Source of the DNA: Sulfitobacter sp. M05
Lineage (GTDB): Bacteria > Pseudomonadota > Alphaproteobacteria > Rhodobacterales > Rhodobacteraceae
DNA length: 64,000 nt
Direction of reading: 5' to 3'
NCBI RefSeq assembly: GCF_029285175.1
Contig: NZ_JABEDH010000002.1
Coordinates: forward strand, 744,001 to 808,000
Position 1 is the first letter of the stretch. The number at the start of each line of letters is the position of its first letter. Of the stretch, positions 1 to 64,000 are shown piece after piece. A program made the translations under genes and the position numbers. The notes below the pieces were generated by a model that made no database searches, was not told where the DNA came from, and saw only the letters and a program-made list of their open reading frames with translations.

Positions 1-821
1 TTCTGGGTGGCGAAAACGCCCAGGACCGGATGAACTCTTACCAGTGCCTCGCCGATTACACGACCGAAGCGCTGGGTGTTGAAACCAAACTGTTCGCGCC
101 AGCGGACTACAACGGTGTGATCCAGGGCCTGCTGGGTGGCAACATCGACATGGCATGGTTGGGTGCATCCTCTTATGCTGCAACTTTCCTGCAAGATGCC
201 GACGCGGTTGAACCGGTTCTGATCAAGGTCAACGTGGATGGCTCCATCGGCTATCACTCCATCGGTTTTGCCCGCAAGGACAGCGGCGTAACATCTCTGG
301 ATGATATGCAAGGCAAGGCTTTCGGCTTTGGTGATCCGAACTCGACTTCTGGCTACCTGATCCCCTCGATCGAGATCCCGCAGTACAAAGACGGCATCAC
401 TATGGAAAGCGGCGTGTACTTTGGCGAAGTCAAATTCACCGGTGGTCATGAGCAGACCATTGTCGCAGTCAACAATGGCGACATCGACGCCGGCGTGACA
501 TGGGCTGACGCACAGGGCAACTGGGAAGATGGCTACAACTCCGGCGCGCTGCGCAAAGCGGTTGATGCGGGCCTTGTTGACATGAACGACATGGTTCAAA
601 TCTGGAAATCCAACGTGATCCCAGAAGGCCCTGTTGTTCTGCGCAAAGCTCTGCCCGCTGACGTGCGTGAAAAAATGACCAAACTGGTCGACGAGCTGCA
701 TGAGCGTGATGCCGACTGTGCCTACGGTGTCGCAGCTGGTGAAACGCTGGGTTTCCAGCCAGTGACCCATGACACCTACATTTCCATCGTCGAAGCGCGC
801 AAAGCCAAAATCGGCGGCTAA
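1..821 (+). CDS. phnD: Phosphonate ABC transporter periplasmic binding protein, 5' end outside window
   Basis: Periplasmic binding protein that captures phosphonates and hands them to the PhnE permeases for ATP-driven import. The open frame runs in from base 3 (first codons read LGGENAQDRMN) and the visible 272 residues end at TAA 819-821. The internal ATG at 30 is not the true start, because the frame continues upstream with PhnD-like residues. Family members are about 300 residues, so roughly 30 N-terminal residues including the signal peptide are missing. The Asn/Asp/Ser-rich segment FGFGDPNSTSGYLIPS and the later NNGDIDAGVTW are typical of the PhnD/phosphate-phosphite-phosphonate binding family. 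It is followed by a terminator-like hairpin and then the two permease genes. PhnC ATPase is expected just upstream but cannot be seen. Confident. Confidence 0.93.
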   Translation, partial: LGGENAQDRMNSYQCLADYTTEALGVETKLFAPADYNGVIQGLLGGNIDMAWLGASSYAATFLQDADAVEPVLIKVNVDGSIGYHSIGFARKDSGVTSLDDMQGKAFGFGDPNSTSGYLIPSIEIPQYKDGITMESGVYFGEVKFTGGHEQTIVAVNNGDIDAGVTWADAQGNWEDGYNSGALRKAVDAGLVDMNDMVQIWKSNVIPEGPVVLRKALPADVREKMTKLVDELHERDADCAYGVAAGETLGFQPVTHDTYISIVEARKAKIGG

Positions 822-839
822 GTCATTTTCATGACGTTT

Positions 840-874
840 CCGGCGGCCCTTTCGGGGGCGGCCGGTATTTTTTT
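840..874 (+). terminator. Hairpin plus T-tract between phnD and phnE1
   Basis: Arms CCGGCGGCCC (840-849) and GGGCGGCCGG (856-865) pair with one mismatch, and are followed by TATTTTTTT. This is a good Rho-independent terminator or attenuator shape, placed 19 bases after the phnD stop. phnE1 starts only 15 bases after it. The likely effect is partial termination, giving more binding protein than permease. Confidence 0.7.
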
Positions 875-888
875 GTCCGGGGGTCGGG

Positions 889-1764
889 ATGGCAGACATA
901 TCACTAAGTGGCGCGGCACAAAGCGTTGACAGCATACAGTCAAGTTATGGCGCGCAAGTACAGCGTCGGCGGCTCTATGGCGGGCTGATGCTATTGCTTT
1001 TTGTGGTGCTGATGGTGTCGGGGTTCAACATTGCCGACGACCGCAACGCAGGCGGTTTCTGGAACGGGCTGCATCAGATCGGTGATTACCCTGCTGACGT
1101 GTTGTCCGAGGCCTGGGAAAAACGCGCTGACTTGCCGGTGCTGATTGCAAAATACTTCCCGGCTTTGGTTGAAACCGTGAACATTGCCGCCGTGTCGACT
1201 TTGATCGGTGCCATCGGCGGGTTGGTCCTCTCGATGCTTGGCACCCGTGGTCTGGCCAGATGGCCACGGCTTATCCCGCTGTTCCGCCGTATCTCCGACA
1301 TCATGCGGGCGGTGCCCGAAATCGTGATCGCGCTGGTGCTGATCTTTGTTCTCGGCGGCGGGCCGGTTCCTGCGATGATCGCCATCGCCATCCATACGGC
1401 CGGCGCGCTGGGCAAGATGTTTTCCGAAGTGGCCGAAAATACAGACCTAAAACCCGTCGAAGGGCTTGCCTCAACAGGGGCCACATGGTCGCAACGCATG
1501 CTTTTGGGCGTGTTGCCACAGGTCGCGCCGAATTTCGTCAGCTATGCCTTGCTGCGTTTCGAAATCAATATCCGCGCCTCTGCCATTCTTGGATTCGTGG
1601 GCACCGGGGGCATTGGCTACGAGTTGCGCAATGCGATGGGCTGGGGGCAGGGCCGGTTCGACGATGCCGCCGCGATTTTCATTCTATTGTTCGGCACCAT
1701 CGTGTTTTTCGATCAGGTATCCAGCCGTTACCGTAACCGATTGACCGAAGGGCAGGCACAATGA
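889..1764 (+). CDS. phnE: Phosphonate ABC transporter permease PhnE1
   Basis: Inner-membrane permease subunit of the phosphonate importer, 291 residues. A cytoplasmic N-terminus of about 30 residues precedes the first membrane segment (about 31-49). The binding-protein-dependent permease (BPD_transp_1) core follows from about residue 90. The EAA-type coupling loop that contacts the ATPase is visible as FSEVAENTDLKPVEGLASTG, with the conserved tail GFVGTGGIG. The stop codon overlaps the start of the next permease gene (ATGA, 1761-1764), so the two are translationally coupled. Paired PhnE1/PhnE2 subunits are usual in Rhodobacterales and presumably form a heterodimer. The start ATG 889 follows a GGGGGTCGGG stretch. 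Confidence 0.93.
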   Translation: MADISLSGAAQSVDSIQSSYGAQVQRRRLYGGLMLLLFVVLMVSGFNIADDRNAGGFWNGLHQIGDYPADVLSEAWEKRADLPVLIAKYFPALVETVNIAAVSTLIGAIGGLVLSMLGTRGLARWPRLIPLFRRISDIMRAVPEIVIALVLIFVLGGGPVPAMIAIAIHTAGALGKMFSEVAENTDLKPVEGLASTGATWSQRMLLGVLPQVAPNFVSYALLRFEINIRASAILGFVGTGGIGYELRNAMGWGQGRFDDAAAIFILLFGTIVFFDQVSSRYRNRLTEGQAQ

Positions 1765-3074
1765 CCGCAATTGATCTGAATACCACCAAACAGCACGCAG
1801 ACCGATTGTTTCAGCGCAAACGTCTGATCGGGTTTGGAATTCCTGCCGTGATTGCAGTGTATTTCCTCTATATCTTCTTTGCCTTTGATTTTGCCGGACT
1901 TGCGCAACGGGCCAATCTGGAAAACGCGGTTACGCTGGCCTCTGACAGCTGGTCTCACAAGGTTCATGTAACGCGTGACAACCGGTCGGGAGAAACGACC
2001 TATGCCGTTGAGGGCGAGCGCAAAGGCCGATATCCAGACGGCCAGCGTCCTGAATGGGTCACCGGTAAGGACGTCATATCCATCGACATTGGCGGTGATC
2101 ACATTGTGCGCTATCTGCCCCAGAACCGCACGGAAATCGACATACCGGGCATGGCTTTGATCAAGGTACAGGCCAAGGGCCGCAAGCTGACACATAACCT
2201 GCCTGAGGATCGGCCGGACTGGATATCGGTTTCCGACCGGCGCATCGGCATTGTCACGCCCGAGGGGCGGATCACAATGACCGGTGCCCGTACCGAAGTG
2301 TTCAACTATTTCCCCGGATGGGAATTGTTCTGGTTCACCCTCGACAGCCCGTATCACGGGCATAGCGTCGCCAGCATCATGTTTGGCGAACGGCTTGACC
2401 CGGCGCGGTCAAACATAAACGGCGCGCTTTCGGATTGGTGGAACAATGCCATGTGGCGCCACAAGGATGTTGCATGGGCGATTGGCGAAACGATCTTGAT
2501 GGCTTTCCTTGGCACGATGGGCGCGGCCATCATCGCCTTGCCGTTGGCGTTCTTCGCTGCCAAGCGTTTTTCGCCCTTCATGGTGGTCCGGGCCACGGCC
2601 CGCCGCTTGTTCGATTTTGTGCGTGGGGTGGATGCGTTGATCTGGACGGTGGTCCTTGCCCGTGCTTTTGGGCCTGGCCCGCTTACGGGGGCGCTGGCCA
2701 TCCTGATCACGGACACCGGCACCTTCGGCAAGATTTTTTCCGAGGCGCTGGAAAATGTCGATCAGAAGCAGATTGAGGGCGTAGCATCGACCGGTGCCAA
2801 ACCGCTGCAACGCTATCGCTTTGGTGTGATCCCGCAGGTGGTGCCCGTGCTGTTGGCGCAGATCCTCTATTTTCTTGAATCCAACACCCGCTCTGCCACC
2901 ATCATCGGCGCAATTACCGGTGGCGGTATTGGCCTGATGCTGACACAGGCAATCCAGACCCAAAAGGATTGGGAAGAGGTCGCCTATTATATCATCCTGA
3001 TTATCGTCATGGTGATGTTCATGGATTGGTTCTCGGGCTGGCTGCGCGGCAAGCTAATCGGGCGCAAAAACTGA
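1761..3074 (+). CDS. phnE: Phosphonate ABC transporter permease PhnE2 with extra periplasmic domain
   Basis: Second permease subunit, 437 residues, much longer than the usual 260-290 of PhnE. The surplus is a segment of about 165 residues (about 45-210) between the first membrane helix (about 24-42) and the rest of the membrane core. It is polar, lacks membrane segments and is presumably periplasmic. The permease core from about residue 225 carries the coupling loop ([20 protein letters not shown]) and GAITGGGIG. The start overlaps the phnE1 stop, and its stop TGA (3072-3074) overlaps the ATG of the next gene. Long PhnE2 proteins of this type are, to my knowledge, normal in alphaproteobacteria. 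The role of the extra domain is unknown. Confidence 0.92.
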
Positions 3075-3691
3075 TGGCCCGGTTGTCAGCGGACACGCCT
3101 TTCATCCATGCGGGCTGTGAAATTTCCAACAGCACCTTTGGGGCTTATGTCGAAATTGGCAAAGGCAGCCGCGTGGCGCATTCGGTCTTTGGAGACTACA
3201 GTTATTGTGACCGCTATGCGGATGTCGCCAACGCGCAGATCGGCAAGTTTTCCAATATCGCAGCCTTCAGCCGTATCGGGGCCACGGACCATCCGTTGCA
3301 CACCGCCGCCTGCCACCATTTTCTTTACCGGTCTGATGACTATTGGTCGGACACGACACGCGACGATGCGTTCTTTGCTCTGCGTAAATCCCGTATCGCC
3401 CATATTGGAAACGACACGTGGATCGGGGCAGGCGCGATGATCAAACCCGAGGTCACGCTGGGCCACGGGGCGGTTGTCGCCGCTGGTGCTGTTGTGACCA
3501 AGGACGTCGACCCTTACACCATTGTGGCCGGTACGCCGGCACGGGTTTTGCGATTGCGCCAACCGCGCAACATTGCAGATCGCCTGATTGCGCTGGCTTG
3601 GTGGGACTGGCCGCATGACGTGCTGCGCACAGCACTGGAGGATTTTCGCAACCTTGAGGCAGAGGCGTTTTTGGAAAAACACGAGGCCTAG
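3074..3691 (+). CDS. Phosphonate-locus hexapeptide-repeat acyltransferase (TIGR03308 type)
   Basis: Left-handed beta-helix (hexapeptide repeat) transferase of 205 residues, of the kind found inside phn operons. Repeats are visible in the N-terminal half ([21 protein letters not shown]...) and again near residues 115-155 ([20 protein letters not shown]...[13 protein letters not shown]), with the terminal [11 protein letters not shown] typical of chloramphenicol/Vat-type acetyltransferases. The start at 3074 was chosen because its ATG overlaps the phnE2 TGA; an upstream in-frame start would lie inside phnE2. The acceptor is not known; acetylation of an aminoalkylphosphonate, as by PhnO, is a guess. 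The stop overlaps the phnF stop on the other strand (CTAG, 3688-3691). Confidence 0.85.
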
Positions 3692-4407
3692 GCTTCAAGT
3701 GTCAGCGTGACCCGATCCCCTGCAAACCAAGTGCGGCCATATTCCACTGGTACGCCGGCTTGGTCCACATTGACGCCTGTGGTCCTCAACAACGGATCCC
3801 CTTCGGCAATCTGGAGATGCAATGCCTGTGTGGCAGAGGCACGCACCGGCGTTAGCCGCGTGGATGCACGGGTGTAATCGGCGGTGCCCACAGCCTCTAG
3901 CGCCTCGGTGACACTGGATGTGTCGGTGAATGCCGCGGTGATCCCCTCAAGCCGCCCCAGCGGAAACAGGCTTTCGAACAGCGCAATGGGCAGACCGTCA
4001 GCGAAGGACAGACCATGATAGGCGCAAACCGGATCGCCGTTGTTGATGGCCAGCGCAAGGGCCTCGCCCTGGGTGGCAACGCGTTCCTCAAGCGCCAACA
4101 TGCGTTTTTCAGGCCGACGTCCGGCAGCGATCAGGTTTTCGTGGAACCGCACACGTTTCCCTATGGGATATTCCGTCGGTGTTGCCGCGACAAATGCACC
4201 AGCGCCGCGTCTGGTACGGATCAGCCCCTCATCCACCAAGGCGGAAATACCGTGGCGCACCGTATGCCGGTTGACACCAAAGCGATCGGCCAATGCGGCC
4301 TCTGTCGGCAGTTTGTCACCGGGGCGATAGCGCCCCTCGGAAAGGTCGCTGCGCAGGGCATCCGCGATTGCTTTCCAGATCGGGGTTTTGGGGGGACTGT
4401 CACACAA
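3688..4407 (-). CDS. phnF: GntR/HutC-family regulator of the phn genes
   Basis: Transcription factor of 239 residues. The N-terminal GntR winged helix-turn-helix (about 8-75) shows the classic [20 protein letters not shown] followed by [18 protein letters not shown]. The C-terminal UTRA effector domain (about 95-235) is of the HutC/PhnF type. The only plausible start is TTG at 4405-4407, preceded on the minus strand by AGAAGAG; no in-frame ATG lies near the DNA-binding domain. It is divergent from phnG across 81 bases that hold two GTATAG boxes, so repression of phnG onwards and of itself is likely. It lies tail-to-tail with the transferase gene, separating the import half from the lyase half of the locus. 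Confidence 0.9.
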
Positions 4408-4454
4408 GTTTCACAAATCTCTTCTGTTATTGCGACGAGGTTCTGCTAGAATAA

Positions 4455-4469
4455 GTATAGTTGTATAGT
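4455..4469. promoter_or_regulatory. Candidate PhnF operator: GTATAGT direct repeat
   Basis: GTATAGT occurs twice in 15 bases (4455-4461 and 4463-4469) in the 81-base divergent gap between phnF and phnG. The GTATAG core resembles the published Mycobacterium smegmatis PhnF operator (TGGTATAGACCA, from memory). Location and repetition suggest an operator or core promoter; binding is inferred. Confidence 0.45.
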
Positions 4470-4488
4470 AATTGGAAAAGTTGTCGAG

Positions 4489-4944
4489 ATGAAAGACAGT
4501 TTGGACGAAAATAATCCCCGAAAAGCGTGGATGAGCGTGTTGGCAAAAGCGCCGGAAGGCCGGGTTCCCGCCCTGCTGGATACGGTTGGCGAGCGTCCTG
4601 TGTTCACCTGGTTACGCGCGCCCGAGGTTGGCAGCACCATGATACGCGGTCGTGCTGGCGGCACCGGCGCACCGTTTAATCTGGGTGAGATGACAGTGAC
4701 CCGCTGCGCGCTGACCTTGGCCACCGGCGAGGTCGGACATGCCTATGTTCAGGGGCGGCGCAAGGTCGATGCCGAAGCTGCAGCGCTGGTTGATGCGATG
4801 ATGCAGACGGAGGCGGCGGACCTGTTGCGCAGTTCCGTGCTGAGCCCGCTTGAAGAGGAGCAGGCCGCCGCAAAGACCGCCCGCGCAGCGAAGGCTGCTG
4901 CCACAAAAGTTGATTTTTTCACAATGGTCCGAGGAGAGGATTGA
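4489..4944 (+). CDS. phnG: C-P lyase core subunit PhnG
   Basis: Component of the PhnGHIJ carbon-phosphorus lyase core complex in the cytoplasm, 151 residues, close to the usual size. The N-terminal segment RKAWMSVLAKAPEGRV and the central RVTR-like EMTVTRCALTLATGEVGHAYVQGR are hallmarks of PhnG. With PhnH, PhnI and PhnL it helps form ribose 1-methylphosphonate 5-triphosphate from ATP and phosphonate. The ATG at 4489 follows GGAAAAG eight bases upstream. It is the first gene of the lyase operon and the one nearest the phnF promoter region. Its stop TGA (4942-4944) shares one base with the phnH ATG. Confidence 0.92.
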   Translation: MKDSLDENNPRKAWMSVLAKAPEGRVPALLDTVGERPVFTWLRAPEVGSTMIRGRAGGTGAPFNLGEMTVTRCALTLATGEVGHAYVQGRRKVDAEAAALVDAMMQTEAADLLRSSVLSPLEEEQAAAKTARAAKAAATKVDFFTMVRGED

Positions 4945-5507
4945 TGCAGGCTGAAACCCTATCCGGCGGGTTTGCCGATCCGGCGACCCAGTCAGCCCAT
5001 GCCTTTCGCAGTGTGATGGAAGCCATGGCGCGCCCCGGTACGATTCACGACATCAGCGGTGCGGCCCCGCCCGCGCCCCTGTCCAATGCTGCGGGCGCTG
5101 TTCTGCTGACGCTGTGCGACACGGAAACCCCCGTCTATCTGGCGGGAGAAATGGATTGCGCAGCAGTGCGCGCGTGGCTGGCCTTTCACACAGGCGCACC
5201 GGTGACCGGGCCATCGCAGTGTATGTTTGCGGTCGGGACATGGTCGGCATTGGTGCCGCTTTCGCCCTACGCTATTGGCACCGCCGAATACCCGGATCGC
5301 TCTGCCACGTTGATCGTGGAGCACCCCGCGCTGACGGCGTCGGGTGTTACCCTCAAAGGGCCAGGTATCAAGACCAGCGCGTCCTTGTCGCTGCCTGATG
5401 TGCAGGCGTTTCACGACAACCACACCCTGTTTCCGCTGGGCTTGGATTTCATTTTGACCAGCGGCGACCGGCTTGCGGCTTTGCCCAGATCAACAGAGGT
5501 GCAATAA
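4944..5507 (+). CDS. phnH: C-P lyase core subunit PhnH
   Basis: PhnH subunit of the C-P lyase core, 187 residues. The N-terminus (GGFADPATQSAHAFRSVMEA) and the MARPG motif right after it are diagnostic of the family. I prefer ATG 4944, which overlaps the phnG TGA and has GAGGAGAGGA just upstream, over the in-frame TTG at 4941. The fold is related to PLP-dependent transferases but lacks the cofactor in characterised members. The stop TAA (5505-5507) overlaps the next start as TAATG, so phnG-H-I are tightly coupled. Confidence 0.92.
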   Translation: MQAETLSGGFADPATQSAHAFRSVMEAMARPGTIHDISGAAPPAPLSNAAGAVLLTLCDTETPVYLAGEMDCAAVRAWLAFHTGAPVTGPSQCMFAVGTWSALVPLSPYAIGTAEYPDRSATLIVEHPALTASGVTLKGPGIKTSASLSLPDVQAFHDNHTLFPLGLDFILTSGDRLAALPRSTEVQ

Positions 5508-6595
5508 TGTATGTTGCAGTAAAAGGCGGCGAGCGCGCGATCGAGAATGCTCATGCGTGGCTGGCCGAAGAGCGCCGGGGGGATACGAATGTACCCGACC
5601 TTAGCGTCGTCCAGATCCGCGAACAGCTAACGCTGGCCGTCAATCGGGTGATGGCAGAAGGCTCGCTTTATGATCCGGACCTTGCCGCGCTGGCCATTAA
5701 ACAGTCGCGCGGTGATCTGATCGAGGCAATCTTTCTGATCCGCGCCTACCGCACCACCTTGCCCCGCTTTGGGGCATCCCTGCCCGTTGATACCGGGGCA
5801 ATGTCATGTGACCGACGCATTTCCGCGACGTTCAAGGATCTGCCCGGCGGGCAGGTGCTGGGCCCGACCTTTGATTACACGCACCGTTTGCTGGATTTCA
5901 AACTGGCCGCAGAGGGAGATGTGCCTGCTGCGCCAACCCGCGAGGCAGAGCTGGGCGAAGTGCCTCATGTCACCGATTTTCTGAACCGAGAGGGCCTGAT
6001 CGAAGAGGCCCCGCGACAGGACACACCGCCGCCCGACCTGACCCGCGAACCGCTGGAGATGCCGGCGGAGCGGGCCCTGCGTTTGCAGGCGCTGACCCGC
6101 TCAGACGAGGGGTTTACGCTGGGCCTCGCTTACTCCACGCAGCGCGGATATGCCCGTAACCACGCTTTTGTCGGCGAGTTGCGCATTGGCACCGTGCCGG
6201 TCGAGATGGATATCCCTGAACTGGGCTTTGCGGTTGAAATCGGTGAGGTAACCCTGACTGAATGCGAAACGGTCAATCAGTTCATGGGGTCGAAATCCGA
6301 ACCACCGCAGTTTACCCGCGGCTATGGGTTGGTCTTTGGCCAGACTGAACGCAAGGCCATCTCAATGGCGTTGGTGGACCGGGCATTGCGTTGGGAAGAA
6401 CTGGGCGAAGAAAACGTCGGTGCGCCAGCGCAGGATGCAGAATTTGTTCTGTACCACGCTGACAATATTCAGGCGACGGGTTTCCTCGAACATATCAAAC
6501 TGCCGCATTACGTCGATTTCCAGTCCGAATTGGAACTGGTGCGCAAACTGCGCCGTGAGGCGGGTGCGGATCAGGTTCAGGAGGCGGCGGAATGA
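5507..6595 (+). CDS. phnI: C-P lyase core subunit PhnI
   Basis: PhnI, 362 residues (family about 350-370), begins MYVAVKGGERAIENAHAWLA, a near-invariant N-terminus. It is the nucleosidase-type subunit: with PhnG, PhnH and PhnL it displaces adenine from ATP and couples the phosphonate to C1 of ribose. Further family landmarks are SCDRRISATFKDLPGGQVLG, LAYSTQRGYARNHAF and the C-terminal QATGFLEHIKLPHYVDFQSEL. The start overlaps the phnH stop. A gap of 100 bases separates it from phnJ, the only real spacer in the G-to-N run. Confidence 0.94.
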   Translation: MYVAVKGGERAIENAHAWLAEERRGDTNVPDLSVVQIREQLTLAVNRVMAEGSLYDPDLAALAIKQSRGDLIEAIFLIRAYRTTLPRFGASLPVDTGAMSCDRRISATFKDLPGGQVLGPTFDYTHRLLDFKLAAEGDVPAAPTREAELGEVPHVTDFLNREGLIEEAPRQDTPPPDLTREPLEMPAERALRLQALTRSDEGFTLGLAYSTQRGYARNHAFVGELRIGTVPVEMDIPELGFAVEIGEVTLTECETVNQFMGSKSEPPQFTRGYGLVFGQTERKAISMALVDRALRWEELGEENVGAPAQDAEFVLYHADNIQATGFLEHIKLPHYVDFQSELELVRKLRREAGADQVQEAAE

Positions 6596-6695
6596 GCCCG
6601 GCAATATTCGCCCTAAAGTGCTTTCGGTTGAGCAGGGTCAGCTCTGCGCAGAAGCGTTCGCCATCCCCCTTCACCACAGTCCGAGGAGCATCCTC

Positions 6696-7589
6696 ATGAG
6701 CGAATACAATTTTGCCTATCTGGACGAGCAGACCAAACGCATGATCCGACGTGCCATCCTCAAGGGGCTTGCGATACCCGGTTATCAGGTGCCGTTTGCC
6801 AGCCGTGAAATGCCGATGCCCTATGGTTGGGGCACAGGTGGCGTGCAGGTTTCCGCCGCCGTTCTCACACCCGAGGATCGGTTCAAGGTGATTGACCAAG
6901 GCGCGGACGATACAACAAATGCCGTGTCGATCCGCACGTTTTTTGAACGTACCGCCGGGGTCGAGACCACGACCAAAACCACCGATGCAACGGTGATCCA
7001 GACCCGTCACCGCATCCCCGAAGAGGCGCTGACCGAAGGGCAGGTTCTGGTCTATCAGGTGCCGATCCCTGAACCACTCAGGTTCCTTGAACCGCGCGAA
7101 AGCGAAACGCGCAAAATGCATGCCCTCGAGGAATATGGGCTGATGCACGTGAAACTTTACGAAGACATCAGCCGCCACGGGCATATCGCGACCTCTTATG
7201 CCTATCCGGTCAAGGTAGAAGGCCGCTATGTCATGGACCCATCACCGATCCCGAAATTCGACAACCCCAAATTGGGAGAGATGGCCGCGATTCAGTTGTT
7301 TGGCGCAGGGCGCGAACAACGCATTCACGCGCTGCCGCCTTACACACAGGTGGTCAGCCTCGATTTCGAGGATCACCCGTTTGAGGCGACCAAGGCGGAT
7401 CATCCCTGCGGGATGTGCGGGGCGCTGGACAGCTATCTTGACGAAGTGATCACCGATGACGCTGGCGGGCGCATGTTTGTCTGCTCTGACACTGACTATT
7501 GCGAGGGCCGGCAGGCCGCAGGCTTTGTCGGTGAAATGAACCACCAGCGCGCATTTAGCGTTCAACCTTTATTGGAGACAGAAGCATGA
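6696..7589 (+). CDS. phnJ: Radical-SAM carbon-phosphorus lyase PhnJ
   Basis: Catalytic subunit that cleaves the C-P bond of ribose 1-methylphosphonate 5-phosphate by radical SAM chemistry, 297 residues. The start ATG 6696 is preceded by GAGGAG (6683-6688) and begins MSEYNFAYLDEQTKRMIRR; the frame is open further upstream inside phnI but not PhnJ-like there. The unusual cluster motif is intact: CGMC, then 21 residues, C, then 5 residues, C. This matches the spacing of the three Fe-S ligands and the catalytic thiyl cysteine of E. coli PhnJ (C241, C244, C266, C272). The stop overlaps phnK (ATGA). All residues needed for activity appear present. Confidence 0.96.
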   Translation: MSEYNFAYLDEQTKRMIRRAILKGLAIPGYQVPFASREMPMPYGWGTGGVQVSAAVLTPEDRFKVIDQGADDTTNAVSIRTFFERTAGVETTTKTTDATVIQTRHRIPEEALTEGQVLVYQVPIPEPLRFLEPRESETRKMHALEEYGLMHVKLYEDISRHGHIATSYAYPVKVEGRYVMDPSPIPKFDNPKLGEMAAIQLFGAGREQRIHALPPYTQVVSLDFEDHPFEATKADHPCGMCGALDSYLDEVITDDAGGRMFVCSDTDYCEGRQAAGFVGEMNHQRAFSVQPLLETEA

Positions 7590-8356
7590 CTCCCCTTCTT
7601 TCAGTGCAAGGCATCACCAAGCGCTACGGGGCGCATATCGGTTGCGCGGATGTGTCCTTTGATCTTTATCCCGGCGAGGTCATGGGGATCGTCGGCGAAA
7701 GCGGATCGGGAAAATCCACACTGCTGAATTGCATGGCGGGGCATTTGGAACCGGACGCAGGCAAGGTTGTTTTTGATACGCGTGCCAATGGTCCAAAAGA
7801 CACGGTTACGATGTCCGAACCGGAACGCCGCATGTTGTCCCGCACCGACTGGGCCTTTGTCCACCAGCACGCCCGCGATGGGCTGCGCATGGGGGTGTCC
7901 GCGGGCGGTAATGTGGGCGAACGCCTGATGGCTGTAGGTGAACGCCACTATGGAAACATCCGCGACAAAGCCACCGATTGGCTGGAACGGGTAGAGATCG
8001 ATGCCGCCCGTGTTGATGACCGGCCTGTGACCTTTTCGGGGGGGATGCAACAACGCCTCCAGATCGCCCGCAACCTCGTCACCGGACCGCGTTTGGTGTT
8101 CATGGATGAACCTACCGGCGGCCTTGATGTCTCGGTGCAGGCGCGTCTTCTGGATCTCTTGCGCGGGCTGGTGCGTGATATGGGATTGTCGGCCATCATC
8201 GTGACCCACGACCTTGCCGTTGTGCGGCTGCTGGCCGACCGCTTGATGGTAATGAAATCGGGCCATGTGGTCGAGGCGGGTTTGACCGATCAGGTCCTCG
8301 ATGATCCACAACACGCCTATAGCCAACTCCTTGTCAGTTCCGTTTTGCAGGTATGA
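7586..8356 (+). CDS. phnK: C-P lyase ABC-type ATPase PhnK
   Basis: ABC-family ATPase of 256 residues that binds the C-P lyase core and, from work on the E. coli complex, couples ATP hydrolysis to its remodelling rather than to transport. Visible motifs are Walker A GESGSGKST (about residue 37), signature FSGGMQQRLQIARN, Walker B LVFMDEPTGGLD and the switch histidine in IIVTHDLAVV. It overlaps phnJ by ATGA and is followed three bases later by phnL. Size and motif set are standard. Confidence 0.94.
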   Translation: MTPLLSVQGITKRYGAHIGCADVSFDLYPGEVMGIVGESGSGKSTLLNCMAGHLEPDAGKVVFDTRANGPKDTVTMSEPERRMLSRTDWAFVHQHARDGLRMGVSAGGNVGERLMAVGERHYGNIRDKATDWLERVEIDAARVDDRPVTFSGGMQQRLQIARNLVTGPRLVFMDEPTGGLDVSVQARLLDLLRGLVRDMGLSAIIVTHDLAVVRLLADRLMVMKSGHVVEAGLTDQVLDDPQHAYSQLLVSSVLQV

Positions 8357-8359
8357 ACC

Positions 8360-9043
8360 ATGATTGAATTGAAAGACGTTTCCAAAACCTTCACCCTGCA
8401 CAATCAGGGCAGCGCGGTGATTGAAGTCATCAGCGATGTATCTTTCACCGTTTCCAAGGGAGAATGTGTGGCTCTCACCGGTGCCTCTGGTGCCGGCAAA
8501 TCAACGCTGATGCGGATGATCTATGGCAATTACCTGACGCAATCGGGTGCCATCCGTATCGGTGACATGGACATTGTGCAGGCTGAACCGCGCGACGTGA
8601 TTGCCCTGCGCCGCGAGGTACTGGGGTATGTCAGCCAGTTCCTGCGTGTCGTGCCCCGTGTGCCGACGCTGGATGTGGTTGCCGAACCGCTGCGCGCGGT
8701 GGGGGTCTCCGCTGCGGATGCGCAGGAGCGTGCTGCTGCCTTGTTGGCACAGCTGAACATACCCGAGCGGTTGTGGTCGCTTTCGCCCACAACATTTTCC
8801 GGCGGCGAACAACAGCGCGTGAACATCGCACGTGGGTTTGCCCATACCTATCCTGCTGTGCTGCTTGATGAACCAACGGCCAGTCTGGATGCCGCAAACC
8901 GCGAAGTCGTGCTGTCGCTTATTGAAGAGGCCAAGGCGCGCGGTGCTGCGATTATCGGTATTTTCCATGATGAAGCGGCCCGTGCCCGTGTCTGTGATCG
9001 TGAAATTGATGTTGGCCGCTATACCCCAGGAATGGTCGCATGA
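8360..9043 (+). CDS. phnL: C-P lyase ABC-type ATPase PhnL
   Basis: Second ABC-type ATPase of the pathway, 227 residues, needed with PhnGHI for the first coupling step. Walker A GASGAGKST, signature FSGGEQQRVNIARGF and Walker B AVLLDEPTASLD are present. The switch region reads GIFHDEAARARVCDR, as usual for PhnL. The start lies three bases after the phnK stop (TGAACCATG) and the stop overlaps phnN (ATGA). No anomaly. Confidence 0.94.
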   Translation: MIELKDVSKTFTLHNQGSAVIEVISDVSFTVSKGECVALTGASGAGKSTLMRMIYGNYLTQSGAIRIGDMDIVQAEPRDVIALRREVLGYVSQFLRVVPRVPTLDVVAEPLRAVGVSAADAQERAAALLAQLNIPERLWSLSPTTFSGGEQQRVNIARGFAHTYPAVLLDEPTASLDAANREVVLSLIEEAKARGAAIIGIFHDEAARARVCDREIDVGRYTPGMVA

Positions 9044-9585
9044 ACGCGGGGCGTTTGATCGCGGTGGTCGGCCCCTCAGGGGTTGGCAAGGACAGTGTGA
9101 TGGCGGGCATTCGCAATGCGATGCCGCATACCCATCTGGTGCGCCGTGTCATCACCCGTGCCCCCGGGCTGGGTGGGGAGGATTTCGATGCCGTTTCTGA
9201 TGCGGAGTTCGCAAGTATGGCCGCGAACGGTGACTTTGCTGTGTTTTGGCACGCGCATGGATTGTCCTACGGCATCCCCGCCTCGGTGAAGGGCCAGCTG
9301 GCCGCAGGCACGGATTGCCTTGTGAACTTCTCGCGTCAGGCATTGGCTGAGGCGGCAGCGCTTTTCCCCGGTTTCAGGGTTCTGAATATCACAGCAAAAC
9401 CTGAAACGCTGGCACAGCGCCTCGCTCAGCGGGGACGCGAAACCCCTACCGAGATTGCAAAGCGGCTTGCGCAGGCGGCAAAACCTCTGCCGGCGGGCCT
9501 CGACGTGATCCACTTGTCCAACGATGGTCCGCTGGACCGGACCATCACGCAGGCGGTAACTTTGCTTCAACCGGTTAGGGCATAG
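9040..9585 (+). CDS. phnN: Ribose 1,5-bisphosphate phosphokinase PhnN
   Basis: Guanylate-kinase-like enzyme of 181 residues that phosphorylates ribose 1,5-bisphosphate to 5-phosphoribosyl 1-diphosphate (PRPP), returning the ribose used in phosphonate breakdown to nucleotide synthesis. The P-loop GPSGVGKDS is at residues 9-17, followed by RRVITRAPGLGGEDFDAVS, the nucleotide-monophosphate-kinase-like segment. It is the last gene of the plus-strand lyase operon. Its 3' end overlaps the antisense DUF1045 gene by 19 bases (9567-9585). Confidence 0.92.
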   Translation: MNAGRLIAVVGPSGVGKDSVMAGIRNAMPHTHLVRRVITRAPGLGGEDFDAVSDAEFASMAANGDFAVFWHAHGLSYGIPASVKGQLAAGTDCLVNFSRQALAEAAALFPGFRVLNITAKPETLAQRLAQRGRETPTEIAKRLAQAAKPLPAGLDVIHLSNDGPLDRTITQAVTLLQPVRA

Positions 9586-10238
9586 CGATGTATCAGCTGG
9601 AACCGCCCGTCCGCCCGCGCCCCACACAGCGCAATCTGGTCGATCACGAAAGGCGCGGGCAAATCCGGCAACATGTAGCGGACATGGCCGGCCCAATCCT
9701 TCAGCCCATCTTTGGGCAGCCGGCCCGACAAGGTCAGGTGAAATTGCAGCTCGTCCATGACATAGGGATAACCCCATTCCATCAGCAGGGCTTCTTGTTG
9801 TGCGGAAAGGCCAGCCTTGCGCCTCCGCGCAAGCTCTGCGTCGCTGGCCGGGGCGCGGAACCTGTCGAGGTCACGCACGCACGCCTCTGCCAGATGGCGG
9901 ATTGCGCCGGTATCTCCTTGCGGCACCAGCGCCAGAAACCGGCCCAGTGTTTCCAACACCAGGCCATCACAGATGGCTGGCGCAATCGAGGCCGCCAGCA
10001 ACGATGTCGCCTTGTCCAAATCACCAAGCCCCAGCCCGTCAGCAAGCCGAAAGGGCGGTTTCAACGTCCCGTGAAACCCGTATTTGCGCGGTGTCATCGT
10101 GATGTCATGCAAATCGGGCAGATCGGGCTGAGATGCCTCAACACCTCGCGCAATATCCCAGCCCAGCCAGGCCGCACCAAAATCGGCCAAGGATCCCTCG
10201 GGCGGTACATAGTAAATCGCAAATCGAGAATATGACAT
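9567..10238 (-). CDS. phn-locus DUF1045 protein, 2H-phosphoesterase-like
   Basis: 223-residue protein of the phosphonate-operon family TIGR03223/DUF1045. Two H-x-T motifs about 110 residues apart (FHGTLKPPF and FHLTLSGRL) are the mark of the 2H phosphoesterase fold, which acts on cyclic phosphate esters. No phnP, which opens 5-phosphoribosyl 1,2-cyclic phosphate, is visible, so this protein may do that job (inference). I chose the start at 10238 (MSYSRFAIYYVPPEG) because the longer upstream frame reads through antisense phnM sequence with no family resemblance. It is transcribed against phnN and phnM: convergent overlap with phnN, and divergent with phnM within about 50 bases. Confidence 0.85.
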   Translation of the reverse strand: MSYSRFAIYYVPPEGSLADFGAAWLGWDIARGVEASQPDLPDLHDITMTPRKYGFHGTLKPPFRLADGLGLGDLDKATSLLAASIAPAICDGLVLETLGRFLALVPQGDTGAIRHLAEACVRDLDRFRAPASDAELARRRKAGLSAQQEALLMEWGYPYVMDELQFHLTLSGRLPKDGLKDWAGHVRYMLPDLPAPFVIDQIALCGARADGRFQLIHRYALTG

Positions 10239-10287
10239 GAACTCCCCTTTTCCTGCGTCCTCTTTGACAAAGCCCTGTGACAACCAG

Positions 10288-11430
10288 ATGTCAAACGACC
10301 TATGCCTTGCAAACGCCCAATTGGTGCTATTGGATCGTGTCGTGACCGGCGCGGTAACAATCGAGAATGGCCTGATTACAGAGATTGCAGAGGGTGACCA
10401 CGTACCCAAGGGTGCGGTGGATTGCGCCGGTGACCTTGTCCTGCCGGGTTTGGTGGAACTGCACACAGATAATGTTGAACGCCATATCGAGCCGCGCCCT
10501 GAGGTGGATTGGCCCCATCTGCCGGCCCTGCTTGCCCATGATGCAGAACTGGCATCGACCGGCATCACAACCGTGTTTGATGCGATGCGCGTCGGGTCGA
10601 TTCACAGCGGCAAAGGCCGTTACCTCGATTATGCCCGTAAACTGGCGGATGAGCTTCTGGCGGCCCGTGCCGAGGGTTTGTTCAAGATCAGTCACTTCCT
10701 GCACCTGCGGGCGGAAATTTGTTCCGAAACCCTGTTAGAAGAGCTGGCCGCCTTCAGACCGGAAGAGCGCGTTGGCATTGTCAGTCTCATGGACCACACG
10801 CCGGGACAGCGCCAGTTCCGCGATCTTAGTGCTTTGAAAACCTATGTTGCTAAGAAGCGCGGCATGAACGAAGCGGAGTTTGCTGAACATGTAGAAAGTC
10901 TGCTGGAGCTGCAAAGACGTTACGGTGCCAAGCACGAAACAGGTGCCGTGCGTGAGGCAAAACGTCTGGGCGCAGTGTTGGCAAGTCACGATGACACCAC
11001 GTCGGCACATGTTGTGACCTCTGCCCGGAATGGCGTTGGCTTTGCCGAATTTCCTACGACCGTTGAGGCGGCCGAGGCCTGCCACGCCCACGGCGTTGCG
11101 GTGATGATGGGGGCGCCAAACCTGATCAGGGGCGGTTCGCACTCGGGCAATGTTGCCGCTGAGGAATTGGCAAGGCTGGACCTGCTGGACATCGTATCGT
11201 CTGATTATGTGCCTTCTGCGCTGCTTTTGTCAGCCTTTCATCTTGCCCAGGTTTGGGATGATCTGCCCCGCGCTATTGCGACAGTGACCGCCAACCCGGC
11301 CAAGGCCGCGCGGTTGTCTGACCGTGGAGCGCTTAAGCAAGGATTGCGCGGCGACGTTTTACGGGTGCGCCGAAAAGGCGAAACATCTCTTTTGCGCGGG
11401 GTCTGGAGCCAAGGCAACAAGGTTGGTTAA
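10288..11430 (+). CDS. phnM: Alpha-D-ribose 1-methylphosphonate 5-triphosphate diphosphatase PhnM
   Basis: Amidohydrolase-fold enzyme that removes pyrophosphate from ribose 1-methylphosphonate 5-triphosphate to make the PhnJ substrate. The 380 residues compare well with E. coli PhnM (378). Metal-site landmarks are VELHTDNVERH, SLMDHTPGQRQF, ASHDDTTSAH, MGAPNLIRGGSHSGN and SSDYVPSALL. The ATG at 10288 aligns with the E. coli start; an in-frame ATG at 10237 would add 17 residues and overlap the DUF1045 start codon. No strong ribosome site is visible for either. It is detached from phnN by the antisense gene and needs its own promoter in the small divergent gap or read-through. Confidence 0.93.
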   Translation: MSNDLCLANAQLVLLDRVVTGAVTIENGLITEIAEGDHVPKGAVDCAGDLVLPGLVELHTDNVERHIEPRPEVDWPHLPALLAHDAELASTGITTVFDAMRVGSIHSGKGRYLDYARKLADELLAARAEGLFKISHFLHLRAEICSETLLEELAAFRPEERVGIVSLMDHTPGQRQFRDLSALKTYVAKKRGMNEAEFAEHVESLLELQRRYGAKHETGAVREAKRLGAVLASHDDTTSAHVVTSARNGVGFAEFPTTVEAAEACHAHGVAVMMGAPNLIRGGSHSGNVAAEELARLDLLDIVSSDYVPSALLLSAFHLAQVWDDLPRAIATVTANPAKAARLSDRGALKQGLRGDVLRVRRKGETSLLRGVWSQGNKVG

Positions 11431-11481
11431 TGGACGTTGCAACCGACGTCTCTATCAGGGGGCATTCGGGTAAACCGCCCG

Positions 11482-11700
11482 TCAGACGCCTGAAATGATC
11501 ATATCGCGGATTTTCACTGCTTTCTCAAAATGATCGAGCTGGTGGGTTTTGATCCACCACTCGGCAGCTTCCATAAGCAATTCCGGGTCATCATTCCGGT
11601 TTGCGAAAAATGCATAGAATGAAAGGCCGACGGTGTCGCCTTTCTTGGCGATCTTTGCGTTACATACGGCAACGGCCTTGTCTCTGAGAGAGGTTCGCAT
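11482..11700 (-). CDS. Small DUF6500-like protein
   Basis: Soluble 72-residue protein, MRTSLRDKAVAVCNAKI..., which I recognise as resembling the uncharacterised DUF6500 family. No signal peptide or membrane segment; the centre GLSFYAFFANRNDDPELLMEAAEWWIK looks helical. I chose ATG 11700, preceded on the minus strand by AGGAA about ten bases away; the alternative start 18 codons upstream would run through the terminator hairpin of the gene behind it. Function unknown. The strong terminator immediately upstream suggests it is transcribed separately. Confidence 0.7.
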   Translation of the reverse strand: MRTSLRDKAVAVCNAKIAKKGDTVGLSFYAFFANRNDDPELLMEAAEWWIKTHQLDHFEKAVKIRDMIISGV

Positions 11701-11715
11701 TGATGCAGTTCCTAT

Positions 11716-11743
11716 AAAACAGGCCCCCGCAATGCAGGGGCCC
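11716..11743 (-). terminator. Terminator of the peptide-type binding protein gene
   Basis: Arms GGCCCC (11722-11727) and GGGGCC (11737-11742) enclose nine bases. On the minus strand the hairpin is followed by TGTTTT. It lies 22 bases past the stop of the binding-protein gene. Confidence 0.7.
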
Positions 11744-11764
11744 ATGGACGTCAAAGTGGCTGTG

Positions 11765-13243
11765 TTACTCAGACCAGCTTACGCCTGTCAGGTCGTTCGC
11801 CTGTGTCGGTGCATTCTCCCAAAGGCCTTGCACGCCGGCCTGTGCCACGGTCGGCAGCGCCAGTTGGAACAGGTAGCCGTTCACGTAATCATCCGCGATG
11901 ATTTGCTGCGCTTCTGCCATCATCTTGGTGCGCATATCGGGATCAGCTGTGGTATTGAATTTGGCGATCAGATCCTGAAACCCCTTGTTATCGTACTGGA
12001 AATAATACTCGGGGTTGGCATAGATCCCGATGTCCATCGGCTCGGTGTGGCTGACGATGGTCAGGCCGAAATCCTTGCCTTTGAATACCGTTTCAAGCCA
12101 CTGCGCCCATTCAACATTGGTGATCTTAGCAGTGATGCCCACCTCTGCCAGTTGTGCAGCGATAATCTCACCGCCGCGCCGCGCATAAGACGGGGGTGGC
12201 AGGTGCAATGTGGTTTCAAACCCATCTGCAAAGCCGGCTTCGGCCAGCAGGGCCTTGGCCTTGGCGGGGTCATAGTTGGACTGCGCGGTCAGATCGACAT
12301 AGGCCGGATTATGTGGTGCAAAATGCGTACCGATGGGCGTTCCTAAACCGAACATGGCCCCGTCAATGATGGCCTGACGGTCAATCGCATGGGCCAGCGC
12401 CTCGCGTACCTTTACGTTGTCAAAGGGCGGCATCTTGTTGTTGGTCGATAGGATCGTCTCGCCTTCGGTTGATCCGACAAGAACCTGAAAGCGTGGATCG
12501 GCTTCGAACTGTGGCAGGTTTTCAGGGGCGGGAAAGCCCGAAAACACATCGACATCTTCGGCCATCACTGATGCAAAAGCGGCAGTCGGGTCAGAGATGA
12601 ATTTGAACGTCGCCGAAGCCAGCGCAGGGGCATCACCCCAATAGGCATCGTTGCGGGTCAATTCAACCTTGTCGCCCTGCGTCCAGCTTTCGAATTTGAA
12701 AGCCCCGGTGCCGATAGGGGTCTGTTTGATATTGTCGATGCTTTCAGGCGCGACAATAACGGCGTCGCCCCATGCAAGGTTAAAAATCATGTTGCCGTTG
12801 GGTTCGGACAATTTGACCTCGACGGTCATTGGATCAACAACGTTCACCTCTGATATCGCGGCATAAAGGGTCTTTTGCGCATTGGCACTGCCTTCTGCGC
12901 CAATCCGGTCGAGGGAGAACTTCACATCTTCAGCGTCCAAAGAGGTGCCGTCATGAAACGTCACGCCGGAGCGCAGTTTAAACGTATAGGTCAGCCCGTC
13001 GTCTGAGATATCCCAAGACTTCGCCAGCCCCGGTACGACCGAACCATCGCCCATAAAGCGGGTCAGCCCTTCGAATACGTTCGAGTAAAGCACCGAATCA
13101 ATTGCACCAGCCGCAGCCGATGTCGGGTCCATATGTGGCGGTTCAAGCTGGATCGCGATGGTGATGTCGTCTTTGGCAATGGCGGCACCGGCCATCAGGG
13201 CTGCGGTGCTGACGCCAAGCAGAAGGCGGGGCAGGTGGAACAT
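11765..13243 (-). CDS. Orphan peptide/nickel-type ABC substrate-binding protein (SBP family 5)
   Basis: Periplasmic solute-binding protein of 492 residues, in the 500-540 range of the DppA/OppA family. A signal peptide is evident (MFHLPRLLLGVSTAALMAGAAIA, cleavage probably after AIA). The mature N-terminus DITIAIQLEPPHMDPTSA and the block LRSGVTFHDGTSLDAEDVKFSLDRI are the family 5 signature. The usual permease and ATPase genes are absent on both sides: downstream is a terminator and DUF6500, upstream a divergent Hsp70-like gene. It must work with a transporter encoded elsewhere or act as a sensor. The substrate is not predictable; peptides are typical. Confidence 0.9.
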   Translation of the reverse strand: MFHLPRLLLGVSTAALMAGAAIAKDDITIAIQLEPPHMDPTSAAAGAIDSVLYSNVFEGLTRFMGDGSVVPGLAKSWDISDDGLTYTFKLRSGVTFHDGTSLDAEDVKFSLDRIGAEGSANAQKTLYAAISEVNVVDPMTVEVKLSEPNGNMIFNLAWGDAVIVAPESIDNIKQTPIGTGAFKFESWTQGDKVELTRNDAYWGDAPALASATFKFISDPTAAFASVMAEDVDVFSGFPAPENLPQFEADPRFQVLVGSTEGETILSTNNKMPPFDNVKVREALAHAIDRQAIIDGAMFGLGTPIGTHFAPHNPAYVDLTAQSNYDPAKAKALLAEAGFADGFETTLHLPPPSYARRGGEIIAAQLAEVGITAKITNVEWAQWLETVFKGKDFGLTIVSHTEPMDIGIYANPEYYFQYDNKGFQDLIAKFNTTADPDMRTKMMAEAQQIIADDYVNGYLFQLALPTVAQAGVQGLWENAPTQANDLTGVSWSE

Positions 13244-13503
13244 GGGTCGTCTCCCTAGTTGGTTATTGCCGGGAGGCTAGCCAATGCAATCGGCGCTGGC
13301 TAGGCTCAGCTCCCATTAATCCCGTCTGATAGCGTGTGACATTGCGAATTAAGGGTGTGTCTTTGCAAAATGCCCGCAATTTTACTGCCCAAGGGAATGT
13401 TTTTCAGCGCAAGGCAGGACATTACACTTATGAAACCGTCGGCAGGGTTTGCCTTTATCCTCGGTTGCGATTAAAGACGCGGCCTTGCGAAAAGGGGCGA
13501 TTG
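13244..13503. other. Divergent intergenic region between binding protein and Hsp70-like gene
   Basis: 260 bases with both promoters. In-frame codons upstream of the Hsp70 start exist but do not resemble that family. No clear operator or RNA structure was seen. Confidence 0.4.
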
Positions 13504-14754
13504 ATGTCGGCAACATTGGGTATTGATTTCGGAACATCAAATTCGGCGGCGGGTATTTGCAGAGATGGAAAACCGCAGTTGATCGCGCTGGAAGGCGGCG
13601 AAGCAACGATGCCAACCGCTGTATTCTTCGATTTTGAAGAGAAACAGATGCTGGTCGGGGCTGCCGCGTCTGATGCCTTGCTTGGCGGGGACGACGGCCG
13701 ATATATGCGCGGCCTCAAAAGCCTTCTGGGGACAAGGTTGATCCGCGAAAGCCGGCTGTTGCTGGGCGAACGGTTGGATTTTATCGACATCGTTGCGCGG
13801 TTCCTGACAGAGGTAAAAACACGCGCAGAGGCGGCTACCGGCCAGACCTTCACGCGCGCCGTATCGGGCCGCCCTGTACGGTTTCATTCCGAGGATGATG
13901 CCCGCAACATCCAAGCTTTGGAAGACCTGAAGGAATGCTATGCACGGGCAGGTTTCGAAGATGTCAGGTTTCTGAACGAACCCGAAGCGGCGGCGCGGGC
14001 CAGTCGCGATGTGTTGAACGCAGGTGATCTGGGGCTGGTTGTAGACATCGGCGGCGGTACGTCGGACTTTACCCTGTTCCGGCAGAGCGGCAGCACCGAT
14101 ATCGACATACTTGCCAGTTATGGTGTGCGCATTGGCGGAACAGATTTTGACCGCCGCCTTAGTATCAAACGGGTGATGCCGCAGTTGGGCATGGGCAGTT
14201 CGATCCGTCATGCCTTTGGCAACGACACCCATATTGCGCCCAACGCCATCTTTAACGATCTGGCGACTTGGGCAAAGATTCCGTTTCTGTATGGTCCTGA
14301 TACCCTGCGCGCGGCCAAAGATTTACATAAATACGCGGTCCATGAGGGCCGGCTGGCGCGTCTGGTCAAGGTTCTGGAAGAAGAGCTGGGTCATGATCTG
14401 GCCTTTGCAGTCGAGGCAGGCAAGATCATGGCGAATACGCCCGGGGCCGAAAATCCGGTGATCAAGGTGGGGATGCTCAAGCGCAAGGCGGTGTTGCCGT
14501 TGCCTACCGATATGATGACCACGATACTGGCAGGCCTGTCGGAACAGATCGGGGCCGCGGCCGAGGCGACACTGGCCGCTGCAGATGTGGATGCGCAAGA
14601 GGTGAACAAGCTGATCTTTGTGGGGGGATCAAGCCTGATGCAGGTGGTGCAGGATGCGCTGACCACACGGTTGCCGCGCGCCGAAGTACACAGAGGCGCG
14701 GCATTGACCGGGATTGTCGACGGGTTGGCCTTGGCCTCAGGTGACGGGCAGTAA
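13504..14754 (+). CDS. Hsp70 family (YegD-like) protein
   Basis: Actin/Hsp70-fold ATPase of 416 residues, shorter than DnaK (about 640) and without a full substrate-binding domain, like E. coli YegD. Phosphate 1 motif LGIDFGTSNSA begins at residue 5; phosphate 2 DIGGGTSDF and the adenosine motif VGGSSLMQVVQ are present. I chose ATG 13504 (preceded by AAAAGGGGCG), so that the ATPase motif begins at the N-terminus; a longer frame from 13336 adds 56 unrelated residues. Probably a specialised chaperone; client unknown. Its end overlaps the M20 gene on the other strand by 18 bases. Confidence 0.85.
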   Translation: MSATLGIDFGTSNSAAGICRDGKPQLIALEGGEATMPTAVFFDFEEKQMLVGAAASDALLGGDDGRYMRGLKSLLGTRLIRESRLLLGERLDFIDIVARFLTEVKTRAEAATGQTFTRAVSGRPVRFHSEDDARNIQALEDLKECYARAGFEDVRFLNEPEAAARASRDVLNAGDLGLVVDIGGGTSDFTLFRQSGSTDIDILASYGVRIGGTDFDRRLSIKRVMPQLGMGSSIRHAFGNDTHIAPNAIFNDLATWAKIPFLYGPDTLRAAKDLHKYAVHEGRLARLVKVLEEELGHDLAFAVEAGKIMANTPGAENPVIKVGMLKRKAVLPLPTDMMTTILAGLSEQIGAAAEATLAAADVDAQEVNKLIFVGGSSLMQVVQDALTTRLPRAEVHRGAALTGIVDGLALASGDGQ

Positions 14755-16017
14755 CAGCGTTTCTAACGCGGCTCCCATCACCTTGGCACTGTCGATCATA
14801 TCGTCGATGCCGATGTACTCGTCCGGCTTATGGGCCAGATCCAGAATACCAGGCCCGTAAGCGATGCAATTCTTGAGCTTGCCAATCCGGTCGATGTGTT
14901 TCTGATCGTAACTACCTGGAGAGGCGACATATTCAGGCGGGCGGCCCATCACGTCCTCAATCGCCTTGGCCACAGTGCGCACAACGGGCGATTCCTTGTC
15001 GGTCATTGATGGCAATACAGAGTTACGCTCTGTCAGTTCATATTCAAAATTCGGGCGGCTCTCGCGCAAGCCGTCAAGCAGGCCGGTGACCTCGTCACGC
15101 ACCTGATCCAGCGGTTCCTCGACCAGAAAGCGCCGGTCAATCACGATGCGGCATGAATCTGGAACACAATGCGCCTGCAACCCGTCAAAATCCTCGGCAG
15201 GCTCGTTCTCACCGCCATGAATGGAGTTGATGTTCATCGTCGAATTACGTGCCCCTTCGGGGACCACGGGCATTTCGGTGTATCGGGCGGCCATAGCAGG
15301 AAACAGCTTGTCCTCAAATTCCTGCAACACCGCGCCCATATGGCGCACCGCGCAATCGCCGAGGAAAGGCATCGCGCCATGGGCAATCTCGCCTTTGGTT
15401 TCGATCTCGGCCCACCAACCGCCGCGATGGCCCAGACAAATCCGGTCTTTGTTCAGGGGCTCAGGAATGATCACGTGTTGCACCTTGTCGGGGCTGAAAT
15501 GGCCCTGTTCCGCCAGATAGGCCACACCGCCATAGCCACCGGTTTCTTCATCCGCAGTGCCGGAAATTTCGATGGCACCGGCGAAATCGGGGTGCTGTTC
15601 GATGAAGGTCTCAGCGGCGATGATCGACGCGGCAAGCCCGCCTTTCATGTCGCAGGTGCCGCGTCCGTAAATCTTGCCATCTGATATTTCGGCACCAAAC
15701 GGATCAAACGTCCAACCGGCCCCCACCTCGACCACATCCGTGTGACTGTTGAAATGCACACATTCGCCGGCATATCTGCCTTCGCGCCGCGCGATGATGT
15801 TCCAACGCGGGTATTTCTCGCTGTCGCCCGGTGTGCCGTGGGCGCGGATCATCTGGGTTTCGAACCCATGCGCAGACAGACGTTTGTCCAGATATTCGCA
15901 GATCAGCCGATAATCGCGCCCCGGCGGGTTCAGCGTCGGGATGCGGATCAGGTCTTGTGTCAGGGCGATCAGATCGTCGCGTTTGCCGGCAATGGCATCA
16001 GAGAGAGATGTGTTCAT
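14737..16017 (-). CDS. M20 family metallo-deacylase (ArgE/DapE-type)
   Basis: Zinc-dependent amidohydrolase of 426 residues. Metal-site motifs of the M20 family are clear: HFNSHTDVVEVG, GRGTCDMKGGLAAS, GTADEETGGYGG and EPLNKDRICLGHRGGWW, with the lid domain around GEIAHGAMPFLGDCAV. Members remove acyl groups from amino acids such as N-acetylornithine; the exact substrate here is not clear. It is not the dapE of this genome, which lies at 52.7 kb. It lies 39 bases downstream of the class V aminotransferase and is probably co-transcribed with it, suggesting a shared amino-acid catabolic or salvage step (inference). Confidence 0.85.
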   Translation of the reverse strand: MNTSLSDAIAGKRDDLIALTQDLIRIPTLNPPGRDYRLICEYLDKRLSAHGFETQMIRAHGTPGDSEKYPRWNIIARREGRYAGECVHFNSHTDVVEVGAGWTFDPFGAEISDGKIYGRGTCDMKGGLAASIIAAETFIEQHPDFAGAIEISGTADEETGGYGGVAYLAEQGHFSPDKVQHVIIPEPLNKDRICLGHRGGWWAEIETKGEIAHGAMPFLGDCAVRHMGAVLQEFEDKLFPAMAARYTEMPVVPEGARNSTMNINSIHGGENEPAEDFDGLQAHCVPDSCRIVIDRRFLVEEPLDQVRDEVTGLLDGLRESRPNFEYELTERNSVLPSMTDKESPVVRTVAKAIEDVMGRPPEYVASPGSYDQKHIDRIGKLKNCIAYGPGILDLAHKPDEYIGIDDMIDSAKVMGAALETLLLPVT

Positions 16018-16056
16018 GCCTGCATCGTTGTTCGGTTCGCCGGCATTGGCAAGGGG

Positions 16057-17310
16057 TCACCCTGCGATATCTTTCATCGCGGCAAGCAGGCTGCGTACTT
16101 CTTCATGGGTATTGTAATGGCACAGCGATACGCGGACAGCCGCCTCCAGCCCCAGCGGATCAAGGATGTTTCCCGAATAGTGGTCCGCCCGCCGGACATG
16201 GGTGCGGATGCCCTGTGCATTCAGGCGTTCGACAATTGCCGCCGCCGGAACGTGATCCAATGCAAAACTGACCAATCCCTCACGGTCGGGGTTATCCAGT
16301 CCGCCGACAATTGTGACACCGGGCAAATCGGCAAGCCCAGGCAGGTTGTCGGCACCTTTCAGCATGGCATCGGTCAGGGATTTTTCGTGCGCGTGGATCG
16401 CAACGCCGGCTGCTTCGATCCGTGCGCGCGGGTCTGTGGCGTCGGATGTTTCGCCACCCAGCCAGTCAAAATAGCTCACCACATCCGTGAAGGTCGCATA
16501 AGCGCCGGTGTCGCGGGTGCCCATTTCCCAATTGCCGGCGGGGCCGTTTTTCAGGGTCTCGATCGGCAGTGCGGTCAGCCGGTCGGAGGCCCATGCCACA
16601 CCGTAACCATGGCGCGAGAATACCTTGTAGGGGGACACGACATAGCCGTCGATGTCATAGCTGGCGATGTCGATGCGCCCGTGGCTGGCATGTTGAATCC
16701 CATCCACGATGATGAAGGCCTCTGGCGCAACCTTGCGGATGGCGGATACGATTGCGGGCACATCATTGGCGATGCCGGTCACTGGTGATGTGTGCAAAAT
16801 CGTGGCGACCTGAACCTCGGGTGTCATCGCCGCCGCATAGGCCTGCGCGGTGACCCGACCGGTGGCATTGTCATGCGCGACATTGATGTACTCCTTGCCT
16901 GCCACGCCTGCCCAGTGCAATGCCGCGCTACGCGAGGCAGGATGTTCCACCGATGAACCGATCACCTTGCCGCCCGCCGGTGTGCCCATGATAGCAGTGC
17001 GGATCAAACGAAAGGTCAACTCGGTGCCGGATTCGCCAACAAAGAACTGGCCGTCAGGCGCATTAAAGAACAGGGCCATATCCGCCTTGGCGCGTTTGAT
17101 CACGGCAACCAGCCCATGCGAGGCCGGGTTGTCGCGCCCCTGATTGTCGGGAATGGCCGCAAATTTGGCCGACGTTTCGACCACGGAATTCAACGTCAGC
17201 GCGCCGCCCGCATTTTCGAAAAAGATACGCGGACCGCTAAAGGGGCAGCTGTCCACATGGGCAAAGCGGTCTTTGATGGCGCGGGTCAGGGCAGGGGTGG
17301 CGATGGTCAT
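16057..17310 (-). CDS. Class V aminotransferase, cysteine-desulfurase-like PLP enzyme
   Basis: PLP-dependent enzyme of 417 residues of the class V fold. The N-terminus FSGPRIFFENAGGALT, the cofactor aspartate segment IIVDGIQHASHG and the PLP lysine in GYVVSPYKVFSRHGYG are visible. It lacks a SufS/IscS-type active-site cysteine loop near the C-terminus, where it reads AAVRVSLCHYNTHEEV, so true cysteine desulfurase activity is doubtful; this subgroup is generally annotated only by fold. It is followed by the M20 deacylase 39 bases later, a likely two-gene operon. The upstream gap to the divergent YihY gene is about 150 bases. Confidence 0.83.
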   Translation of the reverse strand: MTIATPALTRAIKDRFAHVDSCPFSGPRIFFENAGGALTLNSVVETSAKFAAIPDNQGRDNPASHGLVAVIKRAKADMALFFNAPDGQFFVGESGTELTFRLIRTAIMGTPAGGKVIGSSVEHPASRSAALHWAGVAGKEYINVAHDNATGRVTAQAYAAAMTPEVQVATILHTSPVTGIANDVPAIVSAIRKVAPEAFIIVDGIQHASHGRIDIASYDIDGYVVSPYKVFSRHGYGVAWASDRLTALPIETLKNGPAGNWEMGTRDTGAYATFTDVVSYFDWLGGETSDATDPRARIEAAGVAIHAHEKSLTDAMLKGADNLPGLADLPGVTIVGGLDNPDREGLVSFALDHVPAAAIVERLNAQGIRTHVRRADHYSGNILDPLGLEAAVRVSLCHYNTHEEVRSLLAAMKDIAG

Positions 17311-17461
17311 GGATATTCCTCAGAAGTTTGCCGCAATCATCACGCAACCCGTCACCGCCGCAAGGGGAGAAAGTGGTTAACTGACAATCTAACGGCAGGT
17401 TTTCCTTGCCAGCGGGGGCCCCGCATTCCATCTGTAAGTTGCAGCGGCATTAAGGGTGAAT

Positions 17462-18337
17462 ATGAAAATCTCCAGACTTGGCTTTCGGGGCTATTGGGAT
17501 GTTCTGAAATCCAGTTTTGCCCAGATTGGTGACAGCAATCTGGCACTGGTTTCTGCGGGCGTGGCGTTTTTTTCGATGTTGTCTTTGTTCCCCGCGCTGG
17601 CAGCCGTGATTGCGGTAATGGGGCTGATCGCGGATCCGGTTGAAGTCATCGTGCAACTGGAAGATCTGCGCGGATTGATGCCTGCTGATGTGTTCGACAT
17701 TATCCATCAGCAAGTGGTCAGCCTTGTATCGGCAAGCAGTGACACCTTGGGGTGGGCCGGTCTGGTTTCCCTGCTGCTGGCGCTTTGGTCGGCGCGCGCA
17801 GGGGTTGGCGCGATGATTATCGGTTTGAATTCGGTCTATGCCCAGCCTAACCGGAACACGGCCCGACATTATTTGCGGGCGCTCATTCTGACGGTTGCTT
17901 TGGTTGGTGTTGGGATCGTCGCTTTGATCAGTTTGGTTGTGATCCCGGTTCTGTTGGCCTTTTTCCCGCTTGGTCTGCTTGGAACCTTGTTGATTGACGG
18001 ATTGCGCTGGATTGTTGCGGTGATTGTTCTTTTTGCCGGTGTTGGCGTTCTGTACAGGTTCGGCCCCAACCACAAAGTGGCGCGGTTTCGCTGGTTGTCA
18101 GCTGGCGCAATTGTTGCTGTCGCGCTTTGGGTAATCCTGTCGCTGGCGTTTTCCTATTACGTGACCAATTTCGGAAATTACAATCAGGTTTACGGGTCCA
18201 TTGGCGCGGTCGTTGCGATGCTGATCTGGCTGTGGATCACCAGTTTTCTGGTCCTTTATGGGGCATCGCTGAACGCGCAGATAGAGCTATGGGTCAGGAA
18301 CCACCCCGCCAACCCGTCACCAGATGAAACGGCCTAA
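17462..18337 (+). CDS. YihY/virulence factor BrkB family inner-membrane protein
   Basis: Polytopic membrane protein of 291 residues with about six hydrophobic segments. Family features are the N-terminal DSNLALVSAGVAFFSMLSLFPAL, LWSARAGVGAMIIGLNSVY and, near the end, SIGAVVAMLIWLWITSFLVLYGASLNAQIE. Function is not established; the old RNase BN name for this family is wrong. I chose ATG 17462 because AAGGG sits six bases upstream; the in-frame GTG at 17456 overlaps that site. Its TAA overlaps by three bases the stop of the convergent FMN-binding gene. Confidence 0.88.
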   Translation: MKISRLGFRGYWDVLKSSFAQIGDSNLALVSAGVAFFSMLSLFPALAAVIAVMGLIADPVEVIVQLEDLRGLMPADVFDIIHQQVVSLVSASSDTLGWAGLVSLLLALWSARAGVGAMIIGLNSVYAQPNRNTARHYLRALILTVALVGVGIVALISLVVIPVLLAFFPLGLLGTLLIDGLRWIVAVIVLFAGVGVLYRFGPNHKVARFRWLSAGAIVAVALWVILSLAFSYYVTNFGNYNQVYGSIGAVVAMLIWLWITSFLVLYGASLNAQIELWVRNHPANPSPDETA

Positions 18338-19956
18338 AGCCCGTCAACAGAGGCAAATGTATCTGCCCGCGCCCGCGACCATCGGTTTTTGTTGCCATTG
18401 ATGTCCGCGGCATCACCGTCCAACAGGTAACCCTCTGGCAGGTAGCCGTAGACATCTTTGGCTTCGACCATGCTTTTGTCGCCCTGACGTAACATCATGT
18501 GATGGGGCAGAAAATCACTGGGATGGTGCAGACCGGCAGCACCGGTCATCTCGCCCAGTGCTTCCATGGTATTGCGATGGAAACGGGCGACCCGCTGGCT
18601 TTTGTGGCCGACATCCAGCGCCCGCATGCGTGTCTTGTCCTGCGTGGCCACGCCGACCGGACAGTGGTTGGTGTGACAGGCCTGCGCCTGAATACAGCCA
18701 ATGGCGAACATATACCCGCGTGCAGAATTGCACCAATCCGCCCCTAGCGCCAAGGCGCGGGCGATGTCAAAGGCCGACACAACCTTGCCTGCCGCGCCGA
18801 TCTTGATCTCTTTGCGCAGCCCCGCACCGCGCAGGGTGTTGTGAACAAAGGTCAGCCCTTCAATCATCGGCATCCCGATGTGGTTGGAAAACTCGACAGG
18901 TGCCGCGCCTGTGCCCCCTTCGGTGCCATCGACCACGATGAAATCCGGGGTGATCCCGGTCTCTAACATGGCCTTCACCATACACATGAACTCACGCCGG
19001 TGCCCGATACACAGTTTGAACCCCACCGGCTTGCCACCTGACAATTCGCGCAGCTGGCCAATAAACTCCATCATCTCGATGGGGGTCGAAAACGCGGAAT
19101 GTGCGGCGGGCGACACGCAATCCTTGCCCATCGGCACACCGCGCGCTTCGGCAATCTCGGGGCTGATTTTGGATGCAGGCAACATACCGCCATGGCCGGG
19201 CTTGGCCCCCTGACTAAGCTTCAGCTCGATCATTTTGATCTGCTCAAGCGATGCAGTTTCACGAAACTTTTCAGGGTCGAACGTTCCGTCCGACGCACGG
19301 CTGCCGAAATATCCAGAGGCCAGTTGATAGATCAGATCGCCACCCCCCGCTTTGTGATAGCGGCTGACCGAACCTTCGCCGGTGTCATGGGCAAACCCGC
19401 CCAATTTGGCACCGGTGTTCAGCGCCTGAATGGCATTGGCGGATAGCGAGCCAAAACTCATAGCGGAAATGTTGTAAAGGGATGCGGAATAGGGCTGGCG
19501 GCATTGTGATCCGCCGATTGTCGTACGGAAATCGGAATCGGTGATATGGACCGGCGCAACCGAATGGGTGACCCAGGAATAGCCGGCGTCATAGACCCGC
19601 ATACGTGTGCCAAAAGGGCGTGCGTCTTCCTCGCCCTTGGCGCGTTGGTAGACTAGGGACCGGCTGTCGCGGCTAAAGGGCTCTTCGTCTTGATCGGATT
19701 CAATCAAATACTGGCGGATTTCCGGCCGGATTCCTTCGAAAAAGAACCGCATATGGCCCAGAACTGGATAGTTACGCAGGATTGAATGCCGGGTTTGGGT
19801 GACGTCATAAATCCCCATGCCAGTCAGAGCCGCAAACAGGGCGAACGGCAGGGCAAACCACAGGCTCCACAGAAAGATCAGGACAAAACTGACCAAGGTT
19901 AACACGCCCACGAGGGCGAAAGTGGTAAATCTGGTCACGGATCCCAAATCGGGCAT
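18334..19956 (-). CDS. FMN-binding glutamate synthase family protein with N-terminal membrane anchor
   Basis: 540-residue GltB-like protein (glutamate synthase central/FMN domain). Two hydrophobic segments at about 12-55 form an N-terminal membrane hairpin. The FMN barrel follows (NISAMSFGSLSANAIQALN, GAKPGHGGMLPASKIS, VDGTEGGTGAAPVEFSN). The Fe-S ligands appear in CIQAQACHTNHCPVGVATQ. It lacks the amidotransferase domain, so it is not a complete glutamate synthase; redox partner and substrate are unknown. The start at 19956 (MPDLGS) is supported by AGGA eight bases upstream on the minus strand; an upstream ATG/GTG pair at 19980-19983 would add nine residues without a good ribosome site. Confidence 0.87.
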   Translation of the reverse strand: MPDLGSVTRFTTFALVGVLTLVSFVLIFLWSLWFALPFALFAALTGMGIYDVTQTRHSILRNYPVLGHMRFFFEGIRPEIRQYLIESDQDEEPFSRDSRSLVYQRAKGEEDARPFGTRMRVYDAGYSWVTHSVAPVHITDSDFRTTIGGSQCRQPYSASLYNISAMSFGSLSANAIQALNTGAKLGGFAHDTGEGSVSRYHKAGGGDLIYQLASGYFGSRASDGTFDPEKFRETASLEQIKMIELKLSQGAKPGHGGMLPASKISPEIAEARGVPMGKDCVSPAAHSAFSTPIEMMEFIGQLRELSGGKPVGFKLCIGHRREFMCMVKAMLETGITPDFIVVDGTEGGTGAAPVEFSNHIGMPMIEGLTFVHNTLRGAGLRKEIKIGAAGKVVSAFDIARALALGADWCNSARGYMFAIGCIQAQACHTNHCPVGVATQDKTRMRALDVGHKSQRVARFHRNTMEALGEMTGAAGLHHPSDFLPHHMMLRQGDKSMVEAKDVYGYLPEGYLLDGDAADINGNKNRWSRARADTFASVDGL

Positions 19957-20073
19957 ATCATTCCTAACGTGTTGTCGCATCACTGTTTCGGACAGTTTGA
20001 CCGGATTGGCAGCTTTCGCAAGCTCTTGGTGTTCGGTTAGGTTGACCCGGAATAATGTCCAAAAGGAATTGAT

Positions 20074-21093
20074 ATGAACAAAGGTCCATTGGCGTCTTTA
20101 AAAGTGGTCGAATTTTCCGGCCTTGGTCCTGCACCGCTGGCCGGGCAGTTGCTGGCCGATCTGGGGGCACAGGTCACCACGGTTGATCGCAAACCGGTTG
20201 CGCAGGATCCGACCGACATCAACCGGCGTGGCAAACGCTCGGTGGTTCTGGACCTCAAGGCACCGGAAGGGATCGCAGCCGCGCGGCTATTGATTGCCGA
20301 AAGTGACGTGCTGATCGAGGGCTTCAGGCCAGGCGTGATGGAAAGGCTGGATCTGGGGCCGGACACCTGCCCGGACACGATGATTTATGCGCGTATGACC
20401 GGTTGGGGCCAGACCGGGCCATGGGCGCATGTGGCAGGGCATGACATCAATTACCTGGGGCTGACCGGTGCATTGAATGCCATGGGCGCGGGGGATGCGC
20501 CGCCGGTGCCGCCGCTAAATCTTGTGGCGGATTACGGTGGCGGTACGATGTTCCTGATCTTTGGCATCCTGTCGGCGGTGATCGAACGCGGGGTTACCGG
20601 CAGGGGGCAGGTTGTGGATGCGGCGATGGTGGATGGTGTGCCTGCGATGATGGGGCTGATCCATACCATGCTGGCACAGGGCAGCTGGACTCAGGAACGC
20701 GGATCAAACTGGCTGGACGGGGCCGCGCCATTTTACCGGTGCTATACCTGTGCAGATGGCAAGTTTGTCGCCGTCGGCGCATTGGAATCGCAATTCTATG
20801 TCATCCTTCTGGAAAAACTGGGGCTGCCGCCGGCCTATGCAGATGATCAGAACGACAGATCGAACTGGCCCGCGCGCGCCGCGCAGTTCGCCGCAATTTT
20901 TGCTACACGCAGCCGCGATGAATGGGCTGGGATTTTTGCCGGAACCGATGCCTGTGTGACACCGGTGTTAAGTTTCACAGAGGCGGTAGAGCATCCGCAT
21001 ATGGCGCAGCGCGGCAATCTGGAGCGGCGTGACGGGGTATTGCAAGCCGGCCCCGCGCCGCGCTTTCGGCCCCTTGGCGGGCCGGCGAATTGA
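20074..21093 (+). CDS. CaiB/BaiF CoA-transferase family, probable alpha-methylacyl-CoA racemase
   Basis: Class III CoA-transferase-fold protein of 339 residues. It matches alpha-methylacyl-CoA racemase rather than a transferase: the catalytic His of GHDINYLGLTGAL, the Asp of LVADYGGGTM and the Glu of ALESQFY correspond to His126, Asp156 and Glu241 of the mycobacterial enzyme Mcr. The N-terminus reads LKVVEFSGLGPAPLAGQLLADLGAQV and NRRGKRSVVLDLK, both family motifs. The role would be interconversion of 2-methylacyl-CoA epimers in branched-chain lipid breakdown. AAAGGAA precedes ATG 20074. No neighbouring beta-oxidation gene. Slightly shorter than usual (about 360-380) but not obviously truncated. 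Confidence 0.87.
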   Translation: MNKGPLASLKVVEFSGLGPAPLAGQLLADLGAQVTTVDRKPVAQDPTDINRRGKRSVVLDLKAPEGIAAARLLIAESDVLIEGFRPGVMERLDLGPDTCPDTMIYARMTGWGQTGPWAHVAGHDINYLGLTGALNAMGAGDAPPVPPLNLVADYGGGTMFLIFGILSAVIERGVTGRGQVVDAAMVDGVPAMMGLIHTMLAQGSWTQERGSNWLDGAAPFYRCYTCADGKFVAVGALESQFYVILLEKLGLPPAYADDQNDRSNWPARAAQFAAIFATRSRDEWAGIFAGTDACVTPVLSFTEAVEHPHMAQRGNLERRDGVLQAGPAPRFRPLGGPAN

Positions 21094-21130
21094 GGTGTTA
21101 CACGGAAGATAACTCCTGTATCGTGGTGCG

Positions 21131-21778
21131 ATGAAGGATTTTGCCGCCTCTGATCCCACGGACTTGCTGGATGACTTGATTGTCTGTCCGCAGTGCGATG
21201 CGGCCTTTCGGATGAAAAAACCCGAAAACGGTGAACGTGCAGTATGCCAGCGCTGTCACAAGGTGCTGATCGCGCCGCGTCGGAATGCAGGGCTGCATAT
21301 CATTGCTGTGGCTTTTGCGGTGTTGTTTCTGATTGTCGGGGCGGCGGTGTTTCCGTTTCTGACAATTGATGCGGCGGGTAACAAGAACGCAGTGTCGATC
21401 CTTGATGCGGCCCTTGCGTTTTCCGGCGGGCCGATGATTGTTTTGTCGCTGGCCACCGCTGCACTGATTGTTTTTGTGCCGCTGGCACGGGTGCTGTTGA
21501 CGTTATATGTGTTGATCCCTGTGGTTTTGGACCGACCTGCGGCACGCCATGCAATCCGGGCGTTCCGCGTATCAGAGGCGCTGCGCCCGTGGTCGATGGC
21601 CGAAATTTTCGCAATCGGCTGTGCTGTGGCGCTGGTCAAGGTGGCCGATCTGGCGACGGTGGGTTTTGGCCCGGCGTTCTGGATGTTTGGAATTCTCGTT
21701 GTACTTGTGATCGCGCAAGACAATTTTATGTGCAAATGGTCAGTATGGTATCGTCTGGAACATCCGAAAAATTCGTAA
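21131..21778 (+). CDS. pqiA: PqiA-type membrane protein, first half
   Basis: Paraquat-inducible protein A domain of 215 residues. An N-terminal zinc-ribbon-like segment (CPQCDAAFRMKKP...CQRCHK, residues about 19-45) precedes four hydrophobic segments. E. coli PqiA contains two such domains in one chain; here they are split into two adjacent genes, as is common in alphaproteobacteria. PqiA works with the MCE protein PqiB and lipoprotein PqiC, probably in lipid movement between the two membranes. The 3' end overlaps the second half by 34 bases, implying coupled translation. Confidence 0.87.
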   Translation: MKDFAASDPTDLLDDLIVCPQCDAAFRMKKPENGERAVCQRCHKVLIAPRRNAGLHIIAVAFAVLFLIVGAAVFPFLTIDAAGNKNAVSILDAALAFSGGPMIVLSLATAALIVFVPLARVLLTLYVLIPVVLDRPAARHAIRAFRVSEALRPWSMAEIFAIGCAVALVKVADLATVGFGPAFWMFGILVVLVIAQDNFMCKWSVWYRLEHPKNS

Positions 21779-22395
21779 GCGCGCGCAGTCTTGGCATAGT
21801 TGCCTGCCGCCGTTGCACCAAGGCGTGGCCGATGGGCACACCGGTCTGCGGACGGTGCGGACATAAATTGCAGTCCCGTGACCCGCTCAGCCTACAGCGG
21901 GTCTGGGCCTTATGGATCGTTGGTGCGCTCTGTTATATTCCGGCGAATACCTATCCGATGCTGCGCACGCAGACACTGTTTCAAGTGGATGAAAGCACGA
22001 TCATTTCCGGCGCTGTTGAAATGGCGCACCATGGCAGTTTCGGCATTGCTGCGATCATTCTGATTGCCTCTGTTGTGATCCCTTTGTCCAAATTCTGGGC
22101 CATTGCCTATCTCGCGGTAAGCGTGAAATCCCCGACCCGGGTTTCCAATCACCGCCGCCAGATGCTTTACGAGGTGGTCGAATACATTGGACGCTGGTCA
22201 ATGATCGATATCTTTGTGGTTGCGATCCTGTCGGCGCTGGTGCAACTCAAGACACTTGCGTCAATTAATCCTGGCCCGGCGTCGATTTTCTTTGCGTTGT
22301 CGGTCATATTTACGATGCTGTCTGCTCAGGCTTTTGACTCCCGCATGATCTGGGATGTTCAGGCTGAAAACGAGGATCCGAAACACGATGAATGA
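21745..22395 (+). CDS. pqiA: PqiA-type membrane protein, second half
   Basis: 216-residue PqiA domain protein. It starts MVSSGTSEKFVSARSLGIVACRRCTKAWP and has a CxxC...CGRCGH zinc-ribbon pair followed by four membrane segments (for example VGALCYIPANTYPML, IAAIILIASVVIPLSKFW, WSMIDIFVVAILSAL). ATG 21745 is preferred; an ATG three codons earlier (21736) is possible. It overlaps the upstream pqiA half by 34 bases, and its end overlaps pqiB by 8 bases. It presumably pairs with the first half to form the functional PqiA unit. Confidence 0.85.
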   Translation: MVSSGTSEKFVSARSLGIVACRRCTKAWPMGTPVCGRCGHKLQSRDPLSLQRVWALWIVGALCYIPANTYPMLRTQTLFQVDESTIISGAVEMAHHGSFGIAAIILIASVVIPLSKFWAIAYLAVSVKSPTRVSNHRRQMLYEVVEYIGRWSMIDIFVVAILSALVQLKTLASINPGPASIFFALSVIFTMLSAQAFDSRMIWDVQAENEDPKHDE

Positions 22396-24862
22396 CGATT
22401 TGCCAGAAGTATCGGTTTCACCCGCGCGTAAGGCGTTTCTGAGCGGGGCATCTTTTGTATGGATCATCCCGATTGCCGCATTATGCGTTGCCTTGTTTGT
22501 CGCCTGGCAGTCCTACAACGACCGTGGGCCGGTGATCACCATCGAGTTCGAAACCGGGGCCGGGATCAAATCTGGTGAAACCGAATTGCGATACCGGGAT
22601 GTTACTGTCGGGGTTGTCGAGAAAGTCAGTTTCACCAGCGGTTTGACCCGGGTTCAGGCGCATATCCGCGTGAACAAGGACGTCGCCCCGTTTATCGACA
22701 ACGGCGCGGTGTTCTGGATCGTACAGCCGGAAGTATCGGCGCGCGGCATTACCGGCCTGAGTACGGTGTTAAGTGGCGTTTATATCGAGGGGTCATGGGA
22801 TGACGTGCAAGGGCCGCTCCCCGAAAGCTTTACCGGCGCATCAGAGGCCCCTTTAATCCGGCCTGGAAAAGGCGGTTTGGAAATTGCATTTCGTACCGTC
22901 GCCAACAGTCAGCTGACGGATAATGCGCCGATCCTTTACAAGGGGATCGAGGTGGGGCGCATCGGGCGGGCACGGATTTCGCAGCGGGGTAATTTCGCGA
23001 TTGTTGAGGCGCTGATTTTTGAGGAACACCGTTCCTTGATTAATCAGTCTACTCGTTTCTGGGATGCCTCCGGCTTTAGCGTAAGCATCGGCACCTCGGG
23101 TGCGGAAATTGATTTCTCCTCGCTGGCAACGCTTATCGGTGGGGGGATCACGTTCGATACATTCGTTTCGGGCGGCGGACGGGTATACGATGGGACAGTG
23201 TTTGAAGTGTTTCCTGATCGCGAGACCGCGCGGAACTCTGTCTTTAATGCGTCCGAAGTTGAGCCGCTGGGTGTCAGTGTCATTTTTGAGGAAAATATCT
23301 CGGGTTTGACCGTTGGCGCGCCTGTTGAATTAAGTGGCCTGAAGATCGGCGAGGTTGAATCGCTTTCGGGGATCGTTGATTACAATCAATTCGGCGACAG
23401 TCGGGTCCGTCTGAATGTGGTGCTTTCGATCCAGCCGGCGCGTTTGGGTTTGCCCGATGAGGTCACTGGCGAAGCTGCGCTGGCGTTTTTGCAAAACCGT
23501 GTTGCCTCTGGCCTGCGGGCGCGGTTGGCCTCAGCTAGTCTGTTGACCGGCGGATTGAAAGTTGAGCTGGTGATGGTGGAAGACAGCCCGCCGGCGCGAC
23601 TGGTGGGTGAGGTCGGGGATTTGCCGATATTGCCGACAACACAGAACGAAACATCCGACGCGTCGGCCACTGTCGAGGGGGTATTCACCCGGATCAATAA
23701 CCTGCCGATCGAGGAATTGTTGAATTCTGCCATCACATTTATGGATTCCGCTGAACGTCTGGTCTCTAGTGAGGACATCCGCGCTACTCCGGGTGATTTA
23801 CGTGCTTTGCTTGGCGAAGTGCAGGAACTGGTGGGCTCTGAAGAGGTGCGCAACATTCCTGTCAGTTTGAATGCAACCTTGACCCGTGTTGAAGCGCTTG
23901 TGGCTGAATTGGAAAAAGAGCGTGTCGCGGCAAAACTGGCAGAGGTCCTGACCTCTGCTGCCAGCGCTGCCAGCGCCGTTGAAAGCTCGGTTGCTGGTGT
24001 GCCGGCCTTGTTGTCAGAGATCGAAGCGGTTGCCGCAAAGGTTGAAACGCTGGAGTTGAACGAGTTGGTCAACGAGGTGACGTCATTGATCCACACTGCG
24101 GAAAAAATGGTGGCCAGCGAGGATGTGCAGGCTCTGCCCGGTGCCGTTTCGCAGTCGCTTGAGGCGTTGAACCTGACCCTTAACGAAGGGCGCAGCTTGC
24201 TGGGTGAGGTACAGGGGCTGGTCGCCTCTGAGGATGTGCAGAACATTCCCGTCACCCTGAATGCGACCCTTGTGCGGGTCGAGGGGCTGGTGGCGCAGCT
24301 GGAACAGGAGCAGATCACCAGCAAGATTTCGCAGGTGCTGGATTCAGCCCTTGGGGCGGCGCAAACTGTGGAGGAATCTGTGGCTGGTGTGCCCGCGCTG
24401 ATCAAACAGATCGAGGCCGTCGCGGCCAAGGCTGAATCGCTTGAAGTGAATGCTTTGATTGACGAACTGACCGGGTTGGCCAAAGCGGCCGAGGCCGTGG
24501 TTGGTGCCGAAGATGCCAAGGCGCTGCCGGGGTCGTTGAAACGGGCGTTGGATGAAGTGAACTATACGCTTCAGGAGTTGCGCGAAGGCGGGGCGATCGA
24601 AAATGTGAACCAGACGCTGGCCTCAGCGCGCAACGCCGCAGACAGTATCGCGGTGTCCTCCAAGGATCTGCCCAGAATTGTGGAACGTCTGACAGCGCTG
24701 TTTAATCAGGCGGGGCGTACCATCGACGGTTACAACAAAGGTGACCAGTTGAGCCGCGAGGCGCAGACCACCATGCGCGACATTCAAAAGGCCGCAGATG
24801 CCCTTGCGTCTCTGGCGCGTACCATTGAACGCAATCCCAATTCGCTTTTGCTTGGAAGATAG
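22388..24862 (+). CDS. pqiB: MCE-domain protein PqiB/MlaD family with tandemly duplicated helical C-terminus
   Basis: 824-residue inner-membrane-anchored MCE protein. One membrane helix (about 22-43) is followed by three MCE domains (about 45-140, 160-225 and 300-400; typical starts GPVITIEFETGAGIKSGE, GGLEIAFRTV and LGVSVIFEENISGLTVGA). In E. coli PqiB (546 residues) stacked MCE rings plus a helical needle form a periplasmic channel for lipids. Here the helical part is much longer: residues 474-603 (LLGEVQELVGSEE...) recur as 604-733 (LLGEVQGLVASED...) with a 130-residue period, preceded by a partial copy. The start at 22388 aligns with family N-termini (MNDDLPEV) and lies within the end of pqiA. 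Confidence 0.9.
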   Translation: MNDDLPEVSVSPARKAFLSGASFVWIIPIAALCVALFVAWQSYNDRGPVITIEFETGAGIKSGETELRYRDVTVGVVEKVSFTSGLTRVQAHIRVNKDVAPFIDNGAVFWIVQPEVSARGITGLSTVLSGVYIEGSWDDVQGPLPESFTGASEAPLIRPGKGGLEIAFRTVANSQLTDNAPILYKGIEVGRIGRARISQRGNFAIVEALIFEEHRSLINQSTRFWDASGFSVSIGTSGAEIDFSSLATLIGGGITFDTFVSGGGRVYDGTVFEVFPDRETARNSVFNASEVEPLGVSVIFEENISGLTVGAPVELSGLKIGEVESLSGIVDYNQFGDSRVRLNVVLSIQPARLGLPDEVTGEAALAFLQNRVASGLRARLASASLLTGGLKVELVMVEDSPPARLVGEVGDLPILPTTQNETSDASATVEGVFTRINNLPIEELLNSAITFMDSAERLVSSEDIRATPGDLRALLGEVQELVGSEEVRNIPVSLNATLTRVEALVAELEKERVAAKLAEVLTSAASAASAVESSVAGVPALLSEIEAVAAKVETLELNELVNEVTSLIHTAEKMVASEDVQALPGAVSQSLEALNLTLNEGRSLLGEVQGLVASEDVQNIPVTLNATLVRVEGLVAQLEQEQITSKISQVLDSALGAAQTVEESVAGVPALIKQIEAVAAKAESLEVNALIDELTGLAKAAEAVVGAEDAKALPGSLKRALDEVNYTLQELREGGAIENVNQTLASARNAADSIAVSSKDLPRIVERLTALFNQAGRTIDGYNKGDQLSREAQTTMRDIQKAADALASLARTIERNPNSLLLGR
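23807..24586 (+). repeat. Tandem 390-bp duplication inside pqiB
   Basis: Unit one 23807-24196 and unit two 24197-24586 each encode 130 residues beginning LLGEVQ and containing NIPV.LNATL, VAGVPAL, IEAVAAK and ALPG. By eye count the two are about 55-60% identical in protein, so the duplication is old and retained. A partial copy of the second half of the unit precedes unit one. Confidence 0.85.
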
Positions 24863-24864
24863 AT

Positions 24865-25428
24865 ATGACTTTTGCCGCCCGTTTGATTTGTGTTTTCTCG
24901 CTGACGTTGCTTGCCGCTTGTGGATCACCAGAACGGTTTGATGTCAGCCCGCCGGCAATCACGGAGACCCTGCGTATCGGGTTCTCATCCGTCGAGGTGA
25001 AAGACGTCTCCTTGCCCAGCTATGCCGCCTCAGACGAAATTTCCATTCGCAGTCCGGATGGGACGCTGACCAGCTCGTCAGATGTGCTTTGGGCTGATGC
25101 GCCGGACCGTGCCATTGCACTGGAGCTAAGCCAGAACCTTGCGCGGCTGACAAAACGCCGCATCGCGTCAGAGCCTTGGCCATTTGAGGAGTTTCCCGAT
25201 GCGCGGCTGGAGGTCAGGTTTTCAGAACTTGTGGCAAACAGCACCGGACTGTTTGAAACCTCCGGCCAGTATTTTGTGGCAGTCGCAGACGGGCGGCGCG
25301 AGCGGTCTGGTTTGTTTGCTTTGAACGTCGCGTTTGACCCCAAGGGTGGGCCGAATGCGATTGCGCGCGCGCGCGGGCAGCTTATCCTTGATTTGGCCCG
25401 CTATATTGCGCGGAATGGATTAAAGTAG
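24865..25428 (+). CDS. pqiC: PqiC-type ABC-transport auxiliary lipoprotein
   Basis: 187-residue outer-membrane lipoprotein. The signal peptide ends in the lipobox LLAAC with Cys19 as the lipidated residue. The rest is a PqiC/ABC_trans_aux-like beta/alpha domain (GFSSVEVKDVSLPSYAASDEI, ALELSQNLARLT, ARGQLILDLARYI). It starts two bases after the pqiB stop and ends the operon. PqiC forms the outer-membrane end of the PqiABC path in E. coli. Recognition rests on context plus the lipobox and overall pattern. Confidence 0.82.
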   Translation: MTFAARLICVFSLTLLAACGSPERFDVSPPAITETLRIGFSSVEVKDVSLPSYAASDEISIRSPDGTLTSSSDVLWADAPDRAIALELSQNLARLTKRRIASEPWPFEEFPDARLEVRFSELVANSTGLFETSGQYFVAVADGRRERSGLFALNVAFDPKGGPNAIARARGQLILDLARYIARNGLK

Positions 25429-25469
25429 GTGATTGAACGCCAACGGATTTACCCATCGGATTCTAGGGT

Positions 25470-25493
25470 ATTGAGTTTATTGGCAAGATGAAG
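25470..25493 (+). repeat. 24-bp intergenic motif, copy 1
   Basis: A 24-base sequence starting ATTGAGTTTATTGG and ending AAGATGAAG, identical to 44751-44774. It lies 42 bases after the pqiC stop. Confidence 0.75.
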
Positions 25494-25693
25494 CACGGGG
25501 CGGCGCGAGGATGCGAGGTCCGGTGTTTTTGAGCGATTGTAGAAGCGCGTGTCTCTTTGCACCACCAGAGCGCATATTCTTGCGCGCATACCAAGTGGAG
25601 ATGTCAAATCTGCTCATAGTAACAAAGTAGCGCCAAGTTCGATGCTCTCAGCCTTTGCTTCTGTCGGTACAGCGACGGTATTCCACCCACTAT

Positions 25694-25797
25694 AGCGCCC
25701 GACCCTAAACATGAATCCCCCATACCCTGCCACGCTGTGCGTTCTCGGGCATCGGGGATACGAAATGCCTCAGGTTAAAGGCCGGGCACTTTAAACC
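25694..25797 (+). repeat. Dispersed inverted-repeat element, copy D
   Basis: Member of a four-copy family. The left end reads GCGCCC..CCCTAAACATGAATC and the right end CTCAGGTTAAAGG.CGGGCACTTTAAA; the ends are imperfect inverted repeats. The inner stem is ATCCCC (25715-25720) with GGGGAT (25754-25759), differing on both sides from the other copies so that pairing is kept. The loop is unrelated to the other copies. Confidence 0.75.
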
Positions 25798-26058
25798 AGT
25801 ACAGTGGGTCCAATACTTGTCCATATCGCAAAATAGACATCGATCCGGCCTTAAGCACTGGGCAAATCGCTGATGTTGCCTCGCCCTTCACGGTCCCGTC
25901 GACATTGCCCCACCCCTGCTGCGCGGCAATGACCATGCAACACACGGTGATCGGGCGTTGCATACCTGACCTAGCGTCCGATAATGCGCTGGCTGTCATA
26001 TTGCCCCCGGATGCGCTCAACTCTCCGCTCAAGGGCTTGTTTAATCATAAGGACAAAG

Positions 26059-26085
26059 CAGGCGAACCGGTTATTGGCTCGCCTG
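26059..26085 (-). terminator. Hairpin just past the ubiB stop
   Basis: Arms CAGGCGAACC (26059-26068) and GGCTCGCCTG (26076-26085), one mismatch, seven-base loop. It begins four bases after the ubiB stop but has no T-tract, so it may be a weak terminator or a 3'-end stabiliser. Confidence 0.45.
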
Positions 26086-26089
26086 TCTG

Positions 26090-27631
26090 TCAGAAAAATG
26101 CGTCAAACAGCAACAAGGCACCGACACCGGTCATCGCACCGACAAAACCGGCAACCACGAACCAGCGCTTACGCGGGCGGCGGTCCACTTGTGGCGGGTT
26201 GGTCTGACGCACAAGCGCGTCCTCGACCAGTCCGGGCAGGCGCGGACCAAAACGGGCCAGCACCATAGCTGTATGCGCCAGATCGGTGACAACCGCACGT
26301 GGACCGATGGATTTGCTGATGTAATCGGTGACAATCGGGCTGGCGACTTCCCAGATGTTCATATTCGGGTTCAGCGAGCGGGCGACACCTTCGACAACCA
26401 CCATGGTACGTTGCAGCAGGATAAGCTCGGTGCGCGTTTCCATGCCGAAACGTTCCGTGACTTCAAACAGATAGGCAAGCAGCCGCGCCATGGAAATATG
26501 TGTGGCGTTCATCCCGAATATTGGTTCACCCACAGCGCGCAGAGCGCGGGCAAATTCGTCAACGTCCTTATCCGCGGGGACGTACCCCGCCTCGAAATGC
26601 ACACGCGCCACACGTTTGTAATCGCGCCGGATAAAGCCAAACAGAATCTCGGCATAGACACGTCGGGTGTACTCATCAATGTGCCCCATGATTCCAAAAT
26701 CATAGGCGATAATGTTGCCGTTGGGCGCAACCTTGAGGTTGCCTTGGTGCATATCCGCATGGAAATACCCGTCGCGCAACGCATGGCTGAGGAACAGTTG
26801 CAGCACCCGGTTGCTGAGTGCGACTCGATCATGGCCCGCCGCATCAATGGCAGCGTTATCGCCCATCGACACGCCGTCAGCCCATTCCAGCGTCATCACA
26901 CGGCGTGACGAATGATTCCACTTGATCGCGGGCAGCTGAAATCCTTCGTCCTTAACCGTATTCGCTGCAAATTCAGAGGCAGCGGCGCTTTCCAGCCGTA
27001 GATCCAGTTCCCCCCGTACAACCCCGTCGAAATGTTCAATCACCTCCATCGGGCGCAGGCGGCGCGACCCGGGGGAAAACAGTTCGACCAGCCGGGCAGC
27101 AAGATAAAAGGCGTCGATGTCTTTGCGAAACGCCTTTTCGATGCCGGGGCGCAGGACTTTAACGGCGACGTCTTCGCCCGTGTCGACCAAGGTTGCGCGG
27201 TGGACCTGCGCGATGGACGCGGCCGCAACCGGTGGGCTGAAATCAGAGAAAATTTGCTCCAGCGGCTGGCCCAGCTCGTGCTCGATCTCGGCCTTGGCAT
27301 GCTCGATTGAAAACGGGGGCAACTTGTCTTGCAGCACGCGCAATTGCACCGCCAGATCATCACCAACCACATCAGGGCGGGTCGACAGTACCTGCCCGAA
27401 TTTGATGTAGGCCGGCCCAAGGGCAGTCAGGGCACGGGTGGCGGGTGGCATACTTGGATCACCGCGATACCCCAGAAACTTGAACGGCAAACCCAGCGCA
27501 CGGGCAACAAAGCGCAAGGCAGGTGTCGCCTCAAATGCGTCCAGCACAACGTTCATCGCGCCGGCACGCTCTAGCGTGGCACCGGTGCGGATCAGCCGCC
27601 AGATGTTATGCGGGCCCCTCAAAGCTTCCAA
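26090..27631 (-). CDS. ubiB: Ubiquinone biosynthesis protein UbiB (ABC1/ADCK-like kinase)
   Basis: 513-residue atypical protein-kinase-like ATPase needed for ubiquinone assembly. The KxGQ motif is visible as [15 protein letters not shown], followed by the nucleotide-loop equivalent [10 protein letters not shown], the lysine in [10 protein letters not shown], the HADMHQGN catalytic segment and YDFGIMG. Two C-terminal hydrophobic segments (end [24 protein letters not shown]) anchor it to the inner membrane. It starts inside the 3' end of ubiE (13-base overlap), forming a ubiE-ubiB operon, the standard arrangement. The protein was formerly named a hydroxylase; that activity is not supported for UbiB. 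Confidence 0.95.
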
Positions 27632-28368
27632 CCGGAATGCAGGGCAGCGATGCCCATGGTGAGGTTGCGATACTTTGCCTGGCCGAATCCGGCCTCGCGC
27701 ACCATGCCGAGAAACGTTTCCTGATCAGGGAAGTTACGAATGGATTCAACAAGGTACTGATAACTGTCACGATCATTCGCAATCAGCTCTCCCATGCGGG
27801 GAATGACATTGAAACTGTAGGCGTCGTAGGCCTTTTGCATCATCGGATTGGGCAGTTGGCTGAACTCCAGTACCATCAGGCGGCCACCGGGGCGCAGAAC
27901 ACGGTAGGCTTCGTTCAATGCTTCCTGCGGGCGGGTCACATTGCGGATGCCGAAACTGATTGTATAGACGTCAAAGGTGTTGTCCTCAAAGGGCAGCGCC
28001 ATTGCGTCCCCGACAACCCAATCCAGACTATCGGCCATTGCATCCGCTTCGGCGCGTTTGCGCCCTTCGACCAGCATACCTTCGGTGAGATCACAAACTG
28101 TTGCGTGACCAGACCCTGCCCGCTTCAGAAACTTGAACGATACATCCCCCGTACCACCGGCCACGTCCAACAGCTTTTGCCTGGCACGCGGGGCCAGCCA
28201 GTCCATCATCGCCTCTTTCCAGATGCGGTGAATGCCCACGCTCATCACGTCATTCATAATGTCGTATTTATTGGCGACATCGGAAAACAGGCTGCGGACC
28301 ATTCCGGCCTTGTCGTCCTCGCGAATGGTCTGGGAACCGAAATGCGTTGTGTTGTCAGTCATGCTCAT
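27619..28368 (-). CDS. ubiE: Ubiquinone/menaquinone C-methyltransferase UbiE
   Basis: SAM-dependent methyltransferase of 249 residues that C-methylates 2-octaprenyl-6-methoxy-1,4-benzoquinol. Characteristic segments are VFSDVA.KYDIMND near the N-terminus ([19 protein letters not shown]), the SAM motif [23 protein letters not shown] and ISFGIRNV. The start may be 28368 ([11 protein letters not shown]) or two codons downstream (28362). It overlaps ubiB and is divergent from mutM, whose ATG lies 86 bases away, a pairing typical of alphaproteobacteria. Confidence 0.95.
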
Positions 28369-28454
28369 GCCCCGATAGTGTCAAACCGGAGATATAGCGC
28401 GTAAAGGTCAGATACAAACAGCCATTTGCCGCAGGGCGGACAACAGGAGACTAC

Positions 28455-29306
28455 ATGCCAGAGCTTCCCGAAGTAGAGACCGTGATGCGTGGGTTGGCCC
28501 CCGCAATGCAAGGTGTCGTGATCGCACAGGCCGATGTGAACCGGCCTAATCTGCGCTGGCCGTTTCCCGTCGACATGGCGCAACGGCTTGCTGGGCAGAC
28601 CGTGCTGCAATTGCGCCGCCGTTCAAAGTACATTCTGGCTGATCTGAGTTCTGGAGAATCACTGCTGATTCATCTGGGGATGTCGGGGCGGATGCTGGTG
28701 TCTGGTGATCCGCTGGGACAATTTGTGCAGGACCACCCGATGGCTGAAAAACACGATCATGTCGTGTTTCACATGGCAAACGGCGCGCGGATTACCTTTA
28801 ACGATCCGCGGCGGTTCGGGGCCATGGATCTGCTGGATACGGCAACAGCCCCACAGCATAAATTGCTGGCATCACTCGGGCCGGAGCCTTTGGGCAACGA
28901 CTTTCATGAGGCGCATTTGATTGCTGCGTTCAAAGGGCGCAACACGCCGGTGAAATCCGCGCTGCTGGATCAAGGGATCATCGCGGGCCTGGGAAATATC
29001 TATGTCTGCGAGGCACTTTACCGGGCCGGCATCCATCCGGCGCGCAAGGCCGGCAAACTGTCGCGGCCCCGCGTCGGGGCGTTGGTACCGATCATCCGCG
29101 ACGTATTGGGCGAGGCAATCGAGGCGGGTGGATCATCACTAAAGGACTTTCGGCAAGCGGATGGAGAGTTGGGCTATTTTCAGCACAGTTTTGACGTCTA
29201 TGGCCGTGAAGGTGCCCCCTGCCGATCGCCTGAATGCCCACAGACAATCAAACGTATTGTGCAATCGGGCCGCTCGTCTTTCTACTGTAGTCAATGCCAA
29301 AGATAG
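28455..29306 (+). CDS. mutM: Formamidopyrimidine-DNA glycosylase
   Basis: Base-excision repair glycosylase/AP lyase for 8-oxoguanine and formamidopyrimidines, 283 residues. Pro1 nucleophile and Glu2 are in MPELPEVET. The helix-two-turn-helix region contains [26 protein letters not shown]. The zinc finger ends the protein: C...C (CRSPEC), then 16-20 residues, CSQC. All catalytic elements are intact. ATG 28455 follows CAGGAGAC. An enoyl-CoA hydratase gene follows after 65 bases. Confidence 0.97.
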
Positions 29307-29371
29307 CTTGAAACGCGACCTGCCCGTGGTATGCACAAACGCCAGTGCGTAACAATAAAAGAGCATTCTTG

Positions 29372-30148
29372 ATGGCTTATGAAACGATCACGTTAGATGT
29401 AGACAATCATGTGGCTTTGGTCACGCTTAACCGTCCTGACGCCCTGAATGCGCTCAATGACGTGTTGATGGGTGAACTGGCTGATGCCTTGAAAGGCTGC
29501 CAGGACAACGACAAAGTCCGCTGCATCGTGATCACCGGTTCGGAAAAGGCCTTTGCTGCCGGTGCCGACATTGCGATGATGAAAGACAAATCTTTCGTAG
29601 ATGTGTTTGCAGGTGATTTGTTCACCCCCGAATCCGAACAGATCATGCGGGTGCGCAAACCGATCATCGCTGCGGTTTCCGGCTATGCGTTGGGCGGTGG
29701 TTGTGAACTGGCGATGATGTGCGACTTTATCATCTGTTCCGAGACCGCAAAATTCGGCCAGCCCGAGATCAACCTTGGCGTTGTCGCCGGCATCGGTGGT
29801 ACTCAGCGCCTGACGCGTTTGGTGGGCAAGTCCAAAGCGATGGACATGAACCTGACAGGGCGCTTCATGGATGCCGCAGAGGCAGAGCGTTCCGGCCTTG
29901 TTTCACGCGTGGTGCCGGTGAAGAAACTGATGGAAGAGGCGCTGGGCGCTGCGGGCAAGATCGCCGAAAAATCCATGATGTCTGTGATGGTTGTCAAAGA
30001 AGCGGTGAACCGTGCCTATGAGGTGCCCTTGCGCGAAGGTCTGTTGTTCGAGCGCCGCGTGTTCCACTCGCTGTTTGCAACCGAGGACCAAAAAGAAGGC
30101 ATGAGCGCGTTTATCGAAAAGCGTGAAGCGCAGTTCCGGGATAAGTGA
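29372..30148 (+). CDS. Enoyl-CoA hydratase
   Basis: Crotonase-family enzyme of 258 residues that hydrates trans-2-enoyl-CoA in beta-oxidation. The oxyanion-hole segments are [16 protein letters not shown] and [18 protein letters not shown]. Catalytic glutamates fall in the family positions GGGCE and [20 protein letters not shown] chose ATG 29372 ([10 protein letters not shown]), the family-typical N-terminus; an upstream in-frame GTG adds nine residues. Its place between mutM and rpsT/dnaA is conserved in Rhodobacterales. Confidence 0.93.
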
Positions 30149-30198
30149 AAATGCTTTGTCACATGATGACTGTTACATCTTGATTCTGTAATACCGCA

Positions 30199-30699
30199 AT
30201 GTTCATTGCCCATCTTCCTGCTGGTTACTTGGCCACACACTTCCTTGCAGGAGAAAAGCAAAACAGGCAAAGTCTGGTCGCCGTTGGGCTTACCTGTTCT
30301 GCTTTGCCTGATTTCGACCTTCTGTGGTTTTACCTCGTCGACGACCGCCAGACAGCTCATCACGAATACATTTTTCATTGGCCTCTGTTCTGGTTGTCGA
30401 TTGCCTTGATCGCATGGATTGTAGCGCGTCTTTCGAACCGACGTGCATTGGGGCCGTACATTCTGGTCGGGCTGACCTGCCTCTTACTTCACATGTTTTT
30501 AGATAGTTTCGCCGCCGAAATCTATTGGCTGAGACCCTTCTCTGACTGGCATCTCAATCTGGTTGAAGTACCGGCAGGTTTCGGATGGTGGGTGCTTAAC
30601 TTTGTTTTCCATTGGACCTTTGCAGCTGAAATTCTGATCTGTCTGGCTGCAGGGTTTGTGTGGTGGCGAAGAAAATCGTTGCGTCCTAGCTCCACTTGA
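30199..30699 (+). CDS. Membrane-bound metal-dependent hydrolase-like protein (DUF457/YdjM type)
   Basis: 166-residue integral membrane protein with four to five hydrophobic segments. Conserved acidic and histidine residues sit at membrane edges: CSALPDFDLLWF, HHEYIFHWPLFW and LLHMFLDSFAAEIYWLRPF. These resemble the PDxD, HRG/HW and HxxxD pattern of the DUF457/YdjM family of presumed inner-membrane hydrolases. Substrate unknown. No strong ribosome site is seen before ATG 30199. It lies between the enoyl-CoA hydratase and rpsT on the same strand; whether it is co-transcribed is not clear. Confidence 0.65.
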   Translation: MFIAHLPAGYLATHFLAGEKQNRQSLVAVGLTCSALPDFDLLWFYLVDDRQTAHHEYIFHWPLFWLSIALIAWIVARLSNRRALGPYILVGLTCLLLHMFLDSFAAEIYWLRPFSDWHLNLVEVPAGFGWWVLNFVFHWTFAAEILICLAAGFVWWRRKSLRPSST

Positions 30700-30815
30700 T
30701 GACGTAATAACTGTGTCTGGCACGCGCGTCCCACAGCACACCTTTACAACTACCCCCCAACCTCGCTATAGCCGACCGATACATGCGCGTGCAGCCCGCT
30801 CAGGCTAGAATCACC

Positions 30816-30844
30816 TTCCCCGATGGGGAACCGGGATAACCGGT
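30816..30844 (+). other. Two adjacent small hairpins upstream of rpsT
   Basis: TTCCCC-gat-GGGGAA (30816-30830) is followed directly by ACCGG-loop-CCGGT (30830-30844). They lie 54-82 bases before the rpsT start, probably in its leader. S20 synthesis is autoregulated in E. coli, so a leader structure is plausible, but the promoter position is not known. Confidence 0.35.
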
Positions 30845-30897
30845 CAGGGTTTGGCGTCACGCGTCGAAATTTTGAATATACCTAAAGGGTGATCCGC

Positions 30898-31161
30898 ATG
30901 GCCAATACAGCACAAGCCAAAAAACGCGCACGTCAGAACGAAAAGCGTTTCCAAATCAACAAAGCACGTCGTTCGCGCATCCGCACGTACCTGCGCAAAG
31001 TTGAAGAAGCCATCGAATCCGGCGTTAAGGAAGACGCAGTTGCAGCACTGAAAGCGGCGCAGCCGGAACTGATGCGCGGCGTGACAAAGGGTGTGTATCA
31101 TAAGAACACCGCTTCGCGGAAAATGTCCCGTTTGGCGGCACGCGTTAAAGCGATTGCTTGA
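30898..31161 (+). CDS. rpsT: 30S ribosomal protein S20
   Basis: 87-residue basic protein of the small ribosomal subunit, [17 protein letters not shown]..., with the family-conserved MSRLAARV near the C-terminus. ATG 30898 lies eight bases after AAAGGG; an in-frame ATG three codons earlier overlaps that site. It binds 16S rRNA. It has a strong terminator behind it and stands immediately upstream of dnaA, as in other Rhodobacterales. Confidence 0.97.
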
Positions 31162-31203
31162 CGCTCTCGTCCTCATCGGACGAGAATCGGCTAATTGATT
31201 GAT

Positions 31204-31234
31204 AAAAAAGGCGTCGGCTTTCGACGCCTTTTTT
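31204..31234. terminator. Bidirectional terminator after rpsT
   Basis: GGCGTCG (31210-31216) and CGACGCC (31222-31228) with loop GCTTT, flanked by an A-run on the left and TTTTTT on the right. Confidence 0.9.
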
Positions 31235-31677
31235 GTTGCGTAAACGGTTACAAAAATTGTGAATAGATTCTTTTCGGCAATTCACGAGTCAAGTTTGAAG
31301 ATGTGTTGAAGCGCCCCCTGAACAATTGTTACCACAATAAGGCGATTCACGTCGCAGGGGGACAGGCTTTGGATCATCGGCGCAAGTTAACGCGTATCGG
31401 GTGAACCCAGGTACGCCAGAGGCCGGATGGTCTTAATAGCCGAAACTCGGATGCGCTCGCGCGTATCCGACCTGTCACAAAAGAATATAGTCGGGAATCC
31501 CGTCTGATGCATATGACCCAGCAGGGTGCATATCGTCGATGGGCCATCCTGTATGTGTCTATCGGGCGCAAGTCGGTTTCTTGAACGGGGCCGAGCCGAT
31601 TGGTGCGTGCCGATAGTTGGTTAGTTGGTAGGGTGCCGGAGTTTTCCGGTGTTGGAATGCAGGACAGAATGTACAAG
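31235..31677. other. Leader region upstream of dnaA
   Basis: About 440 gene-free bases. It contains the 10-bp palindrome AACAATTGTT (31321-31330) inside a pair of arms CCCCCTG (31314-31320) and CAGGGGG (31355-31361). Only one degenerate DnaA-box-like sequence (TGTGAATAG, 31258-31266) was found and no 13-mer AT cluster, so I do not call an origin. It must hold the dnaA promoter. Confidence 0.5.
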
Positions 31678-33045
31678 ATGACGCAGGAACAGTGGAACAA
31701 TATCAGGCAGCGCCTGATGAACACCATCGGACAAAACAGCTTCACGACGTGGATTGACCCGATGATTCCTGACGAGATCACCGACGGGATCATCACCTTG
31801 AAAGTGCCGACCAACTTTTTCGGCAACTATGTCAGCCAGAATTTCTCCGACCTGATTCTGCACGAGATCAACGCCGAAGGCATGGACGTCTCGCGCCTGA
31901 ACTTTGCCCTGTCTGCCAAACCGGCGACACCAGCAGAACCCACGCCAGCGCAGGCCAAACACACCACTGCCGCCACCAAACCACCCGCGGTCCCGGCCAG
32001 CGTGACATCAACCGCGCCGCTTGATCCACGGTTCAGCTTTGACAATTTCGTTGTTGGCAAGCCAAATGAACTGGCCCATGCCGCCGCGCGCCGCGTTGCC
32101 GAAGGCGGGCCCGTCACCTTTAACCCGTTGTTCCTTTATGGCGGGGTTGGCCTTGGTAAGACCCACCTGATGCACGCAATTGCCCGCGAATTGCAGGAAC
32201 GCCAGCCCGAGATGTCTGTGCTATACCTGTCAGCAGAACAATTCATGTACCGCTTTGTACAGGCTTTGCGGGATCGCAAGATGATGGATTTCAAAGAGCT
32301 GTTCCGCTCTGTCGATGTTCTGATGGTGGATGACGTACAGTTCATTGCCGGCAAGGACAGCACACAGGAAGAGTTCTTTCACACCTTCAACGCACTGGTA
32401 GATCAGAACAAACAGATTATCATTTCGGCTGATCGCGCCCCGACCGATATCAAGGACCTTGAAGAGCGGGTACAATCGCGCCTGCAATGCGGGCTGGTGG
32501 TTGATCTGCATCCAACGGACTACGAACTGCGCCTTGGCATTTTGCAAAGCAAGCTTGAAGTGCAGCAGAAAACCTATCCCGGACTGGAAGTTGAAAATGG
32601 GGTGCTGGAGTTCCTGGCCCACCGGATCACATCAAACGTTCGTGTTCTGGAAGGGGCGCTGACGCGTCTGTTCGCTTTTGCCTCGCTGGTTGGCCGCGAG
32701 ATCAATCTGGAACTGACACAGGATTGTCTGGCCGATGTACTGCGCTCAAGTGAACGTAAGATCACAGTCGAGGAAATTCAGCGCAAGGTCAGCGAACATT
32801 ACAATATCCGCCTTAGCGACATGATCGGTCCCAAGCGCCTGCGCAGCTATGCCCGCCCACGTCAGGTGGCAATGTACCTGTCCAAACAACTGACCAGCCG
32901 GTCCTTGCCAGAAATTGGCCGGCGTTTTGGTGGCCGTGACCATACAACAGTCATGCATGGTGTGCGCCGGATTGAAGAGCTAAAGCAGTCTGACAGCCAG
33001 ATCGCGGAAGACCTTGAATTGCTTGGCCGCGCGCTCAAGTCCTAA
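31678..33045 (+). CDS. dnaA: Chromosomal replication initiator protein DnaA
   Basis: 455-residue AAA+ initiator. Domain I (MTQEQWNNIRQRLMNTIG...) is followed by a short Ala/Thr/Pro-rich linker (about 85-120), then the AAA+ domain with Walker A YGGVGLGKTHLMHAI, Walker B VLMVDDVQFIAGK and the arginine finger region. The DNA-binding domain carries the signature GGRDHTTVMHGVRRIE near the C-terminus. I chose ATG 31678, where domain I begins; in-frame ATGs at 31657 and 31669 are possible and no start has an ideal ribosome site. It is followed by hairpins and dnaN. Confidence 0.96.
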   Translation: MTQEQWNNIRQRLMNTIGQNSFTTWIDPMIPDEITDGIITLKVPTNFFGNYVSQNFSDLILHEINAEGMDVSRLNFALSAKPATPAEPTPAQAKHTTAATKPPAVPASVTSTAPLDPRFSFDNFVVGKPNELAHAAARRVAEGGPVTFNPLFLYGGVGLGKTHLMHAIARELQERQPEMSVLYLSAEQFMYRFVQALRDRKMMDFKELFRSVDVLMVDDVQFIAGKDSTQEEFFHTFNALVDQNKQIIISADRAPTDIKDLEERVQSRLQCGLVVDLHPTDYELRLGILQSKLEVQQKTYPGLEVENGVLEFLAHRITSNVRVLEGALTRLFAFASLVGREINLELTQDCLADVLRSSERKITVEEIQRKVSEHYNIRLSDMIGPKRLRSYARPRQVAMYLSKQLTSRSLPEIGRRFGGRDHTTVMHGVRRIEELKQSDSQIAEDLELLGRALKS

Positions 33046-33101
33046 ACAGGTTTGCAACGACCTGTCTGTTTTAACGGAGGGGCCTTTGGCCCCTCTTGCA
33101 T
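33046..33101 (+). terminator. Two hairpins between dnaA and dnaN
   Basis: ACAGGT...ACCTGT (33046-33065), followed by CTGTTTT, and then GAGGGGCC-ttt-GGCCCCTC (33077-33095), followed by TTGCATTTG. The second is a strong stem with a poor T-tract. They probably terminate dnaA partially; dnaN starts about 90 bases further on. Confidence 0.65.
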
Positions 33102-33185
33102 TTGCATTCACAAAAGCCCAAAAGTCTTGCGAAAGACGGGGAACCGGGTAGTCTGCCTTTCCCGGCAGTCATTGGGAGACGGCAC

Positions 33186-34304
33186 ATGAAATTCAGCATC
33201 GAACGCGCGGCATTGCTTAAGGCCGTCAGTCAGGCCCAGTCTGTTGTGGAACGGCGCAATACCATTCCGATCCTCGCCAACGTGTTGATCGAAGCGGAAG
33301 GCAGCGATGTCTCGTTCCGCGCCACCGATCTGGACATCGAAGTGGTCGACAAGGTTGGTGCGCAAGTTGAACGCGCGGGTGCCACGACGGTCTCTGCCAC
33401 GCTGCTGCACGAAATTGTGCGCAAATTGCCTGATGGCGCGCTGATCAACCTGACCGCAGACAGTGCCGCGGGCCGCATGACGGTCGAGGCCGGGCGCTCC
33501 AACTTCTCGCTGGCGACTTTGCCGCGCGAAGATTTTCCGGTGATGGCAACCTCTGAATATGCGTCAAACTTCAGCGTGCCCGCTCCGGCGCTGCGGCGGT
33601 TGTTCGACAAATCCAAGTTCGCCATTTCGACCGAGGAAACGCGGTACTATCTGAACGGTGTTTACATGCATATCGCTGATGCAGAGGGCGGCAAGGTGCT
33701 GCGCTGCGTGGCGACGGATGGTCACCGACTGGCGCGGATTGATGCCGATCTGCCTGACGGTGCGTCCGATATGCCCGGTGTTATTGTGCCCCGTAAAACC
33801 GTGGGCGAGCTGCGCAAGCTGCTGGACGATGACGAGATGCAAATTGCGGTCTCCGTTTCGGAAACCAAGGTGCGTTTTGCCACGCCCGAAATCACCCTGA
33901 CGTCCAAGGTTATTGACGGTACTTTCCCCGATTACACACGGGTTATCCCGCAGGGCAACACACGGAAGATGGAAGTCGACGCTTCTGATTTTGCGAAGGC
34001 CGTAGACCGCGTTGCAACCGTCAGCTCGGAACGCTCGCGGGCGGTAAAGCTGCAACTGGACGAGGATCGTCTGGTTTTGTCAGTCAATGCGCCAGACAGT
34101 GGTGCCGCCGAAGAAGAGCTGGCCGTGGCCTATGGCGATGAACGGCTTGAGATCGGGTTTAACGCGAAATACCTGCTGGAAATCGCCAGCCAGGTGGACC
34201 GCGAGAATGCGGTGTTCCTATTTAACTCTTCCGGTGACCCGACCTTGATGCGCGAAGGCAACGACATGACAGCCGTTTACGTCGTCATGCCGATGCGTGT
34301 GTGA
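33186..34304 (+). CDS. dnaN: DNA polymerase III beta sliding clamp
   Basis: 372-residue ring-forming clamp that tethers polymerase III. The start MKFSIERAALLKAVSQAQSVVERRNTIPILANVL is characteristic and ATG 33186 follows GGGAGAC; the frame open to 33096 adds 30 unrelated residues. The C-terminus MTAVYVVMPMRV matches the conserved MP(M/L)R(V/L) end. Three clamp repeats of about 120 residues are expected and the length fits. Part of the dnaA-dnaN-recF-gyrB block. Confidence 0.97.
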   Translation: MKFSIERAALLKAVSQAQSVVERRNTIPILANVLIEAEGSDVSFRATDLDIEVVDKVGAQVERAGATTVSATLLHEIVRKLPDGALINLTADSAAGRMTVEAGRSNFSLATLPREDFPVMATSEYASNFSVPAPALRRLFDKSKFAISTEETRYYLNGVYMHIADAEGGKVLRCVATDGHRLARIDADLPDGASDMPGVIVPRKTVGELRKLLDDDEMQIAVSVSETKVRFATPEITLTSKVIDGTFPDYTRVIPQGNTRKMEVDASDFAKAVDRVATVSSERSRAVKLQLDEDRLVLSVNAPDSGAAEEELAVAYGDERLEIGFNAKYLLEIASQVDRENAVFLFNSSGDPTLMREGNDMTAVYVVMPMRV

Positions 34305-34311
34305 GGGGCAC

Positions 34312-34354
34312 GGAAACTTTCAAAGTTTCCGGACGTTTTCTTTGAAAGAAAACG
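34312..34354. repeat. Two consecutive perfect palindromes between dnaN and recF
   Basis: GGAAACTTTCAAAGTTTCC (34312-34330) has nine-base arms around one C. Three bases later a second palindrome (34334-34354) has ten-base arms CGTTTTCTTT and AAAGAAAACG around one G. They fill most of the 59-base gap and end ten bases before the recF ATG. As RNA they would make two tight adjacent hairpins in the recF leader; no T-tract follows. Confidence 0.85.
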
Positions 34355-34363
34355 GGGCCGCCG

Positions 34364-35458
34364 ATGGGTAAACTGCACCTCTCCCAGCTGACGCTGTCGC
34401 ATTTCCGCTCGCATAAGCGTGCAGTGATCAACGTTGATGCGCGTCCTGTAGTGATCCACGGACCGAACGGTGCCGGCAAAACCAACATCCTCGAAGCGGT
34501 TTCCCTGCTGTCTCCTGGCCGTGGCTTGCGCCGTTCCAGTGCCCTTGACATGACCCGCCGGCCCGAGGCGCTGGGATGGAAGATCACCGGGCATTTGCAA
34601 TCCCTGCAACAGGTCCACGAACTTGAAATCTGGTCCGAAGCGGGGGCCGCACGGCAAACCCGGATTGATGGCAAGGCCACCCCCCAGACCGCACTGGGCC
34701 GGATCGGGCGGGTGCTATGGCTCATTCCAGCGATGGATCGCCTCTGGATCGAAGGGGCCGAAGGTCGGCGGCGGTTTCTGGACCGCATGACTCTCAGCTT
34801 TCTGCCTGATCATGCCGAACATGCCCTGACCTACGAAAAAGCCATGCGCGAACGCAACCGGCTGCTGAAAGACATGATCCGCGAACCCTCATGGTATGGC
34901 GCGCTTGAGCTGCGCATGGCTGAGGCGGGAACGGCGATCCATGCCGGCCGCCTAAAAGCGCTGGAGGCGATAGATGCGGCGCAGGCACAGGCGGAAACCG
35001 CCTTTCCAACCGCCACCCTGACCCTGCAATGCGAGATGCCGGCCACAGCGCAGGATTTCCGGGATGCGCTGGCGGCAAACCGGTCGCGAGATCTGACCGC
35101 GGGACGGACCTTGATCGGACCACATCGCGCCGACCTTTATGGCGTCTATGCCGCCAAGGATGTGCCGGCCAAGGACTGCTCTACAGGCGAGCAAAAGGCG
35201 CTGTTGGTCTCCCTCATTCTGGCCAATGCCCGCGCCCTAGCCGCCGACTTTGGCGCGCCACCGCTCTTGCTGCTCGATGAGGTTGCCGCGCACCTTGATG
35301 CAACCCGGCAAGCGGCCCTTTATGACGAGATCTGCGCGTTAGGGGCACAGGCCTGGATGACTGGTACAGGCCCTGAAATGTTCGCCGCTTTAGGCAATCG
35401 TGCGCAGGTTCTTGAGGTCACCGAAGACCTTGGCTCGTCGGTTGTGAAACCACTTTGA
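34364..35458 (+). CDS. recF: DNA replication and repair protein RecF
   Basis: 364-residue SMC-like ATPase that loads RecA at gaps through RecFOR. Walker A HGPNGAGKTNILEAVSLLSPGRG is at about residue 30, the signature region near CSTGEQKALLVSLILANAR and Walker B PPLLLLDEVAAHLD follow. The N-terminus LHLSQLTLSHFRSHK matches the family. ATG 34364 follows the double palindrome closely, with GGGGCCG as the only ribosome-site-like stretch. Confidence 0.95.
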   Translation: MGKLHLSQLTLSHFRSHKRAVINVDARPVVIHGPNGAGKTNILEAVSLLSPGRGLRRSSALDMTRRPEALGWKITGHLQSLQQVHELEIWSEAGAARQTRIDGKATPQTALGRIGRVLWLIPAMDRLWIEGAEGRRRFLDRMTLSFLPDHAEHALTYEKAMRERNRLLKDMIREPSWYGALELRMAEAGTAIHAGRLKALEAIDAAQAQAETAFPTATLTLQCEMPATAQDFRDALAANRSRDLTAGRTLIGPHRADLYGVYAAKDVPAKDCSTGEQKALLVSLILANARALAADFGAPPLLLLDEVAAHLDATRQAALYDEICALGAQAWMTGTGPEMFAALGNRAQVLEVTEDLGSSVVKPL

Positions 35459-35542
35459 ACGCTGCGTTCCGTCACCTACAAAATCTTGTGTCATCGGCGT
35501 GACAATACCTTGGGAAACCACTATAAATCCGGCAAAAGATAA

Positions 35543-37969
<2,427 letters not shown>

Positions 37970-38072
37970 TCACGTGTAGGTTCGGGCATAACTTTGCATT
38001 CCGGCGGAAATACTTGAGGAACACCGGGCCATTGCAAGAGGTGGTCGCGGAAATTCAGGCCGGTCGATAAGG

Positions 38073-38100
38073 TGGATCGCATGACGAAAGAAGCGATCCA
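38073..38100. other. Hairpin downstream of gyrB
   Basis: TGGATCGC (38073-38080) and GCGATCCA (38093-38100) are perfect inverted repeats around twelve bases, about 105 bases past gyrB. No T-tract follows. It overlaps a possible 25-codon frame at 38081. Confidence 0.45.
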
Positions 38101-38135
38101 GAATGAAGAAACGCAAAAGCCATTCAGCAGAGTTT

Positions 38136-38239
38136 ACAGCGTCCCGCCTTTAACCTGATCCACTAAACATCGCTTTTCGCGTTCGACCAAAGGGAGAGGC
38201 AGCGAACAAGCGATTCATGTTTAAGGCGGGACACTTTAG
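38136..38239 (-). repeat. Dispersed inverted-repeat element, copy A
   Basis: Terminal inverted repeats GCGTCCCGCCTTTAA (38139-38153) and TTTAAGGCGGGACAC (38220-38234). Inner stem ATCGCTTTTCGCG (38169-38181) pairs with GCGAACAAGCGAT (38202-38214), leaving one unpaired C. Oriented opposite to copy C (49.6 kb). Its right end supplies the stop codon of the phosphatase gene (TTA at 38236-38238). It lies between the convergent gyrB and phosphatase genes. Confidence 0.85.
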
Positions 38240-38970
38240 GTCTGCGGCAGCAACTCTTGTCGGCCCTGTGGCGTCAGGGTGAAACAGGTCGTCCCCTCAA
38301 ACACTGCGGCGGTCATCGGGTTGCCTCTGCCTGCACCGCTGTCGAGGTTCACGCGGTTGCCGTAGTGCTGGGCCTTGTCGACGGGTGTGTGCCCATGCAC
38401 GACCAGCTTCGGGTGCATCCGCTGATCGACGTGAAATTCCTTGCGGATCCACAACAGGTCTTCCTCGTCCTGATCGGCCAACGGCACACCGGGACGGATG
38501 CCCGCATGGGCAAAGAACAAAGCGTCGGTTTCATGGGACAGAACCGCGTCTTGCATGAATTTCACATGGGCCTCTGGGATAATGTCCCGGGCCATCTTAT
38601 GCACTTCCAACATGCGTGACCTTTGCGTGAATTCGATCCCATAAGAGGCCAGCGTGGTATCCCCGCCCAAACGTGGGTGCAGCCATGTCAAATCTATCGA
38701 CAGATAGGCTTCGTGCTGGGGATAATCCCGCATGAACCAGTGAAACATCCGGTCATGGTTTCCTTGCAGGAAGGTCCAGTTGCGCCCTTGCGCCTTCCCT
38801 TCAACCAACAGGTCCAACACAGCTTTGCTGTCTGGGCCGCGATCTGTGTAATCCCCGAGAAAAACGATTTCAGCATCGGGTCCGCCGTCAGCTTCGATCA
38901 GACCAAGCACCCGCTGCAAATCGGTCAACTGCCCGTGAATATCGCCCATAGTATAAATTGGTGTCGTCAT
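38236..38970 (-). CDS. PPP-type metallophosphoesterase
   Basis: 244-residue phosphatase of the serine/threonine-phosphatase (PPP) superfamily. The di-metal motifs are GDIHG (residues 9-13), GDYTDRGPDS, GNHD and the later HAGIRPG and VVHGHTPV. Bacterial relatives dephosphorylate proteins or nucleotides such as diadenosine tetraphosphate; I cannot choose. I took the start at 38970 (MTTPIYTMGDIHG) because the longer frame from 39030 reads through the serA terminator hairpin. It follows serA on the same strand but behind a terminator, so is likely separately expressed. Confidence 0.87.
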   Translation of the reverse strand: MTTPIYTMGDIHGQLTDLQRVLGLIEADGGPDAEIVFLGDYTDRGPDSKAVLDLLVEGKAQGRNWTFLQGNHDRMFHWFMRDYPQHEAYLSIDLTWLHPRLGGDTTLASYGIEFTQRSRMLEVHKMARDIIPEAHVKFMQDAVLSHETDALFFAHAGIRPGVPLADQDEEDLLWIRKEFHVDQRMHPKLVVHGHTPVDKAQHYGNRVNLDSGAGRGNPMTAAVFEGTTCFTLTPQGRQELLPQT

Positions 38971-38984
38971 ATCGGGTGCCCCAT

Positions 38985-39014
38985 AAAAAACGCCCGCCCC
39001 GGATCGGGGCGAGC
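38985..39014 (-). terminator. serA terminator
   Basis: On the minus strand CGCTCGCCCC, a five-base loop and GGGGCGGGCG (arms 39005-39014 and 38991-39000, one mismatch) are followed by TTTTTT. It begins about 28 bases after the serA stop. Confidence 0.88.
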
Positions 39015-39041
39015 GTTGTGTGTCTAACACCGCCTGCTGAG

Positions 39042-40637
39042 TCAGGCCACGTCGAATTGCAGCGGTTTGACCTGCGTGAACAGACCCGTCGCAACCAGCT
39101 TGTCAATCACCGGCGCCGGAACAACCTCATCGACATACAGGAGCGCAATCGCCTCGCCATTCGCGGCGGAGCGGCCAAGGGTAAAGTTCGCGATGTTCAC
39201 ACCGTTCTCGCCCATTGTCTGGCCCAATGTCCCGATGATGCCGGGCACGTCCTCGTTTGTGGTGTAAAGCATATGCGCACCGATTTCGGCGTCGATCTGG
39301 ATGCCTTTGATCTGGATGAAGCGCGGCTTACCATCCGAGAACACGGTGCCAGCAACAGAGCGTTCACGTTTGTCTGTCACAACTGTTACTTTGACATAGC
39401 CGTCGAAAACGCCTGATTTGTCTTGGTTTGTGGTGCTGATCTGGATGCCCTTTTCGCGGGCGACCACGGGGGCGCTGACCATGTTCACGTCTGGATTTGC
39501 GCGCTTCATGATGCCTGCCACGACGCCACAGTTCAGCGCCTCTAGGTTCATCTCGGCGACAGTACCGTCATACAGGATATTGATGGCCTTGATCGGCTCG
39601 TCGGTCATTTGCCCGATGAAAGCGCCAAGGTGTCCGGCCAGATTAATCCATGGGGTCATGACCATGGCCTCTTCTGCGGTGACGGAAGGCATGTTCAATG
39701 CGTTGCTGACAGCACCGGTTAGCAGATAATCCGCCATTTGCTCGGCAACTTGCAGGGCAACGTTTTCCTGCGCTTCAGTTGTTGCAGCACCAAGGTGGGG
39801 CGTGCAGACAACGTTGGGCAGGTTGAACAGAGGGTTCTCGGTTGCAGGCTCTTCTTTGAAAACGTCAAACGCCGCACCGGCAACATGGCCGGACTTCAAC
39901 ATATCCGCCAGCGCCTCTTCGTCCACCAGACCGCCACGGGCACAGTTGATGATCCGCACGCCTTTCTTGGTTTTCGCAAGGTTTTCACGGCTGAGGATAT
40001 TTGCCGTCTGTTCGGTGAAGGGCACGTGCAGGGTGATGAAATCAGCACGCGTCAGCAGCTCTTCCAGTTCGACCTTTTCAACGCCCATTTTCTGGGCCTT
40101 TTCTTCGCCCAGGAAGGGATCATAGGCCACAACCTTCATCTTGAGGCCAGGGGCGCGGTCGCACACGATGCCCCCAATGTTGCCCGCCCCGATGACGCCC
40201 AATGTCTTGCCGGTCAGCTCCACACCCATGAACTTGGATTTTTCCCATTTGCCAGCGTGGGTTGATTCAGAAGCTTCGGGAATCTGGCGTGCAACTGCAA
40301 ACATCATCGCAATGGCGTGTTCAGCTGTAGTGATCATGTTGCCGAAGGGCGTGTTCATGACGATCACCCCCTTTTTCGACGCCGCGTCTTTGTCGATATT
40401 GTCGGTGCCGATCCCCGCCCGACCGATAACCTTGAGGTTCGGCGCATTGGCGAGGATCTTTTCCGTTACCTTGGTTGCAGAGCGGATCGCGAGACCGTCA
40501 TAGTTGCCGATAACTTCGGCAAGCTTGTCTTTGTCCTTGCCCAGGTCAGGCTGGAAATCGACGTCGATGCCACGGTCACGGAAAATCTGAACCGCTGCTT
40601 CGCTGAGTTTGTCAGAGATAAGTACTTTGGGGGCCAT
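39042..40637 (-). CDS. serA: D-3-phosphoglycerate dehydrogenase
   Basis: First enzyme of the phosphorylated serine pathway: oxidises 3-phosphoglycerate with NAD. 531 residues, the long form with substrate, NAD-binding, intervening and ACT domains. NAD motif GVIGAGNIGGIV (about residue 147), catalytic Arg/Glu/His segments INCARGGLVDEEAL and CTPHLGAATTEAQ, and the C-terminal ACT domain (VPGIIGTLGQTMGENGVNIANFTLGR), which often mediates serine feedback. It lies 88 bases downstream of serC on the same strand, and a strong terminator follows. Confidence 0.96.
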   Translation of the reverse strand: MAPKVLISDKLSEAAVQIFRDRGIDVDFQPDLGKDKDKLAEVIGNYDGLAIRSATKVTEKILANAPNLKVIGRAGIGTDNIDKDAASKKGVIVMNTPFGNMITTAEHAIAMMFAVARQIPEASESTHAGKWEKSKFMGVELTGKTLGVIGAGNIGGIVCDRAPGLKMKVVAYDPFLGEEKAQKMGVEKVELEELLTRADFITLHVPFTEQTANILSRENLAKTKKGVRIINCARGGLVDEEALADMLKSGHVAGAAFDVFKEEPATENPLFNLPNVVCTPHLGAATTEAQENVALQVAEQMADYLLTGAVSNALNMPSVTAEEAMVMTPWINLAGHLGAFIGQMTDEPIKAINILYDGTVAEMNLEALNCGVVAGIMKRANPDVNMVSAPVVAREKGIQISTTNQDKSGVFDGYVKVTVVTDKRERSVAGTVFSDGKPRFIQIKGIQIDAEIGAHMLYTTNEDVPGIIGTLGQTMGENGVNIANFTLGRSAANGEAIALLYVDEVVPAPVIDKLVATGLFTQVKPLQFDVA

Positions 40638-40669
40638 GTTGTTGGTCCTTCATAAAACTGGGGGGTGGA

Positions 40670-40723
40670 CGGGGAAAACCCCGCCCTACGGTATCGGTGA
40701 CGGGCGGGAGGGACCCCGCCGTC
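40670..40723. other. Two GC-rich hairpins in the serC-serA gap
   Basis: CGGGG-aaaa-CCCCG (40670-40683) and GACGGGCGGG (40699-40708) with CCCCGCCGTC (40714-40723, one bulge). No T-tract in either direction. They may be partial terminators or processing sites between serC and serA. Confidence 0.45.
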
Positions 40724-40725
40724 GT

Positions 40726-41865
40726 TTATGCGTTGATTTCGGACTCGAAGGCCCAGGCAAGCCAAGGCAGCATCGCCGCAACATCGGCGGTTTCAACCGT
40801 CCCGCCACACCAGATCCGCAGGCCCGGAGGGGCGTCGCGGTAGGCACCGATATCAAGCGCGACATTTTCATCCGCCAGACGTTTTGCCACCGCTTTTGCA
40901 AATGCGGCACCATCGGTGATCCGTGGATCGGTGAACTTGAGACAAACCGAAGTGTTTGAGCGCGTCGCGGGATCAACGGCAAGGAAATCGACCCAGTCAT
41001 TGGCTGCAACAAAATCGGCAACGGCCTGCGCATTGGCGTCGGCCCGTGCGATCAGCCCTTGCAAACCGCCAACAGATTTCGCCCATTTCAATGCGTTCAG
41101 ATAATCCTCAACACAAAGCATCGACGGGGTGTTGATCGTCTCACCCTTAAAGATGCCTTCGTTCAGCTTGCCGCCTTTGGTCATGCGGAAAATCTTGGGC
41201 AGGGGCCATGCGGGAGTATAGTTTTCCAACCGTTCAACCGCACGGGGGGACAGGATCAACATGCCATGCGCCGCCTCACCGCCCAGCACTTTCTGCCAGG
41301 AGAACGTCGTCACATCCAGTTTGTCCCATGGCAAATCCATAGCAAAAGCAGCGGATGTTGCATCACAAAGCGTCAACCCGTCGCGGTCTGCCGGAATTGC
41401 ATCGCCATTCGCCATGCGCACGCCGGATGTTGTACCGTTCCATGTGAAACATACATCATTGTCGTAGTTCAACGCGGACATTTCGACGATCTCGCCATAC
41501 TCCGCTGTGTGGGTGGTCGCCTCGATCTTGAGCTGTTTAACCACATCCGTCACCCAGCCGGCACCAAATGATTCCCATGCAACCATCTGCACAGGGCGTT
41601 CACCCAACATGCTCCACATTGCCATTTCAAAGGCACCGGTGTCAGAAGCCGGCACAATACCGATACGGTAATCGGCAGGCACGCCCAGAATTTCACGGGT
41701 GGTTTCGATCGCTTCCAGCAGTTTGGATTTGCCAACAGCTGCGCGGTGGCTGCGGCCCAAAGGCGCGTCAGACAAAGCGGTCAGATCAAAAACGGGGGGT
41801 TTGGCGCAAGGGCCAGAAGAAAAACGCGGATTGGTCGGTCGCGTGACCGGTAGTTCAATAGCCAT
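40726..41865 (-). CDS. serC: Phosphoserine aminotransferase
   Basis: PLP enzyme of 379 residues that converts 3-phosphohydroxypyruvate to phosphoserine, the second step. The N-terminal [11 protein letters not shown] and the PLP-lysine segment [16 protein letters not shown] identify the family form common in alphaproteobacteria. I chose ATG 41865 ([20 protein letters not shown]); the open frame upstream to 42096 reads antisense of the serB leader. It is divergent from serB (157-base gap) and followed by serA. Confidence 0.93.
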
Positions 41866-42022
41866 TGATGCTATCCTCTCAGATATGCGCCCTTCGTTGG
41901 GGAAGGGTGTCCCACTGACGCGTTTAAGGGGCGTCGCGGGCTGGCACAATCGCAAAAACGGGGCTAGACCGCCGCTTGATCGCTTTTTAACGACATTCCT
42001 GACGCGGATCGGAAACTTTGAC

Positions 42023-42898
42023 ATGTTTACAGTTGTTTTGCTGACCTCCCCGGAAACAGGCGGGCTTGAGCCGTCGCTGGTTGAAAGCCTGCGCAATGCA
42101 TGGGGCGGGGCGAGCGCCTTTTGGCTGGCCCCTGACGAGGCAGCGGAATTTGTGATCCCTCAAATGCCAGCTAATCTCTGGGAGGTCTGGGAAAGCTGTC
42201 AGGCAATGCAGGTGGACCTGGTGGTTGTGCCAACCGACACACGGCGCAAAAAAATGCTGCTGGCCGATATGGACAGTACGATGATCCAGCAGGAATGCAT
42301 CGACGAACTGGCCGACGAGGCTGGTGTCGGCGCAAGGGTCAAGGACATCACGGCGCGTGCGATGAATGGCGAGCTGGACTTTGACGGGGCTCTGCGTGAA
42401 CGGGTCGGGCTGTTGAAAGGGTTGGATGCCGCGGTAATTGATAAGGTGTTGGCTGAGCGGATCACCTTGATGCCCGGCGGCAAGGCCCTGTTGGCCACGA
42501 TGAAGGCAAATGTTGGCCACGCCGCACTGGTTTCGGGTGGGTTCACGGCCTTTACGGCCAAAGTTGCCGCAGAGCTGGGGTTTGACGAAAACCGCGCCAA
42601 CACATTGTTGATCCAAGAGGGGCTTCTAACGGGGGAGGTGGGGCTGCCGATCCTTGGCAAACAAGCCAAAGTCGACGCCTTGGAAGAGATCACTGCGCGT
42701 TTGGGGATAGCAGAAGAAGACGTCATTGCGGTTGGTGACGGGGCAAATGATCTGGGGATGCTGACGCGTGCTGGATTGGGTGTTGCGCTGCATGCGAAGC
42801 CATCGGTCGCGGCACAGTGCAATGTGCGGGTGAATTTTGGCGACCTGACCGCGCTGCTTTATGTTCAGGGTTACGCACGGGTCGACTTTGCCGCGTGA
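42023..42898 (+). CDS. serB: Phosphoserine phosphatase
   Basis: HAD-family phosphatase of 291 residues, last step of serine synthesis. The catalytic motif is [20 protein letters not shown] (nucleophile and acid aspartates), then SGGFTAF and the metal site [12 protein letters not shown]. An N-terminal domain of about 80 residues precedes the HAD core. I chose ATG 42023; an upstream extension to 41699 is antisense to serC. With serA and serC divergent from it, all three pathway enzymes are encoded within 3.9 kb. Confidence 0.94.
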
Positions 42899-42916
42899 TC
42901 GGTTGCCTTTCCAGGG

Positions 42917-42967
42917 AGGGGCGGATCATGCGCCCCGCCTTGTGAGGAATTAGGGTCAGGGCCCTAA
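42917..42967. terminator. Hairpins between convergent serB and asparaginase genes
   Basis: GGGGCG-loop-CGCCCC (42918-42936) and TTAGGG-loop-CCCTAA (42950-42967), in the 89-base gap between convergent stops. No long T-tract. Confidence 0.45.
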
Positions 42968-42987
42968 GGTGCCGCCGTTGGTCGTCG

Positions 42988-43968
42988 TCAGATAAGACCT
43001 GCTGCCGGTTTCAGAATGCCCGTTTCGATGCCGCGCCAGTTCTTGATGGGTGCGTTCAGGCGTTTCAGCGTTGCAGGGTGATTGGCGTCAAGAACGCCCA
43101 GCCTGACCAAGAGTGCCGCAATTGCACATTCGGCTGCGCGCGTTGTGCCGCAGGCCGCTTTTAAGGCAATGCCCAGTTTTTGCTCTGGCAGGATCGCGAT
43201 AAAGAACCCCTCTGCGCCGGTTTTCAACGCAACTTTACCGTCCATCGCGCGCATTAACTCTGTGCAGGCGCGGGTCTCGCCGGCGACCAGTTCCGGGTGC
43301 AGACGCATCGCCTGATGCAAACGTGCTTCGGCTGATCCTTCGGGGGCGGCGGCGAAATGCGCCATGGCGCGGGCCATACCGTGCAAGGTGCAGGCGAAAT
43401 TCGGGGCGGAGCAGCCGTCGATCCCGTACCCCGGCGAGGTTTCCTGCGTGACGTTTTCAAACGCTTCAAGGCAGGCCCGTTGCAGCGGGTGATCCGGCGC
43501 GACATAGTCAGGGCCGGCCTTGAGATGTTGGGTCAGTGTCAGAAAACCTGCATGTTTTCCCGAGCAATTGTTGTGTATCTGGCAGGGCGTTTTGCCTGCG
43601 CGGATCAGTTCTTCACGCGCGTCCTTGTCAGATGGGTCTTGCGGGCCGCAGCGGAAATCATCGTCAGACAGGCCCAGTGTTTTCAACCATGTCCCAACGC
43701 GATCGGTGTGGATCGCAGCCCCTTGATGCGAGGCGCAAGACAGGGCCAGTTGCTCTGTTGTCAGCCCATATTCGTCAGCCGCGCCTGAAGTGATCAGCGG
43801 TAGGGCCTGTATCATTTTGGAGGAGGACCGCGGCAGGACCACCCGAGTTGGATCACCCCAGGCCTGCACAATTTCACCGCTTGCATCACAGATCACGGCA
43901 TGGCCAGAGTGAACGCTTTCAAGGAAAGGTCCGCGCCAAACTTCGGTAAAGGGGGCCGCCTGTGTCAT
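42988..43968 (-). CDS. Class 3 (Rhizobium etli-type) asparaginase
   Basis: 326-residue asparaginase of the PF06089 family, unrelated to the E. coli enzymes. The serine-lysine catalytic motif is LPRSSSKMIQALPL (residues about 45-58), with LSCASHQG and IHNNCSGKHAGFLTL also conserved; the cysteine and lysine of NNCSGKH belong to the zinc site in R. etli ReAV. The reaction is hydrolysis of asparagine to aspartate and ammonia. It is convergent with serB and has no partner gene. Confidence 0.88.
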   Translation of the reverse strand: MTQAAPFTEVWRGPFLESVHSGHAVICDASGEIVQAWGDPTRVVLPRSSSKMIQALPLITSGAADEYGLTTEQLALSCASHQGAAIHTDRVGTWLKTLGLSDDDFRCGPQDPSDKDAREELIRAGKTPCQIHNNCSGKHAGFLTLTQHLKAGPDYVAPDHPLQRACLEAFENVTQETSPGYGIDGCSAPNFACTLHGMARAMAHFAAAPEGSAEARLHQAMRLHPELVAGETRACTELMRAMDGKVALKTGAEGFFIAILPEQKLGIALKAACGTTRAAECAIAALLVRLGVLDANHPATLKRLNAPIKNWRGIETGILKPAAGLI

Positions 43969-44145
43969 ATTTCACCTTCAAATTAAGCGAAATCCTGCCA
44001 ATCAGGGTTTCGTCTGTCGCCTGTTTCGCATTAATATGCTCTTTGTCGAAAAGATAACAGGCACTTGAAGAAAGAGCGATGCGCAAAGCACCGCCAATAG
44101 GGCTTGGTCGGTATTGAGGTTTAGGACAGCTTGGAGGCTGGACAA

Positions 44146-44676
44146 ATGGGAATGATTAAGAGAATCGGGTGCGCGGTTGGATTGGCGGCTGTGTTGGCGA
44201 CGGCTGCATCCGCACAACAGCAAAGCACAAACCGTGTGGCTGCGAAAACCGACTGGAGCGTCTTTGTCGAAGACAATCCGACAGAGTGTTGGGGCGTCTC
44301 GACCCCGAAAGAAACGGTTAACTCCCGTGATGGTCGTGTTGTGGCGGTGAATCGCGGACAAACTCTTTTGATGGTGTTCTATCGTCCCTCCGCAGGTGCC
44401 AAAGGGCAGGTGGCCTTTACTGGCGGATATCCTTTTGCATCTGGATCAACGGTCAAAATGGAAATCTCGGGCAACACATTTGAGCTTTTTACCGAAGGCG
44501 AGTGGGCGTGGCCTGCGACCACGGATGACGACAGCAAGATCATCACGTCGATGAAGCGCGGAGCAAATGCGGTATTGTCTGGCCAATCCGGGCGCGGGAC
44601 CAAAACCAAAGATACATTTTCACTGTTGGGCTTTACCGCAGCTGTTGAAGACGCGGCCAAACGCTGCGGCGGGTGA
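44146..44676 (+). CDS. Invasion-associated locus B (IalB) family secreted protein
   Basis: 176-residue exported protein with a clear signal peptide (MIKRIGCAVGLAAVLATAASA, cleavage after ASA). The mature part has the IalB pattern DWSVFVEDNPTECWGVSTP and a C-terminal pair of cysteines with the first (ECWGVS and AAKRCGG), likely a disulfide. Named from Bartonella, but widespread in free-living Rhodobacterales, where its role is unknown. I chose ATG 44146 because GGAGG lies eight bases upstream; an in-frame GTG/TTG at 44131 overlaps that site. Confidence 0.85.
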   Translation: MGMIKRIGCAVGLAAVLATAASAQQQSTNRVAAKTDWSVFVEDNPTECWGVSTPKETVNSRDGRVVAVNRGQTLLMVFYRPSAGAKGQVAFTGGYPFASGSTVKMEISGNTFELFTEGEWAWPATTDDDSKIITSMKRGANAVLSGQSGRGTKTKDTFSLLGFTAAVEDAAKRCGG

Positions 44677-44867
44677 TGGCGCGCGGGGTGGGCCTTGTGC
44701 CCATCTGTCGGGCGGCTGATATCGGATGGTGCGTTTGATGTGGCGGCGGGATTGAGTTTATTGGCAAGATGAAGCCGAGGCCTGCGCGCCACAGGGTCGG
44801 CTTGGTCTTTTGCAAATGCCGCGCACTCCTATATAGCAGGCACATCCTTATAAATTGAGTCGCCCCC
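44677..44867. other. Gap between IalB-like gene and rlmN
   Basis: 191 bases with the second copy of the 24-bp motif (44751-44774). No terminator with a T-tract. Must hold the rlmN promoter. Confidence 0.4.
44751..44774 (+). repeat. 24-bp intergenic motif, copy 2
   Basis: Identical over 24 bases to 25470-25493 and in the same orientation relative to the upstream gene (74 bases past the IalB-like stop). Sequence after the motif differs. Confidence 0.75.
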
Positions 44868-46067
44868 ATGTCTGCCACAGCACCGATTACCCAAGATGTT
44901 CATACTATGCCGCGCAAGCTGCCGGAGGGGCCGCAGAACCTGATCGGTTTGACGCGTGAGGCGATGCGCGATGCGTTGATTGCCCACGGTACACCGGAAA
45001 AGCAGGCCAAGATGCGGGTCGGACAAATCTGGCAATGGATTTACGGCTGGGGCGTGCGTGATTTTGCCGAAATGACCAACCTGTCCAAGGCGTTCCGGGC
45101 AGAATTGGCCGAGAATTTTGTTATCGAGATTCCCGAGGTGGTAACCCGTCAGGTGTCCGAGGATGGCACGCGCAAATATCTGGTGCGGATTGCGGGCGGT
45201 CATGAGGTTGAGATTGTTTACATTCCCGAGGAGGGCCGCGGCACCCTATGTGTGTCGTCGCAGGTTGGCTGTACTCTGACCTGTTCATTCTGCCATACCG
45301 GCACACAAAAGCTGGTGCGCAATCTGACCGCCGGGGAAATCATCGGGCAGGTTCTGGTCGCGCGTGACGATCTGGGGGAATGGCCTGAAATTGGGGCGAA
45401 ACATGTCGAAGGGCGCTTGTTGTCCAACATCGTGCTGATGGGCATGGGCGAACCTTTGTATAACTTTGAAAACGTGCGTGATGCGATGAAGATCGCGATG
45501 GACCCCGAAGGGATCCAGCTTTCGCGACGCCGGATTACCCTGTCGACCTCGGGTGTCGTGCCGGAGATTGCCCGCACCGCTGAGGAAATCGGCTGTCAGT
45601 TGGCAATTTCGTTTCACGCGACCACCGACGAGGTGCGTGACAAGCTGGTGCCGATCAACAAAAAGTGGAACCTTGAGGTCTTGCTGGAGGCCTTGCGTGC
45701 CTATCCCAAAGTCTCGAACTCGGAGCGGATCACTTTTGAATATGTCATGCTACACGGGGTGAACGACAGTGACGAGGATGCCCATCGTCTGGTCGAATTG
45801 ATCAAGGGTATCCCAGCTAAGATCAACCTGATCCCGTTTAATGAATGGCCCGGCGCGCCCTACAAACGATCTTCGAACAACCGAATTCGTGCGTTTTCCG
45901 AGATTATCTATAACGCCGGCTATGCCTCGCCGGTGCGCAAACCGCGGGGCGAGGACATCATGGCGGCCTGTGGGCAGTTGAAATCCGCTACCGAGCGGTC
46001 TCGCAAGTCCCGCAAGCAGATCGCGGCGGAGGCGGGCCTTTCTGATAGCGTTTCGAGTAAAGTTTGA
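44868..46067 (+). CDS. rlmN: Dual-specificity 23S rRNA A2503 / tRNA A37 C2-methyltransferase RlmN
   Basis: Radical SAM methyltransferase of 399 residues. The Fe-S ligands are in [11 protein letters not shown] (CxxxCxxC), followed by [18 protein letters not shown] and the catalytic cysteine of MAACGQL near the C-terminus ([11 protein letters not shown]). Preceded by [10 protein letters not shown], typical of the family. Both cysteines for the methyl-transfer cycle appear present. The last codons and the TGA lie within the left edge of a dispersed inverted-repeat element. Confidence 0.95.
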
Positions 46068-46148
46068 CTCCCTTGTTCGCTGCCTCCCCCCTTGGTCGAA
46101 CGCGAAAAGGGATGTGTGATGCCTGAAATTAGATTCGAAAAGCTTTAA
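46061..46148 (+). repeat. Dispersed inverted-repeat element, copy B (diverged)
   Basis: Core TTCGCTGCCTC.CCCTTGGTCGAACGCGAAAAG is shared with copies A and C. Inner stem TCCCTTGTTCGC (46069-46080) pairs with GCGAAAAGGGA (46102-46112); relative to A and C one G-C pair is swapped to C-G on both arms. The outer repeats have decayed (right end AAAGCTTTAAG only). It spans the gap from the rlmN TGA (46065-46067) to just before the next start. Confidence 0.7.
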
Positions 46149-46646
46149 GTGGCAGACTGGTGCTTTTCCGTGCCTTTGTCTGGGGGTGGGGCCTTGTGGA
46201 TGATGCCCTGTCCGACTGCCGACCGTCTGGCCGCGCTGCGCAAGAACGGTGTCGACACGGTGCTGTCGATGTTGCCCCCTGCCGAGGCGGCGGCGCTGGG
46301 CATGGCAGAGGAAGCGGGCATCTGTGCGGCGCTTGGCATGTCCTTCCTGTCACACCCTATTCCTGATTTTGGTCTTCCTGATGGGGCCGATTTCGACGAT
46401 TTGATTGCAGAGCTGTGCGCCAGCCTTGCAGCGGGGCGGTCCATTGTCGTGCATTGCCGCGCCGGAATCGGGCGGACAGGGATGGCCGTTGCATGCACCC
46501 TGGTCGGGCAGGGCCAAAGTGGCGCGGATGCCATTCGGATTGTCAGCGCTGCCAGAGGTGTTTCAATCCCCGATACAGTCGAACAAGGCGATTTTATCAT
46601 TTCTTTCGCGCAGAGGGCAAATCGTGATGTTGGCTCAAGGAACTGA
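46149..46646 (+). CDS. Protein-tyrosine phosphatase, dual-specificity type
   Basis: 165-residue cysteine-dependent phosphatase. The P-loop is VVHCRAGIGRTG (C-x5-R followed by TG), at about residue 101, with a candidate general acid in PIPDFGLPDG. The N-terminus MADWCFSVPLSGGGALWMMPCPTADRLAAL matches small phosphatases of Rhodobacterales. The start is GTG at 46149, immediately after the CTTTAA end of a dispersed repeat; no ribosome site is obvious, and no in-frame ATG precedes it. Substrate unknown. Confidence 0.82.
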   Translation: MADWCFSVPLSGGGALWMMPCPTADRLAALRKNGVDTVLSMLPPAEAAALGMAEEAGICAALGMSFLSHPIPDFGLPDGADFDDLIAELCASLAAGRSIVVHCRAGIGRTGMAVACTLVGQGQSGADAIRIVSAARGVSIPDTVEQGDFIISFAQRANRDVGSRN

Positions 46647-46794
46647 TTTAAAAGAGGTTTCGCCGGATTCAACGTAAGGGAAGCTGACGGGCGCCTCCCT
46701 GAAATGACCCATGTTCCGCCGCAATCCGGGGCAAATCTTGCCTTGGTTGGTCTGCAGATTGTTTCCATTACAATAGGCAATCAGGAATAAACCA

Positions 46795-47007
46795 ATGTCC
46801 ATTATGTACAACAAAGACCCTTTCATCACTGCGCAGGTTATCGACCTTGTTCTGCGCGAGCGCGACTGTTCCTTGTCAGCACGCGAATGGAAGCACCGCC
46901 TCGCCGGATATGGCTATGCCATTAAAGACACCGATCATGGTCAGATCGTTGAAACCCTGCCGCATCACGTTGAAGTTGGTGTCTTGCCCGCAGAAGCCAG
47001 CGCCTGA
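46795..47007 (+). CDS. Small conserved-looking hypothetical protein
   Basis: 70-residue acidic-basic mixed soluble protein (MSIMYNKDPFITAQVIDLVLRERD...). No signal, membrane segment or known motif. AGGAA lies seven bases before ATG 46795, codon use looks normal, and the segment EWKHRLAGYGYAIKDTDHGQIVETLP reads like a folded helical domain. I do not recognise a family. It ends two bases before an inverted repeat shared with the convergent LOG-like gene. Confidence 0.6.
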   Translation: MSIMYNKDPFITAQVIDLVLRERDCSLSAREWKHRLAGYGYAIKDTDHGQIVETLPHHVEVGVLPAEASA

Positions 47008-47008
47008 A

Positions 47009-47029
47009 GCAGACCCTTGCTGGGTCTGC
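47009..47029. terminator. Hairpin between convergent genes
   Basis: GCAGACCC (47009-47016) and GGGTCTGC (47022-47029) around five bases. It exactly fills the 22-base gap between the small hypothetical gene and the LOG-like gene. No T-tract. Confidence 0.55.
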
Positions 47030-47875
47030 CTACCTGCCGGGAATACTGTCCCGCGTGGTTGCCGGCTCCCAGTTCTCGATCAACGCCATCGCTTCCTGCG
47101 CGGTTTCGACAAATCTGAAGAGATCCAGATCTTCGGCTGAAATGGTGCCAGCATCAGCCAGGGCATCCCAGTTGATAATTTTCTGCCAGAATTCCTTGCC
47201 GAACAGCAGGAAAGGCACCCGTTGCATACGGCCTGTTTGGATCAATGTCAGGGCCTCGAACAATTCATCCATGGTACCAAAACCACCTGGGAACACGCAG
47301 ATCGCCTTTGCCCGCATCAGGAAATGCATCTTGCGGATGGCAAAGTAGTGAAAGTTGAAACACAGCTCTGGCGTGACATATTCGTTTGGTGCCTGCTCGA
47401 ACGGTAGCACGATGTTCAAACCGATGGACCGTCCACCGGCGTCAATTGCGCCACGGTTGCCCGCCTCCATCACGCCCGGTCCGCCGCCTGTAACGATGAC
47501 GTCTTCGGTGCCACCGCCCGCCATGGATTTTAACGTCATCAACCGGGCGAATTCGCGGGTCTCGTCATAGAATTTCGACAGCTCTGCCAGCGTTTCGGTG
47601 CGTGCGCTGTCTTTTTTGGCGGGTTCCGGGATACGTGCGCCACCAAAAAGAACGATGGTCGATGTGATGCCTTCGGCGTCCAGCATCAACTCCGGCTTTA
47701 ACAGTTCAAGCTGAAGCCGCACGGGGCGCAATTCATCGCGGCACATAAAATCATTGTCGGTAAACGCCAGTTGATAGGCCGGTGCGCGTGTTTGTGGTGT
47801 GCTTGGTGCTGCTTGGGCGGCCGTGCGATCCGAATGTGCATCACGCAAGGGATGGCTGCGTTGGTCGTCTCTCAT
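47030..47875 (-). CDS. LOG family (TIGR00730) Rossmann-fold protein
   Basis: 281-residue protein of the so-called lysine-decarboxylase-like family, whose studied members release cytokinin bases from nucleotides (phosphoribohydrolase). The signature is visible: VTGGGPGVMEAGNRGA and the PGGFGTMDELFE loop (CVFPGGFGTMDELFEALTLIQTGR). An N-terminal extension of about 70 residues precedes the Rossmann core (IVLFGGARIPEP). I chose ATG 47875; the open frame continues 46 codons further but antisense to the dapD leader. Actual substrate here is unknown; AMP or another nucleotide is possible. Confidence 0.85.
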   Translation of the reverse strand: MRDDQRSHPLRDAHSDRTAAQAAPSTPQTRAPAYQLAFTDNDFMCRDELRPVRLQLELLKPELMLDAEGITSTIVLFGGARIPEPAKKDSARTETLAELSKFYDETREFARLMTLKSMAGGGTEDVIVTGGGPGVMEAGNRGAIDAGGRSIGLNIVLPFEQAPNEYVTPELCFNFHYFAIRKMHFLMRAKAICVFPGGFGTMDELFEALTLIQTGRMQRVPFLLFGKEFWQKIINWDALADAGTISAEDLDLFRFVETAQEAMALIENWEPATTRDSIPGR

Positions 47876-48027
47876 GAAAGTCTCCGAAAATGGCTCTGCG
47901 TCAGGGTGGCTTGCTTGGGGCCGACTTGCAAGACGAAGCGGGCAGTGGATCAAATAACGTTGAACGATTGCGCTGATGCATGGCGAACGATAAAGCGGTG
48001 GAAAGTTATTCATCAGGAGTTACCGCC

Positions 48028-48855
48028 ATGTCCAACGCCCAACTTGAGACCGCCATCGAAGCCGCATGGGACGCCCGTGACCAGATCACCTCGGCCACAA
48101 CCGGCGAAACCCGCGAGGCGATCGAGGATACGTTGAATGCATTGGACAGCGGATCATTGCGGGTTGCGGAAAAACAGGATGACGGCAGCTGGCATGTGAA
48201 CCAATGGGCCAAGAAGGCGGTGCTTCTGGGCTTCCGGATCAAGGACATGGAACATCAGGAAGGTGGGCCGCAGGGTGCCGGCTGGTGGGATAAGGTCGAT
48301 TCCAAGTTCAAAGGCTGGGGCGATGTGCAGTGGAAAGAGGCAGGTTTCCGTGCTGTTCCAAACTGTGTGGTACGTAAATCCGCCTATATCGCACCGGGCG
48401 TGGTGCTGATGCCATCCTTTGTGAACATTGGTGCCCATGTCGACAGCGGCACGATGGTTGATACCTGGGCAACAGTCGGATCCTGCGCACAGATCGGCAA
48501 GAACGTGCATTTGTCCGGCGGTGTTGGCATTGGCGGTGTGTTGGAACCGATGCAGGCCGGTCCGACAATTATCGAGGACAATTGTTTTATCGGTGCGCGT
48601 TCTGAGGTGGTCGAAGGCTGTATCGTACGCGAAGGGTCCGTTTTGGGCATGGGCGTCTTTATCGGCCAGTCGACCAAAATTCTGGACCGCGAAACCGGTG
48701 AAGTCATGTATGGTGAAGTACCATCCGGTTCGGTTGTGGTCGCAGGTTCGATGCCGTCGAAAAACGGCGTAAACCTCTACTGCGCGGTGATCGTAAAACG
48801 CGTGGACGAAAAGACACGTTCAAAGACCTCCATCAACGAACTGCTGCGCGACTGA
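48028..48855 (+). CDS. dapD: 2,3,4,5-tetrahydropyridine-2,6-dicarboxylate N-succinyltransferase
   Basis: Lysine/diaminopimelate pathway enzyme of 275 residues, the family-typical size. N-terminal helical domain, then a hexapeptide left-handed helix ([50 protein letters not shown]). I chose ATG 48028 because AGGAG lies nine bases upstream (48014-48018); an upstream in-frame start adds 16 residues. The next dap gene, dapE, is 3.8 kb away, separated by four other genes. Confidence 0.95.
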
Positions 48856-48921
48856 TAGGCCGCGAGGGAACCAAACAGGGCCTGTCAGAGTTTTCCTTCT
48901 AAATTGAATTAGGAGAATGGA

Positions 48922-49176
48922 ATGACAGGTCTTGGATGGTTCGCGGCGCTGATCGTAGGGGGCCTTGCGGGTTGGATCGCTGAAAAGATCATGAACCGCG
49001 ACCACGGGTTATTGTTGAACGTCTTTATGGGGATTGTCGGCGCAATGCTGTTCAATGCGATCCTCGGGCTGATCTTTGGTTCTTCGCTCGGCGGCTGGAT
49101 CGGCCAGCTGTTTGCAGGTGTCGTCGGTGCATGTGTGCTGATTGCCGGGATCCACGCCTTTCGCGGACGGTCCTGA
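48922..49176 (+). CDS. GlsB/YeaQ/YmgE family small membrane protein
   Basis: 84-residue protein with three hydrophobic, glycine-rich segments: GLGWFAALIVGGLAGWIAEKIM, LLNVFMGIVGAMLFNAILGLIFG and GQLFAGVVGACVLIAGIHAF. This is the transglycosylase-associated (Transgly_assoc) family, often stress-induced in enterobacteria; biochemical function unknown. AGGAG six bases before ATG 48922. Confidence 0.87.
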   Translation: MTGLGWFAALIVGGLAGWIAEKIMNRDHGLLLNVFMGIVGAMLFNAILGLIFGSSLGGWIGQLFAGVVGACVLIAGIHAFRGRS

Positions 49177-49244
49177 TCCGAGGCTTTTCAATCACGACAG
49201 ATCACGCTAGGGCTGCTTTTCAAGTGAAAAAGGTGGCCCTTGTT

Positions 49245-49598
49245 ATGTCCGATCCTCAGAAAACCAGTAAAAAGTCACGCCAACAGGTTTTCACGCTGGT
49301 GGTCCAAATTGGCCGCAAAGACGGGGACGGCTTGCCGGACAAGGCCACTGGTGCCGCGCTTATGTGCTTTGCCTCTGGTGTCGATGAGGCCGAGGCCGTG
49401 CGCGAGACCGTTGCCATTCTTAAACAGGCAGATACCAACCCGCTGGACGTCACCGGTTACGGGACGCTTGCGGAACGCGAGACCGAGGGCCACGAGATTG
49501 ACGCAGAAGAACGCGCGCTGATGCAGCGGGCACTGGATGAGAACTCGGTGATCATCGCACAGATGACGCCGTTTTTCGATGAGAGCGCCCAGCCTTAA
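49245..49598 (+). CDS. Conserved-type hypothetical protein
   Basis: 117-residue acidic soluble protein (MSDPQKTSKKSRQQVFTLVVQIGRKDGDGLPDKATGAALMCFASGVDEAEAVRETVAILKQ...). No signal or membrane segment; pattern suggests one alpha/beta domain. I do not recognise a named family, though it reads as a genuine protein with AAGGTGG before ATG 49245. The frame is open upstream to 49131 but overlaps the GlsB gene. The stop codon TAA (49596-49598) lies inside the left end of repeat copy C. Confidence 0.65.
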   Translation: MSDPQKTSKKSRQQVFTLVVQIGRKDGDGLPDKATGAALMCFASGVDEAEAVRETVAILKQADTNPLDVTGYGTLAERETEGHEIDAEERALMQRALDENSVIIAQMTPFFDESAQP

Positions 49599-49683
49599 AC
49601 ATGAATCGCTTTCGCGGCCGCTCCCTTTGGGCGAACGCGAAAAGCGATATATGATGGCTTAGGTTATAGGCGGGACGCTTTAA
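49584..49683 (+). repeat. Dispersed inverted-repeat element, copy C
   Basis: Left part GCGCCCAGCCTTAAACATGAATC and right part GGTTATAGGCGGGACGCTTTAA form imperfect outer repeats. Inner stem ATCGCTTTCGCG (49605-49616) pairs with CGCGAAAAGCGAT (49636-49648) with one bulge. It fills the whole gap between two convergent genes and carries both stop codons (TAA 49596-49598 on plus, TTA 49680-49682 for minus). Confidence 0.85.
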
Positions 49684-50774
49684 GCCGCGCGCCGGCGCGC
49701 CAGATGGATCGCGTCGTACCAGCGCAAGACATGATGTGCAGGACGCGGGTGTTCAGGCAGATGCGAACGGTCAAAGCTGTGCAGTAGACTGCCTTGCAGG
49801 TGGTGCGCGCGCCGGCGAATGCGCCCGATATAGATGCTTTCGACACAGGTGCCCGCCGCCAGCAGGGTTTCGTGGCTGGGCAAGAGGAGCTGGCCATAGG
49901 TGATGATCGGCCCACAGGGTTCGGTCAATGCGGCAAAACCGTTCACCAGATGGCGGGCCGGAACCAGCACCGCCTCCTGGCTGAACAGATATTCCACTTC
50001 CGGCCCGTCGATGATCAAGCGTTGATCCGGGGCCACGATGATATCCTGTTGCAAACCAAAGTACGGCGCGCGCAGCCGGATCGGGCGGAAACTGCCCCGT
50101 GCCGGCACCGTGCGGCGCAGACGTTGCAGTACTGGGACAACGCCATCGTCGCGGGTGAGTACGGTATCGCCGCGCTGAATATCGCTGGCCGGCTTGTACC
50201 CCCAAGGCGTGGCCAAGGGTGTGGCAGGCAGTAAGGTGGGGGTCGGGCCGATAGGCTCGATCTGGTCCGACAGTGCGGCAAAGATCATATCAGAGGCGAA
50301 TGTCTGGTCGTTGCGGCCCAGCATCAAGTCGCGGATGTCATCAAGCGACAAGGCGCGAGGGTTTTCGACCGGCACGCTTGTGATGTCGGTTTCCTCAGGC
50401 ATTTCCAGTGTCATCCGGCCCCAGTTAACTGCAGTGTCCCAAGAATAGGTGATGCGTACCACATCTGTGCGTCCAGCCTCGGTGTGCTGGATGGCGGCGT
50501 GTGAAATTTCGTTGTTCTGAACCTGAACCATGGCGATGCCGCCGCCCGGGATCGCTTGGAATGTCAGGCTGCGCAGGGATGGAAAGGTTGTCTTATAGCC
50601 AAACAAAACCTGTGGACGCCCGTCTGCCGACAAGCGTGTTTCGAACATGATGCTGCCGCGGGTTAACAAGGTGTTCGGGTTGTCCGCGAGTTGCGGTGTG
50701 TCTTTCTTGTCCGTGCCCAGTCCCCGCAGGGACAGGCGTCGGTCCTGATGATCGCATAATGCCAACCACGTCAT
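49680..50774 (-). CDS. Hint-domain protein with degenerate catalytic positions
   Basis: 364-residue protein whose C-terminal half (from about residue 180) aligns with the Hint (hedgehog/intein) domain of its upstream neighbour: TLLPATPLATPWGYKPASDIQRGDTVLTRDDG against CFVAGTMIATPDGERPAETLIPGDLVLTQDDG. The catalytic cysteine position is Thr and the later His of SPLHRVL is Gln (APDQRLI), so self-cleavage is doubtful. The N-terminal 180 residues (MVQVQNNEISHAAIQHTEAGRTDVVRITYSWD...) are not recognised. No signal peptide. It starts two bases after its partner, in an obvious operon. Confidence 0.78.
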   Translation of the reverse strand: MTWLALCDHQDRRLSLRGLGTDKKDTPQLADNPNTLLTRGSIMFETRLSADGRPQVLFGYKTTFPSLRSLTFQAIPGGGIAMVQVQNNEISHAAIQHTEAGRTDVVRITYSWDTAVNWGRMTLEMPEETDITSVPVENPRALSLDDIRDLMLGRNDQTFASDMIFAALSDQIEPIGPTPTLLPATPLATPWGYKPASDIQRGDTVLTRDDGVVPVLQRLRRTVPARGSFRPIRLRAPYFGLQQDIIVAPDQRLIIDGPEVEYLFSQEAVLVPARHLVNGFAALTEPCGPIITYGQLLLPSHETLLAAGTCVESIYIGRIRRRAHHLQGSLLHSFDRSHLPEHPRPAHHVLRWYDAIHLARRRAA

Positions 50775-50775
50775 A

Positions 50776-52356
50776 TCAAGCCACCTTTGCTGCGCGCAGC
50801 AGCCCCGCCTCGTAGCGTTTCAAGGTGCGCCGCGCAGCGGGGGAATACCCTTGGCCGGTTTCGGGATCAATTTCGGGAAAAATTGTGCAAATCTCGTTGA
50901 CCACCTCGCGTTCCAGATTTTTGGTCGTCATCGGGCCGGGCAGAAAACTTTCGGTTTCCAGACCCTCGGAAAAGACAACCTGATGGCGGTCAAACAGCAG
51001 GTGAACATAGGTTACTTGGCCCCCTGCACGCCGCCGAACGGAGCGGTCATTGACCAGATCGCGTGCGGCGACCAGCACTTCGGCTTCACCAAAGAGCAGC
51101 TCTGCCAGATTGTCGCGGATCAACACACGGTGCAGCGGCGACACCAGCAAGTCCCGGTGGATGCCAAAGGTGTTTGCGCGGATATGGATCGGGGCAAAGT
51201 CACCTGTGGCTTGCACGGCCCGCGTCCCGATCCAGCGCAGGGGCTGGGGGCCATCGTCCTGGGTCAGGACCAGATCACCGGGTATTAGGGTTTCAGCTGG
51301 TCGTTCACCGTCCGGCGTCGCAATCATTGTCCCGGCGACGAAACAGGGCACGCCGGTGGCATTGACGAAACCCACATCGGTGTTGATGCCGTTGTCTACA
51401 GTATAGGTAAAGTTAAAGTTCTCGACGTCGCCATCACCGGTAACGGTAAAGGTGCCGTCGGGGTTAAGCTCGACGGTCTGGCCCGTCGGCAGGGTGATGA
51501 TATCCCCCGCAGCTGCCGCCACGCCGTTAATATGGGTGATCGTCAGCGTTCCGGGACCGTTGTTGATGTCATTTGCCAGAACATCGATCACCTTGTCGCC
51601 ATCGGGAAACAGATCAATGTTGTCGGACATTGCCACCAGATCGGTCTGGATTGAATTGCCGGCAATCAACAGGTTGGAATCATACCGTGCATCCGACACA
51701 TCCGCGACAGCGATCCGCATGGAGTTTGTGACGCCGGGATTGACGTTCATCGTCAGGGTCAGGCTGATGGTGAACCCGTCCATCTCGGTGTTGAAATCGT
51801 CATTCTGATTGTTGACGTACATGTTGATGTTGTTGGTGGTATTGACGTTGCCGGGGTCGATATCACCATTACCCACATCCATCGGAACCAAGGTGCCGTT
51901 GATCCAAACCCCCACAAAATCTTGATAAATCGAATTTTCGAATTCGGGGTATTCTTCTGAGGAAAATACGAATTGCATTGTGAGCGTGTCAGTATCCGGA
52001 ACGAAATCAACATCCAGCGTTGCGGCATCATACGTGCGCGCGCCCGCAGCAGAGTTGTATTGCCCGTGGTTGTTTGTACCGGAAGTATTGGTCGACGTAT
52101 TGGCATTCTGGTTCGCCTGACCAGAAGAGTTCGTAAAATCCTCTGCCTCACCTGTCGACAGGATCACCCCGGTGTCCCCCGGCGTGACGCCCGGTGCCAC
52201 GGAATCTCCGCCGGAATAGGTGCCGGCGCTGTCCCGGTCGCCGTAATAGGTTGCACCGGTCACCGTTACCCCGTCGCCAAAGATGGTTTGCGCCATCTGC
52301 GTCGCTGTGGTGCCTTCACGCACTGTATTAATCGGAAGCTCTGATGCCGCTACCAT
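50776..52356 (-). CDS. Choice-of-anchor L / Hint-domain protein
   Basis: 526-residue Asp/Asn-rich protein. The N-terminal region (about 1-215) has the choice-of-anchor L pattern: GVILSTGEAEDFTNSSGQ, TLTMQFVFSSEEYPEF and FVGVWINGTLVPMD. A short VCBS/Ig-like segment follows (about 245-330, DKVIDVLANDINNGPGTLTI). Then a Hint domain starts at CFVAGTMIATPDGERPAETL with the expected N-terminal Cys and a later SPLHRVL His. No classical signal peptide, so export by a type I system or none is possible. It probably functions at the surface, with Hint processing, but this is inference. Followed by the second Hint gene. Confidence 0.82.
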   Translation of the reverse strand: MVAASELPINTVREGTTATQMAQTIFGDGVTVTGATYYGDRDSAGTYSGGDSVAPGVTPGDTGVILSTGEAEDFTNSSGQANQNANTSTNTSGTNNHGQYNSAAGARTYDAATLDVDFVPDTDTLTMQFVFSSEEYPEFENSIYQDFVGVWINGTLVPMDVGNGDIDPGNVNTTNNINMYVNNQNDDFNTEMDGFTISLTLTMNVNPGVTNSMRIAVADVSDARYDSNLLIAGNSIQTDLVAMSDNIDLFPDGDKVIDVLANDINNGPGTLTITHINGVAAAAGDIITLPTGQTVELNPDGTFTVTGDGDVENFNFTYTVDNGINTDVGFVNATGVPCFVAGTMIATPDGERPAETLIPGDLVLTQDDGPQPLRWIGTRAVQATGDFAPIHIRANTFGIHRDLLVSPLHRVLIRDNLAELLFGEAEVLVAARDLVNDRSVRRRAGGQVTYVHLLFDRHQVVFSEGLETESFLPGPMTTKNLEREVVNEICTIFPEIDPETGQGYSPAARRTLKRYEAGLLRAAKVA

Positions 52357-52660
52357 TGTCCTGCCTCACACCTTGGGCCCGGATGGCAATGGTCAGCGCA
52401 GGATCGCAGGCAAGACATGCCCTCGTTCCTGAAATGGTGGTGCAATGGGGCCGGCCCTGTTTTCAGGTGCTCGGGGAACTGCGCTGCTGCTGATGCCCTG
52501 CCTCGGGTCATATTATTGCCATATTGTTAACAGCTGGCGGCGCGGCTGTTAAGCATTTCCTACCAGCACCCCCTTGGCACCGCGCCTTTTTCGCCACAAA
52601 AGAAGGGGGTTACCCGGTTTTTCCCAGAAGGGGCCGGATTTGTCAGAAAAGGAAACACCC
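52357..52660. other. Divergent 304-base region between Hint operon and dapE
   Basis: No gene seen. It holds the perfect inverted repeat at 52527-52552 and, by position, the promoters of both the Hint pair and dapE. Confidence 0.5.
52527..52552. promoter_or_regulatory. Perfect 8-bp inverted repeat, possible operator
   Basis: TTAACAGC (52527-52534) and GCTGTTAA (52545-52552) around ten GC-rich bases. It lies 109 bases before dapE and 171 before the Hint operon start. It could be a dimeric regulator site or an RNA hairpin; no T-tract follows. Confidence 0.4.
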
Positions 52661-53806
52661 ATGTCCCCCGTTGATCCCGTTGCCCTGACTGCCCAACTGG
52701 TGCGCTGCGCCTCAGTGACCCCTGCAAACGAGGGTGCGTTGGAAATACTGGAAAATCTGCTGAGCGGGGCCGGTTTTGAATGCGCATGGGCCGACCGCGG
52801 TGGTATCCGCAACCTGTTTGCCCGCTGGGGAAGCAAGGGAAATACGCGCTCTTTCGGATTTAACGGTCATACTGATGTTGTACCGATCGGAAACGAGGCG
52901 GATTGGTCGATGCCGCCCTTCGGAGCCGAGATCAAGGATGGCATCATGTATGGTCGTGGCACCACCGACATGAAATCCGGCGTTGCGGCATTTGCCGCTG
53001 CGGCCGTGGATTTTGTCCGCGACACCCCTCCCGATGGTTCGATTGTGATTGCAATTACCGGGGACGAAGAAGGCGATGCGGTCGATGGCACCACCGCCTT
53101 GCTTGAGCATATGGAGAACCACGGTGAACGCATGGACGTCTGTTTGGTGGGCGAACCGACCTGCCCCGACGTCATGGGCCAGATGATCAAGATCGGGCGT
53201 CGCGGGTCGATGACCGCTTGGATCAAAGTGACGGGAACGCAGGGTCATTCTGCCTATCCCCACCGCGCCAATAATCCGCTGCCGGCAATGGTGCGGCTGA
53301 TGGACCGTCTGGCCTCACATGAACTGGATACAGGTACCGAGCATTTTGATCCCTCGACCTTGGCTGTGGTGACTGTGGACACCGGAAACCCCGCGACAAA
53401 TGTGATCCCTGCGTCCTGTTCCGGCACCGTAAACATCCGGTTCAACGATACCCATTCCGGAGAGTCCCTGACCCAATGGCTTGAGGCCGAAGTGGCGAAA
53501 ATCCGCGCGGAATTCGGGGTCGAGGTTGGGATGGACATTAAAGTGTCCGGCGAAAGCTTTATCACCCCGCCCGGCGCTCTCTCTGCACTGGTTTCAAATG
53601 CGGTGGCGGCCGAAACCGGGGTGACACCGGAACTGTCCACCACTGGCGGCACCTCGGATGCGCGGTTCGTCAAGGCGCATTGTCCGGTGGTTGAATTCGG
53701 TCTTGTGGGGCAGTCAATGCATCAGGTCGACGAGCATGTGAAGGTCGCGCATATTCATCAACTCAAGGCGATTTATACCCGCATCTTGCAGGATTATTTC
53801 GCATGA
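52661..53806 (+). CDS. dapE: Succinyl-diaminopimelate desuccinylase
   Basis: Zinc-dependent M20 enzyme of 381 residues, lysine/diaminopimelate pathway. Motifs: [51 protein letters not shown] with the lid segment [14 protein letters not shown], and the C-terminal [32 protein letters not shown] that distinguishes DapE from ArgE. I chose ATG 52661, which follows AAAGGAAA; a longer frame from 52574 adds 29 unlikely residues. The stop overlaps the GNAT gene (ATGA). Confidence 0.95.
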
Positions 53807-54219
53807 GCGTCATCATATCCCTGACAGATGACATCGTCGCGTGCCATGCTTTGCGCCGGGCCGTGTTTATCGAAGAACAAGGTGTCTCCGAGGCTGAAGA
53901 AATTGATGATCTGGATGACGTTTGCTTGCATTTGCTGGCCCTTGACGGTGACGCGCCGGTTGGTACGGCGCGGGTGAACATTCAGGGCGGGCTGGCCAAG
54001 ATCGGGCGGGTTTGTGTGGTGAAATCGCATCGGGGCACCGGACTGGGCGCTGCGTTGATCCAAAAGGCACTGGAGGTATCTAGGGGCAAGGCCGCCCAGG
54101 CAAAGCTGGGTGCGCAGACCCACGCCCTTGGTTTTTATGAAAAGCTGGGGTTTGTGGCGACGGGACCCATCTTTGACGATGCTGGTATCCCCCACCGTGA
54201 CATGGTTCGCGACCTGTGA
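53803..54219 (+). CDS. GNAT family N-acetyltransferase
   Basis: 138-residue acetyl-CoA-dependent transferase. It resembles the ElaA/YjcF branch: [20 protein letters not shown] near the N-terminus, the acetyl-CoA loop [20 protein letters not shown] (R-G-T-G-L-G-A) and the C-terminal [22 protein letters not shown]. Acceptor unknown. It overlaps dapE by four bases and the next gene by four, in a dapE-gnat-glycosyltransferase operon. Confidence 0.87.
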
Positions 54220-54788
54220 AAGGCACGTTGATCGTCATGGTTAAGGAGCCGCGCCCGGGCAGGGTGAAAACCCGTCTTGGCCGTGACATCGGAATGACGG
54301 CATCGGCGTGGTGGTTCCGGCTCCAAACGCGCAGTTTGTTGCGACGGTTGCGAGATCCGCGCTGGGATATTGTGCTTGCCGTCAGCCCCGACCGTGAAGG
54401 GGTGCAAAGCCGTGTCTGGCCACTGGATTTGCCACGGTTGCCACAGGGCCACGGTGATCTGGGTGCGCGCATGGCGCGGATGCTGGGGCAGGTGCCACAG
54501 GGGCCGGCCTGTTTGATCGGGGCGGATATCCCTGCAATTACCCGCAAGGAAATCGCACGGGGCTTTGCCGCGTTGGGGGATCATGACGCGGTGTTCGGGC
54601 CGGCACCGGATGGCGGCTTTTGGTTGATCGGGCTGAAGCATCCCCGCCGCCAGCCGCCGCAATTCTTCAGGAATGTGCGGTGGTCCAGCGAAAACGCGCT
54701 TGCCGACAGCGTCGCAACCCTGCCGGATCATCGCATTGCCCATATCGCAACCCTGCGCGATGTGGATACCATGCACGATTTGCCATGA
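54216..54788 (+). CDS. TIGR04282-type glycosyltransferase (DUF2064)
   Basis: 190-residue putative nucleotide-sugar transferase of the GT-A-like family. The N-terminus LIVMVKEPRPGRVKTRLGRDIG is the family mark, followed by LIGADIPAITRKEI and PAPDGGFWLIGLK. The start is GTG 54216, overlapping the GNAT stop (GTGA). Members are often in lipid or sterol-like clusters; no such cluster is visible here. Biological role unknown. Confidence 0.83.
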   Translation: MKGTLIVMVKEPRPGRVKTRLGRDIGMTASAWWFRLQTRSLLRRLRDPRWDIVLAVSPDREGVQSRVWPLDLPRLPQGHGDLGARMARMLGQVPQGPACLIGADIPAITRKEIARGFAALGDHDAVFGPAPDGGFWLIGLKHPRRQPPQFFRNVRWSSENALADSVATLPDHRIAHIATLRDVDTMHDLP

Positions 54789-54820
54789 CGTGAGCATAGC
54801 CGCGTGGTACCTGCGGGCCT

Positions 54821-57076
54821 ATGAACAAAATACCATCCAAAGCCGAGATCCTTGAGTGGATCGAACAGAACCCGACCAAGACAGCCAAACGCGATATCGC
54901 CAAGGCGTTCGGGATCAAAGGGTCCGCGCGGATCGACCTGAAACAGCTTTTGAAAGAGTTGCAGGCCGAGGGGCATCTGGAAAAGCGCAAGCGCAGCTAT
55001 CAGGATCCGGACCGCCTGCCGCCGGTATCCGTGTTGATGGTGACGGGGCCGGACAGTCAGGGTGATCTGTTTGCCAAACCGATGGAATGGCACGGCGAAG
55101 ATCGCGAGCCGAATGTGTTGTTGATCCCGAAAGCGGGTGATCCGGCGCTGGGCGAGGGGGACCGTATTCTTGCGCGGCTGACCTTGGTCAAAGACGAGAG
55201 CCACGCCTATGAAGGGCGGCTGATCCGGCGCATCGGGACAAATCCCAAGAAGGTTTTGGGCATTTTCCGCAAACATACCGAGGGCGGGCGCATTGTTCCG
55301 GTCGACAAAGGCGCGGATCGGGAATGGGCAGTCGCGGCGACTGATGTGAACGGCGCGAAAGACGGTGAGCTGGTTGAGGCGGAACAGGCCGGGCCAAAGG
55401 GGCGTATGGGCCTGCCACGGGCGCGGATCACCGACCGGTTGGGTGACCCCACCGCCCCCAAGGCTGTGTCATTGATTGCAATCCATCAGCATGGCATTCC
55501 GGATGCATTTCCCGATGATGTGGTGGCACAGGCCGATGCTGCCACGCCTGCGGGGTTGGATGGGCGCGAAGATTTGCAGGACATGCCGCTGATCACGATT
55601 GATCCGTCAGACGCGCGCGACCATGACGATGCGTGTTATGCCCATGCGGATGACGACCCCAAGAACGCGGGCGGGCATGTGGTCTGGGTCGCAATTGCGG
55701 ATGTGGCGGCCTATGTCACGCCCGATTCTGCGCTGGACCGTGAAGCGCGCAAACGGGGCAACTCTACCTATTTCCCCGACCGTGTGGTGCCGATGCTGCC
55801 GGACCGTTTGTCGGGTGATCTGTGTTCGCTGCACGAAGGGGTGCCGCGCGCCTGTATTGCCGTGCGCATGGTGTTGGATGCCAAGGGCAACAAACTGTCG
55901 CACAGTTTCCATCGCGGGCTGATGCGCTCGCCAGCGTCCTTGCATTACGAAGAAGTTCAGGATGCCATTGACGGGCGGCCCAACGCGCGCACTGAGGCCT
56001 TGTTAGAGCCTGTGCTAAAGCCGCTTTATGCCGCTTACGAGGCGCTGAAACTGGCCCGCGCCGAGCGCCAGCCGCTTGATCTGGACTTGCCTGAGCGGCG
56101 GGTGGAACTGGCCGAGGACGGCACCGTCAAGTCGATCAACTTCAAAGACAGGTTGGACGCGCACAGGCTGATCGAGGAGTTCATGGTGCTGGCCAATGTT
56201 GCCGCCGCTGAGACACTTTTGGCCAAAAAGGTGTCGCTGCTCTACCGTATCCATGAAGAACCTTCGCCAGACAAACTCGAAAGCCTGCGCGAGACGGCAC
56301 AGGCCTCGGGGTTTACGCTGGCCAAGGGGCAGGTGTTGCAAACACGGCACCTGAATAAACTGCTGAATGATGCGGCGGGCACCGATGAGGCAGAGTTGAT
56401 CAACCTATCAACATTGCGCTCTATGACGCAGGCCTATTATGGCCCCGCGCATATCGGGCATTTTGGGCTGGCACTGAAATCCTATGCACATTTCACCTCG
56501 CCCATCCGGCGCTATGCCGATCTGGTTGTGCATCGGGCGCTGATCACCGCCCATGGCTGGGGCAAGGACGGGTTGCGCCCCGAAGACATCGAAAGCCTTG
56601 AGCAAACCGGGGCGCATATTTCTGATACCGAGCGCCGTTCCATGGTGGCCGAACGTGACACGACCGACCGTTATCTTGCCTCTTATCTGTCGGAACGCGT
56701 GGGCAATGAGTTTACCGGGCGCATCAGTGGGATCGCCCGTTTCGGTGTCTTTGTGAAGCTGGACGAAACCGGTGCGGACGGATTGTTGCCGATGCGGGCG
56801 CTGGGACGCGAGTATTTCCATCATGACGCCGAAAGCCAGACCCTGCGCGGATCTGATACCGGAATGGTGATTTCACTGGGGCAGCGGGTAAAGGTGCGGC
56901 TGGCCGAAGCGACACCGGTAACAGGCGGTATTTTACTGGAACTGCTGGAGCTTGAAGATCAGAAGATCAAGCAGGGCAGCCGGTCACCGGCAGGGCGTAA
57001 CCCCCGCCGGAAATCCAACAAAGCCAAACGTAAGAAAGACAAGATCAAGCGCAAAGTTTCCCGCACGCGTCGCTGA
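54821..57076 (+). CDS. rnr: Ribonuclease R
   Basis: 3'-to-5' exoribonuclease of 751 residues that degrades structured RNA. An N-terminal helix-turn-helix (KAEILEWIEQNPTKTAKRDIAKAFGIKG) and cold-shock-like domains precede the RNB domain with the metal site ITIDPSDARDHDDACY. The S1 domain follows (GRISGIARFGVFVKLDETGADGLLP), and the protein ends in a Lys/Arg-rich tail (RRKSNKAKRKKDKIKRKVSRTRR region). The last 32 bases, which encode the basic tail, overlap the GST gene on the minus strand. Confidence 0.95.
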   Translation: MNKIPSKAEILEWIEQNPTKTAKRDIAKAFGIKGSARIDLKQLLKELQAEGHLEKRKRSYQDPDRLPPVSVLMVTGPDSQGDLFAKPMEWHGEDREPNVLLIPKAGDPALGEGDRILARLTLVKDESHAYEGRLIRRIGTNPKKVLGIFRKHTEGGRIVPVDKGADREWAVAATDVNGAKDGELVEAEQAGPKGRMGLPRARITDRLGDPTAPKAVSLIAIHQHGIPDAFPDDVVAQADAATPAGLDGREDLQDMPLITIDPSDARDHDDACYAHADDDPKNAGGHVVWVAIADVAAYVTPDSALDREARKRGNSTYFPDRVVPMLPDRLSGDLCSLHEGVPRACIAVRMVLDAKGNKLSHSFHRGLMRSPASLHYEEVQDAIDGRPNARTEALLEPVLKPLYAAYEALKLARAERQPLDLDLPERRVELAEDGTVKSINFKDRLDAHRLIEEFMVLANVAAAETLLAKKVSLLYRIHEEPSPDKLESLRETAQASGFTLAKGQVLQTRHLNKLLNDAAGTDEAELINLSTLRSMTQAYYGPAHIGHFGLALKSYAHFTSPIRRYADLVVHRALITAHGWGKDGLRPEDIESLEQTGAHISDTERRSMVAERDTTDRYLASYLSERVGNEFTGRISGIARFGVFVKLDETGADGLLPMRALGREYFHHDAESQTLRGSDTGMVISLGQRVKVRLAEATPVTGGILLELLELEDQKIKQGSRSPAGRNPRRKSNKAKRKKDKIKRKVSRTRR

Positions 57077-57773
57077 CAGGGCTGTTCATCGCATCGCTGG
57101 CGCGGTCGATGTAGCGGCACAGTATCTCGTCCTCGGCGACGCGTGTCTTGAGCAGTGTCTTGCCCGGCGTCGCGCGCATATTGGCCAACATCGCCGCCAC
57201 AGAGGCATCTGCCGCTGTCGGCTTGTCGCCAAACAGAAACGGACCATGCCAGAGCCGTGTGGTGATGGCGTGCAAATCAGCCTCAAGCCGTTCCAGTCGT
57301 TCCTGCGGTGTGAACCGGCCCAAGCCTTGAGCATGCATGCCTTGCATCAGTGTTTTGCGCAGCTTGCTGGTGATCATGCCGCGCAACAGCTTTGGAATGG
57401 CGGCAAAATACGTGTCGCGGATGATGGGCCAGACTTCGTCATCTGCCCAGCGGTCCATGACCACGTGAAAATACATGTGTTCCTCGGCCATGCGGATAAA
57501 GGCACGTGATGTGGCCTTTTCCATATCTGAAAGCCCGACATCAAAATCGGCACCCTGTGATTCCAGATAGCTGCGAATGTTCTCGCTGTCGGGGATGATC
57601 TGACCATCCACGCGGATTGCTGGCAGCTTTTGTTTGGGCATGCTGCGGGGGTCGACCGTATCTTCGCGGACCCAGGGTAGGCCCGACATGTTCAACAGCC
57701 AAATTGCTTTGATACAAAACGGACTGGCAGCAGGTTGTCCAAATGACGGGCCAAACGTGATGAGAGTGATCAT
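57045..57773 (-). CDS. Glutathione S-transferase family protein
   Basis: 242-residue GST-fold protein with an N-terminal thioredoxin-like domain (MITLITFGPSFGQPAASPFCIKAIWLLN..., then PKQKLPAIRVDGQIIPDSENIRSYLES with the cis-Pro and Ser-Glu-Asn glutathione motif) and an all-helical C-terminal domain (FLFGDKPTAADASVAAML). It resembles the metaxin/FAXC-like group, common in alphaproteobacteria. Function unknown. The C-terminal 10 codons and stop overlap rnr antisense; it is divergent from the WYL regulator across 79 bases. Confidence 0.83.
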   Translation of the reverse strand: MITLITFGPSFGQPAASPFCIKAIWLLNMSGLPWVREDTVDPRSMPKQKLPAIRVDGQIIPDSENIRSYLESQGADFDVGLSDMEKATSRAFIRMAEEHMYFHVVMDRWADDEVWPIIRDTYFAAIPKLLRGMITSKLRKTLMQGMHAQGLGRFTPQERLERLEADLHAITTRLWHGPFLFGDKPTAADASVAAMLANMRATPGKTLLKTRVAEDEILCRYIDRASDAMNSPVSDACGKLCA

Positions 57774-57852
57774 GGGGTTTTCCTTTTCTGATGTTGGCCT
57801 GTCCTAGCACCCGATGCTGTCAATTTTTGTCAGCATGGGATAAGGTTGCTGT

Positions 57853-58569
57853 ATGACGCGCACTCACCGCCTGTTTCAGTTGATGACAACCCTACGCCGG
57901 CTGCCCGCGCCGGTACGGGCCACGCAGTTGGCGGATGAAATGGGCACCTCTTTGCGCACGGTTTATCGCGACATAGATGCCCTTCGCGGGTTGGGCGCGG
58001 TGATCGATGGCGAGGCGGGCTTTGGCTATACCTTGATCGAAGACGCTACCCTGCCGCCGTTGGGGTTTGAGGATGACGAGCTTGAAGCGTTGGTGCTGGG
58101 GCTGCGCGATGTGACCGTGATCGGTGATCCGGCGCTGGCGAAAGCGGCCAAAACGGCTCTGGCCAAGATTACCGCACGGGTGCCCCCACGACAGGCGCAC
58201 CGCCTGCAACATGCTGTTCTGGATGCGCGCCGATTTGTCCGACCGACTCCGCCGCGCATTGATGTGGCCGATCTGCGCGCGGCAACTTGGGAAGAGGAAA
58301 CTGTGCGTTTTGCATATACGGATCGTGTGGGCGCGGCGACCACACGCGAGGTTGATCCCCTGGGGCTGATCTATTTGCAGGATACCAACATGTTGATGGC
58401 ATGGTGCCATTTGCGTTGTGATTTTAGGGTCTTCCGACTGGATCGGATGGATGACCTTGGGCGGACGGGCGCAAGTTTCCGACCGCGGCGGGTGCCGATG
58501 CTGCGCCAGTATACCGACATTTTGCGGGCCGAAGCGATTGCGCGAGCGGAACGTCGCGCGCAGGGCTGA
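57853..58569 (+). CDS. YafY-type HTH/WYL-domain transcriptional regulator
   Basis: 238-residue DNA-binding protein. The N-terminal HTH_11 winged helix (RTHRLFQLMTTLRRLPAPVRATQLADEMGTSLRTVYRDIDALRGLG) is followed by a middle region and a WYL domain (about 135-225; VDPLGLIYLQDTNMLMAWCHLRCDFRVFRLDRM). Regulators of this type often sense small ligands or nucleic-acid ends. It is divergent from the GST gene, a frequent pairing, so it may regulate the GST (inference). Confidence 0.9.
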   Translation: MTRTHRLFQLMTTLRRLPAPVRATQLADEMGTSLRTVYRDIDALRGLGAVIDGEAGFGYTLIEDATLPPLGFEDDELEALVLGLRDVTVIGDPALAKAAKTALAKITARVPPRQAHRLQHAVLDARRFVRPTPPRIDVADLRAATWEEETVRFAYTDRVGAATTREVDPLGLIYLQDTNMLMAWCHLRCDFRVFRLDRMDDLGRTGASFRPRRVPMLRQYTDILRAEAIARAERRAQG

Positions 58570-58636
58570 TCGGGGTTTTCCCGCTTGGGTCTGCATACTA
58601 GGCTGCGATTGTCAGATATCGAAGGTGAGAAAATTC

Positions 58637-59893
58637 ATGCGTCGCTTTGCGATTTTGTTCAGCATTACGTTCCTTTGGTCAGTGCCGGTTCTGGCGATAG
58701 GGCCGGAAACATCGGTTCGGCCAAGCGAACGACAGACCCGCACAGATTCAGTAGCCCGCCCCCAAACGGATGCGGGGCTGGCCGAATGGCTGGTCGATTT
58801 TCGCAGCCGTGCTTTGGCTCAGGGCATTGAACCTGAGACTTTTGAGAATGCGTTGACTGGGGTCACCTATGATCCGAAAATTATCAAAAGGGACCGCAAT
58901 CAGGCCGAATTTACCAAAACGATCTGGGAATATCTGGACACCGCTGTATCCGACCTGCGGATCGAAAACGGGCGCAAGGCGCTTGCCAAATGGGCCGGTA
59001 CGCTAGAGCGGATCGAAGCGAAATATGGCGTTGAAAAGGAGGTGATCGTGGCGATTTGGGGCCTTGAGAGCGCCTATGGCACGTTTCGCGGTAAGGCCCC
59101 TGTGATCAACGGTTTGGCAACGCTGGCGTATGACGCGCGGCGGTCTGAGTTTTTCGAGGGCGAGTTGATCCACGCTCTGCAAATCTTGCAAGACGGCGAT
59201 ACCAATGCAGCACAGATGCGGGGCAGCTGGGCGGGGGCGATGGGCCATACCCAGTTTATGCCGTCATCTTTTGCCGCCTATGCGGTGGACTTTGACGGCG
59301 ATGGCAAGCGCAACATCTGGGGCGATGATCCGCAGGACGCGCTGGCGTCGACCGGTGCCTATCTCAAGCACTTTGGCTGGACCAAAGGGCAACCATGGGG
59401 CGTTGAGGTGCGCTTGCCGGCTGGGTTTGACTATACACTTGCGGATCGTAACATCACTAAACTGCCCGGTGAGTGGGCGCTGATGGGCATATCTCCGGTT
59501 GCAGCAACGGGGAATGACGCCGATGGCCCTGCCTCGATATTGTTACCCGGTGGGGCAAAAGGGGCCGCGTTTATGGTTTTTTCGAACTTCGCGGTGCTTG
59601 AGAAATACAATACTGCCGACGCATATGTGATTGGGGTTGGTCACCTGAGCGACCGGATACAAGACGGCAAGGCCATCGAACACAGCTGGCCACGGCACAT
59701 GCGCGCGTTGAGCAAACCCGAGCGGACCGAATTGCAGAAACGGTTGACGGCTGCGGGTTTTGATACGGTTAAGATTGATGCAAAAATGGGCCCGCTGACC
59801 ATAAATGCCGTGCGTGATTTTCAGAAAGCCAAAGGGCTGGTGCCCGATGGCTTTCCGTCGCTTTCGTTGCTGGATCGCTTGCGGGCCTTATGA
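58637..59893 (+). CDS. Lytic murein transglycosylase (MltB-type) with peptidoglycan-binding domain
   Basis: 418-residue envelope enzyme that cleaves peptidoglycan to 1,6-anhydromuropeptides. Signal peptide RRFAILFSITFLWSVPVLA without a lipobox, unlike E. coli MltB. The SLT/MltB domain has the catalytic Glu in AIWGLESAYGTFRG and the MltB mark MGHTQFMPSSFAAYAVDFDGDGKRNIW. A C-terminal peptidoglycan-binding helical domain follows (about 350-415: LTAAGFDTVKIDAKMGPLTINAVRDFQKAKGLVPDG). I chose ATG 58637 after GAAGGTGAG. Its end overlaps the aminotransferase gene by 6 bases. Confidence 0.92.
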   Translation: MRRFAILFSITFLWSVPVLAIGPETSVRPSERQTRTDSVARPQTDAGLAEWLVDFRSRALAQGIEPETFENALTGVTYDPKIIKRDRNQAEFTKTIWEYLDTAVSDLRIENGRKALAKWAGTLERIEAKYGVEKEVIVAIWGLESAYGTFRGKAPVINGLATLAYDARRSEFFEGELIHALQILQDGDTNAAQMRGSWAGAMGHTQFMPSSFAAYAVDFDGDGKRNIWGDDPQDALASTGAYLKHFGWTKGQPWGVEVRLPAGFDYTLADRNITKLPGEWALMGISPVAATGNDADGPASILLPGGAKGAAFMVFSNFAVLEKYNTADAYVIGVGHLSDRIQDGKAIEHSWPRHMRALSKPERTELQKRLTAAGFDTVKIDAKMGPLTINAVRDFQKAKGLVPDGFPSLSLLDRLRAL

Positions 59894-61285
59894 GGCGGCC
59901 TTGAGCATGTCCTTGTCCTTGAGGTCTTTATAGGTTGCGTCCAGCGCCAGTTTTGCACGTTTTGCAAACACATCAATTTCTTCGGCGTTGATCACCAGGG
60001 GGGGGGAAATGATCATCCGGTCGCCGACATGGCGCATCACCAGATTGTTGGCAAAGCAATGCTCGCGGCACATATATCCGACGGCACCTGCATCACCGGC
60101 AAACTTGGCGCGGCTTTCCTTGTGTGGCGTCAGTGGCAGCGAAGCCATCAAGCCGGATACGTTCACGCCGCCAACCAACGGGTGTTCGCCAAGGTCATCC
60201 AGCGCCGCATGAAGCGCCGGCATGGCAACATTACGAATGTGGGACAGCATGTCCTCTTCCTGCATGATGCGCAGGTTTTCCATGGCAACTGCGGCACAAA
60301 CAGGATGGCCGGAATAGGTGTAGCCGTGGTTGAATTCGCAAGCGTTGATCACTTCGGCGATTTCATCCGATACAATTGACCCGCCAATGGGCGCATAGCC
60401 AGAGGACAGCCCCTTGGCGATGGTCATGATGTCGGGGGTGATGTCCATCGTTTCAGAGCCAAACCAGTTGCCGGTCCGGCCAAAGCCGCAAATCACCTCG
60501 TCGGCAATCAACAAGATGTCGTATTTCTTGCAGATACGCTGGATTTCTGGCCAGTAAGTCGCAGGCGGGATGACCACGCCACCGGCACCCTGAACCGGTT
60601 CGCCAATAAAGGCGGCGACATTTTCTGCGCCCAGCTCAAGAATCTTTTCTTCAAGCTCTTGTGCGCGGGCAAGGCCGAATTCCTCGGGTGTCTGCTCACC
60701 GCCTTCGGACCACCAGTCCGGCTGCCTGATATGGTGAATGCCGGGGATCGGCATCCCGCCCTGTTCATGGATATATGTCATTCCACCCAGTGACCCGGAA
60801 CCCACCGATGATCCGTGATAGGCGTTCTTGCGGCTGATGATATGGGATTTTTCGGGCTGGCCTTTTTCAGCCCAATAGGTGCGTACCATGCGCAGGTTTG
60901 TATCGTTCGCCTCAGAGCCTGATCCGGCGAAGAAGACATGGTTCAGATTGCCCGGCGCGAGCTTTGCCAATTCGGCGGCCAATGCGATGGCCGGCACATG
61001 GGTGGTTTGGAAAAACGTGTTGTAATAAGGCAGTTCGTTCATCTGGCGCATGGCCACCTGACCCATCTCAGGGCGGCCATAGCCAAGGTTCACACACCAC
61101 AGTCCGGCCATCGCATCGAGAATTTCATTCCCCTCGCTGTCCGTCAGATAAACGCCTTTGGCTCGGGTAATTACACGTGCGCCTTTTGCGGTCAGTTCAT
61201 CGCCGGTGGTAAAGGGGTGCATGTGATGCGCGGCATCAAGCGCTTGCAATTCGGCGGTGGGCAAATGGTTGGTGACTGAAGACAT
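59888..61285 (-). CDS. Class III aminotransferase, probable putrescine/polyamine transaminase
   Basis: PLP enzyme of 465 residues. The PLP lysine is in ITPDIMTIAKGLSSGYAPIGG, with LIADEVICGFGRTG and FFAGSGSEANDTNLRMVRTYW also typical. It closely resembles putrescine-pyruvate or beta-alanine-pyruvate transaminases (SpuC-like); its place beside the putrescine-type potF suggests polyamine catabolism. I chose ATG 61285 (MSSVTNHLP) with AGAGGTCG upstream; the longer frame adds twelve residues. A motif TGATCAAATT lies 46 bases before the start. Confidence 0.87.
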   Translation of the reverse strand: MSSVTNHLPTAELQALDAAHHMHPFTTGDELTAKGARVITRAKGVYLTDSEGNEILDAMAGLWCVNLGYGRPEMGQVAMRQMNELPYYNTFFQTTHVPAIALAAELAKLAPGNLNHVFFAGSGSEANDTNLRMVRTYWAEKGQPEKSHIISRKNAYHGSSVGSGSLGGMTYIHEQGGMPIPGIHHIRQPDWWSEGGEQTPEEFGLARAQELEEKILELGAENVAAFIGEPVQGAGGVVIPPATYWPEIQRICKKYDILLIADEVICGFGRTGNWFGSETMDITPDIMTIAKGLSSGYAPIGGSIVSDEIAEVINACEFNHGYTYSGHPVCAAVAMENLRIMQEEDMLSHIRNVAMPALHAALDDLGEHPLVGGVNVSGLMASLPLTPHKESRAKFAGDAGAVGYMCREHCFANNLVMRHVGDRMIISPPLVINAEEIDVFAKRAKLALDATYKDLKDKDMLKAAS

Positions 61286-61330
61286 AGGGTTCGACCTCTG
61301 CAAAGGGGAAAACAATTGCAAGTCAGAATA

Positions 61331-61340
61331 TGATCAAATT
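61331..61340. promoter_or_regulatory. Shared 10-bp motif upstream of the aminotransferase
   Basis: TGATCAAATT, identical to 62152-62161 upstream of potF. Candidate operator for the GntR regulator encoded between the two sites. Confidence 0.4.
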
Positions 61341-61348
61341 TCTTAAAG

Positions 61349-62065
61349 TCAATCAGATCGGGCAGAGAGTTCGGTGTCTTTCAGGGCTGAACAGATTTGA
61401 TCAACCCCTTGGATGACGTCCTCAGCCATGGCGCGGGCGGCTGCTTCGGCATCGCGAATCCGCAAAGCTTCCAGCAGGTCCTGATGTTTATCCGGCAGGT
61501 TTCTGGTGCCGAACCGGCCACAGACCACGCGCAGCGACGGGCCGAACCGCAACCAAAGCCGGTCAACCGTCGCCGCCATGATCGGTGCGTTTGCCGCCTC
61601 GTGGATCAGGGCGTGAAACCTGTAATTCTGGGTGAGATAGCCGCCTATATCGCCCTGGGCGATTGCGCGGTTCAGGTCCTCATCACAGGCGGCGATTGCA
61701 TCCAGCGACGCAGGTGTAAGCCGCAAAGTCGCGCGTCTTGCAAGTTCAGGTTCAAGTGTTTTGCGCATAAAGCCCAGCTCGTCTGCGCAATCCGGGGTCA
61801 ACACTGGAACACTGACGCGGCGGTTACCCTGATGGGTCAGCGCCCCTTCGGCAATCAGACGCCGTAGGGCTTCGCGTACCGGTGTCATCCCAACGCTAAG
61901 TTGGTCCGTCAGGCCCTGGATCGTGACAGGTTGACCTGGTGCCAAATCGCCAAAAAGAATCATGACGCGCAGTTTTTCATAGACGGCCTGATGCGCAGGC
62001 ATCTTTCCTGTGTCGGTCCCGATAAAGGGATTCGTCGGTGCGATCACTTCCACATTCATGCACAT
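61349..62065 (-). CDS. GntR/FadR-family regulator (FCD domain)
   Basis: 238-residue regulator. N-terminal GntR winged helix (VYEKLRVMILFGDLAPGQPVTIQGLTDQLSVGMTPVREALRRLIAEGAL) and a C-terminal all-helical FCD ligand domain (residues about 95-225). Start 62065 (MCMNVEV) or 62059 (MNVEV); AGGCGA upstream on the minus strand fits the second slightly better. It lies between the aminotransferase and potF, so it probably controls polyamine use; the two TGATCAAATT sites fit this. Ligand unknown. Confidence 0.87.
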   Translation of the reverse strand: MCMNVEVIAPTNPFIGTDTGKMPAHQAVYEKLRVMILFGDLAPGQPVTIQGLTDQLSVGMTPVREALRRLIAEGALTHQGNRRVSVPVLTPDCADELGFMRKTLEPELARRATLRLTPASLDAIAACDEDLNRAIAQGDIGGYLTQNYRFHALIHEAANAPIMAATVDRLWLRFGPSLRVVCGRFGTRNLPDKHQDLLEALRIRDAEAAARAMAEDVIQGVDQICSALKDTELSARSD

Positions 62066-62151
62066 TCGCCTGTTTTTGCAGATCAGGAGCCAGCCTACGC
62101 CAGATTATTCTGCATGAAAGCATAAAGTAACTTGCCGCAAGACGCAAAACT

Positions 62152-62161
62152 TGATCAAATT
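62152..62161. promoter_or_regulatory. Shared 10-bp motif upstream of potF
   Basis: TGATCAAATT, 44 bases before the potF ATG, repeating the site at 61331-61340. Position suits a repressor over the potF promoter. Confidence 0.4.
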
Positions 62162-62205
62162 AAGGCAAGGTCGGTTCCAACCCGGCCAATTCAAGGGAGT
62201 ATAAC

Positions 62206-63291
62206 ATGACAAACCGTGTTTTGGGCATTGCCGCTGTTGTCGCACTGACGGCGGGTGCATCTGTCGCCGAAGAGGTCCGCGTTTATAACTGGTCCGACTA
62301 TATTGACGAAGCGCTGCTGGAAAAATTTGAGGCCGAAACCGGCATCGAGTTGGTCTATGACGTGTTCGACAGTAACGAAGTTCTCGAAACGAAAATGCTG
62401 GCCGGTGGATCTGGTTATGACGTTGTTGTGCCCTCGGGTACTTTCCTACAGCGCCAGATTTCCGCGGGTGCTTTTCAAAAACTGGACACCTCCAAATTGT
62501 CGAACATGGATAACATGTGGGACACCATCAATGACCGGTTGAAGAAATATGATCCCGAAGGGGCCTATGCGATCAACTATATGTGGGGCACCACGGGTCT
62601 TGGTGTGAACATCAATAAGGTTAAAGAGGTGCTGGGGGACGACGCGCCGGTGGATTCGCTGGCCTTGGTGCTGGATCCTGCAAATATGGAAAAGCTGCAA
62701 GACTGCGGCGTACATTTTCTTGATTCCCCTGCCGAGCTGATCCCTGCCGCCCTGGCCTATATTGGCGAAGATCCCGATAGTCAGGATCCGGATGTGATTG
62801 CCAAGACTGAAGCGGTTTTGAGCGCGGTCAGCCCCTATGTGCAGAAATTCCACAGCTCAGAATACATCAATGCCCTGGCCAATGGTGACATCTGTGTTGC
62901 TGTGGGTTGGTCCGGTGATGTTCTTCAGGCACGTGACCGCGCCGCAGAGGCCGACAATGGTGTGGAAATCGAATATTACGCGCCAAAAGAGGGTGCGTTG
63001 ATGTGGTTTGACAATATGGCGATCCCAGTGGACGCACCAAACCCGGACGCCGCGCATAAATTCCTGAACTTTATCATGGACGCGCAGAACATGGCTGCTG
63101 CATCCAACTATGTTTACTATGCAAACGGTAACAAGGCCTCGCAGGAGTTTCTGGTTGAGGATGTGATTGGCGATGTTGCGATCTATCCCGATGCCGCGAC
63201 GCTTGAAAATCTGTACACAACCTCGCCTTACAGCCCCAAGGTGCAGCGCGGCGTGACCCGCATGTGGACCAAGATCAAGTCCGGTACCTAA
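62206..63291 (+). CDS. potF: Putrescine-type ABC transporter periplasmic binding protein
   Basis: 361-residue polyamine-binding protein. Signal peptide MTNRVLGIAAVVALTAGASVA (cleavage after SVA), then EEVRVYNWSDYIDEALLEKFEAETGIELVYDVFDSNEVLETKMLAGGSGYDVVVPSG, strongly PotF/SpuD-like. Mature segments ALANGDICVAVGWSGDVLQARDRA and WFDNMAIPVDAPNPDAAHKFLNFIMD contribute to the polyamine site in homologues. AAGGGAG before ATG 62206. Followed by a hairpin terminator and potG. Confidence 0.92.
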   Translation: MTNRVLGIAAVVALTAGASVAEEVRVYNWSDYIDEALLEKFEAETGIELVYDVFDSNEVLETKMLAGGSGYDVVVPSGTFLQRQISAGAFQKLDTSKLSNMDNMWDTINDRLKKYDPEGAYAINYMWGTTGLGVNINKVKEVLGDDAPVDSLALVLDPANMEKLQDCGVHFLDSPAELIPAALAYIGEDPDSQDPDVIAKTEAVLSAVSPYVQKFHSSEYINALANGDICVAVGWSGDVLQARDRAAEADNGVEIEYYAPKEGALMWFDNMAIPVDAPNPDAAHKFLNFIMDAQNMAAASNYVYYANGNKASQEFLVEDVIGDVAIYPDAATLENLYTTSPYSPKVQRGVTRMWTKIKSGT

Positions 63292-63301
63292 CCATTGACG
63301 C

Positions 63302-63336
63302 AGGGCGTGGCTGGCATCAGCCGCGCCCTTATTTTT
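63302..63336 (+). terminator. Hairpin plus T-tract between potF and potG
   Basis: Stem AGGGCGTGGCTG with CAGCCGCGCCCT (one mismatch) around a short loop, followed by TATTTTTT. It lies eleven bases after the potF stop, so potF is likely made in excess over the membrane components. Confidence 0.8.
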
Positions 63337-63360
63337 TGCCAATACAGGGATTTGTGAATC

Positions 63361-64000
63361 GTGAGCCAGACCGTTTTTGCCCCTTGGGAAGATCCTGACG
63401 AAAAACCGCTAATCCGGTTCCAGAATGTCACGAAGAGATTTGGCGAATTCACCGCGATTTACGATCTGACACTGGATATTTTCGAGAAAGAGTTCTTTGC
63501 CCTGCTTGGCCCGTCCGGGTGTGGCAAAACCACGATGATGCGCATGTTGGCTGGGTTTGAATCCGTGACCGAAGGACGGATCGAACTGGCCGGAGCGGAC
63601 ATCGGCCCTGTGCCGCCAAATGAACGCGCAGTGAACATGATGTTCCAGTCTTACGCGTTGTTTCCGCATATCAGTATCTGGGAAAACATTGCGTTTGGCC
63701 TGCGCCGTGACAAGAAGAGCAAAGCCGAGATTGAAGCACGGGTTGAAGAGATGCTCAAACTGGTGCGGCTGGAAAAATTCGCCCACCGCAAACCGCATCA
63801 GATTTCCGGTGGTCAGCGGCAGCGGGTGGCGCTGGCGCGGTCGCTTGCGAAAGCCCCCAAGCTGCTTTTACTAGATGAACCGTTGGGCGCTTTGGACAAA
63901 AAACTGCGGCAGGAAACCCAGTTTGAACTGATGGACATTCAGGAAACCACCGGCACTACCTTTGTGATTGTGACCCATGATCAGGAAGAGGCAATGACCG
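63361..64000 (+). CDS. potG: Putrescine ABC transporter ATP-binding protein, 3' end outside window
   Basis: N-terminal 213 residues of a PotG/PotA-type importer ATPase, open to the window edge. Start GTG 63361 ([23 protein letters not shown]). Walker [13 protein letters not shown]-loop [22 protein letters not shown], signature [15 protein letters not shown] and Walker [21 protein letters not shown] are visible, and the switch histidine lies in [12 protein letters not shown] at the edge. The regulatory C-terminal domain and the permeases potH/potI are presumably beyond the window. GGGA is 11 bases upstream. Confidence 0.93.

Follow-up and report, generated by a model that had tools for sequence, protein, structure and literature searches.

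The 64,000-nucleotide stretch of Sulfitobacter sp. M05 DNA analyzed here (the window) contains four related elements, which we assign to three subfamilies of putative MITE copies. Element A (subfamily I, 25690..25794, plus strand, boundaries refined) has the ends CTATAGCGCCCGACC and GGCCGGGCACTTTAA and carries an inner hairpin with a type I core (25715..25759, plus strand, from ATACCCTGCCACGC to CTCGGG), whose stem is formed by ATCCCC (25715-25720) and GGGGAT (25754-25759). The ends of element B (subfamily II, 38134..38239, minus strand) pair almost perfectly, and its end at 38239 is the source of the stop codon for the minus-strand open reading frame 38236-39030; the inner hairpin of B (38169..38214, minus strand, type II core) is bounded by ATCGCTT and AAGCGAT. 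The plus-strand open reading frame 44868-46067 terminates within element C (subfamily III, 46042..46148, plus strand, ends CTGATAGCGTTTCGAG and TTCGAAAAGCTTTAA), which contains an inner hairpin with a type II core (46069..46112, plus strand, TCCCTT to AAGGGA). Element D (subfamily II, 49580..49683, plus strand) is located between the convergent open reading frames 49131-49598 (plus) and 49680-50774 (minus), the stop codons of both lying inside the element; its inner hairpin also has a type II core (49605..49648, plus strand, ATCGCTT to AAGCGAT).

The first-pass annotation had proposed four homologous elements at these places, and all four were recovered with refined edges, the left edge of C at 46061 having been set too far in. 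The inner stems that it had listed do exist; their labels were permuted, since ATCCCC/GGGGAT belongs to A and not to D, ATCGCTT/AAGCGAT to B and D, and TCCCTT/AAGGGA to C. The 15-bp terminal inverted repeats attributed to A are in fact found in B (38136) on the minus strand.

Copies, distribution and gene context

Altogether, 85 copies were tabulated in the host genome (G000), with a consensus of 106 nt and three subfamilies (I, II and III), so that at least 85 places are occupied. This number is based on 90 aligned places, of which five were excluded: C1:1085067 (a fragment), C9:192465 (a chimaera), C9:306624 (half an element), C7:56365 (poorly alignable) and C7:530440 (aligned to its neighbour). 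A second chimaera, C1:396101, was included in subfamily II; both chimaeric copies combine a left end of subfamily III with a right end of subfamily II. Diverged and solo fragments (for example L044 and L174-L177) are outside the 85. Searching the host genome with element A yielded at least 42 matches at E<=1 (best non-self match 1.2e-36), and the queries D and C yielded at least 41 and 40 matches, respectively. The right-end pattern occurred 92 times when up to three mismatches were allowed, versus seven times for the reversed control pattern. The copies found in the host agree with the earlier description of a dispersed, non-coding MITE-type element that encodes no transposase.

A covariance-model search, the check proposed for these elements, was run on 120 genomes of the host's family and detected the element in 31 of them (host included), the copy numbers per genome being lower bounds. 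In G069 approximately 100 copies are present, with 208 end matches versus none for the control (matches were not paired individually). The family was found on chromosomes of Rhodobacterales and on conjugative plasmids; viral contigs searched with two core patterns and phages searched with the subfamily II consensus gave no match. The Rfam matches were to tRNAs and the serC leader, with two more below threshold, and all of them lie outside the elements; in the literature searched we found no paper describing this repeat.

Most copies are intergenic. In 39 of the 85 copies the insertion TA is part of the neighbouring gene's stop codon, versus 7 of 53 YTAR sites. One copy interrupts the gene series of a type IV secretion operon directly ahead of virB8; the gene preceding virB8 there encodes a protein matching Pfam PF07996, which we take to be the VirB5-type family. 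A plasmid gene contains a 99-bp (33-codon) element in frame, and this insert is missing from the homologue in L205.

Insertion sites and IS630-type ends

A recent insertion in G069 has the structure ACC-TA-[TAGCATTTC..GAAACGCTT]-TA-TCCCGCC, with an exact duplication of TA. Twelve of the 14 orthologous loci have a single TA at the junction; the remaining two (G189 and G191) have a diverged element-like stretch there. Three older plasmid insertions showed no clear TA duplication, from which we had at first concluded that target duplication is generally lacking; this reading was overturned by the G069 site. At one plasmid site, 60 of 187 records were listed, of which 16 are filled and 44 are shorter by about 98 bp. 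Other candidate empty sites were discarded: synteny around gyrB was of no use for element B, since gene order is not conserved in the genus, and at the LysR and repA plasmid loci the flanks were too diverged or only one flank was kept among the matches listed.

IS630-family elements of 1054-1064 bp were found in related genomes. They encode a DDE_3 transposase (HTH_23 and DDE_3 domains in the G023 element), and their ends match the MITE at the corresponding ends. Agreement is 24/28 and 25/28 between the subfamily II ends and those of the G108 IS630, 22/28 and 23/28 between the subfamily III ends and those of the G023 element, and 24/28 and 22/28 between the MITE ends of G157 and the IS630 of G024. 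As a measure of chance, the best match of the 2726 TA-starting 28-mers in the window to any of six MITE ends was 17/28; the MITE ends of G069 reach at most 20/28 with known IS ends. By reading, the right end of the MITE (..GATGGCTCAGGTTAA in subfamily II) also resembles the codons with which the transposase gene of the IS630 elements finishes (..TATGCCTCAGGTTAA).

The host genome yielded no DDE_3 transposase, and the neighbourhoods of solo ends in the host (L048, L049) showed no obvious transposase reading frame by reading. Ten further element-bearing genomes were searched for DDE_3, and seven gave none (G069, G157, G062, G064, G197, G060 and G086). Among the three with DDE_3, matching ends were present only in G108, which holds both the elements and the matching IS630. 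DDE_3 loci from the host genus had matching ends in only 5 of 20 cases.

Hairpin structure and competing explanations

Base pairing was analyzed on 43 sequences picked for a length of 106 nt and for alignability, with the structure written by hand from the sequences. The outer stem, formed by the terminal inverted repeats, has 19 pairs, and 81.3% of its cells are paired; both stems covary between lineages (25 of 26 pairs). The covariation seen by the first-pass annotation holds between lineages; among copies of the same subfamily, I and II lack it and III shows it weakly. In the outer stem, subfamily I showed five double compensations versus 6.8 after shuffling (95 broken cells) and subfamily II one versus 2.4 (76 broken cells); the weak excess in subfamily III was reached by 13 of 500 shuffles for the outer and 39 of 500 for the inner stem. 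Because copies of subfamilies I and II decay without compensation beyond shuffling, selection for an RNA or single-stranded DNA hairpin at each locus, which had been deduced from the compensatory changes, is not supported. One transposase must fit both terminal inverted repeats of an IS630 element, and this would explain why the arms of the outer stem match.

These data bear on the view that the element is a functional RNA hairpin (a terminator, 3'-end stabilizer or signal for mRNA processing) that was spread by duplication and is under selection at every locus. Elements B and D fold strongly (z -4.7 to -5.3), which would fit such a role, as would the covariation between lineages and the copies at gene 3' ends and before virB8. 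However, A, C and the copy L010 fold little better than shuffled sequences (z -1.4, -0.3 and -0.1), compensation is absent within subfamilies I and II, 44 of the 60 listed plasmid records lack the element at the corresponding place in the operon, and no element has an Rfam match, so that we regard this explanation as improbable. Somewhat less doubtful, though still unlikely, is that the inner-stem covariation is a mutational by-product of template switching at quasi-palindromes, one arm being corrected from the other with no structural selection. It concerns the inner stem only and is compatible with a MITE; it would account for joint arm changes between lineages without any per-copy function, the elements are near-palindromic, and the chimaeric copies agree with it. 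Yet template switching should act within subfamilies too, where double changes in I and II are no commoner than in shuffles, and the core separating the two stems is conserved from genus to genus (in a sequence set itself picked by core).

REPINs moved by a RAYT (a Y1 tyrosine transposase) are likewise small symmetric hairpin elements with many copies, alike in size, symmetry, intergenic position and copy number, and Y1 transposases are encoded in G007, G011 and G024, which also carry relatives of element D. The host itself has no Y1_Tnp (PF01797), which is present in 13 of 36 genomes of the genus. Mobilizer class, target duplication and ends all differ: the TA duplication at the recent insertion largely contradicts a REPIN, the element ends match IS630 terminal repeats, and the GTAG tetranucleotide, a REP-type motif, was not seen by reading as a conserved end in the aligned copies. 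The REP/BIME origin suggested earlier was dropped on these grounds, and we give it hardly any weight. Membership in the CcrM-associated intergenic repeats (CIR) is scarcely more credible. Size and host class agree, and a GANTC site (GAATC, positions 24-28) is present in all three subfamily consensus sequences, although no more than 37 of the 85 copies keep it there; in comparison by description, however, CIR have two arms and a linker with GANTC at the loop, whereas here a single long hairpin carries it at the junction of outer and inner stem.

The best explanation, and in our view a very probable one judging from the sequences, is that the elements are non-autonomous MITE copies of about 95-106 bp, of the RUP type, mobilized in trans by DDE transposases of the IS630 family (Tc1/mariner type). 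The ends consist of TA followed by NAGC(G/A)(T/C)(T/C)(T/C)C and run to TGA; they would be terminal inverted repeats of IS630 type, about 25-28 bp long. The target is a TA, mostly in a YTAR context, whose duplication was seen at the one recent insertion. In compact genomes this TA often belongs to a TAA or TAG stop codon, and the base following TA in the element can rebuild the stop, giving TAA at the right end and, in subfamily II, TAG at the left; insertion would thereby leave the protein whole. Inserted copies mostly decay independently, and those upstream of genes appear to be lost with time, judging from two sets, one old and one recent, that come from different genomes. The host copies would now be orphans. 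Several findings speak against this reading: DDE_3 is missing from the host and from most of the other element-bearing genomes searched, few of the DDE_3 loci have fitting ends, the G069 ends agree less well, the older plasmid sites show no clear TA duplication, elements with different terminal repeats have the apical core in common, and subfamily III has its weak excess of compensated pairs.

Relation to known repeats and significance

The repeat unit of pneumococcus (RUP), for which mobilization by IS630-Spn1 was proposed, is described as a non-coding, tightly folded element of about 107 bp with TA ends, IS630-like terminal repeats, paired ends and about 110 copies (PMC3049150, PMC2229807). 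The present family resembles RUP, so described, in size, non-coding nature, TA ends, IS630-type terminal repeats, copy number and paired ends, and differs in sequence, host and base composition, in its conserved apical core common to several terminal-repeat families and in its copies at stop codons. RUP shares its genome with IS630-Spn1, whereas the present host yielded no IS630 partner; RUP-type membership is thus lowered for this host, not for the family. From the same order, MITEPye1 of Paracoccus yeei has direct as well as terminal repeats and forms a long stem-loop; it is described as tied to IS1182-family elements, with 1-3 copies per chromosome (PMC11578231). As described, the palindromic elements of Rickettsia (RPE), also alphaproteobacterial, can sit in frame within genes, as does the 99-bp plasmid-gene insert, although most copies here are intergenic; CIR of Caulobacter and Brucella share the length (about 110 bp), alphaproteobacterial hosts and, at the level of the consensus, the GANTC site, but are two-armed with a linker, GANTC at the loop and no known mobilizer, in contrast to the single hairpin with IS630 ends (PMC2229807). 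The element appears to be a new family of a known kind of mobile DNA.

The apical core is common to elements whose terminal repeats differ, which plain MITE theory leaves unexplained. A rough classification covered 179 elements, 49 of which had been chosen through core I, and left 13 cores and 2 ends without assignment; in it, core I was combined with terminal repeats of six groups and core II with those of five. We tentatively consider, as a minority possibility, that the core is a selected module (such as an RNA signal, or a site at which a transposase or host factor docks) passed between mini-transposons using different IS630 transposases, so that core and terminal repeats would evolve interchangeably; the CcrM-type GAATC site at the left end would couple the timing of transposition to that of replication.

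Taken together, a repeat widespread in Rhodobacterales chromosomes and conjugative plasmids is now identified. It provides a natural system for studying the persistence of mini-transposons after loss of their transposase and the tolerance of insertions at stop codons, and its presence or absence can serve as a marker when the history of a type IV secretion operon is traced. A mobile element can produce strong covariation between lineages without RNA function at each locus, which calls for caution in the discovery of structured RNAs.

A dispersed hairpin element in the host genome

Sequence comparison and alignment showed that the window elements A (25690-25794, + strand), B (38134-38239, - strand), C (46042-46148, + strand) and D (49580-49683, + strand) are homologous, as the first-pass annotation had proposed; their edges were refined after alignment of the host copies. 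The host genome (G000, 4.07 Mb in 17 contigs) was searched with BLAST at E<=1, scoring 40 candidates per search so that the counts are lower bounds: among the matches listed, element A was found at no fewer than 42 places, element D at no fewer than 41 and element C at no fewer than 40. The claim of a repeat family depended on further copies, and these were found: after alignment 85 were tabulated, 35 in subfamily I (containing A), 31 in II (B and D) and 19 in III (C), with mean identities to their own consensus of 0.88, 0.91 and 0.83, respectively. The common end pattern occurs 92 times in this genome, compared with 7 occurrences of the reversed control pattern.

All three subfamilies have a consensus of 106 nt, whose two ends pair in an imperfect outer stem of about 25 bp. 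Further inwards the 3' side has a bulge of 9-10 nt, and beyond it lie an inner stem and, at the tip, the apical core. The sequence of core I is CCAATACCCTGCC(A/G)CGC..CTCGGGACATTGG, and that of core II is TTCGC(T/G)GCCTC..GAACGCGAA. The inner stems described by the first-pass annotation are real; their assignment to the copies had been permuted, with ATCCCC/GGGGAT belonging to A, ATCGCTT/AAGCGAT to B and D, and TCCCTT/AAGGGA to C. Likewise, the near-perfect terminal repeat attributed to A is that of B. Compared with shuffled sequences, folding is much stronger for B and D (z -4.7 to -5.3) but not for A (z -1.4) or C (z -0.3); of two more subfamily I copies, one folds better than shuffles (z -3.9) and one does not (z -0.1).

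Copies cluster at four stretches (L033, L012, L062 and L055), and in L033 a subfamily III element directly abuts the end of a subfamily I element. Within L053 (contig C1, 1050417-1051519), one subfamily II copy is flanked by tRNA genes on both sides. Short palindromes resembling the two ends without a core are present in L175, in L051 and on contig C7 (1145411-1145463). The stretch adjoining element B (window 38037-38140) shows 77-82% identity to places in three related genomes (G027, G028 and G033), away from their gyrB match, and may be a second dispersed sequence or a gene remnant. The serC leader (Rfam RF00517, 69 bits) lies at 41866-41917 on the - strand of the window.

Covariation and decay of the copies

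Covariation was tested on 43 sequences with a structure written from these same sequences, which favours it. Changes on both sides were seen in 25 of 26 pairs, and doubly changed cells numbered 211 compared with 82 in shuffles. None of 500 shuffles reached the observed covariation score, paired percentage, doubly changed pair count or doubly changed cell count; the number of further pair types was reached by 11 of the 500. When pairing partners were slid by 1-3 columns, the score was 0.06-0.25 compared with 0.49 for the written structure, which was drawn from the same sequences. The covarying stems that had been claimed are thus borne out between lineages; among host copies there is no excess of compensation in subfamilies I and II and a weak one in III. 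The outer stem has 5 doubly compensated and 95 broken cells in subfamily I (6.8 compensated in shuffles) and 1 and 76 in II (2.4 in shuffles), and the inner stem 4 and 47 in I (2.7 in shuffles) and 0 and 33 in II (0.3 in shuffles). In subfamily III, 11 compensated cells were counted in the outer stem (shuffles 6.7; 13 of 500 reach 11) and 5 in the inner stem (shuffles 2.6; 39 of 500 reach 5). With so little compensation within subfamilies, host copies mostly decay regardless of the hairpin. Between lineages the structure is maintained, presumably in those still multiplying. In DDE transposons one transposase must bind both terminal inverted repeats, so that their arms are expected to match, and covariation of the outer stem between lineages is therefore expected.

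The consensus carries GAATC, a CcrM-type GANTC site, at positions 24-28. Its decay pattern was noticed after the fact and then scored on the 85 host copies: in subfamily I no other window of five bases decays as fast as GAATC, and in II and III the fastest-decaying window starts at position 25. The deviation of GAATC is 0.22 compared with 0.11 elsewhere in I (p 2e-5), with p 0.004 in II and p 0.11 in III. Selection against stray sites of methylation may be the cause.

Candidate mobiliser and insertion sites

The family is best explained as a MITE, a short mobile element without transposase, mobilised by an IS630-family (DDE_3) transposase. In the host genus, 12 of 36 genomes have DDE_3 transposases; a search of the host genome found none. 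Five of 20 DDE_3 loci examined (two in G023, one each in G025, G032 and G024) turned out to be elements 1057-1064 bp long whose ends closely resemble the MITE ends, and the resemblance is closer still for a 1054-bp element in G108. The G108 element matches the ends of subfamily II at 24/28 and 25/28 positions and those of subfamily I at 20/28 and 22/28; subfamily III matches the G023 element (22/28 and 23/28), and the MITE of G157 the G024 element (24/28 and 22/28). The ends in G069, a relative rich in copies, reach at most 20/28 with any of the compared IS elements. As a measure of chance, six MITE ends were compared with the 2726 28-mers that start with TA in the window outside the elements, and the highest match was 17/28. 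Judged by these end-by-end matches to different IS630 elements, the terminal-repeat variants of the MITEs track IS630 variants. The G023 element has two reading frames carrying HTH_23 and DDE_3, and the right end of the MITE looks similar to the closing codons of the IS transposase gene. A finding that speaks against the simplest form of this explanation is that DDE_3 was not found in 7 of 10 element-bearing genomes searched, including the G069 assembly with its roughly 100 similar copies; among the three that have it, only G108 has matching ends. Where a genome has no matching IS630, its copies are orphans unless the transposase is missing from the assembly or belongs to a family other than DDE_3.

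A recent G069 insertion reads ACC-TA-[element]-TA-TCCCGCC, and 12 of 14 orthologous loci from relatives have an uninterrupted junction with a single TA, showing TA duplication at this site. The other two (G189 and G191; L333 and L334) carry at that TA a diverged stretch resembling an older element, as if the TA had been used earlier. On plasmids, an element lies in the type IV secretion (T4SS) operon between a VirB5-type gene (PF07996) and virB8 (PF04335) in 16 of 60 listed records (187 matching), the gap being about 98 bp shorter in the other 44. Comparison of five filled and five empty junctions placed this insert at the upstream gene's stop codon; target duplication was not clearly seen, nor was it at a second site, a 100-bp insert between virB8 and virB9. 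A third plasmid copy, with core I, lies within a plasmid gene, to which it adds 99 bp (33 codons) in frame. It is found at about 6000-6100 in L180 and L181, from Dinoroseobacter and Pontibrevibacter plasmids, and reads ..APMSREREAWQGIGA.. in L180; the homologue in L205 lacks it.

A codon model, for which 36 long ORFs of the window served as training set, was used to call the genes flanking the host copies. At the 103 confidently readable flanks of the 85 copies, the gene is directed at the element in 93 cases and away from it in 10. Both flanks were readable for 30 copies, and 26 of these lie between convergent genes, compared with 13 of 60 adjacent called gene pairs in the window (Fisher p 3e-9). 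The insertion TA is that of the neighbour's stop codon in 39 of 85 copies; in the window, 7 of 53 YTAR sites outside genes or in stop codons are in stop codons. An open frame entering the right end may also stop at offset 20, and confident cases number 27 at offset 4 versus 2 at offset 20; reading into the element therefore does not by itself account for the coincidence. Of 20 copies in the recent G069 set, 8 sit at a stop codon (p 0.02 relative to the window, a control from a different genome) and 22 of 36 readable flanking genes point toward the element, an orientation different from that of the old host set (Fisher p 2e-4). The coincidence thus recurs in the recent set and the orientation bias is weaker there, which suggests, across different genomes, that the former arises at insertion and the latter from later loss of harmful copies.

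Distribution and relation to known repeats

The search of relatives proposed by the first-pass annotation, carried out with a covariance model built from 43 sequences, gave matches in 31 of 120 Rhodobacteraceae genomes (host counted) and 30 of 119 genera. The exact core I pattern matched 49 genome stretches, which by their titles we take to be Rhodobacterales or alphaproteobacterial MAGs, except Nitratireductor alexandrii. Plasmid records of the Roseobacter group contain core I in 84 cases (78 typed conjugative) and core II in 30 (20 typed conjugative). The two core patterns gave no matches in viral contigs, and the subfamily II consensus, the only query used there, none in phage records. In G069, the end pattern with up to three mismatches gave 105 forward and 103 reverse matches (control 0), from which about 100 elements of 95 nt are estimated; their core differs from I and II, and 20 fetched elements have a mean pairwise identity of 0.94.

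No Rfam family matches the elements, and no title or abstract on Rhodobacterales, Sulfitobacter or Roseobacter in a literature search, with most subscription journals lying outside its coverage, describes the family. A term search of the main text of a review of prokaryotic MITEs (PMC10969869) found no mention of IS630 or alphaproteobacteria. Among the systems compared, the nearest is the pneumococcal RUP, described as a 107-bp repeat with TA at its paired ends, IS630-Spn1-like repeats and 110 copies in one strain (PMC3049150; PMC2229807). PMC3049150 also reports a pneumococcal repeat that is enriched near 3' ends of convergent genes. MITEPye1 of Paracoccus yeei is also a MITE of Rhodobacterales, but is reported as tied to IS1182-family elements with 1-3 copies per chromosome (PMC11578231). 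CIR resembles the present elements in size and GANTC site, but is described as two-armed (section 7 of PMC2229807), and RPEs share in-frame insertion with them (PMC2229807). Taken together, the repeat is real and abundant, and the surprise is moderate: it lies in the strong covariation between lineages, common cores on different terminal repeats, insertion at stop codons and large orphan populations.
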